A DNA stretch of 52,478 bases, taken from Gudongella sp. Its GTDB lineage: Bacteria > Bacillota > Clostridia > Tissierellales > Tissierellaceae. Where the stretch lies: the NCBI GenBank assembly GCA_024649995.1, contig JANKMX010000010.1, positions 1-52,478 of the forward strand, in the 5' to 3' direction. Shown here one piece after another: positions 1 through 52,478 of the stretch. The first letter of the stretch is position 1. Each line of letters begins with the position of its first letter. The notes beneath the pieces are model-generated. The model was given only the letters and a program-made list of their open reading frames with translations, did not search any database and had not been told where the DNA came from. The position numbers and the translations under genes were made by a program.

Positions 1-301
1 TGAATTCAGGCAGAAGGTAATGAAACTGAAAAATGAATCCCATGGTCCTGTTTCTAAGCTCCGCCAGCTGCATTCCGTTCATGGTATCTGTTCTCCTGTC
101 TCTTATATATACCCTACCATTTGTAGGTTTGTCCAAGGTTCCTACGATATTCAGCAAAGTGCTTTTGCCACTGCCCGATTGTCCGATAATTGAGTTAAAG
201 CTATTTTCCTCAAAGCTGAGGTTTACGTCAAAGAGCACCTGGGTTTGAATTTTTTCTCCATAAAATTTATCTATGTTCTCCAATCTCACTATATCAGCCA
301 T
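1..301 (-). CDS. ABC transporter ATPase, LolD/MacB type (3' end outside window)
   Basis: About 100 N-terminal residues of an ABC ATPase are present, starting at the ATG at 301-299 (MADIVRLENI). Walker A GQSGSGKST is visible, followed by a Q-loop region (FIFQFHYLLPEF) typical of the LolD/MacB/FtsE group that powers exporters and lipoprotein release. The gene runs off the left edge, so the signature, Walker B and H-loop are not seen. Its start overlaps the stop of the FtsX-like permease by 8 bases, which indicates translational coupling. With that permease and the upstream membrane-fusion protein it would form a MacAB-like export complex in the cytoplasmic membrane. The substrate cannot be told. 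Confidence 0.9.
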   Translation of the reverse strand, partial: MADIVRLENIDKFYGEKIQTQVLFDVNLSFEENSFNSIIGQSGSGKSTLLNIVGTLDKPTNGRVYIRDRRTDTMNGMQLAELRNRTMGFIFQFHYLLPEF

Positions 302-1454
302 TCTTAATCACCTCGATCGGATTCAGTCTAGAAGATATCCTGGCAGGTATCAATGAAGCTATCATGGCCGAAGCCACTGCAAACATGCCTGACAGGGCTA
401 TGAACCCATAGTTTACAAATATCGGAACAACAGGGGTCCCGTCCGGATTTACAGCGAATTTCGTAAAGGAATAGAGCAAGCCAAATCCAAAGGCTATGCC
501 CATGATAGCTCCCAGTATTCCCAGCATCAGACCTTGAAACACAAATATCAAGCTTGCCTCGCGATCCTTTATTCCCATTGCCTTTAATATTCCCAACTGC
601 TTTGATCTCTGAACAACTGAGATTGCAAGGACGCTGGATATTCCAAGCAAAACTGCAACCAGGACAAATACCTGTATCATGTAGCTTGATACGCTTTGTC
701 CGTTAAGTCCACTTAGAAGACTCTGATTCTGATCCTTCCAGTTATCAACCTTCAGGTTTTCACCAGACAATGCATAGCTTATTTTATCTCCTATTACATC
801 TGCTTCGAAAACTTCTGCGACCTGCATTTCAACTGAGGAAACCTTGTCTCCCATTCCCAGAAAATCCTGGGCTGTCTGTAGATTTGTTATTACCCATGTT
901 TCGTTTATGGAGGATACCCCCAGGTCATAAAGACCTGTCACATCAAAGCGGACTGATCCCCCTCCCGGATTCAGAACAAGGATCCTGTCCCCAGTGCTTA
1001 TCCCAGCCAACAATGACAACTCCCTTCCTATGACGACCTCGTCCTTTCTTGCGGGCAGTCTCCCATCATAGATCCCTTCCTGAATATTGTATATTTCATC
1101 TGAATCCTCAATATTGAAGCCCCTTACCAGTACAGGTGCCGTATCAACCTCATAATCAAGTGTGGCGGGTCCATCAGCAGCAACCGACACATTTATGACA
1201 TCGGGCTTGAACAGATTTGCCTCATACAACGTCCTGTCCCAGTTGTCAATAAGCTTATCCTCACTGGTGGAGGTTATCGTAACCTGGGATGAGCTCCCTA
1301 TTGTGGTGTTCACCAAGTTTATCTGAAGTCCCTGTATCAGGGAACCTATGAACAATTGCACGGCAACCCCGATGGAGATGCCCAGAACAATGAGGACGGT
1401 CTGCCCTCTACCGGATTTGAGAAATCTAAGGGCTATCTTAAGGGCAAGTCTCAT
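294..1454 (-). CDS. ABC transporter permease, FtsX/MacB family
   Basis: A 386-residue protein with one N-terminal membrane segment, a large extracytoplasmic MacB_PCD-like domain (about residues 35-240) and three C-terminal membrane segments. This is the MacB/FtsX topology. The stretch SVVQRSKQLGILKAMGIKD before the third segment is the usual FtsX cytoplasmic loop signature. The family undergoes mechanotransmission rather than moving substrate through its own membrane channel. The gene overlaps the upstream B12-binding protein gene (ATGA) and the downstream ATPase gene, so all are one operon starting at 3377. Substrate unknown; peptide, antibiotic or lipoprotein export are all possible. Confidence 0.9.
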   Translation of the reverse strand: MRLALKIALRFLKSGRGQTVLIVLGISIGVAVQLFIGSLIQGLQINLVNTTIGSSSQVTITSTSEDKLIDNWDRTLYEANLFKPDVINVSVAADGPATLDYEVDTAPVLVRGFNIEDSDEIYNIQEGIYDGRLPARKDEVVIGRELSLLAGISTGDRILVLNPGGGSVRFDVTGLYDLGVSSINETWVITNLQTAQDFLGMGDKVSSVEMQVAEVFEADVIGDKISYALSGENLKVDNWKDQNQSLLSGLNGQSVSSYMIQVFVLVAVLLGISSVLAISVVQRSKQLGILKAMGIKDREASLIFVFQGLMLGILGAIMGIAFGFGLLYSFTKFAVNPDGTPVVPIFVNYGFIALSGMFAVASAMIASLIPARISSRLNPIEVIKNG

Positions 1455-2101
1455 TTCTCCTCCCCCTTTCCAAGGAAAAGGACATCTTCATAACTCTCAA
1501 TGTACATATCTCCCCCAAAATCCTCCACAGTATGAGGGTTTTTTTTGAAGGCCTGCCCTCCCAATATAATCTTTATGTCCTTTGAGGATTCAATCTTAAT
1601 TTTTTCAATAATCTTCTTTGCCTCTGAAAGCAGATAATAATCAGTTACACTAATCCCAACATAATCCGGTTTTTCAGACCTTATTACCTCCCAAATCTGG
1701 GTTCTGGGTGTGTTGCTGCCTATATATATTACATCATATCCACTTATCTGAAAGAAATCAGACATGATCCTAAGGCCAATTTCATGATATTCCCTTTCAG
1801 GACAGGTCAGAACAATCTTCCTGTTATACTTCTCCACTCTCTCTGCCAAACTTATTACTGTTGGATAAAGGACTTCGATTATTGTCCTTATTATTGATGT
1901 TTTTACGTGTTCATCCCATATGCAGCCAGGATTGTCCTCTGGGCAATCGTCAATGCTGTAGAGTGCAGGTACCAATATACCGCTGTATAACTCAGGTATT
2001 GTAAGGGTCCCTTTCCCAATTTGATCCATTGACCAGACTACACACCTGTCCTTGAGATTTTTGGAGAAAAGCTCCATAAATTCATCATAATGTTTATTCA
2101 T
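1451..2101 (-). CDS. cobalamin-binding (B12) domain protein
   Basis: A 216-residue soluble protein. Residues about 1-90 form a helical cap-like region (WDEH at 62-65). Residues about 92-210 are a B12-binding Rossmann domain. In place of the DxHxxG box it has E104-Y-H106-E-I-G109, which keeps the His that would be the lower axial ligand and the Gly. SVT at 151-153 and GG at 181-182 fill the other two conserved sites. Helical cap plus B12 domain occurs in methyltransferase corrinoid proteins and in CarH-type light or B12 sensors. No DNA-binding or methyltransferase domain is present, and the gene lies between exporter genes with an ATGA overlap. I infer a sensory or modulatory role for the exporter, unproven. 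Confidence 0.8.
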   Translation of the reverse strand: MNKHYDEFMELFSKNLKDRCVVWSMDQIGKGTLTIPELYSGILVPALYSIDDCPEDNPGCIWDEHVKTSIIRTIIEVLYPTVISLAERVEKYNRKIVLTCPEREYHEIGLRIMSDFFQISGYDVIYIGSNTPRTQIWEVIRSEKPDYVGISVTDYYLLSEAKKIIEKIKIESSKDIKIILGGQAFKKNPHTVEDFGGDMYIESYEDVLFLGKGEEK

Positions 2102-2111
2102 GTCTTTCCCC

Positions 2112-3377
2112 CTATTCTGTCGTGCTTACTGCTGAGCCATCCCCAAGCTCCTGAGACGGATTTAGAATGACTATATCTCCCATCTCCAGACCTTCCATGA
2201 CCTCGGTCAAATATCTATCGGTTATTCCCCTTGTGATAGGTGTCTTGACTGCAACTCCATCTTCGATTATAAAAACATAAGACCCAGCCTGGTCATCCTC
2301 TCTTATGGCTTCATTCTTCACTACCATGACATTTTCAACCACACCGATTATGATCTCAGCATCGGCATCAAAGCCTGAAACAAGTCTTTCATCAGCCTCG
2401 TTTAGCTGGATTGTAACCTTAACCTTTGGAGTACTGCTCCCACTTGATGGGTCAACTTCTGCCTTGTTACCTATTTCCACAACCTCTCCCCTATACTCAT
2501 TGGATATCCCTGCCACCAAGATGGCAGCAGCTTGACCCCCTTGTATGTTTACAGCATCCTCCTGGGTCACTAACGCTTCAAACTGGAATTTTTCGGTATC
2601 CTGAACCACAACTTCAGCTTCCCTTCCAACTGTCCTGTTTTCAACAAGATCCATTGCCACAACGGTGCCATCTAGGTCTGCCGTTATTCTGGTATCCTCA
2701 ATTTGGTCCTCAACCTGCTGAATATCCAAAAGCAATGTTTCTTTTTGTCTTTCAAGGCTTTCAGCCGTACTGGATAGGTTTGTTCCAAAATCAGAATACC
2801 TCAATCTTGCATCCTCCACATTGAGCCTTGCAGACTTCAGGCTTGATTCCAGACCAATAAGCACATTCTCCTGATTCTCATACTCCGACTGGCTGATAGC
2901 TCCATTTTCATAAAGAATCTTCAGGTCCTCAAGATTCTCCTTTGTTGTTTCATAATCCCTTTGTACTGTTGACAGTGACTCCTGAGCCTTCTGGAGATTA
3001 TTCTGAAGGATCTGTCTGTCAGCAGAGCTTCCTGCCATTCTCAGGTCTGCCTCAACCTGTTCAAGGTTTATCCTAAGTTTTGAAAGCCTTGTCTGAAGCT
3101 CCGATGGATCCAAGACAGCAATTAGGTCACCTTTGTTAACCTTGTCTCCTTCCTGAACCATAACCTGAAGCACATCCGTTCCAGACGGTATCATCACCTC
3201 CTGGATATCCTCCGAGACAATCTTTCCTGTAATATCAAGCCTCTGCTCTATGGACCCTTCCATTACCTCCATGGAGCTGACCTGAATCTGAGAAGGCCCA
3301 CTTAATGCAAAAAAATAAATCAAGGCAGCAATTCCAATAATTGCCCCTGCAGTAATCAATCCTTTTTTCTTTGTCAT
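2112..3377 (-). CDS. periplasmic-adaptor (HlyD/MacA-like) membrane fusion protein
   Basis: A 421-residue protein with one N-terminal membrane anchor (about 8-27), a biotinyl-lipoyl-like half, a long coiled-coil hairpin (about 90-225), the second lipoyl half (TADLDGTVVAM) and beta-barrel and membrane-proximal domains. This is the RND/MacA-type adaptor order. I start at the ATG at 3377 because GGGAGGAGAGAGT precedes it; a start 19 codons upstream has no ribosome site and lies over the promoter. In Gram-positives such adaptors work with MacB-like ABC permeases, matching the permease and ATPase downstream. The gap to the B12 gene is only 10 bases. Confidence 0.88.
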   Translation of the reverse strand: MTKKKGLITAGAIIGIAALIYFFALSGPSQIQVSSMEVMEGSIEQRLDITGKIVSEDIQEVMIPSGTDVLQVMVQEGDKVNKGDLIAVLDPSELQTRLSKLRINLEQVEADLRMAGSSADRQILQNNLQKAQESLSTVQRDYETTKENLEDLKILYENGAISQSEYENQENVLIGLESSLKSARLNVEDARLRYSDFGTNLSSTAESLERQKETLLLDIQQVEDQIEDTRITADLDGTVVAMDLVENRTVGREAEVVVQDTEKFQFEALVTQEDAVNIQGGQAAAILVAGISNEYRGEVVEIGNKAEVDPSSGSSTPKVKVTIQLNEADERLVSGFDADAEIIIGVVENVMVVKNEAIREDDQAGSYVFIIEDGVAVKTPITRGITDRYLTEVMEGLEMGDIVILNPSQELGDGSAVSTTE

Positions 3378-3407
3378 ACTCTCTCCTCCCAATTTCTGTA
3401 TGCTACA

Positions 3408-3434
3408 ATTATACTCAAAAAATACCCTCATCAA
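3408..3434 (-). promoter_or_regulatory. promoter of the exporter operon
   Basis: TATAAT at 3413-3408 is preceded by TTGATG at 3434-3429 with a 15-base spacer, about 30 bases upstream of the chosen start of the membrane fusion protein. The spacer is short for sigma-A, so the -10 is better supported than the -35. Confidence 0.55.
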
Positions 3435-3491
3435 CCATCTGAGAGAGCATTTTTTGTAATATGTTCAAATAATTTATTTGGAAAAAGTGTA

Positions 3492-3523
3492 AGACCACCA
3501 AAAATTTCCTTTTAAGGTGGTCT
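3492..3523 (-). terminator. hairpin at the end of the Ktr/KdpDE-like operon
   Basis: AGACCACC and GGTGGTCT form an 8-bp stem that overlaps the TAG stop of the response regulator gene. The T-rich stretch starts only a few bases later (TACACTTTTT), so this may be a weak terminator. Confidence 0.5.
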
Positions 3524-4211
3524 ACTCATCTGTAAATCTATATCCAACACCAACTTCAGTTACAATAAATCTGTGACTGGTGTTGTCTCTTTCAATTTTC
3601 CTTCTTAGGTTGGCCATAATCACCCTTAGGCTTTTGGTGTCGCTCTCACCTGAATATCCCCACACGTGCTTAATGATGTAGTTGTGGGTCAAAACCTTTC
3701 CCCTATTGTCAATTAGAAGTCTTAACAGTTTGTATTCCAGTGGCGTGAGGTGTATGTCCTCTCCATGAATCTGGACCTTTCTCTTTTCATAATCAACTGA
3801 TAGATAATCACACTCAAAGATTTTGGTGTCATCAAGTCCCAAGTTTGAAATTGACCTTTCAACCACCCTTATTCTTGCCATCAATTCTCCCATGAAGAAT
3901 GGCTTTGTAACATAGTCACTGGCTCCAAGATCAAGTGCCTCAATCTTATCCTTCTCAAGGCCTCTGGCAGATACAACAATTATGGGAATGCTGCTGAACT
4001 CCCTGAGCTCTCTTATGATTTCAAGTCCATCCCTATCGGGCAATCCAAGGTCAAGTATTATTATTTCAGGATTGTAGGATGAAAATTTGAACAGCCCATC
4101 TGCTGCAGATCTCGCCGTAATAACCTCATACTCATCCTTGTTGAGGGATACCTCAATAAAGTTGGATATGTACTTGTCGTCTTCAATGATAAGAATCCTT
4201 GAGTTTTTCAA
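3522..4211 (-). CDS. OmpR/KdpE-family response regulator
   Basis: A 229-residue regulator with an N-terminal receiver domain (EDD near the start, phospho-acceptor Asp in IIILDLGLPDRDG, Lys in TKPF) and a C-terminal winged helix with the OmpR pattern LTPLEYKLLRLL and a TVEVG-like end. The start is TTG at 4211, inside the TTGA overlap with the kinase stop and 7 bases after GAGGGG. KdpE is the closest recognisable group. No kdpFABC operon lies nearby; the neighbours are ktrB and ktrA, so regulation of the Ktr system is the likely job, which is inference from context. Confidence 0.88.
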   Translation of the reverse strand: MKNSRILIIEDDKYISNFIEVSLNKDEYEVITARSAADGLFKFSSYNPEIIILDLGLPDRDGLEIIRELREFSSIPIIVVSARGLEKDKIEALDLGASDYVTKPFFMGELMARIRVVERSISNLGLDDTKIFECDYLSVDYEKRKVQIHGEDIHLTPLEYKLLRLLIDNRGKVLTHNYIIKHVWGYSGESDTKSLRVIMANLRRKIERDNTSHRFIVTEVGVGYRFTDE

Positions 4212-5617
4212 TTCTCATCCCCCTCCAGTGGCAGTGTGAAAATAAATTTTGACCCTTTGGGCAGGTTGTCTTCAGAGTGGATTTTACCTCCATGTGCCTC
4301 AACTATTGCCTTGCAGATTGTAAGTCCCAATCCGATTCCCCTTTTCCCATCCGTAACACCCTTATCCAGGGTTACAAACCTGTCGAAGAGACTGTCCTTA
4401 ATACTGTCATCAATCCCTTGACCTGTGTCACTTACTGTAAACTCTACCTCTGTTCCATTTATTTCAACATCCAGACTTACAGAGCTATCCCTGGAGGTAT
4501 GTCTGACTGCATTTTCAAGAAGATTGACTATTACCTGTACAATAAGCTTCCCATCCATGGGTGCAGACACCACTTCACTGGGAAGTGTTACTGAGAAGCT
4601 TCTACCCTTTAGGATTCTCTTGGTTCTTGAAACTGCCTCACTTACAACATCGTCAATTATTTCCTCTTCCTTCTTTAGCAACAGTTGCTCATTGTTGATC
4701 CTTGTCATATTCAATATATTCTCAACCAGATTAGTCAACCACCCAATTTCTTCGCTGATATCAGTTGCCAGCTTCCTCTTCTCGTCATCCCTTAATACAT
4801 CAAAATTCTCCGCAAGAAGATTCCCTGCTCCAGACAGGGCAGTCAAGGGTGTTCTGAGGTCATGGGAAACAGATCTTAGTAGATTGGCCCTCAGTCTTTC
4901 CTTCTCCATGGCTACCCTTATCTGCTCCCTCTCAGTATACAGTCTATTGCCCTCAAGGGCTATTCCAAGCTGGGTTGCAATGGATTGGATTATTATTTCA
5001 GTCTGCTTGTCCTTTATATTGTCATGTTCTGCAATCCTAATTTTCCCAAGTATCCCTTCAGAGCTCTTTATAAAAAAATCCCTGTTTACACCTACAGCAT
5101 TCTCCTGGTCTTTTTCATCCTCATAGATTATTATTTCACTTTTTAATCCAGTATACATTTCAATAAAATAACCTGCTCTGTTTATTATGTCTCTTTCGCC
5201 ACTTATGGCAATAAAGCCTGATGCGATTTTATAAAGAACCTGTGTGGTTCGCTCATTCTTTTCAGCAAGCTCAATTTCCTGTTGAAGCCGTGAGGTTATG
5301 GTCCCTGATACAACTGCGGTTATAAGAAAGAAGAGTAGCAATACCAGGTCACCACTGTCATAGATTACAAAGGTATACCTGGGCTCTGTAAAAAGGAAGT
5401 TCATGGCCATCATGCTCACCACAGAGGTTATGATTCCCCACATTGAGCTGCTGGTTACAATGGTTGAAAATATTACACCCAGCAAAAAAAGCATGATTAT
5501 GCTCTCCTTGGCAACTCCCAAATAGCTTATCCCCAATGATCCAAGGATGGATATCCCAATTATGATCGTTGTCTTGAGCCAGTTTCCCTGTCTCCCTGAC
5601 TTTGTAGGTAATACCAT
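4208..5617 (-). CDS. KdpD-like sensor histidine kinase lacking the KdpD N-terminal domain
   Basis: A 469-residue kinase. Residues about 12-110 hold four closely packed membrane segments of the DUF4118 type found in KdpD. A GAF-like region (about 130-225) follows, then HisKA with SVSHDLRTPLT, and HATPase_c with NLLENAVRH, DTGQGI and GIGLGL. The long cytoplasmic KdpD sensor and Usp-like domains of true KdpD (about 900 residues) are absent. The start follows GAGGAG by 8 bases. It is co-transcribed with KtrA and KtrB upstream (gap 34 bases) and the regulator downstream (overlap). It probably reports potassium, turgor or a second messenger to its regulator; the signal is not visible. Confidence 0.9.
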   Translation of the reverse strand: MVLPTKSGRQGNWLKTTIIIGISILGSLGISYLGVAKESIIMLFLLGVIFSTIVTSSSMWGIITSVVSMMAMNFLFTEPRYTFVIYDSGDLVLLLFFLITAVVSGTITSRLQQEIELAEKNERTTQVLYKIASGFIAISGERDIINRAGYFIEMYTGLKSEIIIYEDEKDQENAVGVNRDFFIKSSEGILGKIRIAEHDNIKDKQTEIIIQSIATQLGIALEGNRLYTEREQIRVAMEKERLRANLLRSVSHDLRTPLTALSGAGNLLAENFDVLRDDEKRKLATDISEEIGWLTNLVENILNMTRINNEQLLLKKEEEIIDDVVSEAVSRTKRILKGRSFSVTLPSEVVSAPMDGKLIVQVIVNLLENAVRHTSRDSSVSLDVEINGTEVEFTVSDTGQGIDDSIKDSLFDRFVTLDKGVTDGKRGIGLGLTICKAIVEAHGGKIHSEDNLPKGSKFIFTLPLEGDEN

Positions 5618-5651
5618 AAAATCAACTCCTCATTTACAGTATACCATTAGC

Positions 5652-6302
5652 TTATTTCTTTTCCATCAATCTTAGAATATCTTTTTTGCTTCCTGCAATC
5701 AGAATATGCTCCTCGCCGGTGAAGGTATATCCTGCATCTATCATTGGGGTTACATGGCTATTGATCTTAAAGCCAATTACATTGACGTTGTAAACAGATC
5801 TTACACTAAGCTGTGTGATGGTTTTGTCCCTCCAACTATCAGGTACAAGTATTTCTGATATTGCATATTCCTCCGTCAGCTCAATGTAGTCAAGTGCAAG
5901 TCTGGAACTGTATTTTACAGCAGTTCTCTGTGCCATGTCCCTTTCAGGGTAAACCACATCATCAGCACCTATCTTAAGCAAAAATTTTGCATGTATATCC
6001 CTGTCTGTCTTTGATATTACGTAGGGTGCTCCCAGGTCCTTTAGGAGCGAGGTTATTTCCAAGGATGATTGGAAGTTTTCACTTATGCATACAAAACAAA
6101 TGTCAAAATTGCTGACACCTAGAGACCTTAGAACATCCTCATCCTTGCAGTCTCCTATCTGAGCCTTGGTAACAAGGTGAGCTATCTTGTCTACAGACTC
6201 TTCATCAGTATCAACAACCATAACCTCATTTCCCAGCTCTGCCAGCTTTATGGCCAAATGTGTACCAAATCTTCCTAAACCTATTACCATCATGGATTTC
6301 AT
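5652..6302 (-). CDS. ktrA: KtrA/TrkA-type potassium channel regulatory subunit
   Basis: A 216-residue cytoplasmic RCK protein. The N-terminal half is a nucleotide-binding Rossmann fold (GLGRFG, then VVDTD at the end of strand 2 and IGDC). The C-terminal part (about 135-216) is an RCK_C domain, the site that binds c-di-AMP in several Firmicutes homologues. In the family it forms an octameric ring under KtrB and gates potassium uptake by ATP/ADP. Length is normal. AGGAGTG precedes the start, and it follows ktrB by 10 bases, so the two subunits are co-expressed. ktrA is used on context; trkA would be equally acceptable. Confidence 0.93.
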   Translation of the reverse strand: MKSMMVIGLGRFGTHLAIKLAELGNEVMVVDTDEESVDKIAHLVTKAQIGDCKDEDVLRSLGVSNFDICFVCISENFQSSLEITSLLKDLGAPYVISKTDRDIHAKFLLKIGADDVVYPERDMAQRTAVKYSSRLALDYIELTEEYAISEILVPDSWRDKTITQLSVRSVYNVNVIGFKINSHVTPMIDAGYTFTGEEHILIAGSKKDILRLMEKK

Positions 6303-6312
6303 GATAACACTC

Positions 6313-7650
6313 CTATCCTATTATTATTTTTTCCATTGGATTCTTTGTTTTTCTTATGTTTCTCTTCTCAGTCACTGCCATAAATACTGTCAGGCTTCCC
6401 AACCTCCCAGTATACATCAGTATGACCACTATGATTCTTGAAAAGGTTGACAGCTCTCTGGTTATACCTGTTGAAAGTCCCACCGTACCAATTGCCGAAA
6501 GGGTTTCAAACATGGCTTCCTTGATTGGCAGCCCCTGGTTTGCCACAATCAAGAAACACCCTGCAAGAACCATTATGGAATAGTAGGTTACACTGAAGTA
6601 TGCCCGCTTCACGACCCTTGCATCCAGTCTTCTGTTGAACACATTGACATCCTCGCATTTCCTGAAATGGGTTATGACGGAAAGCACAATCACAACAAAT
6701 GTAGTTATCTTGATTCCTCCTGCAGTTGAACCAGGGCTTGCACCAATAAACATAAGAAACATTGTGAGCATTGTCCCTGCTTCACTCAGTGAACCGGTAT
6801 CAGTTGTATTAAAGCCTGCAGTCCTTGGAGTGACGGAATGAAAGAAGGCTGCCAGAAGTCTTTCCCCTGTCTCCATTCCACTCAAGGTAGCATCCTTTTC
6901 AATGACCAAGAATAGTGCAGTGGAGATTACTATCATTGCCAGAGTTGATACAATTACTGTTTTGGTATGAAGATTATACTTCCTGAAATTGAACCTATTT
7001 ACAAAGAGATCCTCCCAGATTACAAATCCGATGCCTCCTGTGACTATCAAGGCCATGATAGTCATGTTGACCGTAAGGTCAGATGAAAAACCAGTAAGGC
7101 TGGAGTATGGCTCCATGCTACCCATAAGATCAAAGCCGGCATTACAGAATGCAGACACTGAGTGAAAGATTCCAAACCAGATTGCACGCGAATCTCCAAA
7201 TACTTCGTAAAACCTGCTGGCAAGAATAATGGCTCCAATAAATTCGAAAACCAAGGTTCCTATGAGGATATGCTTGACAAGCCTTACCACCCCACTTATC
7301 TGCAGTGAATTTACAGCTTCCATGGCAAAGGACCTTTCCCTTAGGCCAATCCTTTTTCCAAGAACCATTGAAAACAGGATTGCAATGGTCATAAATCCCA
7401 AACCGCCTATTTGGATAAGTATGAGAATCACCACCTGCCCAAAAGTTGTAAACTGGGACCATGTATCATAAACCACAAGACCGGTGACACAGGTTGCTGA
7501 GGTTGCCGTGAATAAGGCATCGAGAAATGGCAGTACTTCACCACTCTTGTTTGCAACAGGGAGCATCAGAAGAAGTGCTCCCGTAAGGATAATTACCACA
7601 AAGCCAACTGCCAGGGTCTGCTTTGCTCCAAGCCTTGTAATCCTAACCAT
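6313..7650 (-). CDS. ktrB: KtrB/TrkH-type potassium transporter membrane subunit
   Basis: A 445-residue integral membrane protein of the SKT superfamily. It has four membrane-pore-membrane repeats, whose selectivity-filter loops are all recognisable: ATCVTGL, FCNAGF, RTAGFN and GTVGLSTG. Each keeps the filter Gly that binds K+. It ends in a basic tail (EKRNIRKTKNP) that would contact KtrA. The start follows GGGGGTGA and overlaps the stop of the upstream RCK-like gene by 8 bases. It should catalyse Na+- or voltage-driven K+ uptake with KtrA; the coupling ion cannot be told from sequence. Confidence 0.93.
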   Translation of the reverse strand: MVRITRLGAKQTLAVGFVVIILTGALLLMLPVANKSGEVLPFLDALFTATSATCVTGLVVYDTWSQFTTFGQVVILILIQIGGLGFMTIAILFSMVLGKRIGLRERSFAMEAVNSLQISGVVRLVKHILIGTLVFEFIGAIILASRFYEVFGDSRAIWFGIFHSVSAFCNAGFDLMGSMEPYSSLTGFSSDLTVNMTIMALIVTGGIGFVIWEDLFVNRFNFRKYNLHTKTVIVSTLAMIVISTALFLVIEKDATLSGMETGERLLAAFFHSVTPRTAGFNTTDTGSLSEAGTMLTMFLMFIGASPGSTAGGIKITTFVVIVLSVITHFRKCEDVNVFNRRLDARVVKRAYFSVTYYSIMVLAGCFLIVANQGLPIKEAMFETLSAIGTVGLSTGITRELSTFSRIIVVILMYTGRLGSLTVFMAVTEKRNIRKTKNPMEKIIIG

Positions 7651-8101
7651 TGAAGGTCACCCCCTGGAGCGATTCCACTATTCTATCCTGGGTGATGTCT
7701 CCAACTATTACCTTGTTAACCCCAATCTTCCTGTATATGTCGGCATAGATATAATCGTTAATCCTTGCAACTATCCAAGTATTTTTGCTTTTCTTCCTTA
7801 CCTGTCTGCACAGGAAAAGATTTTCTGCATCATCATGTGATATGGCAAAAAATGTTCTAAACTCAATTTTTTCTGGAATGTTGGAATCATAAATCAAATA
7901 GTAAGAGAACTTCATATTTTCAAACAGCTGAAATAATTCCTTATCAGATTCATTATCCAAATAAATAAGTATTGTTCTCCTGTCCTCTGGCTTTTTTTGT
8001 ATTATTTCATTGTTTTCAACAAAAAACATACCTATCCTATCCATTAGAAAATATCCTAAAACCATCAATGCTATTATGGAGCCTACAGCCAATACTTCCA
8101 T
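7643..8101 (-). CDS. membrane-tethered RCK/TrkA_N-like small protein
   Basis: A 152-residue protein with one N-terminal membrane segment (about 3-22), a short basic linker, then a domain of about 105 residues with the strand-helix rhythm of a TrkA_N/RCK Rossmann fold (RTILIYLDNESD, FFAISHDDAENLF, ARINDYIYADIYRKIGVNKVIVGD). The glycine motif GxGxxG is absent, so nucleotide binding is doubtful. There is no pore helix, so it is not a channel itself. It is the first gene of the ktrB-ktrA-kinase-regulator operon and overlaps ktrB by 8 bases. I infer an accessory subunit that docks on KtrB or the kinase. It is not a family I can name. Confidence 0.7.
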   Translation of the reverse strand: MEVLAVGSIIALMVLGYFLMDRIGMFFVENNEIIQKKPEDRRTILIYLDNESDKELFQLFENMKFSYYLIYDSNIPEKIEFRTFFAISHDDAENLFLCRQVRKKSKNTWIVARINDYIYADIYRKIGVNKVIVGDITQDRIVESLQGVTFNG

Positions 8102-8189
8102 AGATAAGACCTCCCCTCACTTCAATCTTATTCCAGAAAATATTAAAATAGTGTTTGTATTTTAAGTAAGGTGTTATTTTTGTGCAAAG

Positions 8190-8220
8190 AAAAAAGATAT
8201 TCCCACTTGGAGAATATCTT
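8190..8220 (-). terminator. terminator of the SLH-chagasin gene
   Basis: AAGATATTC and GAATATCTT pair over a 9-base loop and are followed on the minus strand by TTTTTTC, 19 bases after the stop at 8239. Confidence 0.8.
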
Positions 8221-8238
8221 AGGTAGTTTTCCAGCTTG

Positions 8239-9339
8239 TTATCTCACATCAACTATCTCGAAATTTTCATCCACCACGACTGTCAACGTTCTTGTATCAA
8301 TGGCCATATCTTTGCTTTCCCAACTTCTGTAGTATATGAAGTTTATCTCCTCAGTACCGGGTTCTTCCGGTGTAAATTCCCAGGTCCTCTCTCCACCTGA
8401 TCCTACAACATCTGGCGCAACAGCAAATGGAACAAACTCATCAGATTCTATCTTTAGAATATCGCCTTCTTCAAACTCCACAACCCAGCCGTATCCAGTT
8501 GTGGGGTTCTCCTGCAGCATCACGGTAAGCATATCAGGCTCATAAAAATATTCTGTTGGAGCTGCCTTAAGCATCATCATGACCCTGTTCATCATTGCAG
8601 CTGCCTCTGCCCTTGTCAGTCTCTTCTGGGGCATAAAATTTCCTTCGTTTCCCTGAATGATACCCAAAGCTCTCAATCTGTAGATATATCCAAGCTCTGC
8701 AGGTGGAATACCTTCATCGTCAAGGAAAACCACTGTGTCCTCAGGAGGCATACCTTCCTCAATTCCCATTGTCTTTGCTAGCATGACAGCAAACTGGAGT
8801 CTGTTCAATTGACTTTCCCCATAGAGATGACTCTGTGTTGCTATTGCAAGTGCAATACCTTCACGAAGCTGTTCCCTTGCCCACTCAGGCACCTTGTCCC
8901 ATTCCACATCATCGGGATCCGGTTCCCCAGGCATTCCCGCAGCTATTTTACCCATCATCCTGGTCAGCATCAGTATGCCCTCTGTCCCTGAGATTATACC
9001 CTCCGGTCGGAAGCCTCCGTCAGGATATCCATTGACAAATCCCCAGTTATAGGATTGCTCGACCTCCTCTTTTGACCAATGATTCGCAAGATCCATGAAT
9101 CTGTTCTGTGTCTGTTCCTGCTGACGGAGCTTCATCTGCTCCAGGGCTGCACCATCTATCCTAAGTCTCCTGTTGATTTCAAGTCTGATCTGTTCCTGTT
9201 CAGCTTCACCGATATTGGTCTGAACCCTGTCCCTATCCTGAATCTGATTCTGGTTCATTGGCGCTTCCATGGTCCCCATGGCTGGAACTGCAACCATCAC
9301 TATGCTAAGAATTACAGCTACCATCGTCCTAGATTTCAT
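8239..9339 (-). CDS. secreted SLH protein with C-terminal chagasin (I42) domain
   Basis: A 366-residue exported protein: signal peptide (about 1-22, ending VPAMGTMEA), a Gln/Arg-rich charged segment (28-80), three SLH-type repeats (about 81-130, 142-190 and 205-255; GYPDGGFRPEG and LTRAEAAAMM are diagnostic), then a chagasin-like beta domain at 265-366. The three inhibitory loops of family I42 are all recognisable: NPTTGY (278-283), GSGGERTW (313-320) and YYRSW (336-340). Chagasins block papain-like (C1) cysteine proteases. The SLH repeats should hold it on cell-wall polymer. GGGGAGAG precedes the ATG. It has its own structured leader with an attenuator. The protease target is unknown. Confidence 0.88.
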   Translation of the reverse strand: MKSRTMVAVILSIVMVAVPAMGTMEAPMNQNQIQDRDRVQTNIGEAEQEQIRLEINRRLRIDGAALEQMKLRQQEQTQNRFMDLANHWSKEEVEQSYNWGFVNGYPDGGFRPEGIISGTEGILMLTRMMGKIAAGMPGEPDPDDVEWDKVPEWAREQLREGIALAIATQSHLYGESQLNRLQFAVMLAKTMGIEEGMPPEDTVVFLDDEGIPPAELGYIYRLRALGIIQGNEGNFMPQKRLTRAEAAAMMNRVMMMLKAAPTEYFYEPDMLTVMLQENPTTGYGWVVEFEEGDILKIESDEFVPFAVAPDVVGSGGERTWEFTPEEPGTEEINFIYYRSWESKDMAIDTRTLTVVVDENFEIVDVR

Positions 9340-9360
9340 ACCTACTCTCCCCTTTCATAC

Positions 9361-9442
9361 AAAAAACCGACCAGCTAGGGTCGGTTACGCTACTGGCTCA
9401 TGCAGGGATTAGGCGTCCATTTTTACCCTGCAATCCAAGCCA
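9361..9442 (-). promoter_or_regulatory. structured leader with intrinsic attenuator upstream of the SLH-chagasin gene
   Basis: On the minus strand the leader folds into an outer stem TGGCT/AGCCA (9442-9438 with 9398-9394) and an inner stem GCAGGG/CCCTGC (9431-9426 with 9407-9402) enclosing an 18-base loop. A terminator follows: AACCGACC/GGTCGGTT (9386-9379 with 9372-9365) and six T. The terminator ends only about 20 bases before the start codon, so it must be conditionally read through. I cannot match the upper structure to a riboswitch class I know; it lacks the c-di-GMP-I core. Confidence 0.65.
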
Positions 9443-9532
9443 CCGGATTTTATCTTTATCCACTAATAATATACCCTTGGAAATACTTATTAGTATTACA
9501 TTTAGATTTCAAAAATGAAACCCAGCTTGCAT

Positions 9533-10237
9533 CTAGTCCTCATAGGTCCAGCCTTGATCATTATTATAGATCATAAGTCTTGTCATACCACCATCTATAG
9601 TTATATTCTCTCCTGTTATAAAGCTGGCGGCATCACTACAGAGATACATTACCATATTTGATATATCCTCGGGTCTTCCAACCCTGCCAGCAGGGTGCTG
9701 AGAGTTATTGGATCCGGAATATTCCATATCAGCTGTTTCAATCCACCCGGGGCTGATGGAATTCACTCTGATTTTTCCCGATAGACTAACTGCAAGTCCA
9801 TGGGTAAGGGAAGCTATTCCTCCCTTTGCTGCTGTGTAGCTTTCTGTATCCCTTTGACTCATCCTGTCTCTTGTAGAGGATATGTTCACAATTGATCCAT
9901 CCTCAGCAAAGTGGTCCAGAAACAGCTTTACAAGCATGAATGGAGCTGTGACTCCCGTTCTTAGAACATAATTGAACTCCTCATAATCACAGCTGAAAAT
10001 TCCACCCTTTGAAAGGCAGGCATTGTTTATCAAGAAATCAACCCTTCCGTAGTCGCTTATTACTTTCTCTGTAAACTCCCTCAGTACTGACTCCTCAGCT
10101 ATGTCCCCAACAAAGTAATCATTGTCTTCCTTGTCCACTATACAGACCTTAGCCCCATTACGCTTGAAATCCTCTGCGATTTTCCTGCCGATACCTTTGG
10201 CTCCTCCGGTTAATACAACAACCCTATCCTTGAACAT
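9533..10237 (-). CDS. short-chain dehydrogenase/reductase (SDR)
   Basis: A 234-residue classical SDR. The N-terminal cofactor motif is TGGAKGIG. The structural motif NNAC replaces NNAG. The catalytic Ser is in NISS and the YxxxK pair in SYTAAKGG. C-terminal features are SPGW and the GENITIDGG segment. The acidic residue after strand 2 (VDKEDN) suggests NAD rather than NADP. AGGAGG lies 5 bases before the ATG. It stands alone: a terminator lies upstream at 10307-10341, and the SLH leader follows downstream. The substrate is not predictable. Confidence 0.92.
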   Translation of the reverse strand: MFKDRVVVLTGGAKGIGRKIAEDFKRNGAKVCIVDKEDNDYFVGDIAEESVLREFTEKVISDYGRVDFLINNACLSKGGIFSCDYEEFNYVLRTGVTAPFMLVKLFLDHFAEDGSIVNISSTRDRMSQRDTESYTAAKGGIASLTHGLAVSLSGKIRVNSISPGWIETADMEYSGSNNSQHPAGRVGRPEDISNMVMYLCSDAASFITGENITIDGGMTRLMIYNNDQGWTYED

Positions 10238-10306
10238 AAATACCTCCTTAACCTTGGGATTCTTACTTGCGTACCCTATTAACCATTTACCCTATTTTTA
10301 CAACCC

Positions 10307-10341
10307 AAAAAGAATAATCTGCCGAAAAACGGCAGATTATT
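10307..10341 (-). terminator. terminator of the permease pair
   Basis: AATAATCTGCCG and CGGCAGATTATT form a 12-bp stem with a TTTTT loop, followed by CTTTTT on the minus strand, about 75 bases after the stop at 10418. Confidence 0.85.
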
Positions 10342-10417
10342 TTCTGGTCGGGGTGAGAGGCTTTGACATGATTATAATGCTGATTTTAGATATTATCAAC
10401 ATCAAGCATGGGTGGAT

Positions 10418-10957
10418 TTAGTCGCTCAATCTCTCAGCATTAAGATACATTGTCTCCACTTCCTCTCTAGATACAATCGCATTGAGTAGATATGCGATAA
10501 TAATTATCCCAGGTATGTTCACTAGTAGCCTAGTAATTGCAAAGGGAGCTCCCAGGGCTGACAGCTCGAAAAGAAACATTGGGATCTTTGTGGTGGACCA
10601 GGCTCCAATAAAGATAAGTATATTGCTGAATTTCACACCTTTTCTCATAAAAACTGCAGCAACTGGAAATGCTCCATACAAGGGTCCCGCTGCGGCAGAA
10701 CCGATGAAAAAAGCCAATAGGATTCCCTTAAGTCCAGAACCCTCTCCCATGTACTTGACCATTGTATCCTTTGGGACCCAGGTATCCAGAAGTCCCAGAA
10801 GTACAAATATGGGTGGGATTATAAAAAGCATTTCCCCTAGAGTCATTATGGTAGTATCAATTGCCCTTGAACCAAGACCCCTGTCGGCTATTGTTACTAG
10901 TCCCATTACCATCATCGATAAAATAAACCATCTGTATCTCATTGCTGTCTTAATCAT
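10418..10957 (-). CDS. COG0701 permease, second half-protein
   Basis: A 179-residue membrane protein with about five segments. FFIGSAAAGPLYGAFPVA is the repeat motif of the COG0701 (DUF318, YraQ-like) permease family, whose members are usually about 300 residues with two such repeats in one chain. Here the repeats are on two genes that overlap by 4 bases (ATGA), so the pair probably assembles as a heterodimer. Cys residues of the metalloid-linked members are not present. Substrates of the family are poorly known (arsenical, thiol or metal-linked export has been suggested). Confidence 0.75.
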   Translation of the reverse strand: MIKTAMRYRWFILSMMVMGLVTIADRGLGSRAIDTTIMTLGEMLFIIPPIFVLLGLLDTWVPKDTMVKYMGEGSGLKGILLAFFIGSAAAGPLYGAFPVAAVFMRKGVKFSNILIFIGAWSTTKIPMFLFELSALGAPFAITRLLVNIPGIIIIAYLLNAIVSREEVETMYLNAERLSD

Positions 10958-11436
10958 ACCAGACTCACCACCAGACTGATGGCATATGCGACTATATATG
11001 AAAATGCATAGGCCATTAGATTTCTATATACTGTAATTTTTCCACCAAAGTATTTGACTTCTACTGGAATAGTAACTATTCCAACCATCATAAGGGTGGA
11101 GACGAATGCACCTATCTGCATGTAGCCTGCACCTCCCTGAAGCAGGAGGTCTGCAGTTGGAAATGCTATAAAGCCCGGTATCAAGGTCACAGCTCCAACA
11201 ATTGATGCAAGAACAACACCGAGCCATCCGGAGTCGTCACCAATGACCTTTATTATAAGGTCTGGATCCAGTATTGCCATCAAAAGGCCCACCATTATTA
11301 TAACCACCAGCAATTCAGGAAGAATTTTCTCAAACGCTTTCCAGGCCTTCATAAGTGATTTTTTAGTCTTACTTTTGTCCATTATGTATGAATATGCTAA
11401 AAATATAATTGTCACCAAATAAAGCAGCCAGTTCAT
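10954..11436 (-). CDS. COG0701 permease, first half-protein
   Basis: A 160-residue membrane protein with about five segments. The motif VGAVTLIPGFIAFPTADLL parallels the GPLYGAFPVA motif of its partner at 10418-10957. It starts after GAGGTG. A palindrome overlaps the presumed -10 element of this gene, so its expression is probably controlled by a dimeric regulator encoded elsewhere. The two halves are short but neither looks truncated, since each has a full repeat and proper start and stop. Confidence 0.75.
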   Translation of the reverse strand: MNWLLYLVTIIFLAYSYIMDKSKTKKSLMKAWKAFEKILPELLVVIIMVGLLMAILDPDLIIKVIGDDSGWLGVVLASIVGAVTLIPGFIAFPTADLLLQGGAGYMQIGAFVSTLMMVGIVTIPVEVKYFGGKITVYRNLMAYAFSYIVAYAISLVVSLV

Positions 11437-11473
11437 TACACACCTCTTGAGTTTTTTAGTAATGCTTGACTAT

Positions 11474-11492
11474 TATACCATATATGGGTATA
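11474..11492. promoter_or_regulatory. palindromic operator candidate with -10 element for the permease pair
   Basis: TATACC and GGTATA are inverted arms around ATATATG. The minus-strand sequence GGTATAAT at the low-coordinate edge provides a TATAAT-like -10, so the palindrome overlaps the promoter, about 40 bases upstream of the first permease gene. No convincing -35 is seen, as would suit a promoter needing an activator. Confidence 0.45.
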
Positions 11493-11501
11493 TTTGTTGA
11501 G

Positions 11502-11531
11502 AAAAAAATCAGCAGGCAATCATGCCTGCTG
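11502..11531 (-). terminator. terminator of the DUF1846 gene
   Basis: CAGCAGGC and GCCTGCTG form an 8-bp stem with a 6-base loop, followed by ATTTTTTTC on the minus strand, just after the stop at 11538. Confidence 0.9.
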
Positions 11532-11537
11532 AAATGT

Positions 11538-13046
11538 CTATACGTAGAAAAGGTTTTCGCTTGGATACACAGGATCACAGGTTACATCAACGCCAAGTCT
11601 CCTCAGTATCTGCTCGTCATTGTCATTCAACATCACCGTTGAATGTGCCTGAGCTCCTTTCAAATCCTGCAGCTTTTCCATGGCAAGCTGAGCAGTTGGG
11701 TTTGTCACTGCTCCAATGCTCAATGCAATGAGGGCTTCATTTGCATCAAGTGTCCCTACCTTGCCCATTAGACTATCCATCTTCAGCTTTTGAATGGTAT
11801 CAATTATCAAGGGCGAAAGCAAAAGAATTTCATCACCTATGTTTGCCAGGGTCTTGATTGAGTTCAGAATTGCTGCTGAGGTGGCATCCAGAAGCTGGGA
11901 TCCCCTTCCGGTGATTATTCTTCCGTCGTTCAATTCAATTGCTATAACAGGAGGCATGTCGTTGTTTGCTTCCTTGTCCTTCAGCCTCTGTGAGTATTCC
12001 CTTGCAGGTCCAACAGCAGCCCTATCCTCACGTTTAAGCTCCAGCTCCTCCATGATGATTCTCATCCTGTTGAGAGACTCCTCGTCTGCCAGCCCCTTCT
12101 TGTAGTCACATTCAGTGGCAAAGCTTCTCCTAATTATCTCCTGCTTGGATGCATCCCTAACCACCTGATCATCAACTATCCCAAAACCTATCCTGTTTAC
12201 CCCCATATCAGTTGGTGAGTGGTAGATTGATTCCCTGCCTGTTATCCTTTCTATGATCCTCTTGATTACGGGGAACATCTCCAGATCCCTGTTGTAGTTC
12301 ACGGCAACCTCATTGTATTTTTCAAAATGAAAGTAGTCCATCATGTTTACGTCCTTGAGGTCCACTGTTGCAGCCTCATATGCAATGTTTAAGGGGTGCT
12401 TCAGAGGGACATTCCAGACGGGGAATGTCTCAAACTTTGAATAGCCCGCAACCTTGTCCATCTTGTGCTCGTGGTATAGCTGGTTCAGGCAGGTTGCCAG
12501 CTTCCCGCTTCCAGGTCCCGGTGCAGTGACCACCACAATCGGCATTGTCGTCTCAATGTACTGATTTCTGCCATAGCCCTCTTCACTTACAATCATATCA
12601 ACATCAGAAGGATATCCTGGTATTGCAGAATGGGTGTATACCTTGATGTTTCTTCTTTCCAGCTTTGTTATAAACTGCTTTGCAGTGGGCTGTCCATTAT
12701 ATCTGGTTATGACTACACTGTTCACTTTTAGCTGGTATTCCCTTAATTCATCTATCTGCTTCAAAACATCCATATCATAGGAAATTCCATAGTCTCCTCG
12801 GATCTTATTCCTTTCAATATCCCCAGCATATACGCAGATAATGATCTCTGCCTTGTCCTTCAACTTATGAAGGAGCTTTATCTTGGCGTCGGCATCAAAG
12901 CCTGGAAGGACCCTTTGAGCGTGAAGATCCCCAATAAGCTTTCCACCAAACTCCAAATACAGCTTGTCAAAGTTATTCACTCTCTCAAGAATGAACTTAG
13001 ACTGCTCTTCTATGTACTTCTGAGGGTCAAATCCAATTTTTCTCAT
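11538..13046 (-). CDS. DUF1846 (UPF0371) family protein
   Basis: A 502-residue cytoplasmic protein, about full length for DUF1846. Family segments are [19 protein letters not shown] at the start, [18 protein letters not shown], and [19 protein letters not shown], a glycine-rich P-loop-like turn. I start at the ATG at 13046 because AAGGAGC lies 7 bases before it; an in-frame codon 11 residues upstream has no site. Family function is unknown. It is flanked by terminators on both sides and has its own TATAAT (13096-13091), so it is monocistronic. Confidence 0.9.
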
Positions 13047-13090
13047 ATACCTGCTCCTTTTGTTAGTTTTGTCCAACACACATACCAGTA

Positions 13091-13096
13091 ATTATA
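13091..13096 (-). promoter_or_regulatory. -10 element for the DUF1846 gene
   Basis: TATAAT lies about 45 bases upstream of the start and immediately after the T-run of the preceding terminator. The -35 region is poor. Confidence 0.4.
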
Positions 13097-13100
13097 ACAC

Positions 13101-13147
13101 AAAAAAAGGAGATTTTACAGGTCCCAAAAATGGTTGCATAAATCTCC
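13101..13147 (-). terminator. terminator of the threonine-aldolase-like gene
   Basis: GGAGATTT and AAATCTCC pair across a 24-base loop and are followed by TTTTTTT on the minus strand. Confidence 0.65.
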
Positions 13148-13216
13148 CTTTTAGCCTCAAGCCTTGTTCCTATGACCTCTTCACACCGATTATCAAAAAA
13201 ATACCGGCCAATAATT

Positions 13217-14251
13217 TTACAACTTTTTGATGTCCTCAACCAATTTTTTCACATTTGCCTCATCAGTTGTCCAGCTTGTGCAAAACCTAACTGCATCCCT
13301 CTCATCATCCACCTTAGCCCAGTGCTGGAAGGAATAATCCTCTGCAAGCTTTTCCTTTTGCTGGTGGTTCAGAATCGGGAACTGCTGGTTTGTGGGAGAG
13401 TCATACATAAACTCAATCCCCTTCTCCCTGAAGGCATCCCGGATCATCATAGCAGTGCTTATTGCATTCTTGGAAATCTCAAAGTAAAGTCCGTCCTCAA
13501 AAAGCGCTTCGAACTGTATTCCCAAAAGTCTGCCCTTTGCAAGCATTCCACCACGCTGCTTGATATTATACCTGAAGTCCTTTTTCAGCTTCTCGCTTCT
13601 TATTACAACAGCCTCCCCAAAGAGCGCACCGACCTTTGTACCTCCAATATAGAAGACATCACATAGCCCTGCTATTTCAGATAGGGTAAGGTCGTTGCCA
13701 TCTGCCATCAATCCATAGCCCATTCTGGCTCCATCCATAAATAGTGGCAGCTGAAGTTCCTTACATACCCTGCTTATTTCCTGGAGCTCCTTCTTTGAGT
13801 ATATTGTGCCATTCTCCGTTGGATGTGAAATATAAACCATTCCAGGCTGAACCATATGCTCATGTGTGACATCATTCCAATGATTGTGGTATACTTCCCA
13901 TACCTGTTTGGCAGTAAGCTTTCCATCCTCGCTATGGACGGAAATGACCCTATGACCGGTTGCTTCAATTGCACCTGTCTCGTGAACGTTTATATGACCC
14001 GTATCCGCAGAGACAACTCCCTGATATGGCTTAAGTACTGAGGCTATAACTGTTGTGTTTGCCTGGGTGCCTCCCACAAGAAAATGTACATCAAGAGTAT
14101 CATCCTCACAGTAGCCCTTTATGTAGTTTCTGGCGTTTTCACAATGGTAATCCACTCCATATCCGGGAGTCTGCTCCATGTTGGTTTCAAGGAGCATATC
14201 CAATATTTTCTTGTGAGCCCCTTCTGAGTAGTCGTTTTCAAATCTAATCAT
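13217..14251 (-). CDS. L-threonine aldolase / beta-eliminating lyase family PLP enzyme
   Basis: A 344-residue fold-type I PLP enzyme. Visible features: GGTQANTTVI near the phosphate site, the aromatic-stacking His in the HINVHETGA region, the Asp in FMDGARMGYG that binds the pyridine nitrogen, and the Schiff-base Lys in GGTKVG. The length matches low-specificity threonine aldolases, which cleave L-threonine to glycine and acetaldehyde. This fits an amino-acid-fermenting anaerobe. Related beta-eliminating lyases share the fold, so substrate is not certain. The start follows GGGGGAA and a TTGGGG-17-TATATA promoter lies just upstream. Confidence 0.88.
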   Translation of the reverse strand: MIRFENDYSEGAHKKILDMLLETNMEQTPGYGVDYHCENARNYIKGYCEDDTLDVHFLVGGTQANTTVIASVLKPYQGVVSADTGHINVHETGAIEATGHRVISVHSEDGKLTAKQVWEVYHNHWNDVTHEHMVQPGMVYISHPTENGTIYSKKELQEISRVCKELQLPLFMDGARMGYGLMADGNDLTLSEIAGLCDVFYIGGTKVGALFGEAVVIRSEKLKKDFRYNIKQRGGMLAKGRLLGIQFEALFEDGLYFEISKNAISTAMMIRDAFREKGIEFMYDSPTNQQFPILNHQQKEKLAEDYSFQHWAKVDDERDAVRFCTSWTTDEANVKKLVEDIKKL

Positions 14252-14280
14252 GATATTTCCCCCAATCTTTTATTCCTATG

Positions 14281-14309
14281 TATATACTATAGCATATTGA
14301 TGTCCCCAA
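14281..14309 (-). promoter_or_regulatory. promoter of the threonine-aldolase-like gene
   Basis: TTGGGG (14309-14304) and TATATA (14286-14281) are 17 bases apart, about 30 bases upstream of the start codon. Confidence 0.5.
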
Positions 14310-14324
14310 GGTCCTTAAAATAAT

Positions 14325-14350
14325 TTTCCCGGGCAATTTTGCCCGGGAAA
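14325..14350 (-). terminator. terminator of the C11 protease gene
   Basis: TTTCCCGGGC and GCCCGGGAAA form a 10-bp stem around AAAATT, followed by ATTATTTT on the minus strand, a few bases after the stop at 14356. Confidence 0.75.
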
Positions 14351-14355
14351 TTTAA

Positions 14356-16785
14356 TTAGTCTGTTATTATGGGTGTCCAGTAGCTGTTTCCATATATATC
14401 CGTTATTTTATAGGTCATCATATAGTCCAGATTGGTAATTGCAAGGTTCTCAATATACCAGTCTCCAGTTGCCGTATATGGGTCACCAAGATAGTAGGTG
14501 TCATCGAATTCTCCACCATAGGTGTAGTAGTCAGTGAGATAATCAATTCTATCCCCGGGTTCAATATCAATCAAACCCTTTGGAAGATTGGGTGTTTCCT
14601 CTTCCCTGTCATAGACGATCCTCGCACCAAGGACCTCCCCATATGGGTTATCCTGGTCAAAGGATATGATTATATGGACAAGCTGATTGTTAAGCATGGC
14701 AGGAACCCTGCCCATTATCTTGTAATCATCTCCAATGTATTCATAGCTTGTCATGAAGTAGCTTACAATCATGTCATTAATGGCCATCCATGTGCCGTCA
14801 AACTCGAGAATAAGGTCACCGTCTTCATTGTACTCGAATACGTTGTCCCTTCCAAGATCTATGAAGCCCTCTCCATCATCTATGAATACGCTAAGCTCCA
14901 TGTTATGGACCAGGTCCCATTCCTCTTCAGACAGGTCAAGAACCCTCTGGCCATCCTTGACCGTAATCTTTATTGACGCGGGGTCCAGCAAGTTTTCACT
15001 GTAGTATTCCGTGGACTGGGTAATCTGATCTTCATCGATCCAGTCTGGTGCCTGCTGGGCTCCACCGGTTATTGATGAAAAGTCGCCCTGTGAAAGGAAG
15101 TTGCCTATGAGTGACCCAATCAAATCAGTTGCAATTCCCTGAGTTCCACCTGATTGACCTCCACCGAGAAGTGTCTCCAAGAGTCCTCCACCAGGAGCCG
15201 CCATCTGCCCACCGGCATTTACATTGGCAAAGCTCTTTATTGCCCTTGTATAGTTTTCATCCATTCCTATTTCCTCGTAGGTGTTCAGCATTGATGAAAC
15301 ATCGCTCAGCTTGCCATAGGGGAAGAATATTGATACCCCGTTGGCGTTTGTTATATTGTCGCTCATCCTATTGTATTTTACGGCTCCATCCAGAGCCTCT
15401 GCAAATCTCAAAGCTTCATCTGTTCCAAGCCTATTTGCAAAATGGATAAGGTCAATCTGGTTTATTTTTGTTGATGCTGCAAACTCCTTTGTACCTGCCC
15501 TTGAGTCTGAAACCCTCTTGTACTCTTGAGTATCTATTAGCTCTGCTGTGGACTGTGAGAATTCGCTGAAGGCTGGAGGCACAGTTGCGCTAAGCTCAGC
15601 CAGGTCTATCATGGACAATGTGGCCTGGGATTTCGGGGTTCTTCTCTTTACCTCACTAACGTAATCATCGATAAGCCTCTTCCCAAGATCTATTGTCTCA
15701 ATTGATGGATTTCCTGACAGTTCATTAAGCCATCCGGTGTAATACCAGCCAATTCCAGGCTCAAGCTCCTCAGATGCTATAAGATAGTCTGAATATGGCT
15801 CCACAACAAATGCGGTTTCAAGTGTCGCCATAAGGCATGCGTCAAATCCAACCATGTCAAACTCCACTCCTGAGTTGAAGAGGGCCCTTTCTATTTCATC
15901 AAGGGTCATTGTGTCTCCCTTCACATACTCATCATAACCATACCCGGTTACGGATCCTCCACCATGGTCCCAAAATATCAGGAAGTACCTTTCCGCAGGA
16001 AAGCTTTGCTGGGAATATCTGATAAAATCAGTAAGAGTGTCAGGATCCACCATTGATTTCCTTCCAAGGTCCTCCTCCAATCTGCTTAAGCCCTGTGAAC
16101 TGATTAGATACCTCTGGTTTGTCCTGTTTGACATTACATCATTCTTCCATTGGGCCGTTCCGCCTGTTTCTATTACAATGTTTACATTGTCAGATATGTC
16201 CGCCTCAAGCATTTCCTGAAGGTCCATTGTGGCCATTCCACTTCTGGACTCAAGATCCGTTCCCAATAGATAAACCATTACTGTCGCCCTGTCTCTTCCC
16301 CCTCCAAGGAGGGTGGTTCTTTTTGGTCTTGCCAAATCAGATACCGACCTGTCCACCGAATAGGCCCCTCTGTCATAGCTTGGTCCCTCGGTCCCCTGAA
16401 CATAGCCTCCATCTGAAATTCCCGGTCCAGGGTCCGATATTGGAGCATCCGATCCTCCACCCATGAATCTTGATATAAGTGAGGAGAGGAGCATAAGTAC
16501 TACAAATATTATGATGTATTTTATTATTCCTCCAGATGACCTTCTCCTGCCTGTTGATGAGTAGTTCTGTCCAGATTGCTGGGATCCTGAGGATGGAAAG
16601 AAGCTTTGTCCAGATGATTGACCGCTTGAGGATGAGCCAGAAGATGATTGTCTCCCAAAGAAACCCCCAAGCCCGCCTGTTGGTCCCGAAGTTTTTCTTC
16701 CAATTCCGCTTCCCCTTTTCTCAACTCTGGAGCTCCCTGAACCGACTCTCTTTTTTCTTCCTGACGGCCTGTTTTTTCTATCCAT
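14356..16785 (-). CDS. membrane-anchored clostripain-family (C11) cysteine protease
   Basis: A 809-residue protein. Residues 1-85 are a low-complexity Ser/Gly/Gln/Arg-rich, strongly basic cytoplasmic tail. A membrane segment follows at about 87-104, then an extracytoplasmic C11 domain with catalytic His274 in FWDHGGG and Cys317 in VGFDACLM. The C-terminal 250 residues are a beta-rich region of unknown role, Asp/Tyr-rich. I start at the second ATG, 9 bases after AGGAG, because the first ATG touches the site. Clostripain-type enzymes cut after Arg or Lys and many mature by self-cleavage. No secretion signal other than the anchor is present, so it stays on the cell. Confidence 0.9.
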   Translation of the reverse strand: MDRKNRPSGRKKRVGSGSSRVEKRGSGIGRKTSGPTGGLGGFFGRQSSSGSSSSGQSSGQSFFPSSGSQQSGQNYSSTGRRRSSGGIIKYIIIFVVLMLLSSLISRFMGGGSDAPISDPGPGISDGGYVQGTEGPSYDRGAYSVDRSVSDLARPKRTTLLGGGRDRATVMVYLLGTDLESRSGMATMDLQEMLEADISDNVNIVIETGGTAQWKNDVMSNRTNQRYLISSQGLSRLEEDLGRKSMVDPDTLTDFIRYSQQSFPAERYFLIFWDHGGGSVTGYGYDEYVKGDTMTLDEIERALFNSGVEFDMVGFDACLMATLETAFVVEPYSDYLIASEELEPGIGWYYTGWLNELSGNPSIETIDLGKRLIDDYVSEVKRRTPKSQATLSMIDLAELSATVPPAFSEFSQSTAELIDTQEYKRVSDSRAGTKEFAASTKINQIDLIHFANRLGTDEALRFAEALDGAVKYNRMSDNITNANGVSIFFPYGKLSDVSSMLNTYEEIGMDENYTRAIKSFANVNAGGQMAAPGGGLLETLLGGGQSGGTQGIATDLIGSLIGNFLSQGDFSSITGGAQQAPDWIDEDQITQSTEYYSENLLDPASIKITVKDGQRVLDLSEEEWDLVHNMELSVFIDDGEGFIDLGRDNVFEYNEDGDLILEFDGTWMAINDMIVSYFMTSYEYIGDDYKIMGRVPAMLNNQLVHIIISFDQDNPYGEVLGARIVYDREEETPNLPKGLIDIEPGDRIDYLTDYYTYGGEFDDTYYLGDPYTATGDWYIENLAITNLDYMMTYKITDIYGNSYWTPIITD

Positions 16786-16857
16786 ATTTTTCATCTCCTA
16801 GGTTTTTTTACAAGACTTCATGTTTATATATACCCTTATGGAATGATATTTGGACAC

Positions 16858-16896
16858 AAAAAAGCAGCTTCTACCATTTTATTGGCAGAGGCTGCT
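16858..16896 (-). terminator. terminator of the MarR-ABC operon
   Basis: An imperfect stem, AGCAGCCTCTGCCA with TGGTAGAAGCTGCT, is followed by TTTTTTG on the minus strand, just after the stop at 16904. Confidence 0.85.
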
Positions 16897-16903
16897 CTTT
16901 TTC

Positions 16904-18832
16904 TTAGTCAAGCTCAAATGCACCTGTGTACAGCTGATAGTATTTCCCTTTTTCCTGAACCAGATCATCATGGCTTCCCCGCTCAATGATCCTTCCCTTT
17001 TCCAGTACCATTATGACATTTGAGTTCTGTACAGTGGATAGCCTGTGGGCGATTACAAACACTGTCCTTCCCTTCATCAGAGCATCCATTCCCCTTTGGA
17101 CAATTGATTCAGTTCTGGTGTCTATTGAGGATGTCGCCTCGTCAAGAATCATTACTGGTGGGTCTGCAACCGCTGCCCTAGCAATTGACAAGAGCTGTCT
17201 CTGCCCCTGTGAAAGTCCTCCGCCATCTCCTGTCAAAATGGTCTGATACCCATCGGGAAGCATCCTGATAAAGCCATCGGCATTGGCTAGCTTGGCAGCT
17301 TCGATGCATTCCTCATCAGTTGCATCCAGCCTACCGTAGCGGATATTATCCATAACGGTGCCTGTAAACAGATTGACATCCTGCAGAACTATTCCAAGGG
17401 ATCTCCTAAGGTCGGCCTTTTTAATCTTCTTGATGTTTATTCCGTCATATCTGATCTTTCCATCAGCTATATCATAGAATCTGTTTATTAGATTGGTAAT
17501 GGTTGTCTTCCCGGCACCTGTCGCCCCTACAAATGCAACCTTCTGACCTGGCTCAGCATAAAGGGTTATGTCATGAAGGACAAGTTCATCCTCATTATAG
17601 CCGAAATCCACATCATAAAACCTCACCTCACCCTTAAGGGGAGTATAGGTTACACTACCATCGCCATGAGGATGCTTCCATGCCCATAGGTGGGTCCTTT
17701 CCTTTGCCTCAACAATCTCTCCGTTCTCATAGCTTGCATTGACAAGGGTCACATAGCCATCATCAATTTCAGGCTCCTGATCCATGAGGTTGAATATCCT
17801 TTCAGCCCCGGCAATAGCCATTACTACAGCATTTAGCTGTTGTGAGACCTGTGCGATTGGCTGAATGAAATTTCTCGATAGCTGCAGGAAGGATGCAATC
17901 ATTCCAAGAGTGACTATATCCGCTCCCGTTATGCTGTAGTTTTGGACTCCTCCAACAGCCAAAACCCCTCCAACTATTGCAAGTAGAACATAGAGAACAT
18001 AGCCAAGGTTCATCATAATAGGCATGAGAATATTTGCATACTGGTTTGCCTTTGTGGAGTTATCCCTAAGAAGTTCATTTTTTATGTCGAAATCCTGTTT
18101 TACGACCTCCTCGTGATTGAACACCTTCACAACCTTGAGACCGTTGACCATTTCCTCAATATATCCGTTTAGGTCTCCAAGTGATTTCTGCTGTTCCACA
18201 AAATACTTGCCACTTCTCCCTGCAATTGTCTTGACAACCTTAAGAACAATGAACACAAACAAGATCACAAATCCAGTCATCCAAAGGCTCAGGTAGAGCA
18301 TGGCAGTCATAACGGCCACAATCGTAACAACTGACGAAAACATTTGGGGGAGACTCTGTGAAAGCATCTGTCTGAGAGTATCGATGTCATTGGTGTAATG
18401 ACTCATAAGGTCCCCATGGCTACGTGAATCAAAGTATTTTATGGAAAGACTCTGCATTTTTGAGAAAAGCTCATCTCTTATCCTCTTCAGAACACCCTGG
18501 GATATGGTAACCATTGACCTGGTGTAGAAAAGTGATGCCAGCACACCCAGGATATAGATTCCTCCCATCATGAGGATTACCCTGAACAGGCCTGAAAAGT
18601 CAGGATTAGCCTGTATCAGCATAGGTGTAATGTAGTCATCAATGAGGGTCCTCAGGAATAAAGATGCTATGGCTCCAGTAAAGGCACTTATTATTATTGA
18701 AATAACAACAAATACAAGCCTCACCCTGTATTTTCCAAGATAGGACAGCAGCCTCTTTACAGTGCCCTTGTTGATGTCCTTGATTTTTACAGGTCCCATT
18801 CCCCGGGGACCTCTTCCCATTGGTTTAGGCAT
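16904..18832 (-). CDS. heterodimeric ABC exporter, subunit 2 (fused permease-ATPase)
   Basis: A 642-residue half-transporter: six membrane segments (about 30-340), then an ATPase domain with Walker A GATGAGKTT, signature LSQGQRQLLSIARA, Walker B VMILDEATSSID and the H-loop His in IAHRLST. Walker B ends in the catalytic Glu, so this is the catalytically competent partner. A basic Gly/Pro-rich N-terminal tail (MPKPMGRGPRGMG) and an insert between the domains (around ERTHLWAWKHPHGDG) are typical of the YheH/LmrD-like group. Its start overlaps the stop of the partner by 8 bases. Multidrug or peptide export is likely. Confidence 0.9.
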   Translation of the reverse strand: MPKPMGRGPRGMGPVKIKDINKGTVKRLLSYLGKYRVRLVFVVISIIISAFTGAIASLFLRTLIDDYITPMLIQANPDFSGLFRVILMMGGIYILGVLASLFYTRSMVTISQGVLKRIRDELFSKMQSLSIKYFDSRSHGDLMSHYTNDIDTLRQMLSQSLPQMFSSVVTIVAVMTAMLYLSLWMTGFVILFVFIVLKVVKTIAGRSGKYFVEQQKSLGDLNGYIEEMVNGLKVVKVFNHEEVVKQDFDIKNELLRDNSTKANQYANILMPIMMNLGYVLYVLLAIVGGVLAVGGVQNYSITGADIVTLGMIASFLQLSRNFIQPIAQVSQQLNAVVMAIAGAERIFNLMDQEPEIDDGYVTLVNASYENGEIVEAKERTHLWAWKHPHGDGSVTYTPLKGEVRFYDVDFGYNEDELVLHDITLYAEPGQKVAFVGATGAGKTTITNLINRFYDIADGKIRYDGINIKKIKKADLRRSLGIVLQDVNLFTGTVMDNIRYGRLDATDEECIEAAKLANADGFIRMLPDGYQTILTGDGGGLSQGQRQLLSIARAAVADPPVMILDEATSSIDTRTESIVQRGMDALMKGRTVFVIAHRLSTVQNSNVIMVLEKGRIIERGSHDDLVQEKGKYYQLYTGAFELD

Positions 18833-20576
18833 CTGCCATCCCTCCCTTCACCTGTGATTCGTAAACCTCTCTGTATATCTCACTGTCCGCCAGAAGCTCA
18901 GCATGAGTACCCATGGCCTTTATCTCTCCATCATCCATAACAATGATCCTGTCTGCATCCTGCACAGAGGACACCCGTTGGGCTATTATAAGCTTTGTGG
19001 TAGCTGGTATCTCCTCCATGAAGGCTCTTTTGATAAATGCATCCGTCCTTGTATCCACAGCACTGGTGGAATCATCCAGGATTAATATTTTGGGCTTTTT
19101 CAGAAGAGCCCTGGCAATGGTCAGTCTTTGCTTCTGGCCTCCGGAAACATTGCTTCCACCCTGCTCGATATGTGTATCGTAATTGTCAGGGAAGTCTCTT
19201 ATGAACTCATCAGCCTGGGCGAGCTCTGCCATCCTTCTGATCTCATCATCGCTTGCATTCACATCTCCCCATCTGAGATTCTCCCTGATGGTTCCTGAGA
19301 ACAGCACATTCTTCTGAAGAACAACCGCAACCTGGTCCCTGAGGGTCTTGATGTCATAGTCCCTGACATCCCTTCCTCCAACCTTCACAAGTCCCCTTGA
19401 GGCGTCATATAGCCTTGGAATAAGCTGAATAAGACTTGTCTTTGACGATCCGGTTCCTCCGATGATTCCAATGGTCTCCCCAGATCTGATCTTTAAATTC
19501 ACATCCCTAAGTGCCATCTTGTCTGCCTTGTCAGAATAGCAGAAGCTAACATTCTGGAATTCTATACTGCCATCTTCCACCTCATAGACGGGATTGTCAT
19601 TGTTTCTTAGGTCTGTCTCCTCATCCAGAACCTCCACGATCCTTTCAGCTGAAGCCCTTGATATGGTAATCATTACAAACACAAAGGACAGCATCATAAG
19701 ACTCATAAGGATCTGCATGGTATAGGTCATAAGACTCATAAGCTGACCAGTGCTAAGTCCAATTGCCGGATTGTTTCCAGAGGCTACGATTGCCCTGGCT
19801 CCAAACCATGAAAGCAGGAGCATGGACCCGAACATGCAGAACTGGATAAGGGGCATGTTAAATGCCAGCAGCTTTTCAGCCTTTGTGAATTTTTCATAGA
19901 TTTCCTGAGAGATATCCTCGAACTTGTCTCTTTCATGGTCTTCCCTGACATATGCCTTTACGACACGAATCCCCCTTAGGTTTTCCTGGACAACATTGTT
20001 CAGCTTGTCATAGGTCTTGAAAACCTGTCTGAAGATTGGATGCGCATTTTTGATTATGAAGAATAGTCCAATAGCAAGTATTGGCATGGCTCCCAGGAAT
20101 ATCAGGGAGAGCCTTCTGTTTATACTGAAGGCTGCAAACAATGAAAATGTAAGCATAATGGGACTCCTTGCCGCCATCCTAAGTAGCATCTGGTAGGAAT
20201 TCTGTACATTTGTGACATCAGTTGTAAGTCTTGTAATTATGCTTGAGGTTGAAAACTTGTCTATGTTTGAGAAGGAAAAGCTCTGCACATTGTAGAACAT
20301 GTCCTGTCTCAGGTTTCTTGCAAAGCCCGCTGAAGCGATTGCTGCGTTCCTGCCGGATAATGCTCCGAAGGTGAGGGCTACAAGCGCTGCTCCTAAAAGC
20401 AGCATTCCAAGCCTTAATATTACACCCATATCACCTGCATCAATTCCCTGGTCGATGAGTCTTGCCATTAAAAATGGAATCATGACCTCAAACAGAACCT
20501 CAAGCATTACAAATAGTGGGGTCAGAATTGAACTTTTCTTGTATTCTCTTATACTTCTTGCCAGTGTCTTAATCAT
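18825..20576 (-). CDS. heterodimeric ABC exporter, subunit 1 (degenerate catalytic site)
   Basis: A 583-residue half-transporter with six membrane segments and an ATPase domain: Walker A GGTGSSKTS, signature VSGGQKQRLTIARA, Walker B ILILDDSTSAVD and an H-loop Gln (IAQRVSS) instead of His. The Walker-B Glu is replaced by Asp and the H-loop His by Gln. This is the usual pattern of the non-catalytic partner in BmrCD/LmrCD/TM287-288 exporters, so the pair has one working ATP site. It follows the MarR gene by 20 bases and starts after GGAGG. The repressor probably senses a compound the pair exports. Confidence 0.92.
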   Translation of the reverse strand: MIKTLARSIREYKKSSILTPLFVMLEVLFEVMIPFLMARLIDQGIDAGDMGVILRLGMLLLGAALVALTFGALSGRNAAIASAGFARNLRQDMFYNVQSFSFSNIDKFSTSSIITRLTTDVTNVQNSYQMLLRMAARSPIMLTFSLFAAFSINRRLSLIFLGAMPILAIGLFFIIKNAHPIFRQVFKTYDKLNNVVQENLRGIRVVKAYVREDHERDKFEDISQEIYEKFTKAEKLLAFNMPLIQFCMFGSMLLLSWFGARAIVASGNNPAIGLSTGQLMSLMTYTMQILMSLMMLSFVFVMITISRASAERIVEVLDEETDLRNNDNPVYEVEDGSIEFQNVSFCYSDKADKMALRDVNLKIRSGETIGIIGGTGSSKTSLIQLIPRLYDASRGLVKVGGRDVRDYDIKTLRDQVAVVLQKNVLFSGTIRENLRWGDVNASDDEIRRMAELAQADEFIRDFPDNYDTHIEQGGSNVSGGQKQRLTIARALLKKPKILILDDSTSAVDTRTDAFIKRAFMEEIPATTKLIIAQRVSSVQDADRIIVMDDGEIKAMGTHAELLADSEIYREVYESQVKGGMADA

Positions 20577-20596
20577 ATTATTTCCTCCGATGACTG

Positions 20597-21070
20597 CTAT
20601 TGATTTGAGGATTTTAAATCCTCCAGATTCTCAAAGGAACCCTCCATGTTACCTTTCATTCTATCTATAAACGTGAATAGCTGGTCTTTTTCCTCAGGTG
20701 AAAAGTCCTTCATAAGGCACTTTTCTATGCTCATCAAATCCTCCTTTACTGCCTGGTGGATCTCCCTTGCCTTGTCCGTAAGAATAATTTTCTTTAGTCT
20801 GGCATCCTCCTCCACACTCAGCCTCTGGATCAGACCCTTTTGCTCCATAAGCTTGAGAACCTTGGAAATCGTGGACCTGGTAATGGTGAATCTCTCCTCC
20901 AAATCCCTCTGGAATACGTCCCTTCCCTCGTTTTCGAAAAGGTATGCGATTATCCACCCATTGGTCCCGGTGATCTTTTTGGCATACTGGAAATGCTGGC
21001 TGTTTTCAATGTATCTCTTTATTAGGTTGTTAAGGGAGCGAAGCTCCATTCCTACCGTTTTCTTTTTCAT
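20597..21070 (-). CDS. MarR-family transcriptional repressor
   Basis: A 157-residue winged-helix regulator. The helix-turn-helix and wing are around residues 45-100 (VFQRDLEERFTITRSTISKVLKLM, RLSVEEDARLKKIILTD), the standard MarR pattern with the DxR wing tip (EDARLKK). The start at 21070 is set by GGAGG 5 bases upstream; a longer reading frame runs through the promoter and is not real. It is first in an operon with the two ABC exporter genes and has a near-perfect palindrome directly downstream of its -10, so autoregulation is likely. Confidence 0.92.
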   Translation of the reverse strand: MKKKTVGMELRSLNNLIKRYIENSQHFQYAKKITGTNGWIIAYLFENEGRDVFQRDLEERFTITRSTISKVLKLMEQKGLIQRLSVEEDARLKKIILTDKAREIHQAVKEDLMSIEKCLMKDFSPEEKDQLFTFIDRMKGNMEGSFENLEDLKSSNQ

Positions 21071-21092
21071 GTTTTCCTCCGCAAATAAAAAT

Positions 21093-21127
21093 AATGTTGG
21101 ATGTCTAACTGTTTGACCTCCAACATT
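21093..21127. promoter_or_regulatory. palindromic operator of the MarR-ABC operon
   Basis: AATGTTGGA and TCCAACATT are perfect inverted arms, with inner GTC/GAC arms, centred between the -10 and the MarR start. The spacing and position suit a MarR dimer that blocks transcription. Confidence 0.75.
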
Positions 21128-21154
21128 ATATATCCAATCATATTTGCTTGTCAA
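21125..21154 (-). promoter_or_regulatory. promoter of the MarR-ABC operon
   Basis: TTGACA (21154-21149) and TATAAT (21130-21125), both perfect sigma-A hexamers, are separated by 18 bases. The -35 lies only 7 bases after the stop of the upstream kinase gene, with no terminator between, so read-through from the 14-gene operon is possible. Confidence 0.85.
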
Positions 21155-21161
21155 TATCTTA

Positions 21162-21776
21162 TTACTTCCTTCTATCCTCAATATCCTTATATTCCTCAAT
21201 CTCCCATCTCTGAACCAGTTTCCTGTCAAGATCCATAACCTTAAGAATTTTTTCCAACAGACTATTTCTGAACTGTATTTTCCAATCAGTCTTTGGTGGG
21301 TCATAGGTGGTTGCAAAGGCCAACAGCCTTCCAATGTCAGCTTCAATCTCCCCCTTGCTTATCTGTTCAAGATCAACCCTGTATATCCTGTCCTCATGTA
21401 TGATAAAATTTCTGAAATTCATATCATTCATTATCATGGTCTCATTGAATACAGCTTGTGTAGCCCTGTAGAAGTCCTTGAGAAATTCCGCCATTTCCTC
21501 AACCATAAACTCATAATTCTTGAGATTCTGATTTTCAGATCTCTCCAGCCAAGCAAGCAGGGTCTCATCTCCCAAATCCTCCAAAAGGAGATAGTCAGGC
21601 CCAACCTCCAGGATATCTGGAACCCTGATACCTTCATTCTTAAGGAGCTTAAGCATCCCTGTCTCTGCGGAGAACCTTTTCATCACCTTGAATTCTTTTC
21701 TTATGGAACTTCCACCATTTCCAATTATCCTAAGCACCCTGTTTCTCTTGCTGACAAGCTCTATTTCCTTATGCAT
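21162..21776 (-). CDS. small protein-kinase-fold (APH/RIO-like) protein
   Basis: A 204-residue protein with a reduced kinase fold. YLLLEDLGD (62-70) resembles the hinge, ND118MNFRN123 matches the catalytic loop HGDxxxxN with His replaced by Asn, and VD135LE takes the DFG position. A candidate ATP-binding Lys is in KEFKVMK. It is shorter than aminoglycoside phosphotransferases (about 260) and nearer to lipopolysaccharide-kinase and RIO-like sets. It is last in the 14-gene operon and overlaps mobB by 16 bases. The substrate could be a small molecule such as a nucleoside or pterin moiety, or a protein; nothing in the sequence decides. Confidence 0.65.
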   Translation of the reverse strand: MHKEIELVSKRNRVLRIIGNGGSSIRKEFKVMKRFSAETGMLKLLKNEGIRVPDILEVGPDYLLLEDLGDETLLAWLERSENQNLKNYEFMVEEMAEFLKDFYRATQAVFNETMIMNDMNFRNFIIHEDRIYRVDLEQISKGEIEADIGRLLAFATTYDPPKTDWKIQFRNSLLEKILKVMDLDRKLVQRWEIEEYKDIEDRRK

Positions 21777-22507
21777 ATCTCTACCTTCCCATCTTCCTTG
21801 TATCCATCCAGTTCCTTAACAACTCCAAGAACTGAATTCCTTAAAATCCTCTCAACAAATGGAACCATTGGAATCTCCCTTCCATCTATCAGAAGTTTTG
21901 TCTCCTGATGATCCACCACACAGTCCTCCCGCTTGGATAGGCCTCTAATTATTCTGTTGCTTAATTCCATGCATGAAAAACCACATGCACCACAGCAATC
22001 CTGGTCCACATCAGGCAAAGGTTCAATGGCCATCTCTTCAATGAGATCCACAAGTCTCATGATATCCCTTGTACCATCGATTGCGGGGAGATCCCTGTAG
22101 CTGTCTATCTCGGCTGCTATCTTTCCTGAAATTGCGAACACCGTCATATCAAGCTTTGCCAGAATGCCTTCCTCATCCTCGGCAGTCACAATTTTTGGAG
22201 CGGAGGTATCTCTTACTCCCTCCATTATTACAAAGTCCTCCTTATGGAATGAAAGTATTTCATTAACAGGGAGCTTGTAGTCAAAAAGCACGTCAGTTTC
22301 CCTGTCTCCCCTTGCAGTGACGGTCTCTGCTCCAGCCTGTCTGTGTCTGTGGGTGTTTGTACCCTCCATATCCATTTTGAAATCATGAAAATGAATCTCC
22401 TTTATGGTCCCCACTGTATATCCTCTTCTCTTTAGCTCCCTAATTATATTCTCAATGGTAGTTGTCTTTCCAGTTTTTGAATGACCCACAACTGATATAA
22501 CCTTCAA
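21761..22507 (-). CDS. mobB: MobB-like P-loop protein with C-terminal cysteine cluster
   Basis: A 248-residue protein. Residues 1-160 are MobB: Walker A GHSKTGKTT (8-16), then the family segments GTIKEIHFHDF and EGTNTHRHRQAGA and the Walker-B-like VIMEGVRD. MobB binds GTP and assists MobA in attaching GMP to molybdopterin. After it comes a cluster, C171-C172-GA-C175-GFS-C179 plus C196, that looks like a 4Fe-4S ligand set (CxxCGxxC type), then about 50 residues of unknown fold. Such fusions occur in anaerobes. Its presence inside this operon is the strongest protein-level link to the molybdenum/tungsten cofactor. GGTGCC precedes the ATG. Confidence 0.87.
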   Translation of the reverse strand: MKVISVVGHSKTGKTTTIENIIRELKRRGYTVGTIKEIHFHDFKMDMEGTNTHRHRQAGAETVTARGDRETDVLFDYKLPVNEILSFHKEDFVIMEGVRDTSAPKIVTAEDEEGILAKLDMTVFAISGKIAAEIDSYRDLPAIDGTRDIMRLVDLIEEMAIEPLPDVDQDCCGACGFSCMELSNRIIRGLSKREDCVVDHQETKLLIDGREIPMVPFVERILRNSVLGVVKELDGYKEDGKVEICIRK

Positions 22508-22523
22508 TTTGGCACCTCCAGAT

Positions 22524-23258
22524 CTATGTAATGATTATGTATGCGATTATCACCGTGGCTGCTGTTGCTCCCATGAAAAGGTAATCCTTTCCCTCCAGGC
22601 GCAGCTGCCTGAAGCTTGTCCTTGTTTCCATTGCCCTAAATCCCCTCATTTCCATGGCAACCCCAAGCTCCCTGGATTTGAGGAGGGAGTTGACGGTAAC
22701 AGGAAGTAGCAGGTATCTGTAGGCCTTAAGCTTCTTCCCCATCCTGATTCCCTTAAGGTCAATTCCCTGGAGCTCCATGGCCATCACCTTGTGGATCATC
22801 TCATTTCTTAAGGTTGGAAGAAACTTTGCTGCAATCGAGAGCATGAAAACAAGCTCATATGGAAGTTTCATCTGCAGCAGTCCCTGTATGAGATCCCTGG
22901 TGGTGCTGGTAAGTATCAAGAAGGATGATGTTATTATTATGGATACCCTAAGCAGGAACTGTGCAGCCCTTTCAATGCCGTAATCCGTAAGGATAGTCAC
23001 CCCCATAAGCCTGATTAGAGGCTCCCCAGCGTCCGTTAACACACTCTGAACAATTGCTAAAGCAAGAACTACATATATGAGCTTGCCAAGCCTGTGTACC
23101 GCCTGGTATATACCCGTCCCCAAATAGACCAAAGCGAGGGCGGCGAGGATGAAAAGAAACAGAAGCATCCTTGTATCACTGACTCCAACTGCAAATGAAG
23201 ATATAGTGGCCACAAAAAACAGCTTTGACCTTGGGTCAAGCTTTCCCCTTTCAACCAT
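22524..23258 (-). CDS. ECF transporter T component (EcfT/CbiQ family)
   Basis: A 244-residue membrane protein. It begins LDPRSKLFF, the family's N-terminal signature, and has five to six membrane segments. Two coupling motifs of the Ala-Arg-Gly type appear as AMELQG and AMEMRG near the C-terminal coupling helices, the sites that contact the two ATPases. The start is the ATG at 23258 behind GGGAGGG, overlapping the A2 stop by 8 bases; an upstream in-frame start would lie deep inside the A2 gene. It should form a complex with the two ATPases and the S component at 26172-26720. Confidence 0.9.
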   Translation of the reverse strand: MVERGKLDPRSKLFFVATISSFAVGVSDTRMLLFLFILAALALVYLGTGIYQAVHRLGKLIYVVLALAIVQSVLTDAGEPLIRLMGVTILTDYGIERAAQFLLRVSIIITSSFLILTSTTRDLIQGLLQMKLPYELVFMLSIAAKFLPTLRNEMIHKVMAMELQGIDLKGIRMGKKLKAYRYLLLPVTVNSLLKSRELGVAMEMRGFRAMETRTSFRQLRLEGKDYLFMGATAATVIIAYIIIT

Positions 23259-23922
23259 TACAAGCCCTCCCTTCGGACAGCACAATAGTTCTATGTGCCA
23301 AGCCTTCTGGAAAATCATAATCATGGGTTATTATAAGCATTCCAATTCCTCTTTCGCTCAGATTCTTGAGGACCTCCTTCAGCACCCCTGCTCTTTCCTC
23401 ATCCAGGCTTGATGTAGGCTCATCAAGAATCAGGTAGTCGGGGCTTCTCATCAGCACAGATGCAAGGGCTAGAATCCTTTTCTCCCCAAGGCTAAGGTAG
23501 TATGGATATGTATCTCTTGATCCCTCCAGACCAAATAAGCGGATAAGCTCTTCAGCCTTGCCTTTGGCAAGATCAATGTCCTCACCCAGGAACTCAAAGC
23601 TCCAAAGGAGTTGATCAATCAAAGTCGCACCAAAAATCTGATGGTCGGGATTCTGAAACAAATACCCAACCCTCATACCAACCTCCCCCAATGCAAGATC
23701 TTCAACACTAACCCCATCCAGCATTATCCTGCCTGATCGGGGACCAAGCATACCCATGACCAGCTTTGCCAAGGTTGTCTTTCCGGAGCCGTTTTCTCCA
23801 AGAAGCACAGTAATCTCATCCTTGTCAAGACCAAGGGAAAGGTTGTTGAAGAGATCAGGTCCTTTGCCATAGCCAAAGCTTATATTTTCAATCTCAATAT
23901 ATCTGGTCTTATTCTGAGACAT
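23251..23922 (-). CDS. ECF transporter ATPase A2
   Basis: A 223-residue ABC ATPase: Walker A GENGSGKTT, Q-loop YLFQNPDHQIFG (the NPDxQ string typical of ECF ATPases), signature LSLGEKR (LSGGQ with Gly to Leu change), Walker B YLILDEPTSSLD and H-loop ITHD. I start at the ATG at 23922 after GGAAGG. It lies between the A1 ATPase and the T component in one transcription unit. It is somewhat short at the C-terminus compared with EcfA (about 280), closer to the CbiO-like short form. Confidence 0.9.
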   Translation of the reverse strand: MSQNKTRYIEIENISFGYGKGPDLFNNLSLGLDKDEITVLLGENGSGKTTLAKLVMGMLGPRSGRIMLDGVSVEDLALGEVGMRVGYLFQNPDHQIFGATLIDQLLWSFEFLGEDIDLAKGKAEELIRLFGLEGSRDTYPYYLSLGEKRILALASVLMRSPDYLILDEPTSSLDEERAGVLKEVLKNLSERGIGMLIITHDYDFPEGLAHRTIVLSEGRACNG

Positions 23923-23941
23923 TTTCCTTCCCCCACTCAAT

Positions 23942-23978
23942 AAATAACACAAGAGTTCCGGTTCTTTTTGTGTTATTT
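23942..23978 (-). promoter_or_regulatory. intercistronic hairpin between ECF ATPase genes
   Basis: AAATAACACAA and TTGTGTTATTT form an 11-bp perfect stem that overlaps the stop of the A1 gene. The 15-base loop contains part of a short repeat also found at 39739-39766. Without a T-run it is better read as a stability or processing element than a terminator. Confidence 0.5.
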
Positions 23979-23982
23979 TCTG
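23955..23982. repeat. 28-base short repeat, copy 1
   Basis: GTTCCGGTTCTTTTTG is identical to the copy at 39739-39766 and the next 10 of 12 bases also match. Both copies are at the 3' end of a minus-strand gene, next to a hairpin. Confidence 0.6.
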
Positions 23983-24626
23983 ATTTCAATAATCTGGTCT
24001 GCCAAGAGGATATTTTCCTTTGAGTGATCCACCATAACTATTGTATGACCCGAATCACTCAGCTCCAAAAGGAGTCCTCGTATCCTGTCCTGTCCCTTCA
24101 CATCCACCCAGCTGGTAACTTCATCCAAAAGTAGAATTCTTGGTTCCATCATCAGTACCGATGCAATTGCAACCAGCTGCTGCTCTCCCCCAGATAGCCT
24201 CGATGGATTCTCATGTCTAAGATGCCCTATTCCCACAAGTCCAAGTATCCTCTCAAGCCTTTCTTTTATCTCATCACGAGTAACACAGAGATTCTCAGGA
24301 CCAAATGTCAGCTCATCCTGTACGGTTGAAAGGAACAGCTGGGTCTCAGGATTCTGGAATACCATACCCAGAAGCTTTATGATATCTCCCCTTTTCATGT
24401 CCTTCAGGTTCTTTCCCAAAAGCCTGATTTCGCCTTCAATCTCACCCCTGTAGAGTTCAGGTGCAAGACCACTTATGCATCTTAGCAGGGTGGTCTTTCC
24501 CGAGCCGTTGCTTCCTGTAATGGCGGTGATGGTTCCCTCATATGTCATGAAATCCAAGTTCCTTATGGACCAAGCGGGTGATTTTTCATATCTGAAGCCA
24601 AGGCCTGAAACCTCCAAACTTATCAT
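23973..24626 (-). CDS. ECF transporter ATPase A1
   Basis: A 217-residue ABC ATPase: Walker A GSNGSGKTT, Q-loop MVFQNPETQLF, signature LSGGEQQLVAIAS, Walker B ILLLDEVTSWVD and an H-loop His in VMVDHSKENIL. NPETQLF after the Q-loop is characteristic of ECF-type ATPases. The start at 24626 follows GAGGTG and overlaps the stop of the upstream SUOX-fold gene (ATGA). With A2, T and the S component it gives a complete, probably dedicated ECF importer within one operon. Confidence 0.9.
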   Translation of the reverse strand: MISLEVSGLGFRYEKSPAWSIRNLDFMTYEGTITAITGSNGSGKTTLLRCISGLAPELYRGEIEGEIRLLGKNLKDMKRGDIIKLLGMVFQNPETQLFLSTVQDELTFGPENLCVTRDEIKERLERILGLVGIGHLRHENPSRLSGGEQQLVAIASVLMMEPRILLLDEVTSWVDVKGQDRIRGLLLELSDSGHTIVMVDHSKENILLADQIIEIRK

Positions 24627-25147
24627 TCTTGCACCTCGATTTCCACTACCCACTTACATCTTCTATTGCTGAACATGTCAGAGAGTATTATTGTCTCATA
24701 AGGACCCCTACCTCCGGAATCCATATCACCCAAATATTCTCCATCCTCCATATATGCAAGGTACAAGTTACCGGATTGCTGAACCTCATCCCGCCCATAG
24801 GCGACTGAAAAGCCATCTGCTCCGCTGACCACTACCTTTTCCCATTCAGAGTAGTCAGCCTTAAGGTAGATCATGAGAATGGAGCTTAGCTGAACACCAA
24901 TGTATTGGTGTTCACTGGGGTCTGAGCTTGAGGTGTCAAGAGTTCCTTTAAATGTTTCCTCCCCTGCAAGCCTTATATCCTCAAGACTCAAGGTCTCTTC
25001 CCCATCCTCCCATCGAAGGACTATTTGTGAGGATTCAAGAAGCTCTTTTCTGCGTTCCCTCTCATCCATGTTCATCAGGAGAGCAGCGATAAATATGATT
25101 GCCAGTATTAAAATTGTGTATATAGCTAGCTTGTTTGTCTTTTTCAT
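24623..25147 (-). CDS. membrane-anchored SUOX-fold (molybdopterin-binding-like) protein
   Basis: A 174-residue protein with one N-terminal membrane anchor (about 7-27) and an external domain of about 140 residues. The domain has the recurring pattern of this operon: a short beta segment, G-x-x-L-S-x-x-L, an aDGY-like turn (VVVSGADGFSVAYG), a YLAYMEDGE strand, a GGRGPYE turn and a final KWVVEIEV strand. This matches the oxidoreductase molybdopterin-binding (PF00174-like) fold reduced to its core. The only Cys, in NRRCKW near the end, is not where the molybdenum-ligand Cys of sulfite oxidase lies. Overlapped on both sides by neighbours. Function inferred from context only. Confidence 0.72.
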   Translation of the reverse strand: MKKTNKLAIYTILILAIIFIAALLMNMDERERRKELLESSQIVLRWEDGEETLSLEDIRLAGEETFKGTLDTSSSDPSEHQYIGVQLSSILMIYLKADYSEWEKVVVSGADGFSVAYGRDEVQQSGNLYLAYMEDGEYLGDMDSGGRGPYETIILSDMFSNRRCKWVVEIEVQE

Positions 25148-26160
25148 TATTTTGGCTCCCTTAGGAAGTATGGGACTATCATATCCTCATACTGACATGA
25201 ACCATGATCTCCTCCGTCATCTGTCTCTATCATTCCATGGTCTGCAGTTGCTATTATTGCACCCTCCCAAACCTTGTCAAGCTCAATGAGATAATCCTCC
25301 ACAACCTCCACGTATTCAAGAGTATTCTTGTGGTAAGGCCCGAACTGATGACCTCTGTCATCAATTCCATGAAAATGTATAAAAACAAGGTCAAATCCCT
25401 GATCTATTGATTCAAGTGAAGCTTTGAATATCTCATCATCGGTGTCCCCGTTCTTGTTCAGATCAACGTTTAGAACTGGCTCCACCTCAGTGTTAAGTAT
25501 CTTTATATCCCCCTCCAAAAGCATTGAATCCAAGCTGTTTTCCACGGCATAGCCAAAGATTGTCTCCACCTGAAGGTCTCTGTAGGAGCGGTCATGAACT
25601 CCGTTAACTGGAGGGAGTTCCCCAGTTATTATTGATGCAAAGCCTGCATTTGTAACGGGTGTAAAGACGCTTATGGCCTTACCCATGTACAGGTTCTCAA
25701 AATAGTCAAATCTGTCTTCAGATGATAGCATTTTGTATTGCTCATGGGTGAATCCATCCAGTAGGATCGCCAAAACCGGAACACCCTCCTTCAGATACTC
25801 CAAAGTCTCCTGGTGGAGGATTCCTATTCCAGGAAGCTGGTCTCCAGCGTATATGGAAACAAGATCACTCACCAGAACTCCGTCTTCCCCTACAGCTTCT
25901 ATTCTGCCGCCATCTTTCCTCAGCAAAAAATCTCCAGTGACATGTGTCATATCCCCATCACGGCTTATGAGCATAGTAGTGTCTGATTTTTCATATATGC
26001 TTGAGAATGGGGTATCCCTACCTGGTATATATCCTGAAACAATGGTTTCCTCACCAGTGAATACGTTGATGCCATCGTATTGGTCTTCCTCAAAGGAGCA
26101 GCCTGAAAAGGATAGGATAGTTGTAACAAGAAGTATGATTGCGATTTTCGTTTTACCCAT
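25147..26160 (-). CDS. NPP-type phosphodiesterase/alkaline phosphatase superfamily lipoprotein
   Basis: A 337-residue lipoprotein (signal ending LSFSGC). The C-terminal 230 residues are a type I phosphodiesterase/nucleotide pyrophosphatase domain (PF01663-like). Metal and nucleophile sites are recognisable: LLDG, TNAGFASIITG with a Thr before Asn as nucleophile candidate, DDRGHQFGP, ATADHGM and GDHG. The spacing resembles NPP and phosphonoacetate hydrolase enzymes, which need two Zn ions. The start at 26160 follows AGGAGTG. On the outside of the membrane, beside an ECF importer and mobB, it could split a dinucleotide cofactor before uptake; this is my inference. Confidence 0.82.
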   Translation of the reverse strand: MGKTKIAIILLVTTILSFSGCSFEEDQYDGINVFTGEETIVSGYIPGRDTPFSSIYEKSDTTMLISRDGDMTHVTGDFLLRKDGGRIEAVGEDGVLVSDLVSIYAGDQLPGIGILHQETLEYLKEGVPVLAILLDGFTHEQYKMLSSEDRFDYFENLYMGKAISVFTPVTNAGFASIITGELPPVNGVHDRSYRDLQVETIFGYAVENSLDSMLLEGDIKILNTEVEPVLNVDLNKNGDTDDEIFKASLESIDQGFDLVFIHFHGIDDRGHQFGPYHKNTLEYVEVVEDYLIELDKVWEGAIIATADHGMIETDDGGDHGSCQYEDMIVPYFLREPK

Positions 26161-26171
26161 TGATTTCACTC

Positions 26172-26720
26172 CTATAGATCGATATTTAGTCTGTCCATGG
26201 CGCTGAGCATATTCCATGCCAGAACTCCCCCAAGGGCTCCTGAAAGCGCTGAACCACTAAGAAGGAGAATCAGGGTCTCCGCCGGCAGCCTGAAAAACAT
26301 GGCATTTGAGATAAATGTTCCGGTCACATTTGCCGCCATGCATCCTGCCATAAAATGCAATATGTTGAACCTTTTACTTCCAGCAAGAATAAATACAAGA
26401 TCTGCAGCAAGGCCCGGGAGGGTGTAGGATACAATGCTCATTATTCCATGGGTTCCCATGGCTCCTGTTACTATGACAAGCAGGCCCTGTATGATCCCGA
26501 TGAGGGTTCCAGTTCCAGGCTTTTTCACAATCCCTATTCCAAGTACAATCCAAAGCATATAGAAGCCACCGGCAATTGCACCACCAGGTATGAACAGGGG
26601 GCCGGTTATTATATGTACAAGGGGAACCACAATTGGTTTTGTTGCAACTCCAAGGGCGGAAACCACTGCTATTGCAACAAGCTCCAAGACAGAGAAGCCT
26701 CTTAGCGCCTTAATTCTCAT
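26172..26720 (-). CDS. ECF transporter S component (substrate-binding membrane subunit)
   Basis: A 182-residue hydrophobic protein with about six membrane segments, the size and topology of ECF S components. Segments such as VHIITGPLFIPGGAIAGGFYM and a C-terminal GALGGVLAWNML region are compatible with the YkoE/ThiW-like sets, but I cannot assign a substrate. I start at the ATG at 26720, 7 bases after GGAGAG; longer TTG and ATG options fall inside the site or overlap the previous gene. Context (mobB, riboswitch, phosphodiesterase) suggests a pterin-type or other cofactor precursor; thiamine-precursor or cobamide uptake are alternatives. Confidence 0.8.
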   Translation of the reverse strand: MRIKALRGFSVLELVAIAVVSALGVATKPIVVPLVHIITGPLFIPGGAIAGGFYMLWIVLGIGIVKKPGTGTLIGIIQGLLVIVTGAMGTHGIMSIVSYTLPGLAADLVFILAGSKRFNILHFMAGCMAANVTGTFISNAMFFRLPAETLILLLSGSALSGALGGVLAWNMLSAMDRLNIDL

Positions 26721-26737
26721 ATTAACACTCTCCATTG

Positions 26738-27214
26738 TCAATCAATTCTCATTTCATCCACATGCTTGATCCATCTTTGACTGAAGGGATCACTCCTGAT
26801 CACAAGCTGATAGGGTCCGTTGCCTCCTCTTTCCCTTGATTTAAGGTCTTCCCCATCCCTCATATATGCAAGGTAAACGTTGCCCGGTTCCTTGAGCTCC
26901 TCTCCGGATAGCATTACCCTATAGCCATCAGAGGCATTGAAGGTTATCGTATCAAAGTCTCCTTCTATACCCAGATGCTTCAGGAAATCCATTATCCAGA
27001 CTCCCGTATATTCCGTTTCAACGGGCTTGCTGCCGCTGCTCCTTACAACTGCAGGAAAGCTTATCCCATTACTCATGGCAAGGATGTCCTCCCTTTCTAC
27101 TACCGTCTGCATATCATCTATGTAGACAATGATATCAGAGTTTCCCCTACCCATAAACAAAAATACCCCAAGAGCAATACTCAGGAATACTATTATTGCC
27201 ATGATTTTTCTCAT
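26738..27214 (-). CDS. membrane-anchored SUOX-fold (molybdopterin-binding-like) protein
   Basis: A 158-residue protein: N-terminal membrane anchor (about 3-21), then one SUOX-like domain with YTGVWIMDFLKHLGI, FNASDGYRVML, VYLAYMRDGE, GGNGPYQLVI and a closing KHVDEM. It closely parallels the product of 24623-25147 in size and layout, so the two are likely paralogues arisen within the operon. No cysteine is present at all. It sits between the S component and the NapH-like electron-transfer protein, the latter only 2 bases away. Confidence 0.72.
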   Translation of the reverse strand: MRKIMAIIVFLSIALGVFLFMGRGNSDIIVYIDDMQTVVEREDILAMSNGISFPAVVRSSGSKPVETEYTGVWIMDFLKHLGIEGDFDTITFNASDGYRVMLSGEELKEPGNVYLAYMRDGEDLKSRERGGNGPYQLVIRSDPFSQRWIKHVDEMRID

Positions 27215-27216
27215 AT

Positions 27217-28404
27217 CTAATCCCCTGCCTCTTTCTCCATCGACTGGCTGATCCCGTTTCTCACCGCATTCAGGTATCCCCGGGAGGTTGCGGTTGCCCC
27301 GCTTACAGTATCCACATCTATGCCCTGTACTTCAATTATCTGCCGCTCCATGTTCCTGAAAACCTCCTCATAGTAGCCGGAGCTCTCCCTATGACCTGTT
27401 ATATCTATATATTCAATCCTACCTTCGTCAACTCTTATCTCAGCCATGATCCTTCCACCAAATCCTGTTCCCACACCTATATATGAACCATCATGAAGGT
27501 CCAGTGATTCAGTTGACCAGCCTTTACCCTCAACATCCCCTGCCAATGGTAGCAGAAAATATGCAGCTAGGAGAACTGAAAGTCCCATTGCCAAAAATGT
27601 CCCCGTCCTTATCCTCCTGCTTCCGATATAAACCTGGTAACCCTTTGGATCCTTTATGCAATCAGACTCAACACACTTCATGCAGCAAACACACTCCGGT
27701 GGAAGCTCTCCCTGAATTCCGAACTGGATCTCAACTGGGCAATCCTTCAGACAATAGGTGCAGCCTTTGCATTCAGCCTTGGTTCTGATGCTCCAAAGAC
27801 CCAGTACGCTAACCAAGCTCTGGTAGGCTCCCAGTGGACACAGGAACCTGCAAAAAATCCTCTTAGTGAAAATTGAGCCTATTCCAATGGCTGAAATAAC
27901 AATAATGCCACCCATTGAAGCAAATCCCGAAAATATATTCATCAAGCCCAACCATGGTGAATATGGAGCAAGGACACTCCCAAGCCCCACAATACTTAGG
28001 GTCATCACAAGAAAGAGAACCCCATATTTTATGTAATCAAGCTTCTTCTCCTTCTCAACCCCAAGACTGTAGCCCCTTATGCCCATTTTCTTTCCCATAT
28101 GATTAAACAGATCCTGTAAAGCTCCAATTGGACACATGCTTCCACAAAGAAACCTTCCTGAAAGAAGTGATGCAAGGGTCACTGACCCTGTTAGGGCAAT
28201 CCCCCTGGTCACTCCCCTCCATCTGTAGGATACATCCGTAAAGGCCGCCTTTAGATGGCTCCATCCACCATAGGGATTCAGGTCTGAGGGAGACAGGGGT
28301 CTAACCTCAATACCCCCTCTTATGTAGAAACCATATGCAATGCAGTTGATTGCAATAATTATGAATGCAGCAATCTGAAGTCTGTTTCTCTTGCTAGTTT
28401 TCAT
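27217..28404 (-). CDS. NapH/NosR-like membrane 4Fe-4S protein with C-terminal FMN-binding domain
   Basis: A 395-residue protein with about five to six membrane segments. Two membrane-proximal CxxxCP motifs (C87/C91, C185/C189) are the NapH/NosR/RsxB-like hallmark. A ferredoxin domain follows with C212-C215-C218-C222-P and C238-C241-C244-C249. After the last membrane segment an FMN_bind domain (about 305-390) ends in the flavinylation motif VSGATATS (S368-T371), where ApbE attaches FMN to the second Thr. Such proteins carry electrons across the membrane. Start at 28404, 9 bases after GAGGG. Gene order places it with the second flavoprotein upstream (11-base overlap). Confidence 0.92.
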   Translation of the reverse strand: MKTSKRNRLQIAAFIIIAINCIAYGFYIRGGIEVRPLSPSDLNPYGGWSHLKAAFTDVSYRWRGVTRGIALTGSVTLASLLSGRFLCGSMCPIGALQDLFNHMGKKMGIRGYSLGVEKEKKLDYIKYGVLFLVMTLSIVGLGSVLAPYSPWLGLMNIFSGFASMGGIIVISAIGIGSIFTKRIFCRFLCPLGAYQSLVSVLGLWSIRTKAECKGCTYCLKDCPVEIQFGIQGELPPECVCCMKCVESDCIKDPKGYQVYIGSRRIRTGTFLAMGLSVLLAAYFLLPLAGDVEGKGWSTESLDLHDGSYIGVGTGFGGRIMAEIRVDEGRIEYIDITGHRESSGYYEEVFRNMERQIIEVQGIDVDTVSGATATSRGYLNAVRNGISQSMEKEAGD

Positions 28405-29974
28405 CCTTTTCAACCCTCAACAAGTTATCTGTCACCAGGTCTTCACCTGTATACAGGCCAGTCTTTCCATCAACCTGGACCAGCCAGGAATCCATCATTT
28501 CCTCATAGCCCAACTCTGTCACATAATTATTATCTGCATCAATAACGCGAAGATCCACCCACTCTTTCCATCTCATCCCAGCAGTTAGTAGAACATCCTC
28601 AAGCAGCAGGGCCTCCATTCCGTTGATTTCAGATGTCCTTACAACCTGGACCATCTTCTCGGGAAATACAACCGCATCCCTTGTTGTGGAAAAATGTGTC
28701 ATATGCTTCACATTCATTCCCAGCTTAAAGTTTGGAGCTATGTTCATTGGTGCATTCTCCCCCTCGTACTTGATGAAATATCTCTGTCTGACAAGGGATA
28801 TGGTCTCATTCTTGGTCAGACCATCTGTTGCCGTCATTGTGAAGAAGCCCTTTGTGTCCACCTGGTCGAATTTAGCCAGTATTTTCCCTATTTCCACAGA
28901 TTTGTCCCTACTTCCGTAATACTCGTAAAGGTAGGGTTCTATCCCCTCAATCAATGGATTGAACATATGGACCTTGTCTATGTCTTTGGGGGTGATTTCA
29001 TCGTATAAGTCTATGTTGGTCACCATCTTCACCCAGAATGGTCCCAGCTCAAGGGGGAGTACCGTCCTTACTGGCTTCTCCTCCTCAGGGAGCAGTTCAC
29101 CGTTTGCCTCCCAGGCGAGAATGACCTCACCCACCTCCAGCTTTTCACGGTCCACCATTGTATAATATCCATCCCTGCCGGTTATTCCTATTCCCTCATA
29201 GTCTGAAAGATCCAGGTCCTCCTGCTTGAGCACAGTCCTAAGGGTTGGACCCTTGACCCTGAAATCTGTCTCTGTACCGGTGGTATTTACAAGGGTGACA
29301 TCCATCTCAACCTGATCGTATTCCTTGATTGTCTCAGTATTTATCCTAATGGATCCATCCTTCCAGTTTATTGCAAAACTGTTTGAATCCTTCTGCCACA
29401 TTTCCTGGGGCACCACATCAGGAACCCTTTCCATCTCGACTCCGTTTATCTGATACTGATAGGCACCTATTGCAGCATTGACAGCATTGACAACAGCTTG
29501 GGAGCTCACAGTTGCCCCGGTAACCTGGACTATGTCCTCAGGATTCTCCTTATCAAGCACCACAAGGTTCAGATATCTTGAAGTCCCATGATCCATGAAT
29601 CTCTCCAGGAACCAGTCACTTTCAATATGCTGGGCATAGTCAAGGGTTTCCTCATGCTCAAGTATATCTATCCCTATAAGCCTGTCATCCTCCATGGCAG
29701 CAAGCACATTTACCGGTCCATTGTAGCCTACGCAGCTTACAACATAGGCCTTCATCTGGTCGTCAACCATGTATGCCCTTCTCACAGCGGGAAGGTTCAG
29801 TGAAATGAAAACGTCATCAGAGATGTCATTTACCAGCTGGATTTTTCTTGCCTCAGGAAAGAAGTCGGCCACCTTCTGCTCCTCAACACTGGCTGTATCA
29901 TTGAGCCTAAAAAGAACAAACACCAATGCAGCCATTATTCCCAATATGATTATATACTTCCTCTTATTTGCCAT
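28394..29974 (-). CDS. FMN-binding plus SUOX-fold extracytoplasmic redox protein
   Basis: A 526-residue protein with one N-terminal anchor (about 8-23). An FMN_bind domain at about 60-172 carries the motif VTGATVSS (T152-T155), a probable ApbE flavinylation site. A SUOX-like domain follows (about 190-340: VKGPTLRTVLKQEDLD, GITGRDGYYTMV, VILAWEANGE, LELGPFWVKMVTNIDL). The last 170 residues look like a second, divergent copy (FFTMTATDGLTK). Joining the two domain types in one chain links flavin chemistry directly with the pterin-type fold. The start is the ATG at 29974, 10 bases after GGAG. It overlaps the NapH-like gene by 11 bases. Confidence 0.82.
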   Translation of the reverse strand: MANKRKYIIILGIMAALVFVLFRLNDTASVEEQKVADFFPEARKIQLVNDISDDVFISLNLPAVRRAYMVDDQMKAYVVSCVGYNGPVNVLAAMEDDRLIGIDILEHEETLDYAQHIESDWFLERFMDHGTSRYLNLVVLDKENPEDIVQVTGATVSSQAVVNAVNAAIGAYQYQINGVEMERVPDVVPQEMWQKDSNSFAINWKDGSIRINTETIKEYDQVEMDVTLVNTTGTETDFRVKGPTLRTVLKQEDLDLSDYEGIGITGRDGYYTMVDREKLEVGEVILAWEANGELLPEEEKPVRTVLPLELGPFWVKMVTNIDLYDEITPKDIDKVHMFNPLIEGIEPYLYEYYGSRDKSVEIGKILAKFDQVDTKGFFTMTATDGLTKNETISLVRQRYFIKYEGENAPMNIAPNFKLGMNVKHMTHFSTTRDAVVFPEKMVQVVRTSEINGMEALLLEDVLLTAGMRWKEWVDLRVIDADNNYVTELGYEEMMDSWLVQVDGKTGLYTGEDLVTDNLLRVEKDEN

Positions 29975-29981
29975 ATTCAAC

Positions 29982-30827
29982 CTACTCCACTATTATTCTG
30001 TCTATATTTGAAACCCATTGGGGTTTGTTTACATCCCCAGCTTCCTTCTGCCCCACTACAAGCTTGTAGGGTGGTCCTTTATCAGAATCGTATTGGGAAC
30101 CGTCCTCCTGCCATGCCACTATAACAGGCAGTTTCTTTGAATCATCGGTCTCATCAATGTAATCCTGTTTCCTGATCTGATCCACAGTAAATGTCATTTC
30201 ATAACCGTCTGTTGCAACTATCCTTACAGTCTGGGCATCAGAGCCTATTCCAGCCTCCTCAGTCAACAATCCCCACAGCTTTATACCCTTGAAGCTGGTG
30301 TGGCCTGTGGACCCAAAGCTGTTAAGCCAATAGTAGTCTGCAGAGTATATGAGGGAATCCATGGATTTAAGCTGTGAAAGATCAAGGCTCAATGGAGTTG
30401 ACACCCTTCCCTCCACCTTGAGCAATGGTCCCTCCTGAACGATTTGGGGCTCCGCAACCACTGGTTCTTCCTGGGCCTCATCACTGGTCTGTTCAGTTGC
30501 TTCCTCCTTTTGCTCTTCAGGCACCAGCTCCGGTTCAGTCTCCACAACTTGTGCAGGCTCATCTTCTCCCGCTTCCGGCTCCTCCTGGTCCTGAGTATTG
30601 TCAGGCTCTTCCTCAACGTCAGCCTCCCCGGCTGAAATTTCATCCTGTATGGACCCGTCTGGAGCAGGTGTTTCTTCAGGCTCCTGGGAAATATCCTCCC
30701 CTTCCTCCTGAACCTCAGCCATATCCTCGGGCTCCTGGGGTGTAGTATCCTCACCTCCGGAGCAGCCTGCTGCAAATAGGGAAATCACCAGTAGCAATAT
30801 CAACAATATAGAAATCCTTTGCTTCAT
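29982..30827 (-). CDS. lipoprotein with acidic linker and SUOX-fold domain
   Basis: A 281-residue lipoprotein: signal with lipobox LFAAGC, about 110 residues of Glu/Pro-rich, highly acidic linker (many EE, PE, QE pairs), then one SUOX-like domain (about 135-281) with FKGIKLWGLLTEEAGI, VRIVATDGYEMTF, LPVIVAWQEDG, GPPYKLVVGQ and WVSNIDRIIVE. The long linker would lift the domain well away from the membrane, suiting contact with S-layer-level partners. I choose the ATG at 30827, since AAAGGA lies 9 bases upstream; ATG codons 6 and 9 bases earlier are possible. Confidence 0.8.
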   Translation of the reverse strand: MKQRISILLILLLVISLFAAGCSGGEDTTPQEPEDMAEVQEEGEDISQEPEETPAPDGSIQDEISAGEADVEEEPDNTQDQEEPEAGEDEPAQVVETEPELVPEEQKEEATEQTSDEAQEEPVVAEPQIVQEGPLLKVEGRVSTPLSLDLSQLKSMDSLIYSADYYWLNSFGSTGHTSFKGIKLWGLLTEEAGIGSDAQTVRIVATDGYEMTFTVDQIRKQDYIDETDDSKKLPVIVAWQEDGSQYDSDKGPPYKLVVGQKEAGDVNKPQWVSNIDRIIVE

Positions 30828-30844
30828 GTCCATCATCCTTTCAA

Positions 30845-30873
30845 GGAAGGGACAGGTTTGACCCTGTCCTTCC
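30845..30873 (-). promoter_or_regulatory. intercistronic hairpin downstream of the giant SLH gene
   Basis: GGAAGGACAGG pairs with CCTGTCCCTTCC (one bulged C) around GTCAAA. There is no T-run, so an mRNA processing or stability element fits better than a terminator. Confidence 0.55.
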
Positions 30874-30876
30874 CAA

Positions 30877-33800
30877 TCAATCCTTGAGATATCTGTATAG
30901 CATCACTGCAACTTCAGCCCTTGTGGCAGGTCTTGCTCCTCCAAAGGAACCATCTGGGAAGCCCTTTATGATCTCATGGTCGGTAACCTTGGCTACTGAC
31001 TCCCATGCCCATTGGGGTATGGAATCGCTGTAGCCGGCCAGGATCGAATCAATGTCCTCCTGCGGGATTTCCTCCTGATAGAGCTTGCCCAGTATTGCTG
31101 CAATTTCAGCTCTTGTTATCTGCCCATCGGGCCTGAAGCTTCCATCAGGATATCCTCCCACTATTCCAAGGTCAGCAGCTGCAAGTACGTTGTCCATGTA
31201 CCAGCTTTGTTCACCTATGTCAGAGAAGGGATTATCCATTCCATCCCTTATGTCTGCACCGATTATCCTGGTGACCAGTGTGACAAATTCAGCCCTTGTT
31301 ATGCTGTCATTTGGCCTGAAGGCATCACCATCACCCTTGACATATCCCATGGCAGACATTTTGCTTATATGCTCCCTTGCCCAATGGCTTGATGAATCCT
31401 GGAATTCCTCATGCTCCAACCTCAATGCTGCCCCTCCGTTGGAACCAACCATCAGAATATCATCCTCACAATCAACAAAGTATACATCATCCCATTGTCT
31501 TGAAGGAAATACGCTGTCACTGCTGAAGCTTTCGAATTGTCCCTTTTCAAGGTCAGCCCTCACAACTCCCTGGCCCTTTGTGGCAATGTAGATCACACCG
31601 GATTCATTCTCATCTGCAATAATCATCCTTATATCACTATCCTCACGGAGACCTGGATAAAGCTCCATTGCTGTGTAGACTGTCCTTTCCCCGTCCTTGA
31701 TGTAATCAGCTTCCCCCTTGGTGAAGCCAGGCGCGTTTCCAGATCTTGTTATCCATACTCCACCGTCGGCATCCCTTGAGATGCTTCTTGTCCAGTTTAT
31801 GTTGAAGTTTGAGCTGTCAAAACCTTCAAAGGTTGTCAATTCACCGTCTGAAGACAGATGTTGATAGCCTCCCAGATATTCAGGCTTGTCTTCCGTTCCC
31901 TCAGTGTCGGGATAGTAGCCAATCCAGACTCCTCCCTTGCCGTCAGGCTCAAGCGCATCAACGGAATATGGAAGCAGGCCTTCCTCCTGGGTGTAGATTT
32001 TCCAATTATCCTGTGAATCAACATGGGCAAGTCCATTCTGTGTTCCAATCCAGATTCCGCCCTTGCCATCATCCTCCAGCTCCTGTACAAAGCAGGCTGG
32101 CAAGCCTGTGCTTTCCTTGGTAAGTGAAGTCCACTGGTCATCCTGGAGAACCAGTATCCCCCTTGGCTCTGTAGGACCCCCATTTGCTATCCAAAGCTGG
32201 CCGTTGTCCCTCTGTACAATTGCGTAGGATGTGTCAACCTTGACCATTTCTCCATCCGCAGTATATATAGAATTAATATGTGACCATTTTCCCTCCGGTG
32301 ACCTTACAGAAATTCCACCGTTATTTGTGCCGATCCATAGATTTCCATCCTTGTCAAATTCCATGGCCCTAACGCTGGCTTCTGTCATTTCCCTGCCGGT
32401 GTTGTTTCTGTAATCAATCCATATCTCTAACTCCATAGCTGGAACGACATCATCTCCAGGAAGCTTCATATCCCAGTCTGCAATATCCTCCACCATTGGC
32501 TTTTCATAGTCCCCGGTACCCACTACTATACAATCAGTCCACTTTACCCACATGGACTTGTTCTCTTCAATTATCAGTCTCAATGGTCCATAGGCATTGT
32601 TGTAGGCGTAGCCTATGGATGACTCATCCGGCACCAAGGGATATCCGTCAACTGCGTATGCCAGAATTATCTTCTTCAGCTGTCCCTTGGAGTTCACTAC
32701 CCCGTTGATGACCTGGTCAGCACTCCTAAGGACCTGGTTGTAGTTTGGACCGCTGAACACCCTGATGCTGGGGGTTTCAACATCATCCTCAAGCTCTGCA
32801 ACCTTGGAGATAATGTCCCAAAGTATAACACCCTCAAACTCCCTCACTCCATCTCCGGAATAGATGTCCTTCAGAGCATGTCCTGTCAGGGATTCAACCT
32901 GGCGAAGACTCAGTGTTACGGGCTCTTTTATCTGTGAGCCGGTAATTCTTAGAACTGGCTGGTCGAGATATTCCATATATGGGTCTCTGTTGTGATTCCA
33001 GCTGCTTGAAGGATCAATGGGCTTCATTGTCTCCTCGCCTGTGCCGCTTCCCTGTGAATCACCAGTTGATACGGGTTCACCGCCTCCCACAATTATCTCC
33101 TTAAGGAACTGAACCTGGTTTGATCCATTGGTATCATTGTAGCCAGTCTTACCGAATATGACCCTAATGGGTCCTCCATCATTTCCAAGCCCTGGATTAT
33201 ATCCTTCATCCGTTGGACTAATGACATATGGGTAGCCGTTGAAGCCATAGGCAACAAGGGGTGGTTGTCCCGAACGGATTGGTTCCACCGATTTACCGTC
33301 GAAGCTACCGTCTCCCAGATCACCTGCATCCTTTTCATAATAGCCATAAAGGGAGTAATCCCTGATATCACCAAGTGTCATAGGGGCAAAGTTGTAGTTG
33401 TCAGCTGCAATAAACTGTACTGTGGTACTGTCCGGCAAGTTTTTATCCATTCCTGCCTCCTCAAGAAGATCAAGCAGCTTGACACCCTTGTAGGTGTTGT
33501 AGTACCAGAAGTACTCGCTGTTTGAAAGACTGTACTCATCCTGGTGCATTATGTCCTTCATCTTCTCGATTTCCGATACCATGTACACCTTCTGTCCTTC
33601 CATAGCATCTCCATGTATTATCAGCTCATAATCTGTGTACCTTGGGTCTTCATATGGTCCATAGGTGTGCTCGTATATGTTTTTGGCATCCTTTTCCTCA
33701 ATGTATATATATGCAACATTTGAGAATTCCTTGGCTTCAGATTCCTCCTGCCCGTAGACCAGCTTGAAGCAGCCGTTGTTGTTGTACTTGTCCTCCCTAT

Positions 33801-34830
33801 AGCCAACATCGGTGTCCAGGTATACATAGGGAACCTCATTGATCCCGAATGCCACCGTATAGTCTCCTGCCTCCTGGATTGGTACGGTCAGGATTGTCTG
33901 CCTTGACTTGTTCTTGAAGGTTAAGTTCCCGGCATTGTCCTTTGCCTTGACATAGTTGTCGATCAGATATCCTGCATTGATTCCTTCATAGGTGTTCTCC
34001 ACAATCTCACCACCTACATTCTCAAAATGGGATACCCTTTCATGCCCCTCCAGGTCCTCCTCTATCTGTTTCAGAGATATTGCCCTGTAGCCCTCAACTC
34101 CAGGACCCTCTATGGTCAAGGTTGCGCCTGATATTGCATCAATATTGTAGGGGGCTCCCTCATAGGAAAGATGCCTGTAAGGTGAATCCTCCCCAGCTGG
34201 AGCAGATTGTGGCTCATCTCCAACTGTAATCTTAACTACCTCCTTGCCCCATCTGGACATGTTCATATCGTCAATGCCTGTCTGCCCAAAGGCCAGCTTG
34301 GGGAAGCCCTCATCCAGGTCAGCTTCAGTTAGTGCCCTGTCCTCCCATTGGACAGGAGGCGAAAAGATATTTTGTGGAAAATCGGCCAGTACCGCTGAAT
34401 ATTTTGCCAGCATTGGTCCAACCTTCTCGCTTGTGGACTCCGTGAAATCAGTGTATGTATAGACATCCCAAAGCTCGCTTATGGTCTTCTGGAATTTGAA
34501 CCCGTCAGCACATAGGAAGTCCACCACATAATCCTGGTCATCCTTTAGGTTGTCCTCACCTATAAGCTCAAGAAGGTCATAGCCCTTAACCTTCACTATC
34601 TTGTGGAAGCCAAGACTGTTGTTTGTTGAGTAGATCCTTTCCTGAATTATGTACTCGTCCCAGTCCTCCTGACCAATTAACACTTCCTGTTTCACTCCGC
34701 TTCCGGTTATGACAAGTTCTCCGGATGCTGCTTCTGCAGCAGGTACAAGGAAACCAAATTGTCCAAGTACCAGTGCTATTGCCAAAAGGAAGCCAACAAG
34801 AGTATTGCTGCACATTCTTCTTACATTCAT
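30877..34830 (-). CDS. giant S-layer protein: three SUOX-fold domains, beta-propeller and SLH anchor
   Basis: A 1317-residue exported protein; start at 34830 behind GGAGGG, signal peptide ending AAEAA. Three SUOX-like domains lie at about 38-205, 398-585 and 625-775. Between the first two, IDAISGATLT (S234-T237) resembles an FMN-attachment motif. Residues about 815-1140 hold repeated WIG blades (NLWIGTNNGG, GGIWIGTQNGL, GGVWITRSG) of the two-component-regulator (Reg_prop) propeller type. Three SLH repeats (about 1147-1317; GYPDGSFRPDG, GFPDGSFGGARP) give wall anchoring. Cys is rare: four sites in the mature chain, no obvious molybdenum-ligand pattern. I do not know a described protein with this architecture. 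Probably an outward-facing partner of the membrane redox proteins. Confidence 0.88.
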   Translation of the reverse strand: MNVRRMCSNTLVGFLLAIALVLGQFGFLVPAAEAASGELVITGSGVKQEVLIGQEDWDEYIIQERIYSTNNSLGFHKIVKVKGYDLLELIGEDNLKDDQDYVVDFLCADGFKFQKTISELWDVYTYTDFTESTSEKVGPMLAKYSAVLADFPQNIFSPPVQWEDRALTEADLDEGFPKLAFGQTGIDDMNMSRWGKEVVKITVGDEPQSAPAGEDSPYRHLSYEGAPYNIDAISGATLTIEGPGVEGYRAISLKQIEEDLEGHERVSHFENVGGEIVENTYEGINAGYLIDNYVKAKDNAGNLTFKNKSRQTILTVPIQEAGDYTVAFGINEVPYVYLDTDVGYREDKYNNNGCFKLVYGQEESEAKEFSNVAYIYIEEKDAKNIYEHTYGPYEDPRYTDYELIIHGDAMEGQKVYMVSEIEKMKDIMHQDEYSLSNSEYFWYYNTYKGVKLLDLLEEAGMDKNLPDSTTVQFIAADNYNFAPMTLGDIRDYSLYGYYEKDAGDLGDGSFDGKSVEPIRSGQPPLVAYGFNGYPYVISPTDEGYNPGLGNDGGPIRVIFGKTGYNDTNGSNQVQFLKEIIVGGGEPVSTGDSQGSGTGEETMKPIDPSSSWNHNRDPYMEYLDQPVLRITGSQIKEPVTLSLRQVESLTGHALKDIYSGDGVREFEGVILWDIISKVAELEDDVETPSIRVFSGPNYNQVLRSADQVINGVVNSKGQLKKIILAYAVDGYPLVPDESSIGYAYNNAYGPLRLIIEENKSMWVKWTDCIVVGTGDYEKPMVEDIADWDMKLPGDDVVPAMELEIWIDYRNNTGREMTEASVRAMEFDKDGNLWIGTNNGGISVRSPEGKWSHINSIYTADGEMVKVDTSYAIVQRDNGQLWIANGGPTEPRGILVLQDDQWTSLTKESTGLPACFVQELEDDGKGGIWIGTQNGLAHVDSQDNWKIYTQEEGLLPYSVDALEPDGKGGVWIGYYPDTEGTEDKPEYLGGYQHLSSDGELTTFEGFDSSNFNINWTRSISRDADGGVWITRSGNAPGFTKGEADYIKDGERTVYTAMELYPGLREDSDIRMIIADENESGVIYIATKGQGVVRADLEKGQFESFSSDSVFPSRQWDDVYFVDCEDDILMVGSNGGAALRLEHEEFQDSSSHWAREHISKMSAMGYVKGDGDAFRPNDSITRAEFVTLVTRIIGADIRDGMDNPFSDIGEQSWYMDNVLAAADLGIVGGYPDGSFRPDGQITRAEIAAILGKLYQEEIPQEDIDSILAGYSDSIPQWAWESVAKVTDHEIIKGFPDGSFGGARPATRAEVAVMLYRYLKD

Positions 34831-34853
34831 AGTCTCCCTCCTCAAATGTAAAT

Positions 34854-34886
34854 GAACGGGCGGTTGCAAAATGCCCTCGCCCGTCC
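34854..34886 (-). promoter_or_regulatory. intercistronic hairpin between the two SLH genes
   Basis: GGACGGGCG and CGCCCGTTC form a 9-bp stem with an inner GCA/TGC helix, in the 73-base gap after the first gene of the operon. No T-run follows, so it may set the ratio of the first gene's mRNA to the rest. Confidence 0.6.
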
Positions 34887-34903
34887 ACATTCAATACTAT
34901 GGT

Positions 34904-36049
34904 CTACTCTGCAAATAGAGTGTTGTAAACTATCACAGCAGCCTCAGCCCTGTTTACAACCTTAACCGGTTCAAAGCTATCTCCTGCAACCTCTGCAAAA
35001 ACTCCCTGAGCCTCTAGCCATGCAACTTCATTTGAAGCCCACTCAGGTACGATGTCCTTGTCCATGAAGTTTGATTTTTCCATTACAAACTTGTCCAATT
35101 TAGCCTGATCAACAATTCCGGCCATAACAGCTCCCCTTCCGGCAACCGCTGCAATTTCCTGTCTGTTTATCACCTTGTCAGGCATAAATGTACCATCTGT
35201 GTACCCTGTAAACAATCCGTTATCAACAGCTGCCTGGACATATGGTGCGTGCCACGCTTCAGCTGTTACATCAGAAAAGCTTCCCTCATAGTCTCCAAGC
35301 TCATAGCCCAATGACTCAACCATAATCTTGGCAAACTGGGCTCTTGTGAACTCCTTCTCAGGTGCATAGATTCCATCGCCCATTCCATTTATTATTCCCT
35401 TTTCAGCCATGGCCATTATAGCAGTCTGGGCATAGGCATACTCCTCTGTTATATCTGTGAATTCTATTGCTGGCATCTCTTCAGCAGGCTCCTCCTCAAC
35501 CGGTTCCTCAACCACAGGCTCCTCTACTGCTGGCTCTGCTGCTGTAACCTTTATATCCACAACTAGCTTGTATACAGTATTGAATTCTCCCTCTTCCTTA
35601 ACTTTCCTGTAAACAACAATCTCATCAGTCTCAGGATTATCATCATTGTCTATTGCTTCCCCATCAACCTCATAGGCCATTACGAACTTCAAGGCTTCAT
35701 CCATAACATCTGAAAGTGGTTGTGGGTCTATAGGCCAAGCATCAGCTGCTGTAAATTCAACCATTCCCTCTTCCAAATCAAGCCCTGCCATTTCCTCCAA
35801 TACATAAGCAAGACTTACTCCCTTGACAATTACAGATTTTTCACCGCCCTTGGAGTTGTATATGTATTCCTCGTCAATCTGACCTTCTTCTGACACTGCC
35901 ATAAGGTCCTCCAGAGTAAAGTGAAGTGCCTCTTCAATGCCCTCACCTGATACGGTTACAACCGCATCCTCCTCAGCAAATGCAAGCTGAGTCAATGACA
36001 TGGCAAGAACCAGCATCATAGTCAATAATCTTAAGTTGCTTTTTTTCAT
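34904..36049 (-). CDS. SLH protein with SUOX-fold (molybdopterin-binding-like) domain
   Basis: A 381-residue exported protein: signal peptide (about 1-25, ending LAFAEE), a SUOX-like domain (about 28-165: VKGVSLAYVLEEMAGLD, VEFTAADAWPIDP, FVMAYEVDGEAI, YKLVVDIKVT), a Glu/Pro hinge (EEPVVEEPVEEEP) and three SLH repeats (about 190-381; GYTDGTFMPDKVINRQE). No cysteine is present. Start at 36049 behind GGTGGAAG; an ATG six codons upstream lies inside the site. As the first gene after the riboswitch it is probably the most strongly expressed, as befits a surface protein. Confidence 0.87.
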   Translation of the reverse strand: MKKSNLRLLTMMLVLAMSLTQLAFAEEDAVVTVSGEGIEEALHFTLEDLMAVSEEGQIDEEYIYNSKGGEKSVIVKGVSLAYVLEEMAGLDLEEGMVEFTAADAWPIDPQPLSDVMDEALKFVMAYEVDGEAIDNDDNPETDEIVVYRKVKEEGEFNTVYKLVVDIKVTAAEPAVEEPVVEEPVEEEPAEEMPAIEFTDITEEYAYAQTAIMAMAEKGIINGMGDGIYAPEKEFTRAQFAKIMVESLGYELGDYEGSFSDVTAEAWHAPYVQAAVDNGLFTGYTDGTFMPDKVINRQEIAAVAGRGAVMAGIVDQAKLDKFVMEKSNFMDKDIVPEWASNEVAWLEAQGVFAEVAGDSFEPVKVVNRAEAAVIVYNTLFAE

Positions 36050-36094
36050 TTTTCTTCCACCTTTCATATTGTTTTGATCAAATGGAAAGAAGCT

Positions 36095-36128
36095 AAAAAA
36101 AAATCGACATCCCTGTCTGGAATATCGA
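36095..36128 (-). terminator. riboswitch-controlled intrinsic terminator
   Basis: TCGATATTCC and GGGATGTCGA pair (10 bp with G-U pairs) around AGACA, followed by nine T. The 5' arm (36128-36119) contains the 3' strand of the aptamer's closing stem (36126-36121), so the two structures exclude each other. It ends 45 bases before the first start codon. Confidence 0.88.
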
Positions 36129-36226
36129 CGCCCTTCTCCTTTCCAACAGGAGGCACAGCCGTTTCCAGCTGAACCCTAACGGCAGGTCAGCCATTCATTG
36201 CCAGGCCAATCTGCTCGGAGAATATT
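36121..36226 (-). ncRNA. candidate Moco/Tuco (molybdenum or tungsten cofactor) riboswitch aptamer
   Basis: A 106-base leader closed by AATATT/GATATT. Inside are CTCCGAGC, the block GGCTGACCTGCC, a hairpin CAGCTG-GAAA-CGGCTG with a GNRA tetraloop, and GCCTCC...GGAGAAGGGCGTCGA. I recall these blocks from the MOCO RNA motif (RF01055). The CAGCTG hairpin, the CTCC/GGAG pairing and the closing stem fold by hand. mobB and eight molybdopterin-type folds downstream agree with the ligand. Ligand binding should stabilise the closing stem and free transcription (an ON switch). Another class remains possible. Confidence 0.65.
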
Positions 36227-36237
36227 TGATTAACAAC

Positions 36238-36266
36238 ATTTTAACATACTCACCTTTTAAAGTAAA
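36238..36266 (-). promoter_or_regulatory. promoter of the 14-gene operon
   Basis: TTTACT (36266-36261) and TAAAAT (36243-36238) with an exact 17-base spacer. Transcription would start just before the aptamer. A 12-base perfect palindrome, GTAAAGCTTTAC (36262-36273), overlaps the -35, which suggests an added protein-based control. Confidence 0.7.
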
Positions 36267-36304
36267 GCTTTACAGGAGTTGATAATTAACTATTTTTTAC
36301 AGCT

Positions 36305-38077
36305 CTACATCCACACAAGCATGATCATTGGAACTGCCACAGCTGCAACAATAACCTCCAAGGGAAGTCCCATTTTCCAGTAGTCCCCGAACTTATAGCC
36401 TCCTGGTCCCATAACCAGAGTATTTGACTGATGTCCTATGGGCGTAAGGAATGAACAGGATGCTCCAATGGCAACACTCATAAGGAAGGCATCAGGTGAT
36501 GCTGAAAGACCTTCTGCAATCTCAAGAGCAATAGGTGCCATTATAAGCACGGCAGCTGCGTTATTGACTATATCCGATAGGGTCATGGATATTACAAGTA
36601 CTGCGAGGACCATGGCCCATAGAGGTAGTCTGTCCGCCAGTCCCAATACACTTTCAGCGATAAGCTGAGCTCCACCTGTGGTTTCAAGAGCCCTACTGAC
36701 GGGGATGATTGAGCCTAAAAGTACAATTATAGACCAGTCGATGCTTTCATACATTTCCTTTAGGGAAATGAAGTTTCCAAGCACCATTACCACTGCTGCC
36801 GCCATAAAGGATACCTGGACCGGTATAAAGCCAAGTGCTGTAAGGGCAAGTGCAGTTGCAAAAACAAGTACTCCTGGTATCAGCCGTCTTGGTTTGCCAA
36901 GGCTGATTCCCCTTCCAGCCAATGGAAGGCAGCCCCACTGGGTGATTATTTCAGATAGGGTTTCAGGAGATCCCTGCAGGAGCAGTATATCACCAACAAC
37001 AAATCTAACGGAATCAGGTGATTTACTTAGCCTTACCCCTTCTCTGGCAACTCCAAGTAGGTTTATCCCGTAACGGCTCCTTATCCTCATGGCTTTTGCC
37101 GTTCTTCCAATGATAAAGGAGTTTGTCATGACCACAGCTTCCATGATTTCAACATCATCGGTCCTTATGTCCTCCTGTGAGAGCTTGTCAGTATCTGCCA
37201 GCTTGAGATCTGTTGCATCAAGAATTTCCTGGATCTCACCTGCCGTCGCCTCCACAATTACGGAATCGTCCTCCTCCAGAGGTAGCTTCAGGGAAGGTGC
37301 TGCCATGTTTCTTTCATTCCTGATTACAGAAACAACCTTAAGCTCACCCTTTATGGCCTCCTCCAGCTCATTGATTGTTTTTCCGATGTATTCAGATTCC
37401 TCTGGAATTCTTAGTTCTGTTATATAATCCTTTATCTCAAATAGATCCTCATCTGATTTCCCTCCTGCCCTTTTTGGGATCAGCCTCCAGCCAATTACAA
37501 GAATAAATGCAACCCCAGCGGCTGCAACTGCTCCTCCAACAGGTGAAAAATCAAACATCCCAAAAGCCTCACCAGTGTAGTCTGCCCTGAAGGTTGAGAT
37601 TATTATATTAGGCGGAGTCCCAACCAGTGTGGTCATTCCTCCAAGAAGAGACCCAAATGCCAGGGGCATGAGGAATATTGAGGGCGACTTGTTGTTTTTT
37701 CTGGCCATCTTTATGGCTACGGGCATCATTAGGGCCAGTGCCCCAATATTGTTCATAAATGCAGAGCTTATGGTGACTGCCAGTATCAGAAAGGTCATCT
37801 GCACCAGAATATTGTCTCCAAGCCTCAACAGATACCTGGCCATGAAGTCAACAACACCAGCATTCATCAAGCCCTTGCTGACCACAAGAACTGCCGCGAC
37901 AGTGATCACTGCTGGATGCCCAAAGCCCTGAAAAACCTCATCCATTGGCACAAGACCAGTAAGACTTGCAACCAAAAGGGTAACCAGGGATACAATATCA
38001 TACCGCCATTTTCCCCAAATAAAGAAAAGTAGCATAAGTGCTATGAGTCCAAATATCATATATAGGTCATTTGACAT
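36305..38077 (-). CDS. SLC13/DASS-type permease with two RCK_C-like cytoplasmic domains
   Basis: A 590-residue membrane transporter. The membrane halves are at about 1-200 and 385-590, each with a re-entrant motif: GTPPNIIIS in the first, which matches the SNT-like substrate site, and IGHQSNTLVMGPGGY in the second. Between them are two TrkA_C/RCK_C-like domains (RIPEESEYIGKTINELEE, TNSFIIGRTAKAMRIRSRYGINLLGV). This layout is typical of the bacterial SAC1/YbhI-like group, with anion substrates such as sulfate or dicarboxylates. The start at 38077 is 9 bases after GGGAG. It is upstream of the riboswitch operon, same strand; molybdate or tungstate transport is only a guess. Confidence 0.87.
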   Translation of the reverse strand: MSNDLYMIFGLIALMLLFFIWGKWRYDIVSLVTLLVASLTGLVPMDEVFQGFGHPAVITVAAVLVVSKGLMNAGVVDFMARYLLRLGDNILVQMTFLILAVTISSAFMNNIGALALMMPVAIKMARKNNKSPSIFLMPLAFGSLLGGMTTLVGTPPNIIISTFRADYTGEAFGMFDFSPVGGAVAAAGVAFILVIGWRLIPKRAGGKSDEDLFEIKDYITELRIPEESEYIGKTINELEEAIKGELKVVSVIRNERNMAAPSLKLPLEEDDSVIVEATAGEIQEILDATDLKLADTDKLSQEDIRTDDVEIMEAVVMTNSFIIGRTAKAMRIRSRYGINLLGVAREGVRLSKSPDSVRFVVGDILLLQGSPETLSEIITQWGCLPLAGRGISLGKPRRLIPGVLVFATALALTALGFIPVQVSFMAAAVVMVLGNFISLKEMYESIDWSIIVLLGSIIPVSRALETTGGAQLIAESVLGLADRLPLWAMVLAVLVISMTLSDIVNNAAAVLIMAPIALEIAEGLSASPDAFLMSVAIGASCSFLTPIGHQSNTLVMGPGGYKFGDYWKMGLPLEVIVAAVAVPMIMLVWM

Positions 38078-38132
38078 GGAGGTCATCTCCCATCTGTTGA
38101 TTTTCCAAAAAGTCTCCACTTCAAATATATAC

Positions 38133-38171
38133 CAAAAACCGGCATTGACTAAACCTTCTCATCAATGCCGG
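38133..38171 (-). terminator. terminator of the PhoH gene
   Basis: CCGGCATTGA and TCAATGCCGG form a 10-bp stem followed by TTTTTGG on the minus strand. Confidence 0.9.
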
Positions 38172-38192
38172 CAACTTTTCCCATTATATTAA

Positions 38193-39560
38193 CTACATTC
38201 TCGTAGAGGCATCGTGTGCCAGACTGGACCTTAAGCACTCATCTGAACGCATTGTGATCTGGAAGCAAAGGGGACTACCCTTCATCTTCTCAGATGCATA
38301 GCTCAATCCATTTGTCCTTTCATCCAGAAGCGGATGGTCAATCTGCTGAGGATCTCCCAGAAGTACAACCTTGGTTCCCTTTCCAACCCTTGTGACTATT
38401 CCCTTTACCTGCTTGGGGGTCAGATTCTGGGCCTCATCAATTATCAGGTATGTGTTTGTAATGGACCGGCCCCTGATAAAGTTCATCGCTTCAGCTACAA
38501 TAACATGTCGATAGAAGAGCTCATCAATCTTGTCCCTTAGCTGCTTCTCGTTCTTGTAGCGTTCGTTGTCATTCCTGTCAACAAGTATCTCAAGGTTATC
38601 TATGATTGGCCTTAGATAGGGAGCAATCTTTTCCTCCTCTGTTCCTGGAAGAAAGCCTATGTCCTCATCAAACTGAACATTTGGCCTTGTTATGAGTATC
38701 TTCCTGTACCTTCTTGTGGCAGGCTCGTATGTATGCTGCAGTCCAACCGCCAGGGAATAGAAGGTCTTTGCAGTTCCTGCCGTTCCCTTGACTATTACCA
38801 GGGGAGCCGTTTCAGGATCCTGCATCAGAGCCTCCTGTAGGAATCTCTGTCCCACATTCCTGGGCTTGACACCGAAGGGCTCCTCATTAAGGCTCCACAG
38901 GGGAATTATCTTGCTTCCGTCAAACCTCCCCAGGAGTGTCCTCTTTTCGTTAGTCTCAGAATGTAAAATGAAAAACTGGTTTGGAACCGGTTCCACATGG
39001 ACCCTTTCCAAGCCCTTCATTATAAAGGCATTCTCCGGACTGAGTCCCTTCTTCTTGAATTCACCCATTGCCCTATCGCTTATATATGCATCCATCCTTC
39101 CGGTGTACTGCGCTTCAAAGCTTGGAGATTGCTCCGTTGTATAGTCTTCGGCAGGTACACCCATCATCTGCGCCTTCAGTCTAACAATGATATCCTTTGT
39201 TACCAGAATTACATTGTCACCCTTTTCCATGAGACCCTTGCAGACCTTCAGGATCCTGTTGTCGCAGGTATCTCCATGAAAACCATCTGGAATCTGGACA
39301 GATGTGTAGTTTGTCTCAATCTTGAGCATCCCACCAGTATCCAGCATCACTCCATCATATAGGCTGCCCTTTGTCCTTAATCCTTCAAGAAATCTGATTG
39401 CCTGTCTGCAGTTTGCACCTCTCTCAGCATCGTCGTTCTTATGCTTGTCAAGCTCCTCCAGAACAGCAACCGGAAGAATTACCCTGTTGTCTTCAAATGA
39501 GTACAGAGCGGCAGGGGATTGAATGATAACATTAGTGTCTAGCACATAGGTTTTTTTCAT
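38193..39560 (-). CDS. PIN-PhoH family ATPase (PhoH2-like)
   Basis: A 455-residue cytoplasmic protein. Residues about 4-130 are a PIN nuclease domain: YVLDTNVII at the start, EELDKHK, and the acidic pair in CDNRIL. Residues about 215-455 are a PhoH-like P-loop ATPase with Walker A VKGTAGTAKTF and Walker B YLIIDEAQNLT. Members with this fusion have been described as ATP-dependent RNA helicase-nucleases with toxin-like origin. In Walker A the usual GTGKT is GTAKT, with Ala for Gly, a change seen in some PhoH2 proteins. Monocistronic: strong terminator downstream, own promoter at 39609-39637. No antitoxin gene is nearby. Confidence 0.92.
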   Translation of the reverse strand: MKKTYVLDTNVIIQSPAALYSFEDNRVILPVAVLEELDKHKNDDAERGANCRQAIRFLEGLRTKGSLYDGVMLDTGGMLKIETNYTSVQIPDGFHGDTCDNRILKVCKGLMEKGDNVILVTKDIIVRLKAQMMGVPAEDYTTEQSPSFEAQYTGRMDAYISDRAMGEFKKKGLSPENAFIMKGLERVHVEPVPNQFFILHSETNEKRTLLGRFDGSKIIPLWSLNEEPFGVKPRNVGQRFLQEALMQDPETAPLVIVKGTAGTAKTFYSLAVGLQHTYEPATRRYRKILITRPNVQFDEDIGFLPGTEEEKIAPYLRPIIDNLEILVDRNDNERYKNEKQLRDKIDELFYRHVIVAEAMNFIRGRSITNTYLIIDEAQNLTPKQVKGIVTRVGKGTKVVLLGDPQQIDHPLLDERTNGLSYASEKMKGSPLCFQITMRSDECLRSSLAHDASTRM

Positions 39561-39608
39561 GGGCCGACCTCCGTTTTATTTAGTTACCGTATTAAACTTC
39601 CTGGTTAT

Positions 39609-39637
39609 ATTATACTATATCCGGCATAAGTTTTAAA
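39609..39637 (-). promoter_or_regulatory. promoter of the PhoH gene
   Basis: TATAAT (39614-39609) preceded by TTTAAA (39637-39632) at a 17-base spacing, 49 bases upstream of the start. Confidence 0.55.
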
Positions 39638-39697
39638 TCAATAAATTGTATATTTTAGTTAATTTATTGTAAAAAACAACTATATCTTGTATGATAC

Positions 39698-39742
39698 AAA
39701 AATAAAAGAGAACCGATGCCTTTAAATTTATCGCATCGGTTC
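39698..39742 (-). terminator. terminator of the GGADGPT lipoprotein gene
   Basis: GAACCGATGC and GCATCGGTTC form a 10-bp stem, followed by TCTTTTATTTTTG on the minus strand, 30 bases after the stop at 39772. Confidence 0.85.
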
Positions 39743-39766
39743 CGGTTCTTTTTGCGTTATTTTGTG
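39739..39766. repeat. 28-base short repeat, copy 2
   Basis: It matches 23955-23982 over 26 of 28 bases. It lies between a stop codon and a terminator hairpin, and its first four bases are part of the hairpin. Confidence 0.6.
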
Positions 39767-39771
39767 TTCTT

Positions 39772-41034
39772 CTAGTAGTTAAAGAAGCTTTCTATGCTTC
39801 TATAGCTCTCCTCTGTAATATTTGATCTTCTTCCGTCAAGACCACCCTGATAGTATATTTCACCCTGGTCAATATAGATGTAGTTTTCCTTGGTCTCTCC
39901 TTCTTCAAACTGGTGATCCATCAGTATGTAATATTCATCAAGCTCTCTAACATCAATGCCTTCCCAGGCAGCCGACCTTACCATATGGTCCATCACAACC
40001 TTAGTTACAATATCCACTGAGCAGCTGTCGGCAATCTGGACAGTTCTTTCCGCCTGACCATCTACAATCTTTTGCAGGGTGTATTTTATGTTGTCATCAG
40101 ACACAATTATCTCGGTCGGGCCATCGGCACCACCAATAATGGCACTGTCATAGGATTCTGAGAGGATTACATTCTCCCTTGTTTCATCCCACATTATATA
40201 CAGCTGGAAATTTCTCCCGGAGGAGAAGTTGGTTTCAAACCCATACTCCACCAGTGCCCTATCTTCAGTATCAAACAGCTTCACATTGAATAGGAGATTT
40301 TTCTCACTGGGCATTCTAAAGGAAAAGGTTGAACCAAGACCCATTGCGGTTTCATCTGCGTTGATAGCTCCACCTGAACCACCTTCCCAGTATACCTCCA
40401 CGTAACCGATCTTGTCCTCAACATCCCAGTTGGTGATCCTAAGGTTGGATACTCCATAGGTCATAAGTTCCTGCAAGCCCTCTGCCTTAGGTCTGAACAA
40501 ATCAACCTTCCATTCCTCCTGGACTTTTTCCATCACAATTTCGCCTGTCACAGGGATGACCTCTGTTTCCCCATCCTCAAGCTGGATCTGGACATCCACT
40601 CCATAGGTGTAATACATCCTTCCATCCTGATACTCCTCTTCATCCATAAGAGCAATAGAATGTGCAGTCGTCCTATTGAAGGTTCCCCTTCCAAACATTT
40701 CAACTCCAGGAACAAACCTGTTAGCCAAGGCCTCCTGGTAGCCTCTTTCCGTCATCCATGGACCGTACTTTTCCTCCACCATTTTCCCAAACTCCTCAAA
40801 GGCTTCCATACCTTCCATATTAGGATCGTAGGGTAAGGCAACCTCCTCATAGAAGAAGTCAGCCAATTCCGATTCCTGGACGGTGTAATATTCATTTAGG
40901 AATGCCTCCGCCTTTTCCATAGGCCCCTCCGGACCCGTATTGCAGCCGGTCAGTGAACCCAGCATCAATGCAAATGTCAATATAAACATGGTTACTTTCA
41001 TTAGTACACTATTCCGTGAGATTTTCCCAGCCAT
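39772..41034 (-). CDS. lipoprotein with GGADGPT motif, unknown function
   Basis: A 420-residue lipoprotein (signal ending GSLTGC). The start at 41034 is behind AGGGGTG; a longer frame includes terminator and promoter sequence. Residues about 30-200 form a mixed helical and beta domain. At about 300-320 SAIIGGADGPTEIIVSDD matches the conserved GGADGPT segment of sodium-pumping decarboxylase beta subunits (OadB/GcdB), a motif also found in small clostridial lipoproteins. No membrane domain of a decarboxylase is present. The C-terminal 100 residues are another beta-rich region. No assigned function. Confidence 0.78.
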   Translation of the reverse strand: MAGKISRNSVLMKVTMFILTFALMLGSLTGCNTGPEGPMEKAEAFLNEYYTVQESELADFFYEEVALPYDPNMEGMEAFEEFGKMVEEKYGPWMTERGYQEALANRFVPGVEMFGRGTFNRTTAHSIALMDEEEYQDGRMYYTYGVDVQIQLEDGETEVIPVTGEIVMEKVQEEWKVDLFRPKAEGLQELMTYGVSNLRITNWDVEDKIGYVEVYWEGGSGGAINADETAMGLGSTFSFRMPSEKNLLFNVKLFDTEDRALVEYGFETNFSSGRNFQLYIMWDETRENVILSESYDSAIIGGADGPTEIIVSDDNIKYTLQKIVDGQAERTVQIADSCSVDIVTKVVMDHMVRSAAWEGIDVRELDEYYILMDHQFEEGETKENYIYIDQGEIYYQGGLDGRRSNITEESYRSIESFFNY

Positions 41035-41074
41035 ATTTTCACCCCTTATGACACAATTGTAACATGCACCCACT

Positions 41075-41104
41075 AAAAAAGGAACCTGATTCCCATCAGA
41101 TTCC
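41075..41104 (-). terminator. terminator between the ClC and lipoprotein genes
   Basis: GGAATCTGAT and ATCAGGTTCC form a 10-bp stem with a GGGA loop, followed by TTTTTT on the minus strand, immediately after the ClC stop. Confidence 0.85.
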
Positions 41105-41110
41105 CATTTA

Positions 41111-42394
41111 TTAATGACTCTCTGTATTTGCGTCAAATCTTTTTAGCTTTGAAAGCTCAGAATACTGCCACTCATTGGGACAGGTAATTCCGTAGATTAC
41201 CTGTGAATGACCAATTGCATATCCTATTATGCTTCCTATTGTTGCAGGTACTCCAAGTCTAAGTCCGACCATCTCCATAAGCATAACTGCAGCTGCCACG
41301 GGAACATTGGCAATACTGGCCAAACTTGCTGCCATCCCAGTAATTACTAGAGAGGAACCCAAAGCCAAATCTCCTCCTCCTGAAATTACGCTTGTCACCA
41401 TATTCCCTGCAATAGCTCCTATAAAAAGAGCCGGTATAACAAGACCTGCACTTCCACCTGAACCGATTGTAAAGGATGCGGCAAGCATTTTTGCAAGAAG
41501 CAGCATTACAAGGTACATAATTGGAAAGTTTACATCAACCATATTTTGAATCATCTCATTTCCAAGCCCTGAAACTTCAGGAAAGAAAATGATTACCATA
41601 CCTGTAAGAGCTCCTCCTATAACTGGATGAAATGTCTTGTACGGCATGTTGTCAAAGATTCCCTTAATAAATGAAAACACCTTCATGAAAACTATGGATA
41701 TTATTCCAGCAACTATAGCCGTCAGTATAAACCAAGGTATGTTATAAACATCCGGAATGTAATCAGGTATCTCAAATAGTGGAGTTGAGCTTGAAATCAT
41801 GCTGTAGACAATAAAGCCCATGGTAGATGACAGCATTGCCGGAAAAAGGTCTCCGTAATGGAGGGAGGAATGGTAAAGTATTTCCACAACAAATATTCCA
41901 CCTCCAAGAGGTGACCTGAATATTGCACCTATTGCCCCTGCAGCTCCGCAAATTGTTAGTATCCTTTTGTCATGAGCATCAAAGAATTTTGAAAGAAAGG
42001 GAATCTTTGAAATTATTTCAGCAATTCCTCCTCCCATCACAAGCATTGGTCCCTCAACCCCACCACTTCCCTTGAAGCCAAGTGTAACTGAGGTTGAGAG
42101 CAGTTTGCTGAACAAGTTCTTGCACTTCATGTAGTCTTCCTTCTGGTTTACCTCACATATGTAATGGTCTGTTCCAAAGCCCGCAGCCATCTTATCCCAT
42201 TTGTATATGAAGATAAGAATAACTCCACCTATTGCCGGTGCCATATATACTGGGACCAGGTCCCCAAATCCTGAAACAAAGCCTATTGATCTCTTCAGAA
42301 TGGATGCGAACACCCCTCCACCTATACCTACCAAAGTTGCCACAAACAGCCATTTAATCATGTACTTTCCAACGTAATCCTGTATCTTTCCCAT
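41111..42394 (-). CDS. ClC-family chloride channel/transporter
   Basis: A 428-residue membrane protein with about ten hydrophobic helices. The ClC pattern is present: GSGGVEGP (the G-x-EGP motif with the gating glutamate), FRSPLGG, and GGSAGLVIPALFIGA near the C-terminal anion site. The gating Glu implies an H+-coupled antiporter rather than a simple channel in many homologues. The first motif (GSGIP) is not clear, which suggests a divergent clade that may prefer fluoride or another anion. The start at 42394 is 6 bases after AAGGAG. Promoter TTGCAA-17-TAAAAT lies upstream at 42445-42473. Confidence 0.85.
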   Translation of the reverse strand: MGKIQDYVGKYMIKWLFVATLVGIGGGVFASILKRSIGFVSGFGDLVPVYMAPAIGGVILIFIYKWDKMAAGFGTDHYICEVNQKEDYMKCKNLFSKLLSTSVTLGFKGSGGVEGPMLVMGGGIAEIISKIPFLSKFFDAHDKRILTICGAAGAIGAIFRSPLGGGIFVVEILYHSSLHYGDLFPAMLSSTMGFIVYSMISSSTPLFEIPDYIPDVYNIPWFILTAIVAGIISIVFMKVFSFIKGIFDNMPYKTFHPVIGGALTGMVIIFFPEVSGLGNEMIQNMVDVNFPIMYLVMLLLAKMLAASFTIGSGGSAGLVIPALFIGAIAGNMVTSVISGGGDLALGSSLVITGMAASLASIANVPVAAAVMLMEMVGLRLGVPATIGSIIGYAIGHSQVIYGITCPNEWQYSELSKLKRFDANTESH

Positions 42395-42444
42395 AATCAT
42401 CTCCTTGTCCTAATCCATTTATCATTTTAAATTGATATTTGTCT

Positions 42445-42473
42445 ATTTTATAGGTAAATACAGTGGTTTGCAA
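42445..42473 (-). promoter_or_regulatory. promoter of the ClC gene
   Basis: TTGCAA (42473-42468) and TAAAAT (42450-42445) are 17 bases apart, 51 bases upstream of the start. The rest of 42474-42612 is AT-rich with nothing I can identify. Confidence 0.55.
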
Positions 42474-42612
42474 CGACTATTAAGAAAAATACATAGTTAA
42501 GTTTCTAGCATAAAAAAACATTTGAAGATGCTGATATGCTTCTTTTAAAGTAGACAGTTGAAACAACGAAAATTTCATCATTTGAAAAGACTAGAAATTT
42601 CCTATTAGTAAT

Positions 42613-42650
42613 AGAAAGACCACTTCGAAATCACTCGAAGTGGTCTTTCT
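42613..42650. terminator. strong hairpin terminator of the cupin gene
   Basis: AGAAAGACCACTTCGA and TCGAAGTGGTCTTTCT form a long perfect stem directly after the cupin stop codon; T-rich sequence follows on the minus strand (CTATTACTA), so it ends cupin transcription. Confidence 0.8.
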
Positions 42651-42965
42651 CTATTTCACTGGTGCCGGTGCCTTTACGACTATAAGCTCCAGTGTCTCCT
42701 CATCCTTGTTTCTTACATTCATCTTGATATCCACTGGAATCTTCAATATGCTTCCCATTGGATATCTGTGTACCTCCTGATCTCCCAATGCAATTGAAAG
42801 GGTCCCCCTCAATACTGTCATATAGACATTTGAGTTTGAAAAGTGCTCTGGCAGTCCCTCATCCCTGTTGAAAACCATGTGGATGTAGTTGATATTGTCA
42901 TCGAATATCAGCTTCTCAACTGCAAAATCGTCCCCTGTTGAATAATTGAATACCTGTTCTATCAT
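42651..42965 (-). CDS. small single-domain cupin protein
   Basis: A 104-residue protein with the cupin beta-barrel pattern: LPEHFSNSNVYMTVLRGTLSIALGD (first motif, His present) and PMGSILKIPVDIKMNVRNK (second motif). The second-motif His that would complete a metal site is missing, so metal binding is uncertain. Length is normal for single-domain cupins of the AraC-cap or YxaG-like type. It is divergent in direction from the bcd operon at 43214, and separated from it by 248 bases with a promoter for bcd. Confidence 0.85.
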   Translation of the reverse strand: MIEQVFNYSTGDDFAVEKLIFDDNINYIHMVFNRDEGLPEHFSNSNVYMTVLRGTLSIALGDQEVHRYPMGSILKIPVDIKMNVRNKDEETLELIVVKAPAPVK

Positions 42966-43099
42966 CCTATTCCCTCCAAAATTGTGATTGATGGTTTCAG
43001 TATATCAGCTATTAGGAGACAATTCCGTAACATCTGTTACAAAATTTATTGTAATTTTGTTTTGATTGCTAAATTTTTATCAAAATTTCACTTAAAGTC

Positions 43100-43127
43100 T
43101 TGATTTATATTCACGGTGGTCTATAAT
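43100..43127 (+). promoter_or_regulatory. promoter of the bcd-etfBA operon
   Basis: TTGATT (43100-43105) and TATAAT (43122-43127) with a 16-base spacer, about 85 bases upstream of the bcd start; an AT-rich stretch precedes it. Confidence 0.7.
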
Positions 43128-43213
43128 AGACTTTGTAGGTAGCAAATTTGGTGGCTATATTTTTTTACAGATTAATGTTAATTATTTAACGTAAATGAAG
43201 GGAGTGGATTTAT

Positions 43214-44365
43214 TTGAACAAAGGAATGAATTTTGACCTTAGCCCGAAACAGGCTATGATGCAGAAGCTTTTCAGGGAATTTGCGATCAATGAGGTTGAA
43301 CCAATAGCAGCAGAGGTGGATGAAGGGGAAAGATTCCCAGAGGAAACGGTCAAAAAAATGAGTGAGATAGGAATGCTGGGTATCCCCTTTGAGAGCAAAT
43401 ACGGTGGTGGAGATGGTGACAATCTGTCCTACATACTGGCTGTGGAGGAGCTTTCCAAGGTTTGCGGAACCACAGGGGTAATAGTATCCGCCCATACCTC
43501 ACTTGCATGCAACCCAATATATACATACGGAACAGAAGACCAAAGACAGAAGTATCTTATACCCCTGGCAAGTGGTCAAAAGCTCGGGGCATTCGGCCTT
43601 ACAGAGCCAAATGCAGGAACTGATGCAGCCATGCAGCAGACGGTTGCAGTGGATGAAGGCGACCACTACAGAATCAACGGAACCAAGATATTCATAACAA
43701 ACGGTGGCTTTGCAGATACCTATGTGGTCTTTGCCATGACCGACAAGGCAAAGGGAAACAGGGGAATATCAGCCTTTATTATGGAAAAGGACATGGAGGG
43801 CTTCTCCATTGGAAAAACCGAGCACAAGCTTGGAATCAAGGGAAGCTCCACAACTGAGCTAATCTTCAAGGATGTTATGGTACCAAAGGAAAACCTCCTT
43901 GGACCAGTGGGCAAGGGCTTTATGATAGCCATGTCAACCCTTGATGGCGGTAGGATAGGAATAGCTGCCCAGGCCCTTGGAATAGCACAGGGAGCCCTTG
44001 ACCAGGCCGTAAAGTATACAAAGGAAAGAAAACAATTTGGAAGATCAATATCGGCATTCCAGAATACACAATTTACAATAGCTGACCTTCAGACAAAGAT
44101 TGATGCTGCAAGACTGCTTGTTTACAGGGCAGCTTACATGAAGGACATGAACAGGAACTACAGCTCCGAGGCTGCAATGGCCAAGCTGTTCGCATCAGAG
44201 GTTGCCATGGAGGTAACAACCAAGTCCATCCAGCTTCACGGCGGATACGGCTATACAAGGGATTACCCGGTTGAGAGGATGTTCAGGGATGCCAAGATCA
44301 CTGAGATCTACGAGGGTACTTCCGAGGTACAAAAGATGGTTATTGCAAGCAAAATCTTAAGATAA
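43214..44365 (+). CDS. bcd: acyl-CoA dehydrogenase (short-chain, butyryl-CoA type)
   Basis: A 383-residue FAD enzyme of the acyl-CoA dehydrogenase family: FGLTEPNAGTD (flavin contact), ITNGGFAD, QLHGGYGYTRDYPVERMFRDA and the C-terminal IYEGTSEVQ with the catalytic Glu. The start is TTG, 6 bases after GGGAGTGG; the in-frame ATG four codons later has no proper site. Together with etfB and etfA directly downstream it matches Bcd-EtfAB, the complex that reduces crotonyl-CoA to butyryl-CoA and may bifurcate electrons to ferredoxin. No crotonase or thiolase gene follows, so the acyl substrate may differ (e.g. branched chain). Confidence 0.92.
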   Translation: MNKGMNFDLSPKQAMMQKLFREFAINEVEPIAAEVDEGERFPEETVKKMSEIGMLGIPFESKYGGGDGDNLSYILAVEELSKVCGTTGVIVSAHTSLACNPIYTYGTEDQRQKYLIPLASGQKLGAFGLTEPNAGTDAAMQQTVAVDEGDHYRINGTKIFITNGGFADTYVVFAMTDKAKGNRGISAFIMEKDMEGFSIGKTEHKLGIKGSSTTELIFKDVMVPKENLLGPVGKGFMIAMSTLDGGRIGIAAQALGIAQGALDQAVKYTKERKQFGRSISAFQNTQFTIADLQTKIDAARLLVYRAAYMKDMNRNYSSEAAMAKLFASEVAMEVTTKSIQLHGGYGYTRDYPVERMFRDAKITEIYEGTSEVQKMVIASKILR

Positions 44366-44377
44366 CGGAGGTGTGTC

Positions 44378-45166
44378 ATGAATATACTTGTATTGTTGAA
44401 GCAGGTTCCGGATACTACGGAAATGAAAATAGATAAGGAAAAGGGAACACTCATAAGGGAGGGCGTTCCAACAATAACAAACCCAGATGATCTGGCTGGC
44501 ATGGAGGTTGCACTTAGACTCAAGGACCAGTGCGGTGCCAAGGTGACCGCAGTTACCATGGGTCCTCCCCAGGCTGAAAATATGCTCAGGGAGCTTTATG
44601 CAATGGGTGCAGATGATGCAGTCCTATTGACAGACAGGAAATTCTCAGGTGCCGACACCTGGGCAACATCAAATACCTTGGCCGCATATATCAAGCAGGT
44701 TGACTTTGACCTGATAATAGCCGGCAGACAGGCAATTGACGGTGATACTGCACAAGTGGGACCACAGACAGCTGAAAAGCTTGGTCTTCCACAGATATCC
44801 TACGTTGACGATGTCCTGGAGTTTTCGAAGGAGAAGATCGTTGTTAAAAAGGCCCTTGAGAACAACTACGAGGTCCTTGAATGTCCTCTGCCATGTGTAA
44901 TTACAACCCTTAGTACAATTGCCAAGCCAAGGTATATGAGAGTTAATGGGATCAGCCATGCATTTGAAAAGGACATCACCATAAAGACCTTTGATGACCT
45001 GAACATCGATCCCACAATAATCGGTCTGAAGGGATCACCTACAAAGGTAAAGAAGACCTTCACCAAGGAGGTCCACTCAAATTCGGACATACTTAATCTG
45101 GATGGCAAGGCATCGGCACGCAAGGTTGCAGAGATACTTATGGATATGAATTTTATAGGAAAATAA
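44378..45166 (+). CDS. etfB: electron transfer flavoprotein beta subunit
   Basis: A 262-residue ETF beta: MNILVLLKQVPDTTEMKID at the start, DGDTAQVGPQTAEKLGLPQISYV (the conserved nucleotide and recognition loop), and a C-terminal arm. In the family it holds AMP or, in bifurcating forms, a second FAD. AIDGDTAQVGP is the string usually given for the bifurcating-type loop. GGAGGTG precedes the ATG by 6 bases, 12 bases after bcd. It pairs with etfA downstream (13-base gap). Confidence 0.94.
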   Translation: MNILVLLKQVPDTTEMKIDKEKGTLIREGVPTITNPDDLAGMEVALRLKDQCGAKVTAVTMGPPQAENMLRELYAMGADDAVLLTDRKFSGADTWATSNTLAAYIKQVDFDLIIAGRQAIDGDTAQVGPQTAEKLGLPQISYVDDVLEFSKEKIVVKKALENNYEVLECPLPCVITTLSTIAKPRYMRVNGISHAFEKDITIKTFDDLNIDPTIIGLKGSPTKVKKTFTKEVHSNSDILNLDGKASARKVAEILMDMNFIGK

Positions 45167-45179
45167 GGAGGGATTGAAT

Positions 45180-46205
45180 ATGAACATAGCTGAATACAAA
45201 GATATATATGTCTTCTGCGAGGAGCGGGAAAACAAAATACACGATTCATCCCTCGAGTTGCTTGGAGAGGCAGTGAGACTTGTTAAAGATAGACCATCAC
45301 TTGACTACAAGGTGGTGGGTGTGGTTATTGGGGACCATTCGGATGAACTTGCAAAAATAGCTGGACACTACGGTGCAGACAAGGTGATCTTTTTGCACAA
45401 TGAAAATCTCAAGCACTACAGCACGGAAATCTACACTGAGCTGTTTATGGACGTAATAAAGAATGACAAGCCTGATATCATACTTATACCGGCAACAGTC
45501 CTTGGTAGGGACCTTGCCCCACGGATTGCGGCAAGGTCTGATACAGGGCTCACAGCAGATGCTACCAAGCTTGATTTTGATCCAGAAAATCAGGAGTCGG
45601 CTCTTCTATATGTAACAAGACCAGCCTTTGGTGGAAACCTCTTTGGTACAATCATAAACGAGACCAAAAGACCCCAGATGACAACCATAAGACCAGGGGT
45701 TATGGAGCCTGTCCACGGAGATCCGGAGAGAGACTTCCAGTTTGACAAGAGGGAAGTCAACATAGACCATATTGAGGATAAGGTTAAGCTTATAGATGTA
45801 TTGCAAAAGGACAATATGGCAGTGGATATAACAAAGGCGGACATAATCCTATCTGGCGGAAGGGGAATCGGCGACAACTTTCATGTTCTGGAGGAATGTG
45901 CCAAGATGATTGGAGCTGAGGTTGGAGCCTCCAGGGGGGCCGTTGACAAAGGCTTCATAGGTAAGGACCACCAGGTTGGCCAGACGGGAAAAACCGTTAG
46001 ACCCAAGGTATATATCGCCTGCGGAATTTCAGGAGCTGTTCAGCATCTGGCAGGCATGGAGAAGTCCGACTACATCATTGCTATCAACAAGGACCCAGAT
46101 GCTGCAATATTCAGCGTGGCAAACATCGGTCTTGTAGGAGATGCCCTTGAGATACTACCTCTTCTTACAGAGGAAATAAGAGTATACAGAGAGAGACCAT
46201 ACTAA
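45180..46205 (+). CDS. etfA: electron transfer flavoprotein alpha subunit
   Basis: A 341-residue ETF alpha with N-terminal Rossmann-like domain and C-terminal FAD-binding domain: SGGRGIGDN, GASRGAVDKGF, QVGQTGKTVRPKVYIACGISGAVQH and INKDPDAAIF, all core FAD contacts. No N-terminal ferredoxin domain is present, unlike some clostridial EtfA. The ATG at 45180 is 7 bases after GGAGGG. A hairpin 20 bases after the stop ends the operon. Confidence 0.94.
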   Translation: MNIAEYKDIYVFCEERENKIHDSSLELLGEAVRLVKDRPSLDYKVVGVVIGDHSDELAKIAGHYGADKVIFLHNENLKHYSTEIYTELFMDVIKNDKPDIILIPATVLGRDLAPRIAARSDTGLTADATKLDFDPENQESALLYVTRPAFGGNLFGTIINETKRPQMTTIRPGVMEPVHGDPERDFQFDKREVNIDHIEDKVKLIDVLQKDNMAVDITKADIILSGGRGIGDNFHVLEECAKMIGAEVGASRGAVDKGFIGKDHQVGQTGKTVRPKVYIACGISGAVQHLAGMEKSDYIIAINKDPDAAIFSVANIGLVGDALEILPLLTEEIRVYRERPY

Positions 46206-46224
46206 TTCGAATAGATACGATTTT

Positions 46225-46246
46225 AAACGAGGCAAACGCCTCGTTT
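46225..46246 (+). terminator. terminator of the bcd-etfBA operon
   Basis: AAACGAGGC and GCCTCGTTT form a 9-bp stem with an AAAC loop, followed by CTCCTTTCTCC. The T-run is weak. The remaining 160 bases up to the next start are AT-rich and show no convincing element. Confidence 0.65.
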
Positions 46247-46412
46247 CTCCTTTCTCCTGGAACTTTTCTGACAATAGGGACGGTTATCTTTGTTTTCTAT
46301 AGCCTGGATTCTTCCTTCATAATATTAGTCAGATTACTATCAATCGTTGTATTGGACTCCTTCTTATGGTAGTATTGACCATAAGTGCAGCATTTATGAA
46401 AGGAGTATGATT

Positions 46413-47156
46413 ATGTTCAGAAAATCAAGTAAATTGATAATAGTTCTATCTCTTGTCCTTATTCTTTCAGCCTGTTCAACAGGCAACGACACAGGAAGTG
46501 GCGAGTTTGAACTGGGAGATCCAATTGCAACAGTCAATGGGGTTGAGCTTCATGAGGGACCCTACAAGAGAGCTGTCCAACGAATGATCGCGGGCTACCA
46601 GGAGCAGGGTCTAAGTCTTGAGGGAGAGATGGGAGAAACTGTCAAGGAAAGAATCAATGATCAGGTTCTTAACCAGATGATTCAGGTGGAGGTCATGACT
46701 CAGGAGGCACAGGAGCTTGATTTGGCACCAAGCGATGAGGCTGTGCAGTCAGAAATTGATGAATTCAGAAATCATTACGGCTCAGAAGAGGAATACCAAA
46801 AGGCTCTTTCAGACAACCTCTATTCGGAGGATGAGTTCAGAAAAATCATCCTGGAGGACCTAAGTGTAAGGGCACTGTTTGATGAGCAGGTTGGTGATGT
46901 ATCCGTAACTGAAAAAGAGGTTGAGGATTATTACCTTGAGCTAGTCCAGAAGGCTCAGGACCAGATAGATGCACGTAAGGCTGCCGGCGAGGAAGTGACC
47001 AAGGAAGATATGGCAATGATGGCCCCTCCCCTTTTTGAGGAAATAAGGGATGACCTTACAGACCAGCTTATCCAGTTGAAAACCCAGGAAAAGCAGATGG
47101 ATTATCTGAATGACCTTATGGAAAAAAGCGATATAGAAATTCTGATTGAAGAATAG
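46413..47156 (+). CDS. SurA_N/PrsA-like lipoprotein without PPIase domain
   Basis: A 247-residue lipoprotein (signal ending LSAC). The rest is mostly helical and matches the SurA N-terminal chaperone domain: an initial VNGVELHEGPYKRA turn, INDQVLNQMIQVEVMTQEA, and a VSVTEKEVEDYY segment that in PrsA/SurA leads into the parvulin domain. Here a charged linker (DQIDARKAAGEEVTKEDM) and a helix follow instead. Chaperone activity without isomerase is plausible. I start at the ATG at 46413, 7 bases after AAAGGAG. Followed by a strong bidirectional terminator. Confidence 0.85.
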   Translation: MFRKSSKLIIVLSLVLILSACSTGNDTGSGEFELGDPIATVNGVELHEGPYKRAVQRMIAGYQEQGLSLEGEMGETVKERINDQVLNQMIQVEVMTQEAQELDLAPSDEAVQSEIDEFRNHYGSEEEYQKALSDNLYSEDEFRKIILEDLSVRALFDEQVGDVSVTEKEVEDYYLELVQKAQDQIDARKAAGEEVTKEDMAMMAPPLFEEIRDDLTDQLIQLKTQEKQMDYLNDLMEKSDIEILIEE

Positions 47157-47162
47157 GCTTAT

Positions 47163-47203
47163 AAATCTACCCAGGGGGACTGTCCCCCTGGGTAGATTTT
47201 TGA
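47163..47203. terminator. bidirectional terminator
   Basis: AAATCTACCCAGGGGGA and TCCCCCTGGGTAGATTT form a 17-bp perfect stem with a CTG loop. TTTTT follows on the plus strand and a T-rich run on the minus, serving the converging lipoprotein and DUF5714 genes. Confidence 0.9.
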
Positions 47204-47204
47204 G

Positions 47205-47930
47205 TTATTTATCCCAATAACTACACTTCTCTTTTCTGCATCCATGAGGATGGCGATTCACATGGTCACATGGTATTCTAATCTCATTTTCCGGCAAATC
47301 CACATCAAGATACTCCCTTACCAGTTGGATTGACTCCTCTAGAGAATTTCGAACGAAGTTCTTGCAGCAGCAGGGTCCTGTTTGATCTGCAATGACATTC
47401 ACGATACGCCCCACTACTTTCATTGTTACAGAAGTTTCCTTGTCTTTAGGGCACGCTGCCCCTAGAATGACGCTAAAACAAGCACCTATGCCCGGTGCTA
47501 TCCCACAGACTCCCGTAAGTCCACAATAACCTCCAATTGCCTGACTTCTAGTTCTATTCAATACTTCTTCTACCTGGTTGTTATTAATTCCAACCGATCC
47601 CTCATTCCTCAAGGCAGCCATCAAGGATCCTGCTGCAACCCATGCATTTTCGCAGCCAAGCATTGGAACTTCATCCTTCATACTCATCAACTCTTCTGCT
47701 ATATGTAATGGATCCTTAGATTCAGATGAGACAACATGTTCCAGAACCATATTGAATGCATCTGCGCCATGACACTTGTCACAAATATAGTGTCCATTTG
47801 AGCAACTTATATTAGCATACTCAGTAATACCACAATTGTGACAAATCAGCTTCTCACCTTTATTATGGTAATCAAGCTCATTTCCACAGACCTTGCAATT
47901 TTCACTATAGTTGACATTCTGATGCTTCAC
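47205..47930 (-). CDS. DUF5714-domain cysteine-rich protein
   Basis: A 241-residue soluble protein. The N-terminal part has two zinc-ribbon-like pairs (CKVCG, CHNCG, then CSNGHYICDKCHG). The remaining 170 residues match the DUF5714 pattern, with GYCGLTGVCGIAPGIGACFSV, GAACPKDK, GPCCCKNF and the closing C-D-H-x-N-R-H. It has 18 Cys, so metal or iron-sulfur binding is likely. Homologues sit by sulfur- or methyl-transfer genes in anaerobes. The start is GTG at 47930; a 6-bp hairpin (CCGGTC/GACCGG, 47942-47963) lies just upstream of the site and could control translation. Confidence 0.82.
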   Translation of the reverse strand: MKHQNVNYSENCKVCGNELDYHNKGEKLICHNCGITEYANISCSNGHYICDKCHGADAFNMVLEHVVSSESKDPLHIAEELMSMKDEVPMLGCENAWVAAGSLMAALRNEGSVGINNNQVEEVLNRTRSQAIGGYCGLTGVCGIAPGIGACFSVILGAACPKDKETSVTMKVVGRIVNVIADQTGPCCCKNFVRNSLEESIQLVREYLDVDLPENEIRIPCDHVNRHPHGCRKEKCSYWDK

Positions 47931-48049
47931 GGCATCCTCAACCGGTCCTCAGCAACTGACCGGCATTTCCAATCTGTCTGTCATTTCAGTACTCCTCCCT
48001 TAAACTCATTACCTAATTTTGATCATAAGATAAGATGCTTCATACTCCC

Positions 48050-48541
48050 CTAATGAACCTCAGAATATTCCATATAGTAGAATTCTGCCTTCTTCACTGT
48101 GGGTGTATCTCTACGGTACCTCTTCTTGATTTTAAAGCCGATCTTTTCATAGCATTTTATCGCCCTTTTATTGAAGGTCCTTACTTCAAGACCTATGGGT
48201 GTTTGGGGAAATCTGACCTTGCCCTCCTCAATCAATAGCATCATGATATCCTTCCCCAGACCTTTTCCACATAATGAGGGCTTTATGCCGATTCCAAGGA
48301 TTACGGTATCGGATACATTTGTTATGACCCCATATGCAATCAGCTCCTTATCCTGGATTACCGATAGAAAGTTGGATTCTCTCTTTTCCCTTACTGCCAG
48401 ATCCCAATTGTTCCTGACTACGGTCTCCCAGTCGGAAAGATTGTAAACGGAATACTCACCATCATACTCCCATGTGCAAATTTCCTTGGCATGTTCTTCA
48501 GACATGACTGACAAATTAAACCTGATTGTGACCACCTCCAA
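48050..48541 (-). CDS. GNAT-family N-acetyltransferase
   Basis: A 163-residue acetyltransferase with the GNAT acetyl-CoA core: LGIGIKPSLCGKGLGKDIM (V/I-x-P-x-x-x-G-K-G-x-G) and the C-terminal FNKRAIKCYEKIGFKIK. The start is unclear. The frame opens at a TTG at 48541, but GGAGGTGG lies inside the first codons, so the true start may be downstream at the ATG for MSEEHAKEIC (48505) or a rare codon near MTIRFNL. The substrate is unknown. It is the first of several small stress-type genes transcribed in one direction. Confidence 0.85.
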   Translation of the reverse strand: MEVVTIRFNLSVMSEEHAKEICTWEYDGEYSVYNLSDWETVVRNNWDLAVREKRESNFLSVIQDKELIAYGVITNVSDTVILGIGIKPSLCGKGLGKDIMMLLIEEGKVRFPQTPIGLEVRTFNKRAIKCYEKIGFKIKKRYRRDTPTVKKAEFYYMEYSEVH

Positions 48542-48577
48542 CTTGATACTGAAGTTTGACTAAGTATATATATCTAC

Positions 48578-48940
48578 TTAAAAGCTCTCCATTTCAGTTA
48601 TTGTACCCTGATGAAAAAGCAGCTTCCAATCTCCATCCTCAATTACCCATATGGAGGTTCTGAGTGTATTGATTCCAAGCTCCTTCTCATCAGCAATATA
48701 GTTTGCCATCATAAGACCATTTTTCAAATCCTTGGTCTTAAAATCAATAATGTCGATATCTCTGTCAGAGTCAAGGTTGCTAAGGTAATTGATGATTGTG
48801 TTCTTGTAAAATACCTGGCCGGATTTACCGATTTCAAAAAATTCATTGTGGATTCGTTTGTCCAGATTTCTTTTGTCGTCGCAGAAATCCTTCCTGAAAA
48901 AATCTTTTTCGTATTTGACAATAATTTCTTCAATATTCAT
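48578..48940 (-). CDS. SnoaL/DUF4440-like protein
   Basis: A 120-residue NTF2-fold protein. The N-terminal helix with EIIVKYEKDFFRKD, the HNEFFEIGKSG turn and the paired end strands (TLRTSIWVIEDGDWKLLFHQGT) match DUF4440/SnoaL-like proteins. These bind small hydrophobic ligands or act in polyketide or stress pathways. GAGGGGGACC precedes the ATG. It lies between two acetyltransferase genes with small gaps. Confidence 0.8.
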   Translation of the reverse strand: MNIEEIIVKYEKDFFRKDFCDDKRNLDKRIHNEFFEIGKSGQVFYKNTIINYLSNLDSDRDIDIIDFKTKDLKNGLMMANYIADEKELGINTLRTSIWVIEDGDWKLLFHQGTITEMESF

Positions 48941-48963
48941 TCTCGGTCCCCCTCTCTTAAAAA

Positions 48964-49425
48964 CTATACACCGATTGAATAAATTCTGGAGCTTTCACCC
49001 CAGGGATGATAGCCTGTCCCAATATGCTCAAAGCCAAATTTCTCATAATATCCAACATGGTCAGTGCAAAGGTAAAGATTTGTAAAACCACCTTTTCTGG
49101 TATCATACTTCGCCTTTTCTAGCAGCATGGCTCCATAATTGTTGCCCCGTTGCTTCTCCTCTATGTATACTGCACAAACCCAAGGATACAAATCCATGCG
49201 ACTGATGAAATCATTTGTGACCAGGCCTGCACAGCCAATTATTTTATCCTCCGACATAAGGAGATACCACTGTGGCAAAGGACTTTTGCTATTAATACAG
49301 CTCTCTATGCTGTCCTCATACACCTTCATACTTGCTGGTGATGCCCATATTCTTTGAAAATATTCAATTGCCATATCCTTGTACTCCGATTTTTCCCTAA
49401 CTGATATTATCTCCAATAAATTCAC
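48964..49425 (-). CDS. GNAT-family N-acetyltransferase
   Basis: A 153-residue acetyltransferase with the core AVYIEEKQRGNNYGAMLLEKA and the C-terminal DHVGYYEKFGFEHIG. Tryptophan-rich parts (AVYIEEKQRGNNYG, HPWGESSRIYSIGV) suggest the YjcF/RimI-like class without clear subfamily. The start is uncertain: I choose GTG at 49425, 5 bases after AAGGA; a TTG frame opens 24 bases further upstream. Substrate unknown. Confidence 0.78.
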   Translation of the reverse strand: MNLLEIISVREKSEYKDMAIEYFQRIWASPASMKVYEDSIESCINSKSPLPQWYLLMSEDKIIGCAGLVTNDFISRMDLYPWVCAVYIEEKQRGNNYGAMLLEKAKYDTRKGGFTNLYLCTDHVGYYEKFGFEHIGTGYHPWGESSRIYSIGV

Positions 49426-49456
49426 TCTCTTCCTTACAATCACTATCAAACTTCAG

Positions 49457-49884
49457 CTACTCCAATATCATTTGTATATGTGGGATTCCATCCTCCAAGT
49501 ATTCTTCTGACACCTGACTAAATCCAAACTTCTCATAAAACTCCCTTGCGTAGGATTGGGCCTCTATTGCTATCCTACCAGCCTTTAGCCTATCCTTTGC
49601 AACCCTGATACCTTCGGAAAGGATCCTGTTGCCAAGTCCAATCCCTCTATCTGTTGTCAAGACACGTCCAATTGAGACCTCCTCATGGGAAATTCAACTA
49701 CTCTTAAATATGCCTTGATACCTGCTTGATCCTCCAAATACACATGGTATGAATGCTGGTCCTTGCCATCAATCTCAGGATAGATGCAATTCTGCTCCAC
49801 GATGAACACCTCAAACCTAACCTTGAGTATCCTGTAGAGCTCTTCAGTTGTAAGTTCCTCAAAACGCTTAATTATTAGCTCCAT
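49457..49884 (-). pseudogene. ElaA-like GNAT acetyltransferase, frameshifted
   Basis: Two reading frames together make a full ElaA-type GNAT (about 140 residues). The first (from 49884) gives MELIIKRFEELTTEELYRIL and runs into a TGA after EFPMRRSQLDVS; the second, from about 49700, reads HEEVSIGRVLTTDRGIGLGNRI and ends at 49457 with YEKFGFSQVSEEYLEDGIPHIQ. Adding one C in the CCC at about 49691-49693 restores one continuous frame. So it is a one-base deletion, a sequencing error or, less likely, frameshifting. The start is behind GGAGG. Confidence 0.78.
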
Positions 49885-49895
49885 AGTTACCTCCG

Positions 49896-50417
49896 CTATT
49901 GTACCTCAAGACCCAGCTTTTCATATATCTCTAAGATCACATGACTCTTTGCTTCCATGTATCCATCAATATCCTTTGGGTGATCAAGAGCAGCCTTCGA
50001 TTTTACCCTACCGTACCTATCCCTGTCATATTCATTCTTTCTGAGATGGTTTCTAAAGACCAGATGATTCCTAAGGGCCTGTGAATCCTTTGGACATACA
50101 TAGAGATGATGCATCAGAAAATCTTCCTTGCCTTCATACTCAAAGGCTTCTCTTCCCTTGATACCCAGGTCTCCCTCATGGTAATATCCTAGGCCTTCCA
50201 ATATGTTTTTCACCTCATCGAATTTCTCATAGCCCTCAATAACCATATCCAAATCGATGATTGGCTTCGCAGAAAGTCCTTCCACTGAAGTGCTCCCAAC
50301 ATGTTCAATACCAATAATCATGCTCCCAACATGACTCTCAAAATATGACTTAAGCCTCTCAAATTCTTCCTTCCACTTTGGGTTGTAGGGTTCAACCACA
50401 ACATTTTTTGTCCTCAT
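49896..50417 (-). CDS. GrpB/UPF0157 nucleotidyltransferase-fold protein
   Basis: A 173-residue protein of the GrpB family: VEPYNPKWKEEFERLKSYF, HVGSTSVEGLSAKPIIDLDMVI (GS motif and paired Asp of the nucleotidyltransferase fold), HHLYVCPKDSQAL and RDYLRKN-like FRNHLRKNEYDRDRYGRVK. GAGGATTTC precedes the ATG. These proteins are sometimes fused to CoA kinase (CoaE), but the reaction is unknown. Confidence 0.9.
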   Translation of the reverse strand: MRTKNVVVEPYNPKWKEEFERLKSYFESHVGSMIIGIEHVGSTSVEGLSAKPIIDLDMVIEGYEKFDEVKNILEGLGYYHEGDLGIKGREAFEYEGKEDFLMHHLYVCPKDSQALRNHLVFRNHLRKNEYDRDRYGRVKSKAALDHPKDIDGYMEAKSHVILEIYEKLGLEVQ

Positions 50418-50478
50418 GAAATCCTCCTAAGCTTTATTCTCACACTCCACAATTCATAAAACCATTAGTTGTTATTGA

Positions 50479-51429
50479 CTATCTCACCATAATATCCAGC
50501 ATATTCATATATTCTGGATCAAGTCCCTCTATACCATATTCCTCCGCTATTTCCTCCGTCAACTGGAATACCTCACCCTTATCTGTCTCAAGCCTTGCTG
50601 CATCCAATATCCTGCTTATGGCAGCACTGACTTCCTTATCTGACATTCCTGGAAATATCCTGTCCTTGTAATCAAGATCATACCCGATCCCTGTGAATCC
50701 AGTCTTTTCTGTCAGTATATAGTCGGTCATCCTTGACTCTTCCCATTCCACACCATTTGGAGAAACATTCGAGTATAAGGTCATGTTGTCCTCCTCATCC
50801 ATGACCACCTTGAAATTGAAGTTCATTTCCTTCGGCTGCAGATACTCATCATACAGCTGCTGATAGTAGTCGCTGCCGTTTTCCTTTGCCTCTATTATGT
50901 ACCCCACTGTATCCGGATCCCTATCGTAGTTCTTGCTAACTATAGTGTACAGGAATTCAGCTTCTGTCTTACCGTCAACCTCTTCTTCCCTATAGTCTGT
51001 TATCCTGAACTCCAACAGTTCATAATAAGGAGAGAAAGCCTCAATGCTCTCTCCCTTAAGATATTCGCTTATTTTATTGTATGCGGAATCATCGTCTTCA
51101 CCAGGCTCCTCTTCAGGATTCTCAACCCTTTCAATAAGCTCCACAGAAATTGTCTCGATGCCAAGTGGATACTTCTCCTGTATCTGTCCGTTATGGGTAA
51201 CCTTGACCCTGTCTCCAACCATAAACTCAAAGTTGTCGCTTACTGATAGGCTTACCTCAACAAGATCTCCTGAATTCCTTATCTCCTCGTCTTCATCTGG
51301 CTGAACAATTGCAGTCAGACCATTTATTTCTGTTATGGTTCCTACAAACTCCTCTGTAACTTCCTGACTGCAGCCTGCAACCATAACTCCCAGTACGACA
51401 ATTAAAACCAATAAAAGCTTCCTGTTCAT
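50479..51429 (-). CDS. lipoprotein with DUF3221-like N-terminal domain
   Basis: A 316-residue lipoprotein (signal ending VMVAGC). Residues about 25-110 form an OB-like beta domain (FVGTITEINGLTAIVQPDED, VSLSVSDNFEFMVGDRVKVTHNG) like DUF3221. The acidic linker EEEPGEDDDS precedes a helical C-terminal half, with segment YDLDYKDRIFPGMSDKEVSAAISRIL. The strings PEEEPGEDDD look like a hinge. AGGAGTG sits upstream. A role in envelope stress or lipoprotein processing is only a guess. Confidence 0.75.
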   Translation of the reverse strand: MNRKLLLVLIVVLGVMVAGCSQEVTEEFVGTITEINGLTAIVQPDEDEEIRNSGDLVEVSLSVSDNFEFMVGDRVKVTHNGQIQEKYPLGIETISVELIERVENPEEEPGEDDDSAYNKISEYLKGESIEAFSPYYELLEFRITDYREEEVDGKTEAEFLYTIVSKNYDRDPDTVGYIIEAKENGSDYYQQLYDEYLQPKEMNFNFKVVMDEEDNMTLYSNVSPNGVEWEESRMTDYILTEKTGFTGIGYDLDYKDRIFPGMSDKEVSAAISRILDAARLETDKGEVFQLTEEIAEEYGIEGLDPEYMNMLDIMVR

Positions 51430-51443
51430 TTTGTACTCACTCC

Positions 51444-52025
51444 TTAATGATCAAATATAACTGACTTTACAACCGCGAAGTATTCCCTGACATAGCTCTG
51501 CAATATTATTGTAGGAGGTATACTTGCGGGCATTCCATAGGCTTCCATCCCCTGCCTTCCTGCAAGCAATTTTGCCCTGAATATGTGGTGCCTGTTGGTT
51601 ACAATTAGAACTTTTAGGCTGACGGTCTCATCCTCCATGATCAGCTCCCTGGAGTATTTCATGTTCTCAAAGGTTGATGTGGCCTTATCCTCGACTATAA
51701 TCCTATTGATCTCTATTCCATTTTCAATAAGATACTTTTTCATTGCATGGGCTTCTGGAATCAGCTCATCCGTACCCTGTCCGCCTGTAACAACAGCTAT
51801 TGAATCTCCATTTTCAAGAAGGTAGTCCCTGGCCACCCTTAATCTCTCCATAAGGGCTGGAGATGGCAAATCCCCATAAAGCCTGGCTCCAAGTACTATT
51901 ACATAGTCAACTCGGGGCGGCTCTGCCTTTTTACCCTCCATTAGTATGATACCCTCTACAAGTACAAAGGACACTAATAATAATATTGCTAGTATAATAA
52001 GTGATTTCCTTATAAAATCTTTCAT
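51444..52025 (-). CDS. YdcF/SanA/ElyC (DUF218) family membrane protein
   Basis: A 193-residue protein: N-terminal membrane segment (about 5-28) and a DUF218 domain with YVIVLGARL (start of the Rossmann-like fold), GDLPSPALMERLRVA, VVTGGQGTDELIPEAHAMKKYL, the Arg/Lys-containing STFENMKYSREL and IVTNRHHIFRAKLLA. Such proteins face the outside and act in envelope or vancomycin-type resistance (SanA) or undecaprenyl handling (ElyC), reaction unproven. The start at 52025 has GGGG 6 bases upstream; an ATG 6 bases earlier is possible. It precedes the DUF3221-like lipoprotein with a 14-base gap. Confidence 0.9.
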   Translation of the reverse strand: MKDFIRKSLIILAILLLVSFVLVEGIILMEGKKAEPPRVDYVIVLGARLYGDLPSPALMERLRVARDYLLENGDSIAVVTGGQGTDELIPEAHAMKKYLIENGIEINRIIVEDKATSTFENMKYSRELIMEDETVSLKVLIVTNRHHIFRAKLLAGRQGMEAYGMPASIPPTIILQSYVREYFAVVKSVIFDH

Positions 52026-52225
52026 CTTCATCCCCGTCTATCTACAATCCCCTCGGATTCAATTTTTGTTCTCTCTTAATAACATTATATCGAAATGAAC
52101 CTGCATTTGATTACAATTGAATTACAATAATCAAATAAACCCCTAGGAAAACAAGCAAAATACAAATTAATATGGTATTGCTTAAAATTTTCAGCTGAGG
52201 GAATATATTAATTGAGGTGATTGAT

Positions 52226-52478
52226 TTGTTGCCAATCAGTTGGAATTCAGAAGTATCAATATTCAAGGATAATGCAATTCTTAAGCAGCTGGGGATTGCC
52301 ATTGGTATTCCATTTGGTCTGCTGCTTGTATTCCTTATAGCCATTAAGGCTTGGTATGGTGTCCTTCTTGTTGCCGCAACCCTTATTCTGGGCTTAATTT
52401 TTGTATATATTGTCTATGGGGGCAAATATTCTGTGGACTATATCATTGATGAAGAGGGAATTGGAATGGAATCTGCTG
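52226..52478 (+). CDS. small membrane protein, N-terminal part (3' end outside window)
   Basis: A reading frame with no ATG: it starts at TTG 52226 (or 52229), 6-9 bases after GAGGTG. The product begins LPISWNSEVSIFKDNAILK, then two membrane segments (about 22-40 and 45-63) and the beginning of a soluble region YSVDYIIDEEGIGMES. The topology resembles YcxB/PH-domain-type membrane proteins, but too little is present to name it. It faces away from the DUF218 gene; the 200-base gap holds an AT-rich divergent promoter region with no clear hexamers. Confidence 0.6.
   Translation, partial: MLPISWNSEVSIFKDNAILKQLGIAIGIPFGLLLVFLIAIKAWYGVLLVAATLILGLIFVYIVYGGKYSVDYIIDEEGIGMESA

Follow-up and report, generated by a model that had tools for sequence, protein, structure and literature searches.

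Why should genes for surface, redox, and transport proteins stand behind a riboswitch of the Moco/Tuco class? The question is raised by the window, a stretch of 52,478 nucleotides from Gudongella sp., in which 14 co-directional open reading frames (ORFs) occupy the minus strand from 36067 to 21162, mostly with overlaps or short gaps. This layout and a match to RF01055 ahead of it confirmed the 14 minus-strand genes and the structured leader of a preliminary description, and we consider it probable that the operon is an acquisition system for Moco/Tuco or its molybdopterin part. The earlier domain calls held for SLH repeats in two proteins, PF00174 or PF00174-like domains, FMN_bind domains in two proteins, a NapH/NosR-like Fe-S protein, the A, A', and T components of an ECF transporter, and MobB with a putative Fe-S domain; those for genes 6, 7, 8, 9, and 14 were corrected to a membrane-anchored PF00174-like protein (genes 6 and 9), a PF09819 S component, a phosphodiesterase lipoprotein, and a RIO/APH-type kinase, respectively.

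The Moco-type riboswitch claimed in that description was borne out by an aptamer at 36120..36232 (minus strand) that matched the full RF01055 model (positions 1 to 135) with 60 bits, against a gathering threshold of 36. The positions of stem P3 were deleted in the alignment, and an earlier report ties a missing P3 to Tuco-type RNAs (PMC2408646). From the absence of P3, the operon leader is predicted to be of the tungsten-cofactor type of RF01055, its ligand being likewise a prediction. The last part of the aptamer match is shared with an intrinsic terminator at 36103..36129 (minus strand). The loop and 5' arm of this terminator show complementarity to the aptamer's 3' portion, a layout predicted to act as an OFF-type platform. 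The antiterminator duplex had an energy of -9.7 kcal/mol, which was equalled by 8 of 200 shuffled sequences.

Comparison with other leaders placed this platform in context. The terminator lay downstream of the aptamer (OFF type) in all 28 scorable operon leaders (2 of 30 had no terminator) and in all four further leaders of gene 1 units (G059, G046, G029, and G002), two of which could belong to full operons because the contigs end in gene 2 (G002) and gene 1 (G029). The same platform was found in 32 of 35 synthesis/transport leaders (1 of 36 left out), with three synthesis leaders (G003, G091, and G024) scored as overlapping stem P1, whereas the terminator overlapped P1 in 16 of 17 leaders of aldehyde oxidoreductases (AOR, cofactor users; 2 of 19 left out). 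The 36 synthesis/transport leaders had been classed by MoaC 3 to 13 kb downstream on the same strand (21), by MoeA (5), or by reading of the first gene (10). Of the operon leaders, 25 of 30 (29 scored) had an antiterminator pairing that at most 10 of 200 shuffles reached, as did 22 of 37 synthesis, transport, and other leaders and none of 19 AOR leaders (16 scored). Operon leaders G050, G107, and G118 failed this test, in which the hairpins chosen for G050, G107, and G078 were unlike real terminators. An ON switch, considered for the operon from the terminator overlap, was dropped, as the comparison gave OFF for the operon and ON for AOR leaders only. With the terminators so placed, abundant cofactor would be expected to turn the operon OFF. 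The comparison also points to a division of a single riboswitch class between OFF platforms for acquiring cofactor and ON platforms for using it, and this in a single clade and even in a single genome. The earlier view of mainly a surface electron-transfer system was not established: the leader carries the acquisition type of platform, unlike the leaders of cofactor users, which makes capture or import the likelier task of the redox proteins.

Proteins with the SUOX fold make up much of the operon, all of whose genes are on the minus strand. Gene 1 (34904..36067) encodes a secreted protein with one PF00174-like (SUOX-fold) domain and three SLH repeats. Gene 2 (30877..34890) encodes a 1,337-residue surface protein with a Reg_prop propeller and three SLH repeats, in which PF00174 scored below the cut-off; it contains two clear SUOX-like stretches and perhaps two further, weak ones, and it has a motif, D-A-[IL]-[ST]-G-A-T, that is present in 15 of 17 sequences. 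The product of gene 3 (29982..30836) is a lipoprotein with a PF00174 domain (E = 8e-8), and that of gene 6 (26738..27214) is a membrane-anchored SUOX-fold protein at 24.4 bits, just over the cut-off of 24. Gene 9 (24623..25147), the core membrane-anchored protein, gave no Pfam match, and its predicted SUOX fold was assigned from an AlphaFold model (pLDDT, 93) for which Foldseek ranked PruR best among 350,542 PDB chains (E = 2e-7). Its sequence profile placed the Oxidored_molyb-domain protein 7kom at the top of the PDB matches (E = 7e-4), followed by PruR (7kos; E = 0.05).

The Mo-ligating cysteine of SUOX-family molybdoenzymes was found in none of genes 1, 2, 3, 4, 6, and 9. Cysteine is absent altogether from genes 1 and 6, the sole cysteine of gene 3 is Cys25 of the lipobox, gene 4 has only Cys83, which is outside the SUOX domain, and gene 9 has only the C-terminal Cys164, invariant in 34 of 34 sequences; by eye, none of the six cysteines of gene 2 is at the position of the Mo ligand. 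The PF00174 fold is common to these proteins and to the sulfite oxidase/MsrP (YedY) family, from which the operon's SUOX domains differ in being short and in lacking this cysteine. Gene 9, if its N-terminal helix is taken as an anchor, would be extracytoplasmic, like the periplasmic PruR of Agrobacterium, with which it shares the predicted fold without a Mo cysteine. According to a review, PruR is often annotated as an oxidoreductase, signals via DcpA, and has a truncated pocket that is likely unable to hold Moco (PMC13259868); by analogy with that pocket, the SUOX domains of the operon may bind a smaller pterin. Unlike PruR, the operon has no DcpA-like (GGDEF/EAL) domain among its 14 genes and has several SUOX copies, SLH anchors, Cys164 in gene 9, and adjoining ECF genes.

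The other genes encode redox, transport, and modifying functions. Gene 4 (28394..29980) combines an RnfG-like FMN_bind domain (TGAT motif) with a PF00174 domain, and gene 5 (27217..28413) encodes a NapH/NosR-like membrane Fe-S protein with an FMN_bind domain (DTVSGAT motif). An ECF transporter is represented by its S component (gene 7, 26172..26741; PF09819, E = 3e-15; 46 to 68% identity to 22 homologues), its T component of the CbiQ family (gene 12, 22524..23324; PF02361, 73.9 bits against 25), and ATPases A (gene 10, 23973..24653) and A' (gene 11, 23251..23952); PF09819 and PF02361 exceeded their cut-offs, and the ATPases both best matched NCBIfam ECF_ATPase_1 below its curated cut-off. We take PF09819 to be the YkoE family, presumably linked to thiamine precursors; its name refers to cobalt. 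A search of the PDB with the EcfS profile matched no chain. Gene 8 (25147..26217) encodes a lipoprotein of the type I phosphodiesterase/nucleotide pyrophosphatase family (PF01663; E = 1e-11, 45.1 bits against 23) in which D154, T189, D286, H290, D326, H327, and H338 are invariant across 25 sequences; as in NPP enzymes, these residues would be the two-metal catalytic set. As a single query, gene 8 matched nothing in viral contigs or genome contigs, and it had no match in PHROGs. Gene 13 (21761..22507) encodes MobB (PF03205, E = 9e-25; TIGR00176 mobB over its cut-off) with a putative Fe-S domain (PF04060, just below cut-off), and gene 14 (21162..21776) encodes a RIO/APH-type kinase (PF01163) with the catalytic residues D118, N123, and D135 invariant in 20 sequences and amicoumacin kinase as its best PDB match (E = 9e-5).

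The gene order recurs across families of anaerobic bacteria, most of the genomes compared being draft or metagenome assemblies; the neighborhood co-conservation that had been proposed beforehand as a check was thereby found, and its absence is excluded. Among 38 genomes with gene 8, 33 could be assessed from coordinates, and 30 of these have RF01055 upstream of their operon; the other five (G010, G045, G095, G100, and G122) are cut by a contig end. No riboswitch was found adjoining the operon in G103, G109, and G137, the last with one weak match. An alignment search with EcfS gave 247 relatives, the best 80 of which were kept as EcfS loci of named genomes. Of these best 80, 48 had RF01055 upstream on the same strand and 51 had MobB on the same strand; where they offered at least 8 kb of upstream sequence, the riboswitch was present in 34 of 45 and absent in 11. 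An EcfS that belonged to an unrelated vitamin would have spoken against the preliminary description, and the S component does fall in PF09819, yet a full Rfam scan of 14 loci detected the Moco riboswitch in 11 and a TPP riboswitch in none. The ECF core and its Moco riboswitch persist in several families whose loci are without genes 1 to 3, 5, and 6. In G059 and G046 (family f3), genes 1 to 5 are on a different contig from the ECF core, and in G029 gene 1 (cut by a contig end) is likewise on a different contig from the core. Each part has its own Moco riboswitch, and the set in these genomes is therefore probably divided into a pair of co-regulated units.

The operon is also retained where cofactor synthesis genes were not detected. 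MoaC was missing in 16 of the 38 operon genomes, 13 of which, from five genera and four families, have AOR enzymes. Eight genomes with operon and AOR are at least 95% complete with MoaA and MoaC undetected (G029, G043, G046, G056, G058, G059, G069, and G091); MoeA is also undetected in six of these, and G056 is assembled into one contig. Within a set of 150 genomes, those lacking MoaC carried the operon in 13 of 18 cases with AOR versus 3 of 41 without (P = 9e-7, with relatives treated as independent). It was kept in 21 and absent in 47 of the 68 AOR genomes with MoaC, so it is not for auxotrophs only. In the raw table, five AOR-positive genomes had neither MoaC nor gene 8. G002 has the riboswitch and genes 1 and 2 at a contig end, where moa genes may likewise be lost; in G008, MoaA is at a contig end, and MoaC thus probably lies beyond; the AOR match of G026 (E = 6e-4) was taken as one below the curated cut-off; and G098 and G104 remain as exceptions. 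Three genomes (G010, G050, and G081) have the operon but neither MoaC nor AOR, the Moco enzyme family looked for. MoaE was undetected in 32 of the 38 operon genomes, many of them with MoaA and MoaC, and the loss of a single synthesis gene is therefore to be read with care.

Because the leaders are of the OFF type, operon and AOR are retained without detectable MoaA and MoaC, and gene 9 is PruR-like without a Mo cysteine, the import or salvage of a cofactor or precursor that had been suggested earlier is now the best-supported function. We infer its direction, ligand, order of steps, and enzyme substrates as follows. At low intracellular Tuco/Moco, an antiterminator would form in the leader and the operon would be transcribed; at high levels, the folded aptamer would allow the terminator to form. 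The SLH-anchored, lipoprotein, and membrane-anchored SUOX-fold domains could then catch the pterin cofactor and pass it inward. The FMN and Fe-S proteins might hold the cofactor reduced or reduce it. The extracytoplasmic phosphodiesterase (gene 8) would take off a phosphate or nucleotide and so yield the product that the ECF transporter would bring into the cell; the kinase (gene 14) would put the phosphate back, and MobB may bind, convert, or deliver the cofactor.

The main rival is flavin export, in which the ECF set would export FAD/FMN to an ApbE that flavinylates genes 4 and 5, and perhaps 2, for extracellular electron transfer, as with Listeria EetB/FmnA. The two FMN_bind proteins do carry flavinylation-like motifs, and a published study reports that ECF transporters are also capable of export and that, in Firmicutes, NapH-like and Rnf systems are found together with ECF exporters (PMC9973259). 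However, no ApbE domain was found among the 14 genes, the S component belongs to PF09819, and the Moco riboswitch stays with the ECF core where genes 1 to 3, 5, and 6 are missing. Since this explanation also leaves Moco feedback, MobB, the PruR-like proteins, and the link to MoaA/MoaC loss unaccounted for, we regard it as unlikely. The operon does resemble the Listeria EetB-FmnA-EcfAA' locus in that ECF genes adjoin FMN-binding extracytoplasmic proteins, but it differs in having no ApbE and in having a Moco riboswitch, MobB, a phosphodiesterase, a kinase, and a core that occurs in several families without genes 1 to 3, 5, and 6.

Import of a simple pterin (tetrahydropterin or folate-like) or of a thiamine precursor, with the riboswitch merely signaling pterin status, would fit the presumed link of PF09819 to thiamine precursors. 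PruR has been reported to bind small reduced pterins (PMC13259868). Neither a TPP nor a tetrahydrofolate riboswitch reached Rfam cut-offs in 14 loci, and MobB and the association with W/Mo enzymes also argue against this explanation, which we consider quite improbable. Export or surface display of Moco/Tuco, with the SUOX proteins as unusual surface Moco enzymes supplied by the ECF set, seems very improbable to us: it would account for the PF00174 domains, and a 2008 report notes Moco RNAs ahead of putative sulphite oxidases in Syntrophomonas wolfei (PMC2408646), but the Mo-ligating cysteine is missing, the platform is that of synthesis genes rather than the AOR overlap type, and the operon is retained in genomes without detectable MoaA/MoaC.

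Acquisition of Moco/Tuco has parallels in known systems. RibU, ThiT, and FolT are ECF vitamin importers under cofactor riboswitches; like them, the operon joins S, A, A', and T components with a predicted OFF-type cofactor riboswitch, and stripping outside followed by rephosphorylation inside is plausible for both. Unlike them, it has a Moco/Tuco riboswitch, surface SUOX-fold and redox proteins, a phosphodiesterase, and MobB. The Isd haem relay of Gram-positive bacteria consists of wall-anchored multidomain NEAT binders, a lipoprotein, and an ABC-type importer. Surface binders, a lipoprotein, and an importer would follow a similar relay logic for a metal cofactor in the operon, which differs in its SUOX fold, ECF importer, and riboswitch control. 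No Moco importer was found in the literature searched. Moco has been described as unstable and oxidation sensitive. We tentatively suggest that this could be the first bacterial uptake route for the intact Mo/W cofactor, a relay of Mo-cysteine-less SUOX-fold proteins into an ECF importer that might let some anaerobes run many W enzymes without their own synthesis and make Moco/Tuco a shared "vitamin" of anaerobic communities. If so, Moco/Tuco would join the vitamins exchanged among bacteria, missing moa genes would no longer imply missing Mo/W enzymes, and SUOX-fold proteins without the cysteine would become candidate cofactor carriers. The operon offers a way to study cofactor uptake in bacteria through genes that are named, hosts in culture, and a readout of regulation.

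A promoter-like site upstream of the leader (TTTACT-17-TAAAAT, 36238..36266, minus strand) matches the consensus at 9 of 12 positions; the scan found 41 such sites in all, compared with 31.6 ± 4.7 in shuffled sequences. One of 11/12 matches lies within gene 8 (25280..25253), making an internal transcription start possible. A sigma-70-like site with 12/12 matches (21154..21125) belongs to the next unit downstream, which comprises an ORF that by eye is MarR-like and two ABC exporters.

The operon proposed in the preliminary description is real, as seen in the ORF listing, where 14 minus-strand genes run in one direction from 36067 to 21162, and it is conserved in other genomes, as seen in the neighborhoods of its gene 8 and EcfS genes. 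It is bounded upstream by a promoter-like site (36266..36238, minus strand) and downstream by a sigma-70-like site (12/12; 21154..21125, minus strand) ahead of the next unit. Gene content was assigned by Pfam and NCBIfam searches. Gene 1 encodes three SLH domains and a SUOX-like (sulfite oxidase-type) domain, and gene 2 (30877-34890, minus strand) encodes three SLH domains together with Reg_prop and as many as four stretches of SUOX-like sequence (i-E values of 6e-11, 1e-7, 7e-4, and 0.02 with a profile built in this analysis). Gene 3 encodes a lipoprotein with PF00174, gene 4 FMN_bind plus PF00174, gene 5 a NapH/NosR-like protein with FMN_bind, and gene 6 PF00174. These are followed by the ECF S component (gene 7, PF09819), a PF01663 protein (gene 8, PDE), gene 9 (24623-25147, minus strand), which has no Pfam match, ECF A, A', and T (genes 10, 11, and 12), a MobB protein carrying a putative Fe-S domain (gene 13), and a RIO/APH-type kinase (gene 14). 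The PF00174 model matched this genome at only two places, both inside the operon. In the gene 2 S-layer propeller protein, a D-A-[IL]-[ST]-G-A-T motif at residues ~251-258, present in 15/17 sequences, resembles ApbE flavinylation sites.

Homologs of gene 8 were found in 38 of the 150 genomes of the order, and we inspected the neighborhoods in 35 of these 38. The full order, 1-2-3-4-5-6-S-PDE-9-A-A'-T-MobB(-kinase), occurs in the same genus and in families f19 and f6; other families have a shorter core, S-PDE-9-A-A'-T-MobB-kinase, mostly preceded by FMN and FMN-SUOX genes, and the order of this core varies within family f3. In two f3 genomes (G059 and G046), RF01055, the Rfam model of the molybdenum cofactor (Moco) riboswitch, heads a unit of genes 1-5 that lies on a different contig from the ECF core; in G029, gene 1 is likewise separate behind RF01055, at a contig end. 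The ECF core in each of these three genomes has an RF01055 of its own. A search with an EcfS alignment found 247 relatives in a collection of named genomes, and the best 80 of the 247, analyzed here, included Sedimentibacter, Geosporobacter ferrireducens, Alkaliphilus, Pelotomaculum, and Syntrophomonas. Same-strand matches at these 80 loci were to S (74), T (66), the gene 9 type (61), the gene 4 type (57), PDE (53), MobB (51), and the kinase (45), and also to A' (72) and A (68), two counts affected by cross-matching of their models to other ABC ATPases. With a covariance model built in this analysis, we detected 59 riboswitches at 51 of the 80 loci, 58 of them on the EcfS strand. The riboswitch lay upstream of EcfS at 48/80 loci, and at 34/45 where at least 8 kb of upstream sequence was present. 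An Rfam scan of 14 EcfS loci revealed a Moco riboswitch in 11 and a TPP riboswitch in none.

Across the 150 genomes, MoaC was detected in 91 and aldehyde oxidoreductase (AOR), a cofactor user, in 86. Among AOR-containing genomes, the operon was present in 13/18 without MoaC and 21/68 with it (p = 0.002, genomes treated as independent); among genomes lacking AOR, the frequencies were 3/41 and 1/23, respectively. Within the MoaC-less genomes, the difference between those with AOR (13/18) and those without (3/41) had a p value of 9e-7, again treating genomes as independent. The lack of gene 8 is likely explicable in three of the five remaining AOR-containing, MoaC-less genomes. Neither MoaC nor MoaA was matched in eight genomes that carry the operon and are 95% complete or better, each of which has 1 to 12 AOR matches. 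MoeA was also undetected in six of these eight, which would therefore need a cofactor with the metal already inserted; G091 and G046 keep MoeA/MobA/MobB-like genes and so could start from molybdopterin. None of the riboswitches found in G029, G043, G046, G056, G058, G059, and G069 precedes a moaA/moaC cluster, nor does either of the two placed riboswitches (of three) in G091, which argues against loss of the cluster through contig breaks. Among all 38 operon genomes, MoaE was undetected in 32 and MoaC was present in 22; the MoaE-less genomes may have a divergent or replaced molybdopterin synthase.

The operon leader matches RF01055 with 60 bits and lacks stem P3. This genome contains five RF01055 copies, which, judging from the neighboring ORFs, lie before the 14-gene operon; before moeA/moa genes on contig C103 (MoaC, MoeA, and MoaA confirmed by Pfam); before an AOR gene on C90; before a putative tungstate ABC transporter on C39, its genes judged by eye; and at 10769-10887 (minus strand) on C75. 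The last copy (75 bits) is directed into plus-strand genes that converge on it, at their 3' end, and is possibly antisense acting; its neighborhood contains an AOR gene and an ORF taken by eye for fdhD. In genomes G056 and G043, a Moco riboswitch lies ahead of an ORF that by eye resembles pyrroline-5-carboxylate/aldehyde dehydrogenases, perhaps a tungsten-independent AOR substitute.

To compare regulatory platforms, we located a hairpin with a trailing U-run in each leader and asked whether the hairpin's 5' arm draws on the 3' strand of stem P1 in the aptamer. The terminator was downstream of P1 (predicted OFF type) in 28 of 30 operon leaders, overlapping (predicted ON type) in none, and unscored in 2; four more leaders, of gene 1 units, were all downstream. 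Synthesis and transport leaders were similar (32 downstream, 3 overlapping, and 1 unscored; n = 36), and AOR leaders were mostly overlapping (16, with 1 downstream and 2 unscored; n = 19). Pairing between the aptamer 3' segment and the terminator 5' half, a predicted antiterminator, was equaled in no more than 10 of 200 shuffles for 25/30 operon leaders (29 scored; 8/200 for the window's own leader), 22/37 synthesis, transport, and other leaders (37 scored), and 0/19 AOR leaders (16 scored), counts made with a P1 finder version preceding that of the platform counts. GCAAAGG occurs in 16/19 AOR leaders, and at the corresponding position GGAAAGG occurs in 36/36 synthesis and transport leaders and 29/30 operon leaders; in the AOR leaders aligned as examples, CCTGC replaces CCTCC. 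Examples of AOR leaders with a predicted ON-type platform are L020 (6902-7029) and L100 (5042-5151). Because terminator placement and leader pairing differ by class, ligand binding is predicted from sequence to switch the synthesis units and the 14-gene operon off and the AOR enzymes on. In its predicted response to ligand the operon matches the synthesis units, and its regulation thus resembles that of an acquisition unit connected with Mo/W enzymes. Its most likely function is cofactor uptake, a reading we consider probable, with a putative substrate, direction, and chemistry.

Seven putative catalytic residues of gene 8 are invariant in 25 sequences and correspond to those that bind two metals and attack phosphorus in nucleotide pyrophosphatases. 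Outside the cell, gene 8 could cleave molybdopterin dinucleotides or remove a phosphate. A SUOX-like stretch N-terminal to PDE in 5 of 13 long gene 8 homologs (i-E <0.1; 1/260 shuffles) is a weak sign of direct partnership. The resemblance of gene 14 to APH-type kinases would suit rephosphorylation inside the cell, MobB might handle the cofactor at a later stage, and the FMN and Fe-S proteins could carry out reduction at the surface. An AlphaFold model of gene 9 (pLDDT 93.2; alignment of homologs of genes 9 and 6) had PruR as its best Foldseek match (7kou, E = 2.3e-7, TM 0.69 by target), with which it shares a predicted fold, followed by SoxCD, sulfite oxidase, and SorT. The top matches of a profile search were 7kom, an Oxidored_molyb-domain protein (E = 7e-4), and PruR (7kos, E = 0.05). 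Inspection of the operon's SUOX-type sequences for the Mo cysteine found none. Cys164, near the C terminus of gene 9, is invariant in 34/34 sequences and is a candidate metal or pterin contact.

The nearest precedent in the available portions of the literature is the pair of P3-less RNAs ahead of putative sulfite oxidases in S. wolfei, described in the Moco/Tuco RNA paper (PMC2408646), which links P3-less RNAs to tungsten cofactor metabolism. The PruR paper (PMC13259868) calls the route of pterins across membranes unknown, and the regulon categories in the accessible part of PMC3766115 include Moco biosynthesis and Mo/W transport and lack Moco uptake. The comparison also covered a Listeria flavin exporter (PMC9973259) and dietary Moco in C. 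elegans (PMC9793310). Among the matches listed, from a scope with few subscription journals, no title or abstract opening described a bacterial Moco or molybdopterin importer or the 14-gene set. Adjoining the operon on its 3' side, 16904-21346 (minus strand) encodes two MsbA-type ABC exporters along with a regulator that by eye looks MarR-like. Elsewhere in the window, a c-di-GMP-II-GAG riboswitch at 9370-9453 (minus strand) scores 40.3 bits against a gathering score of 40.
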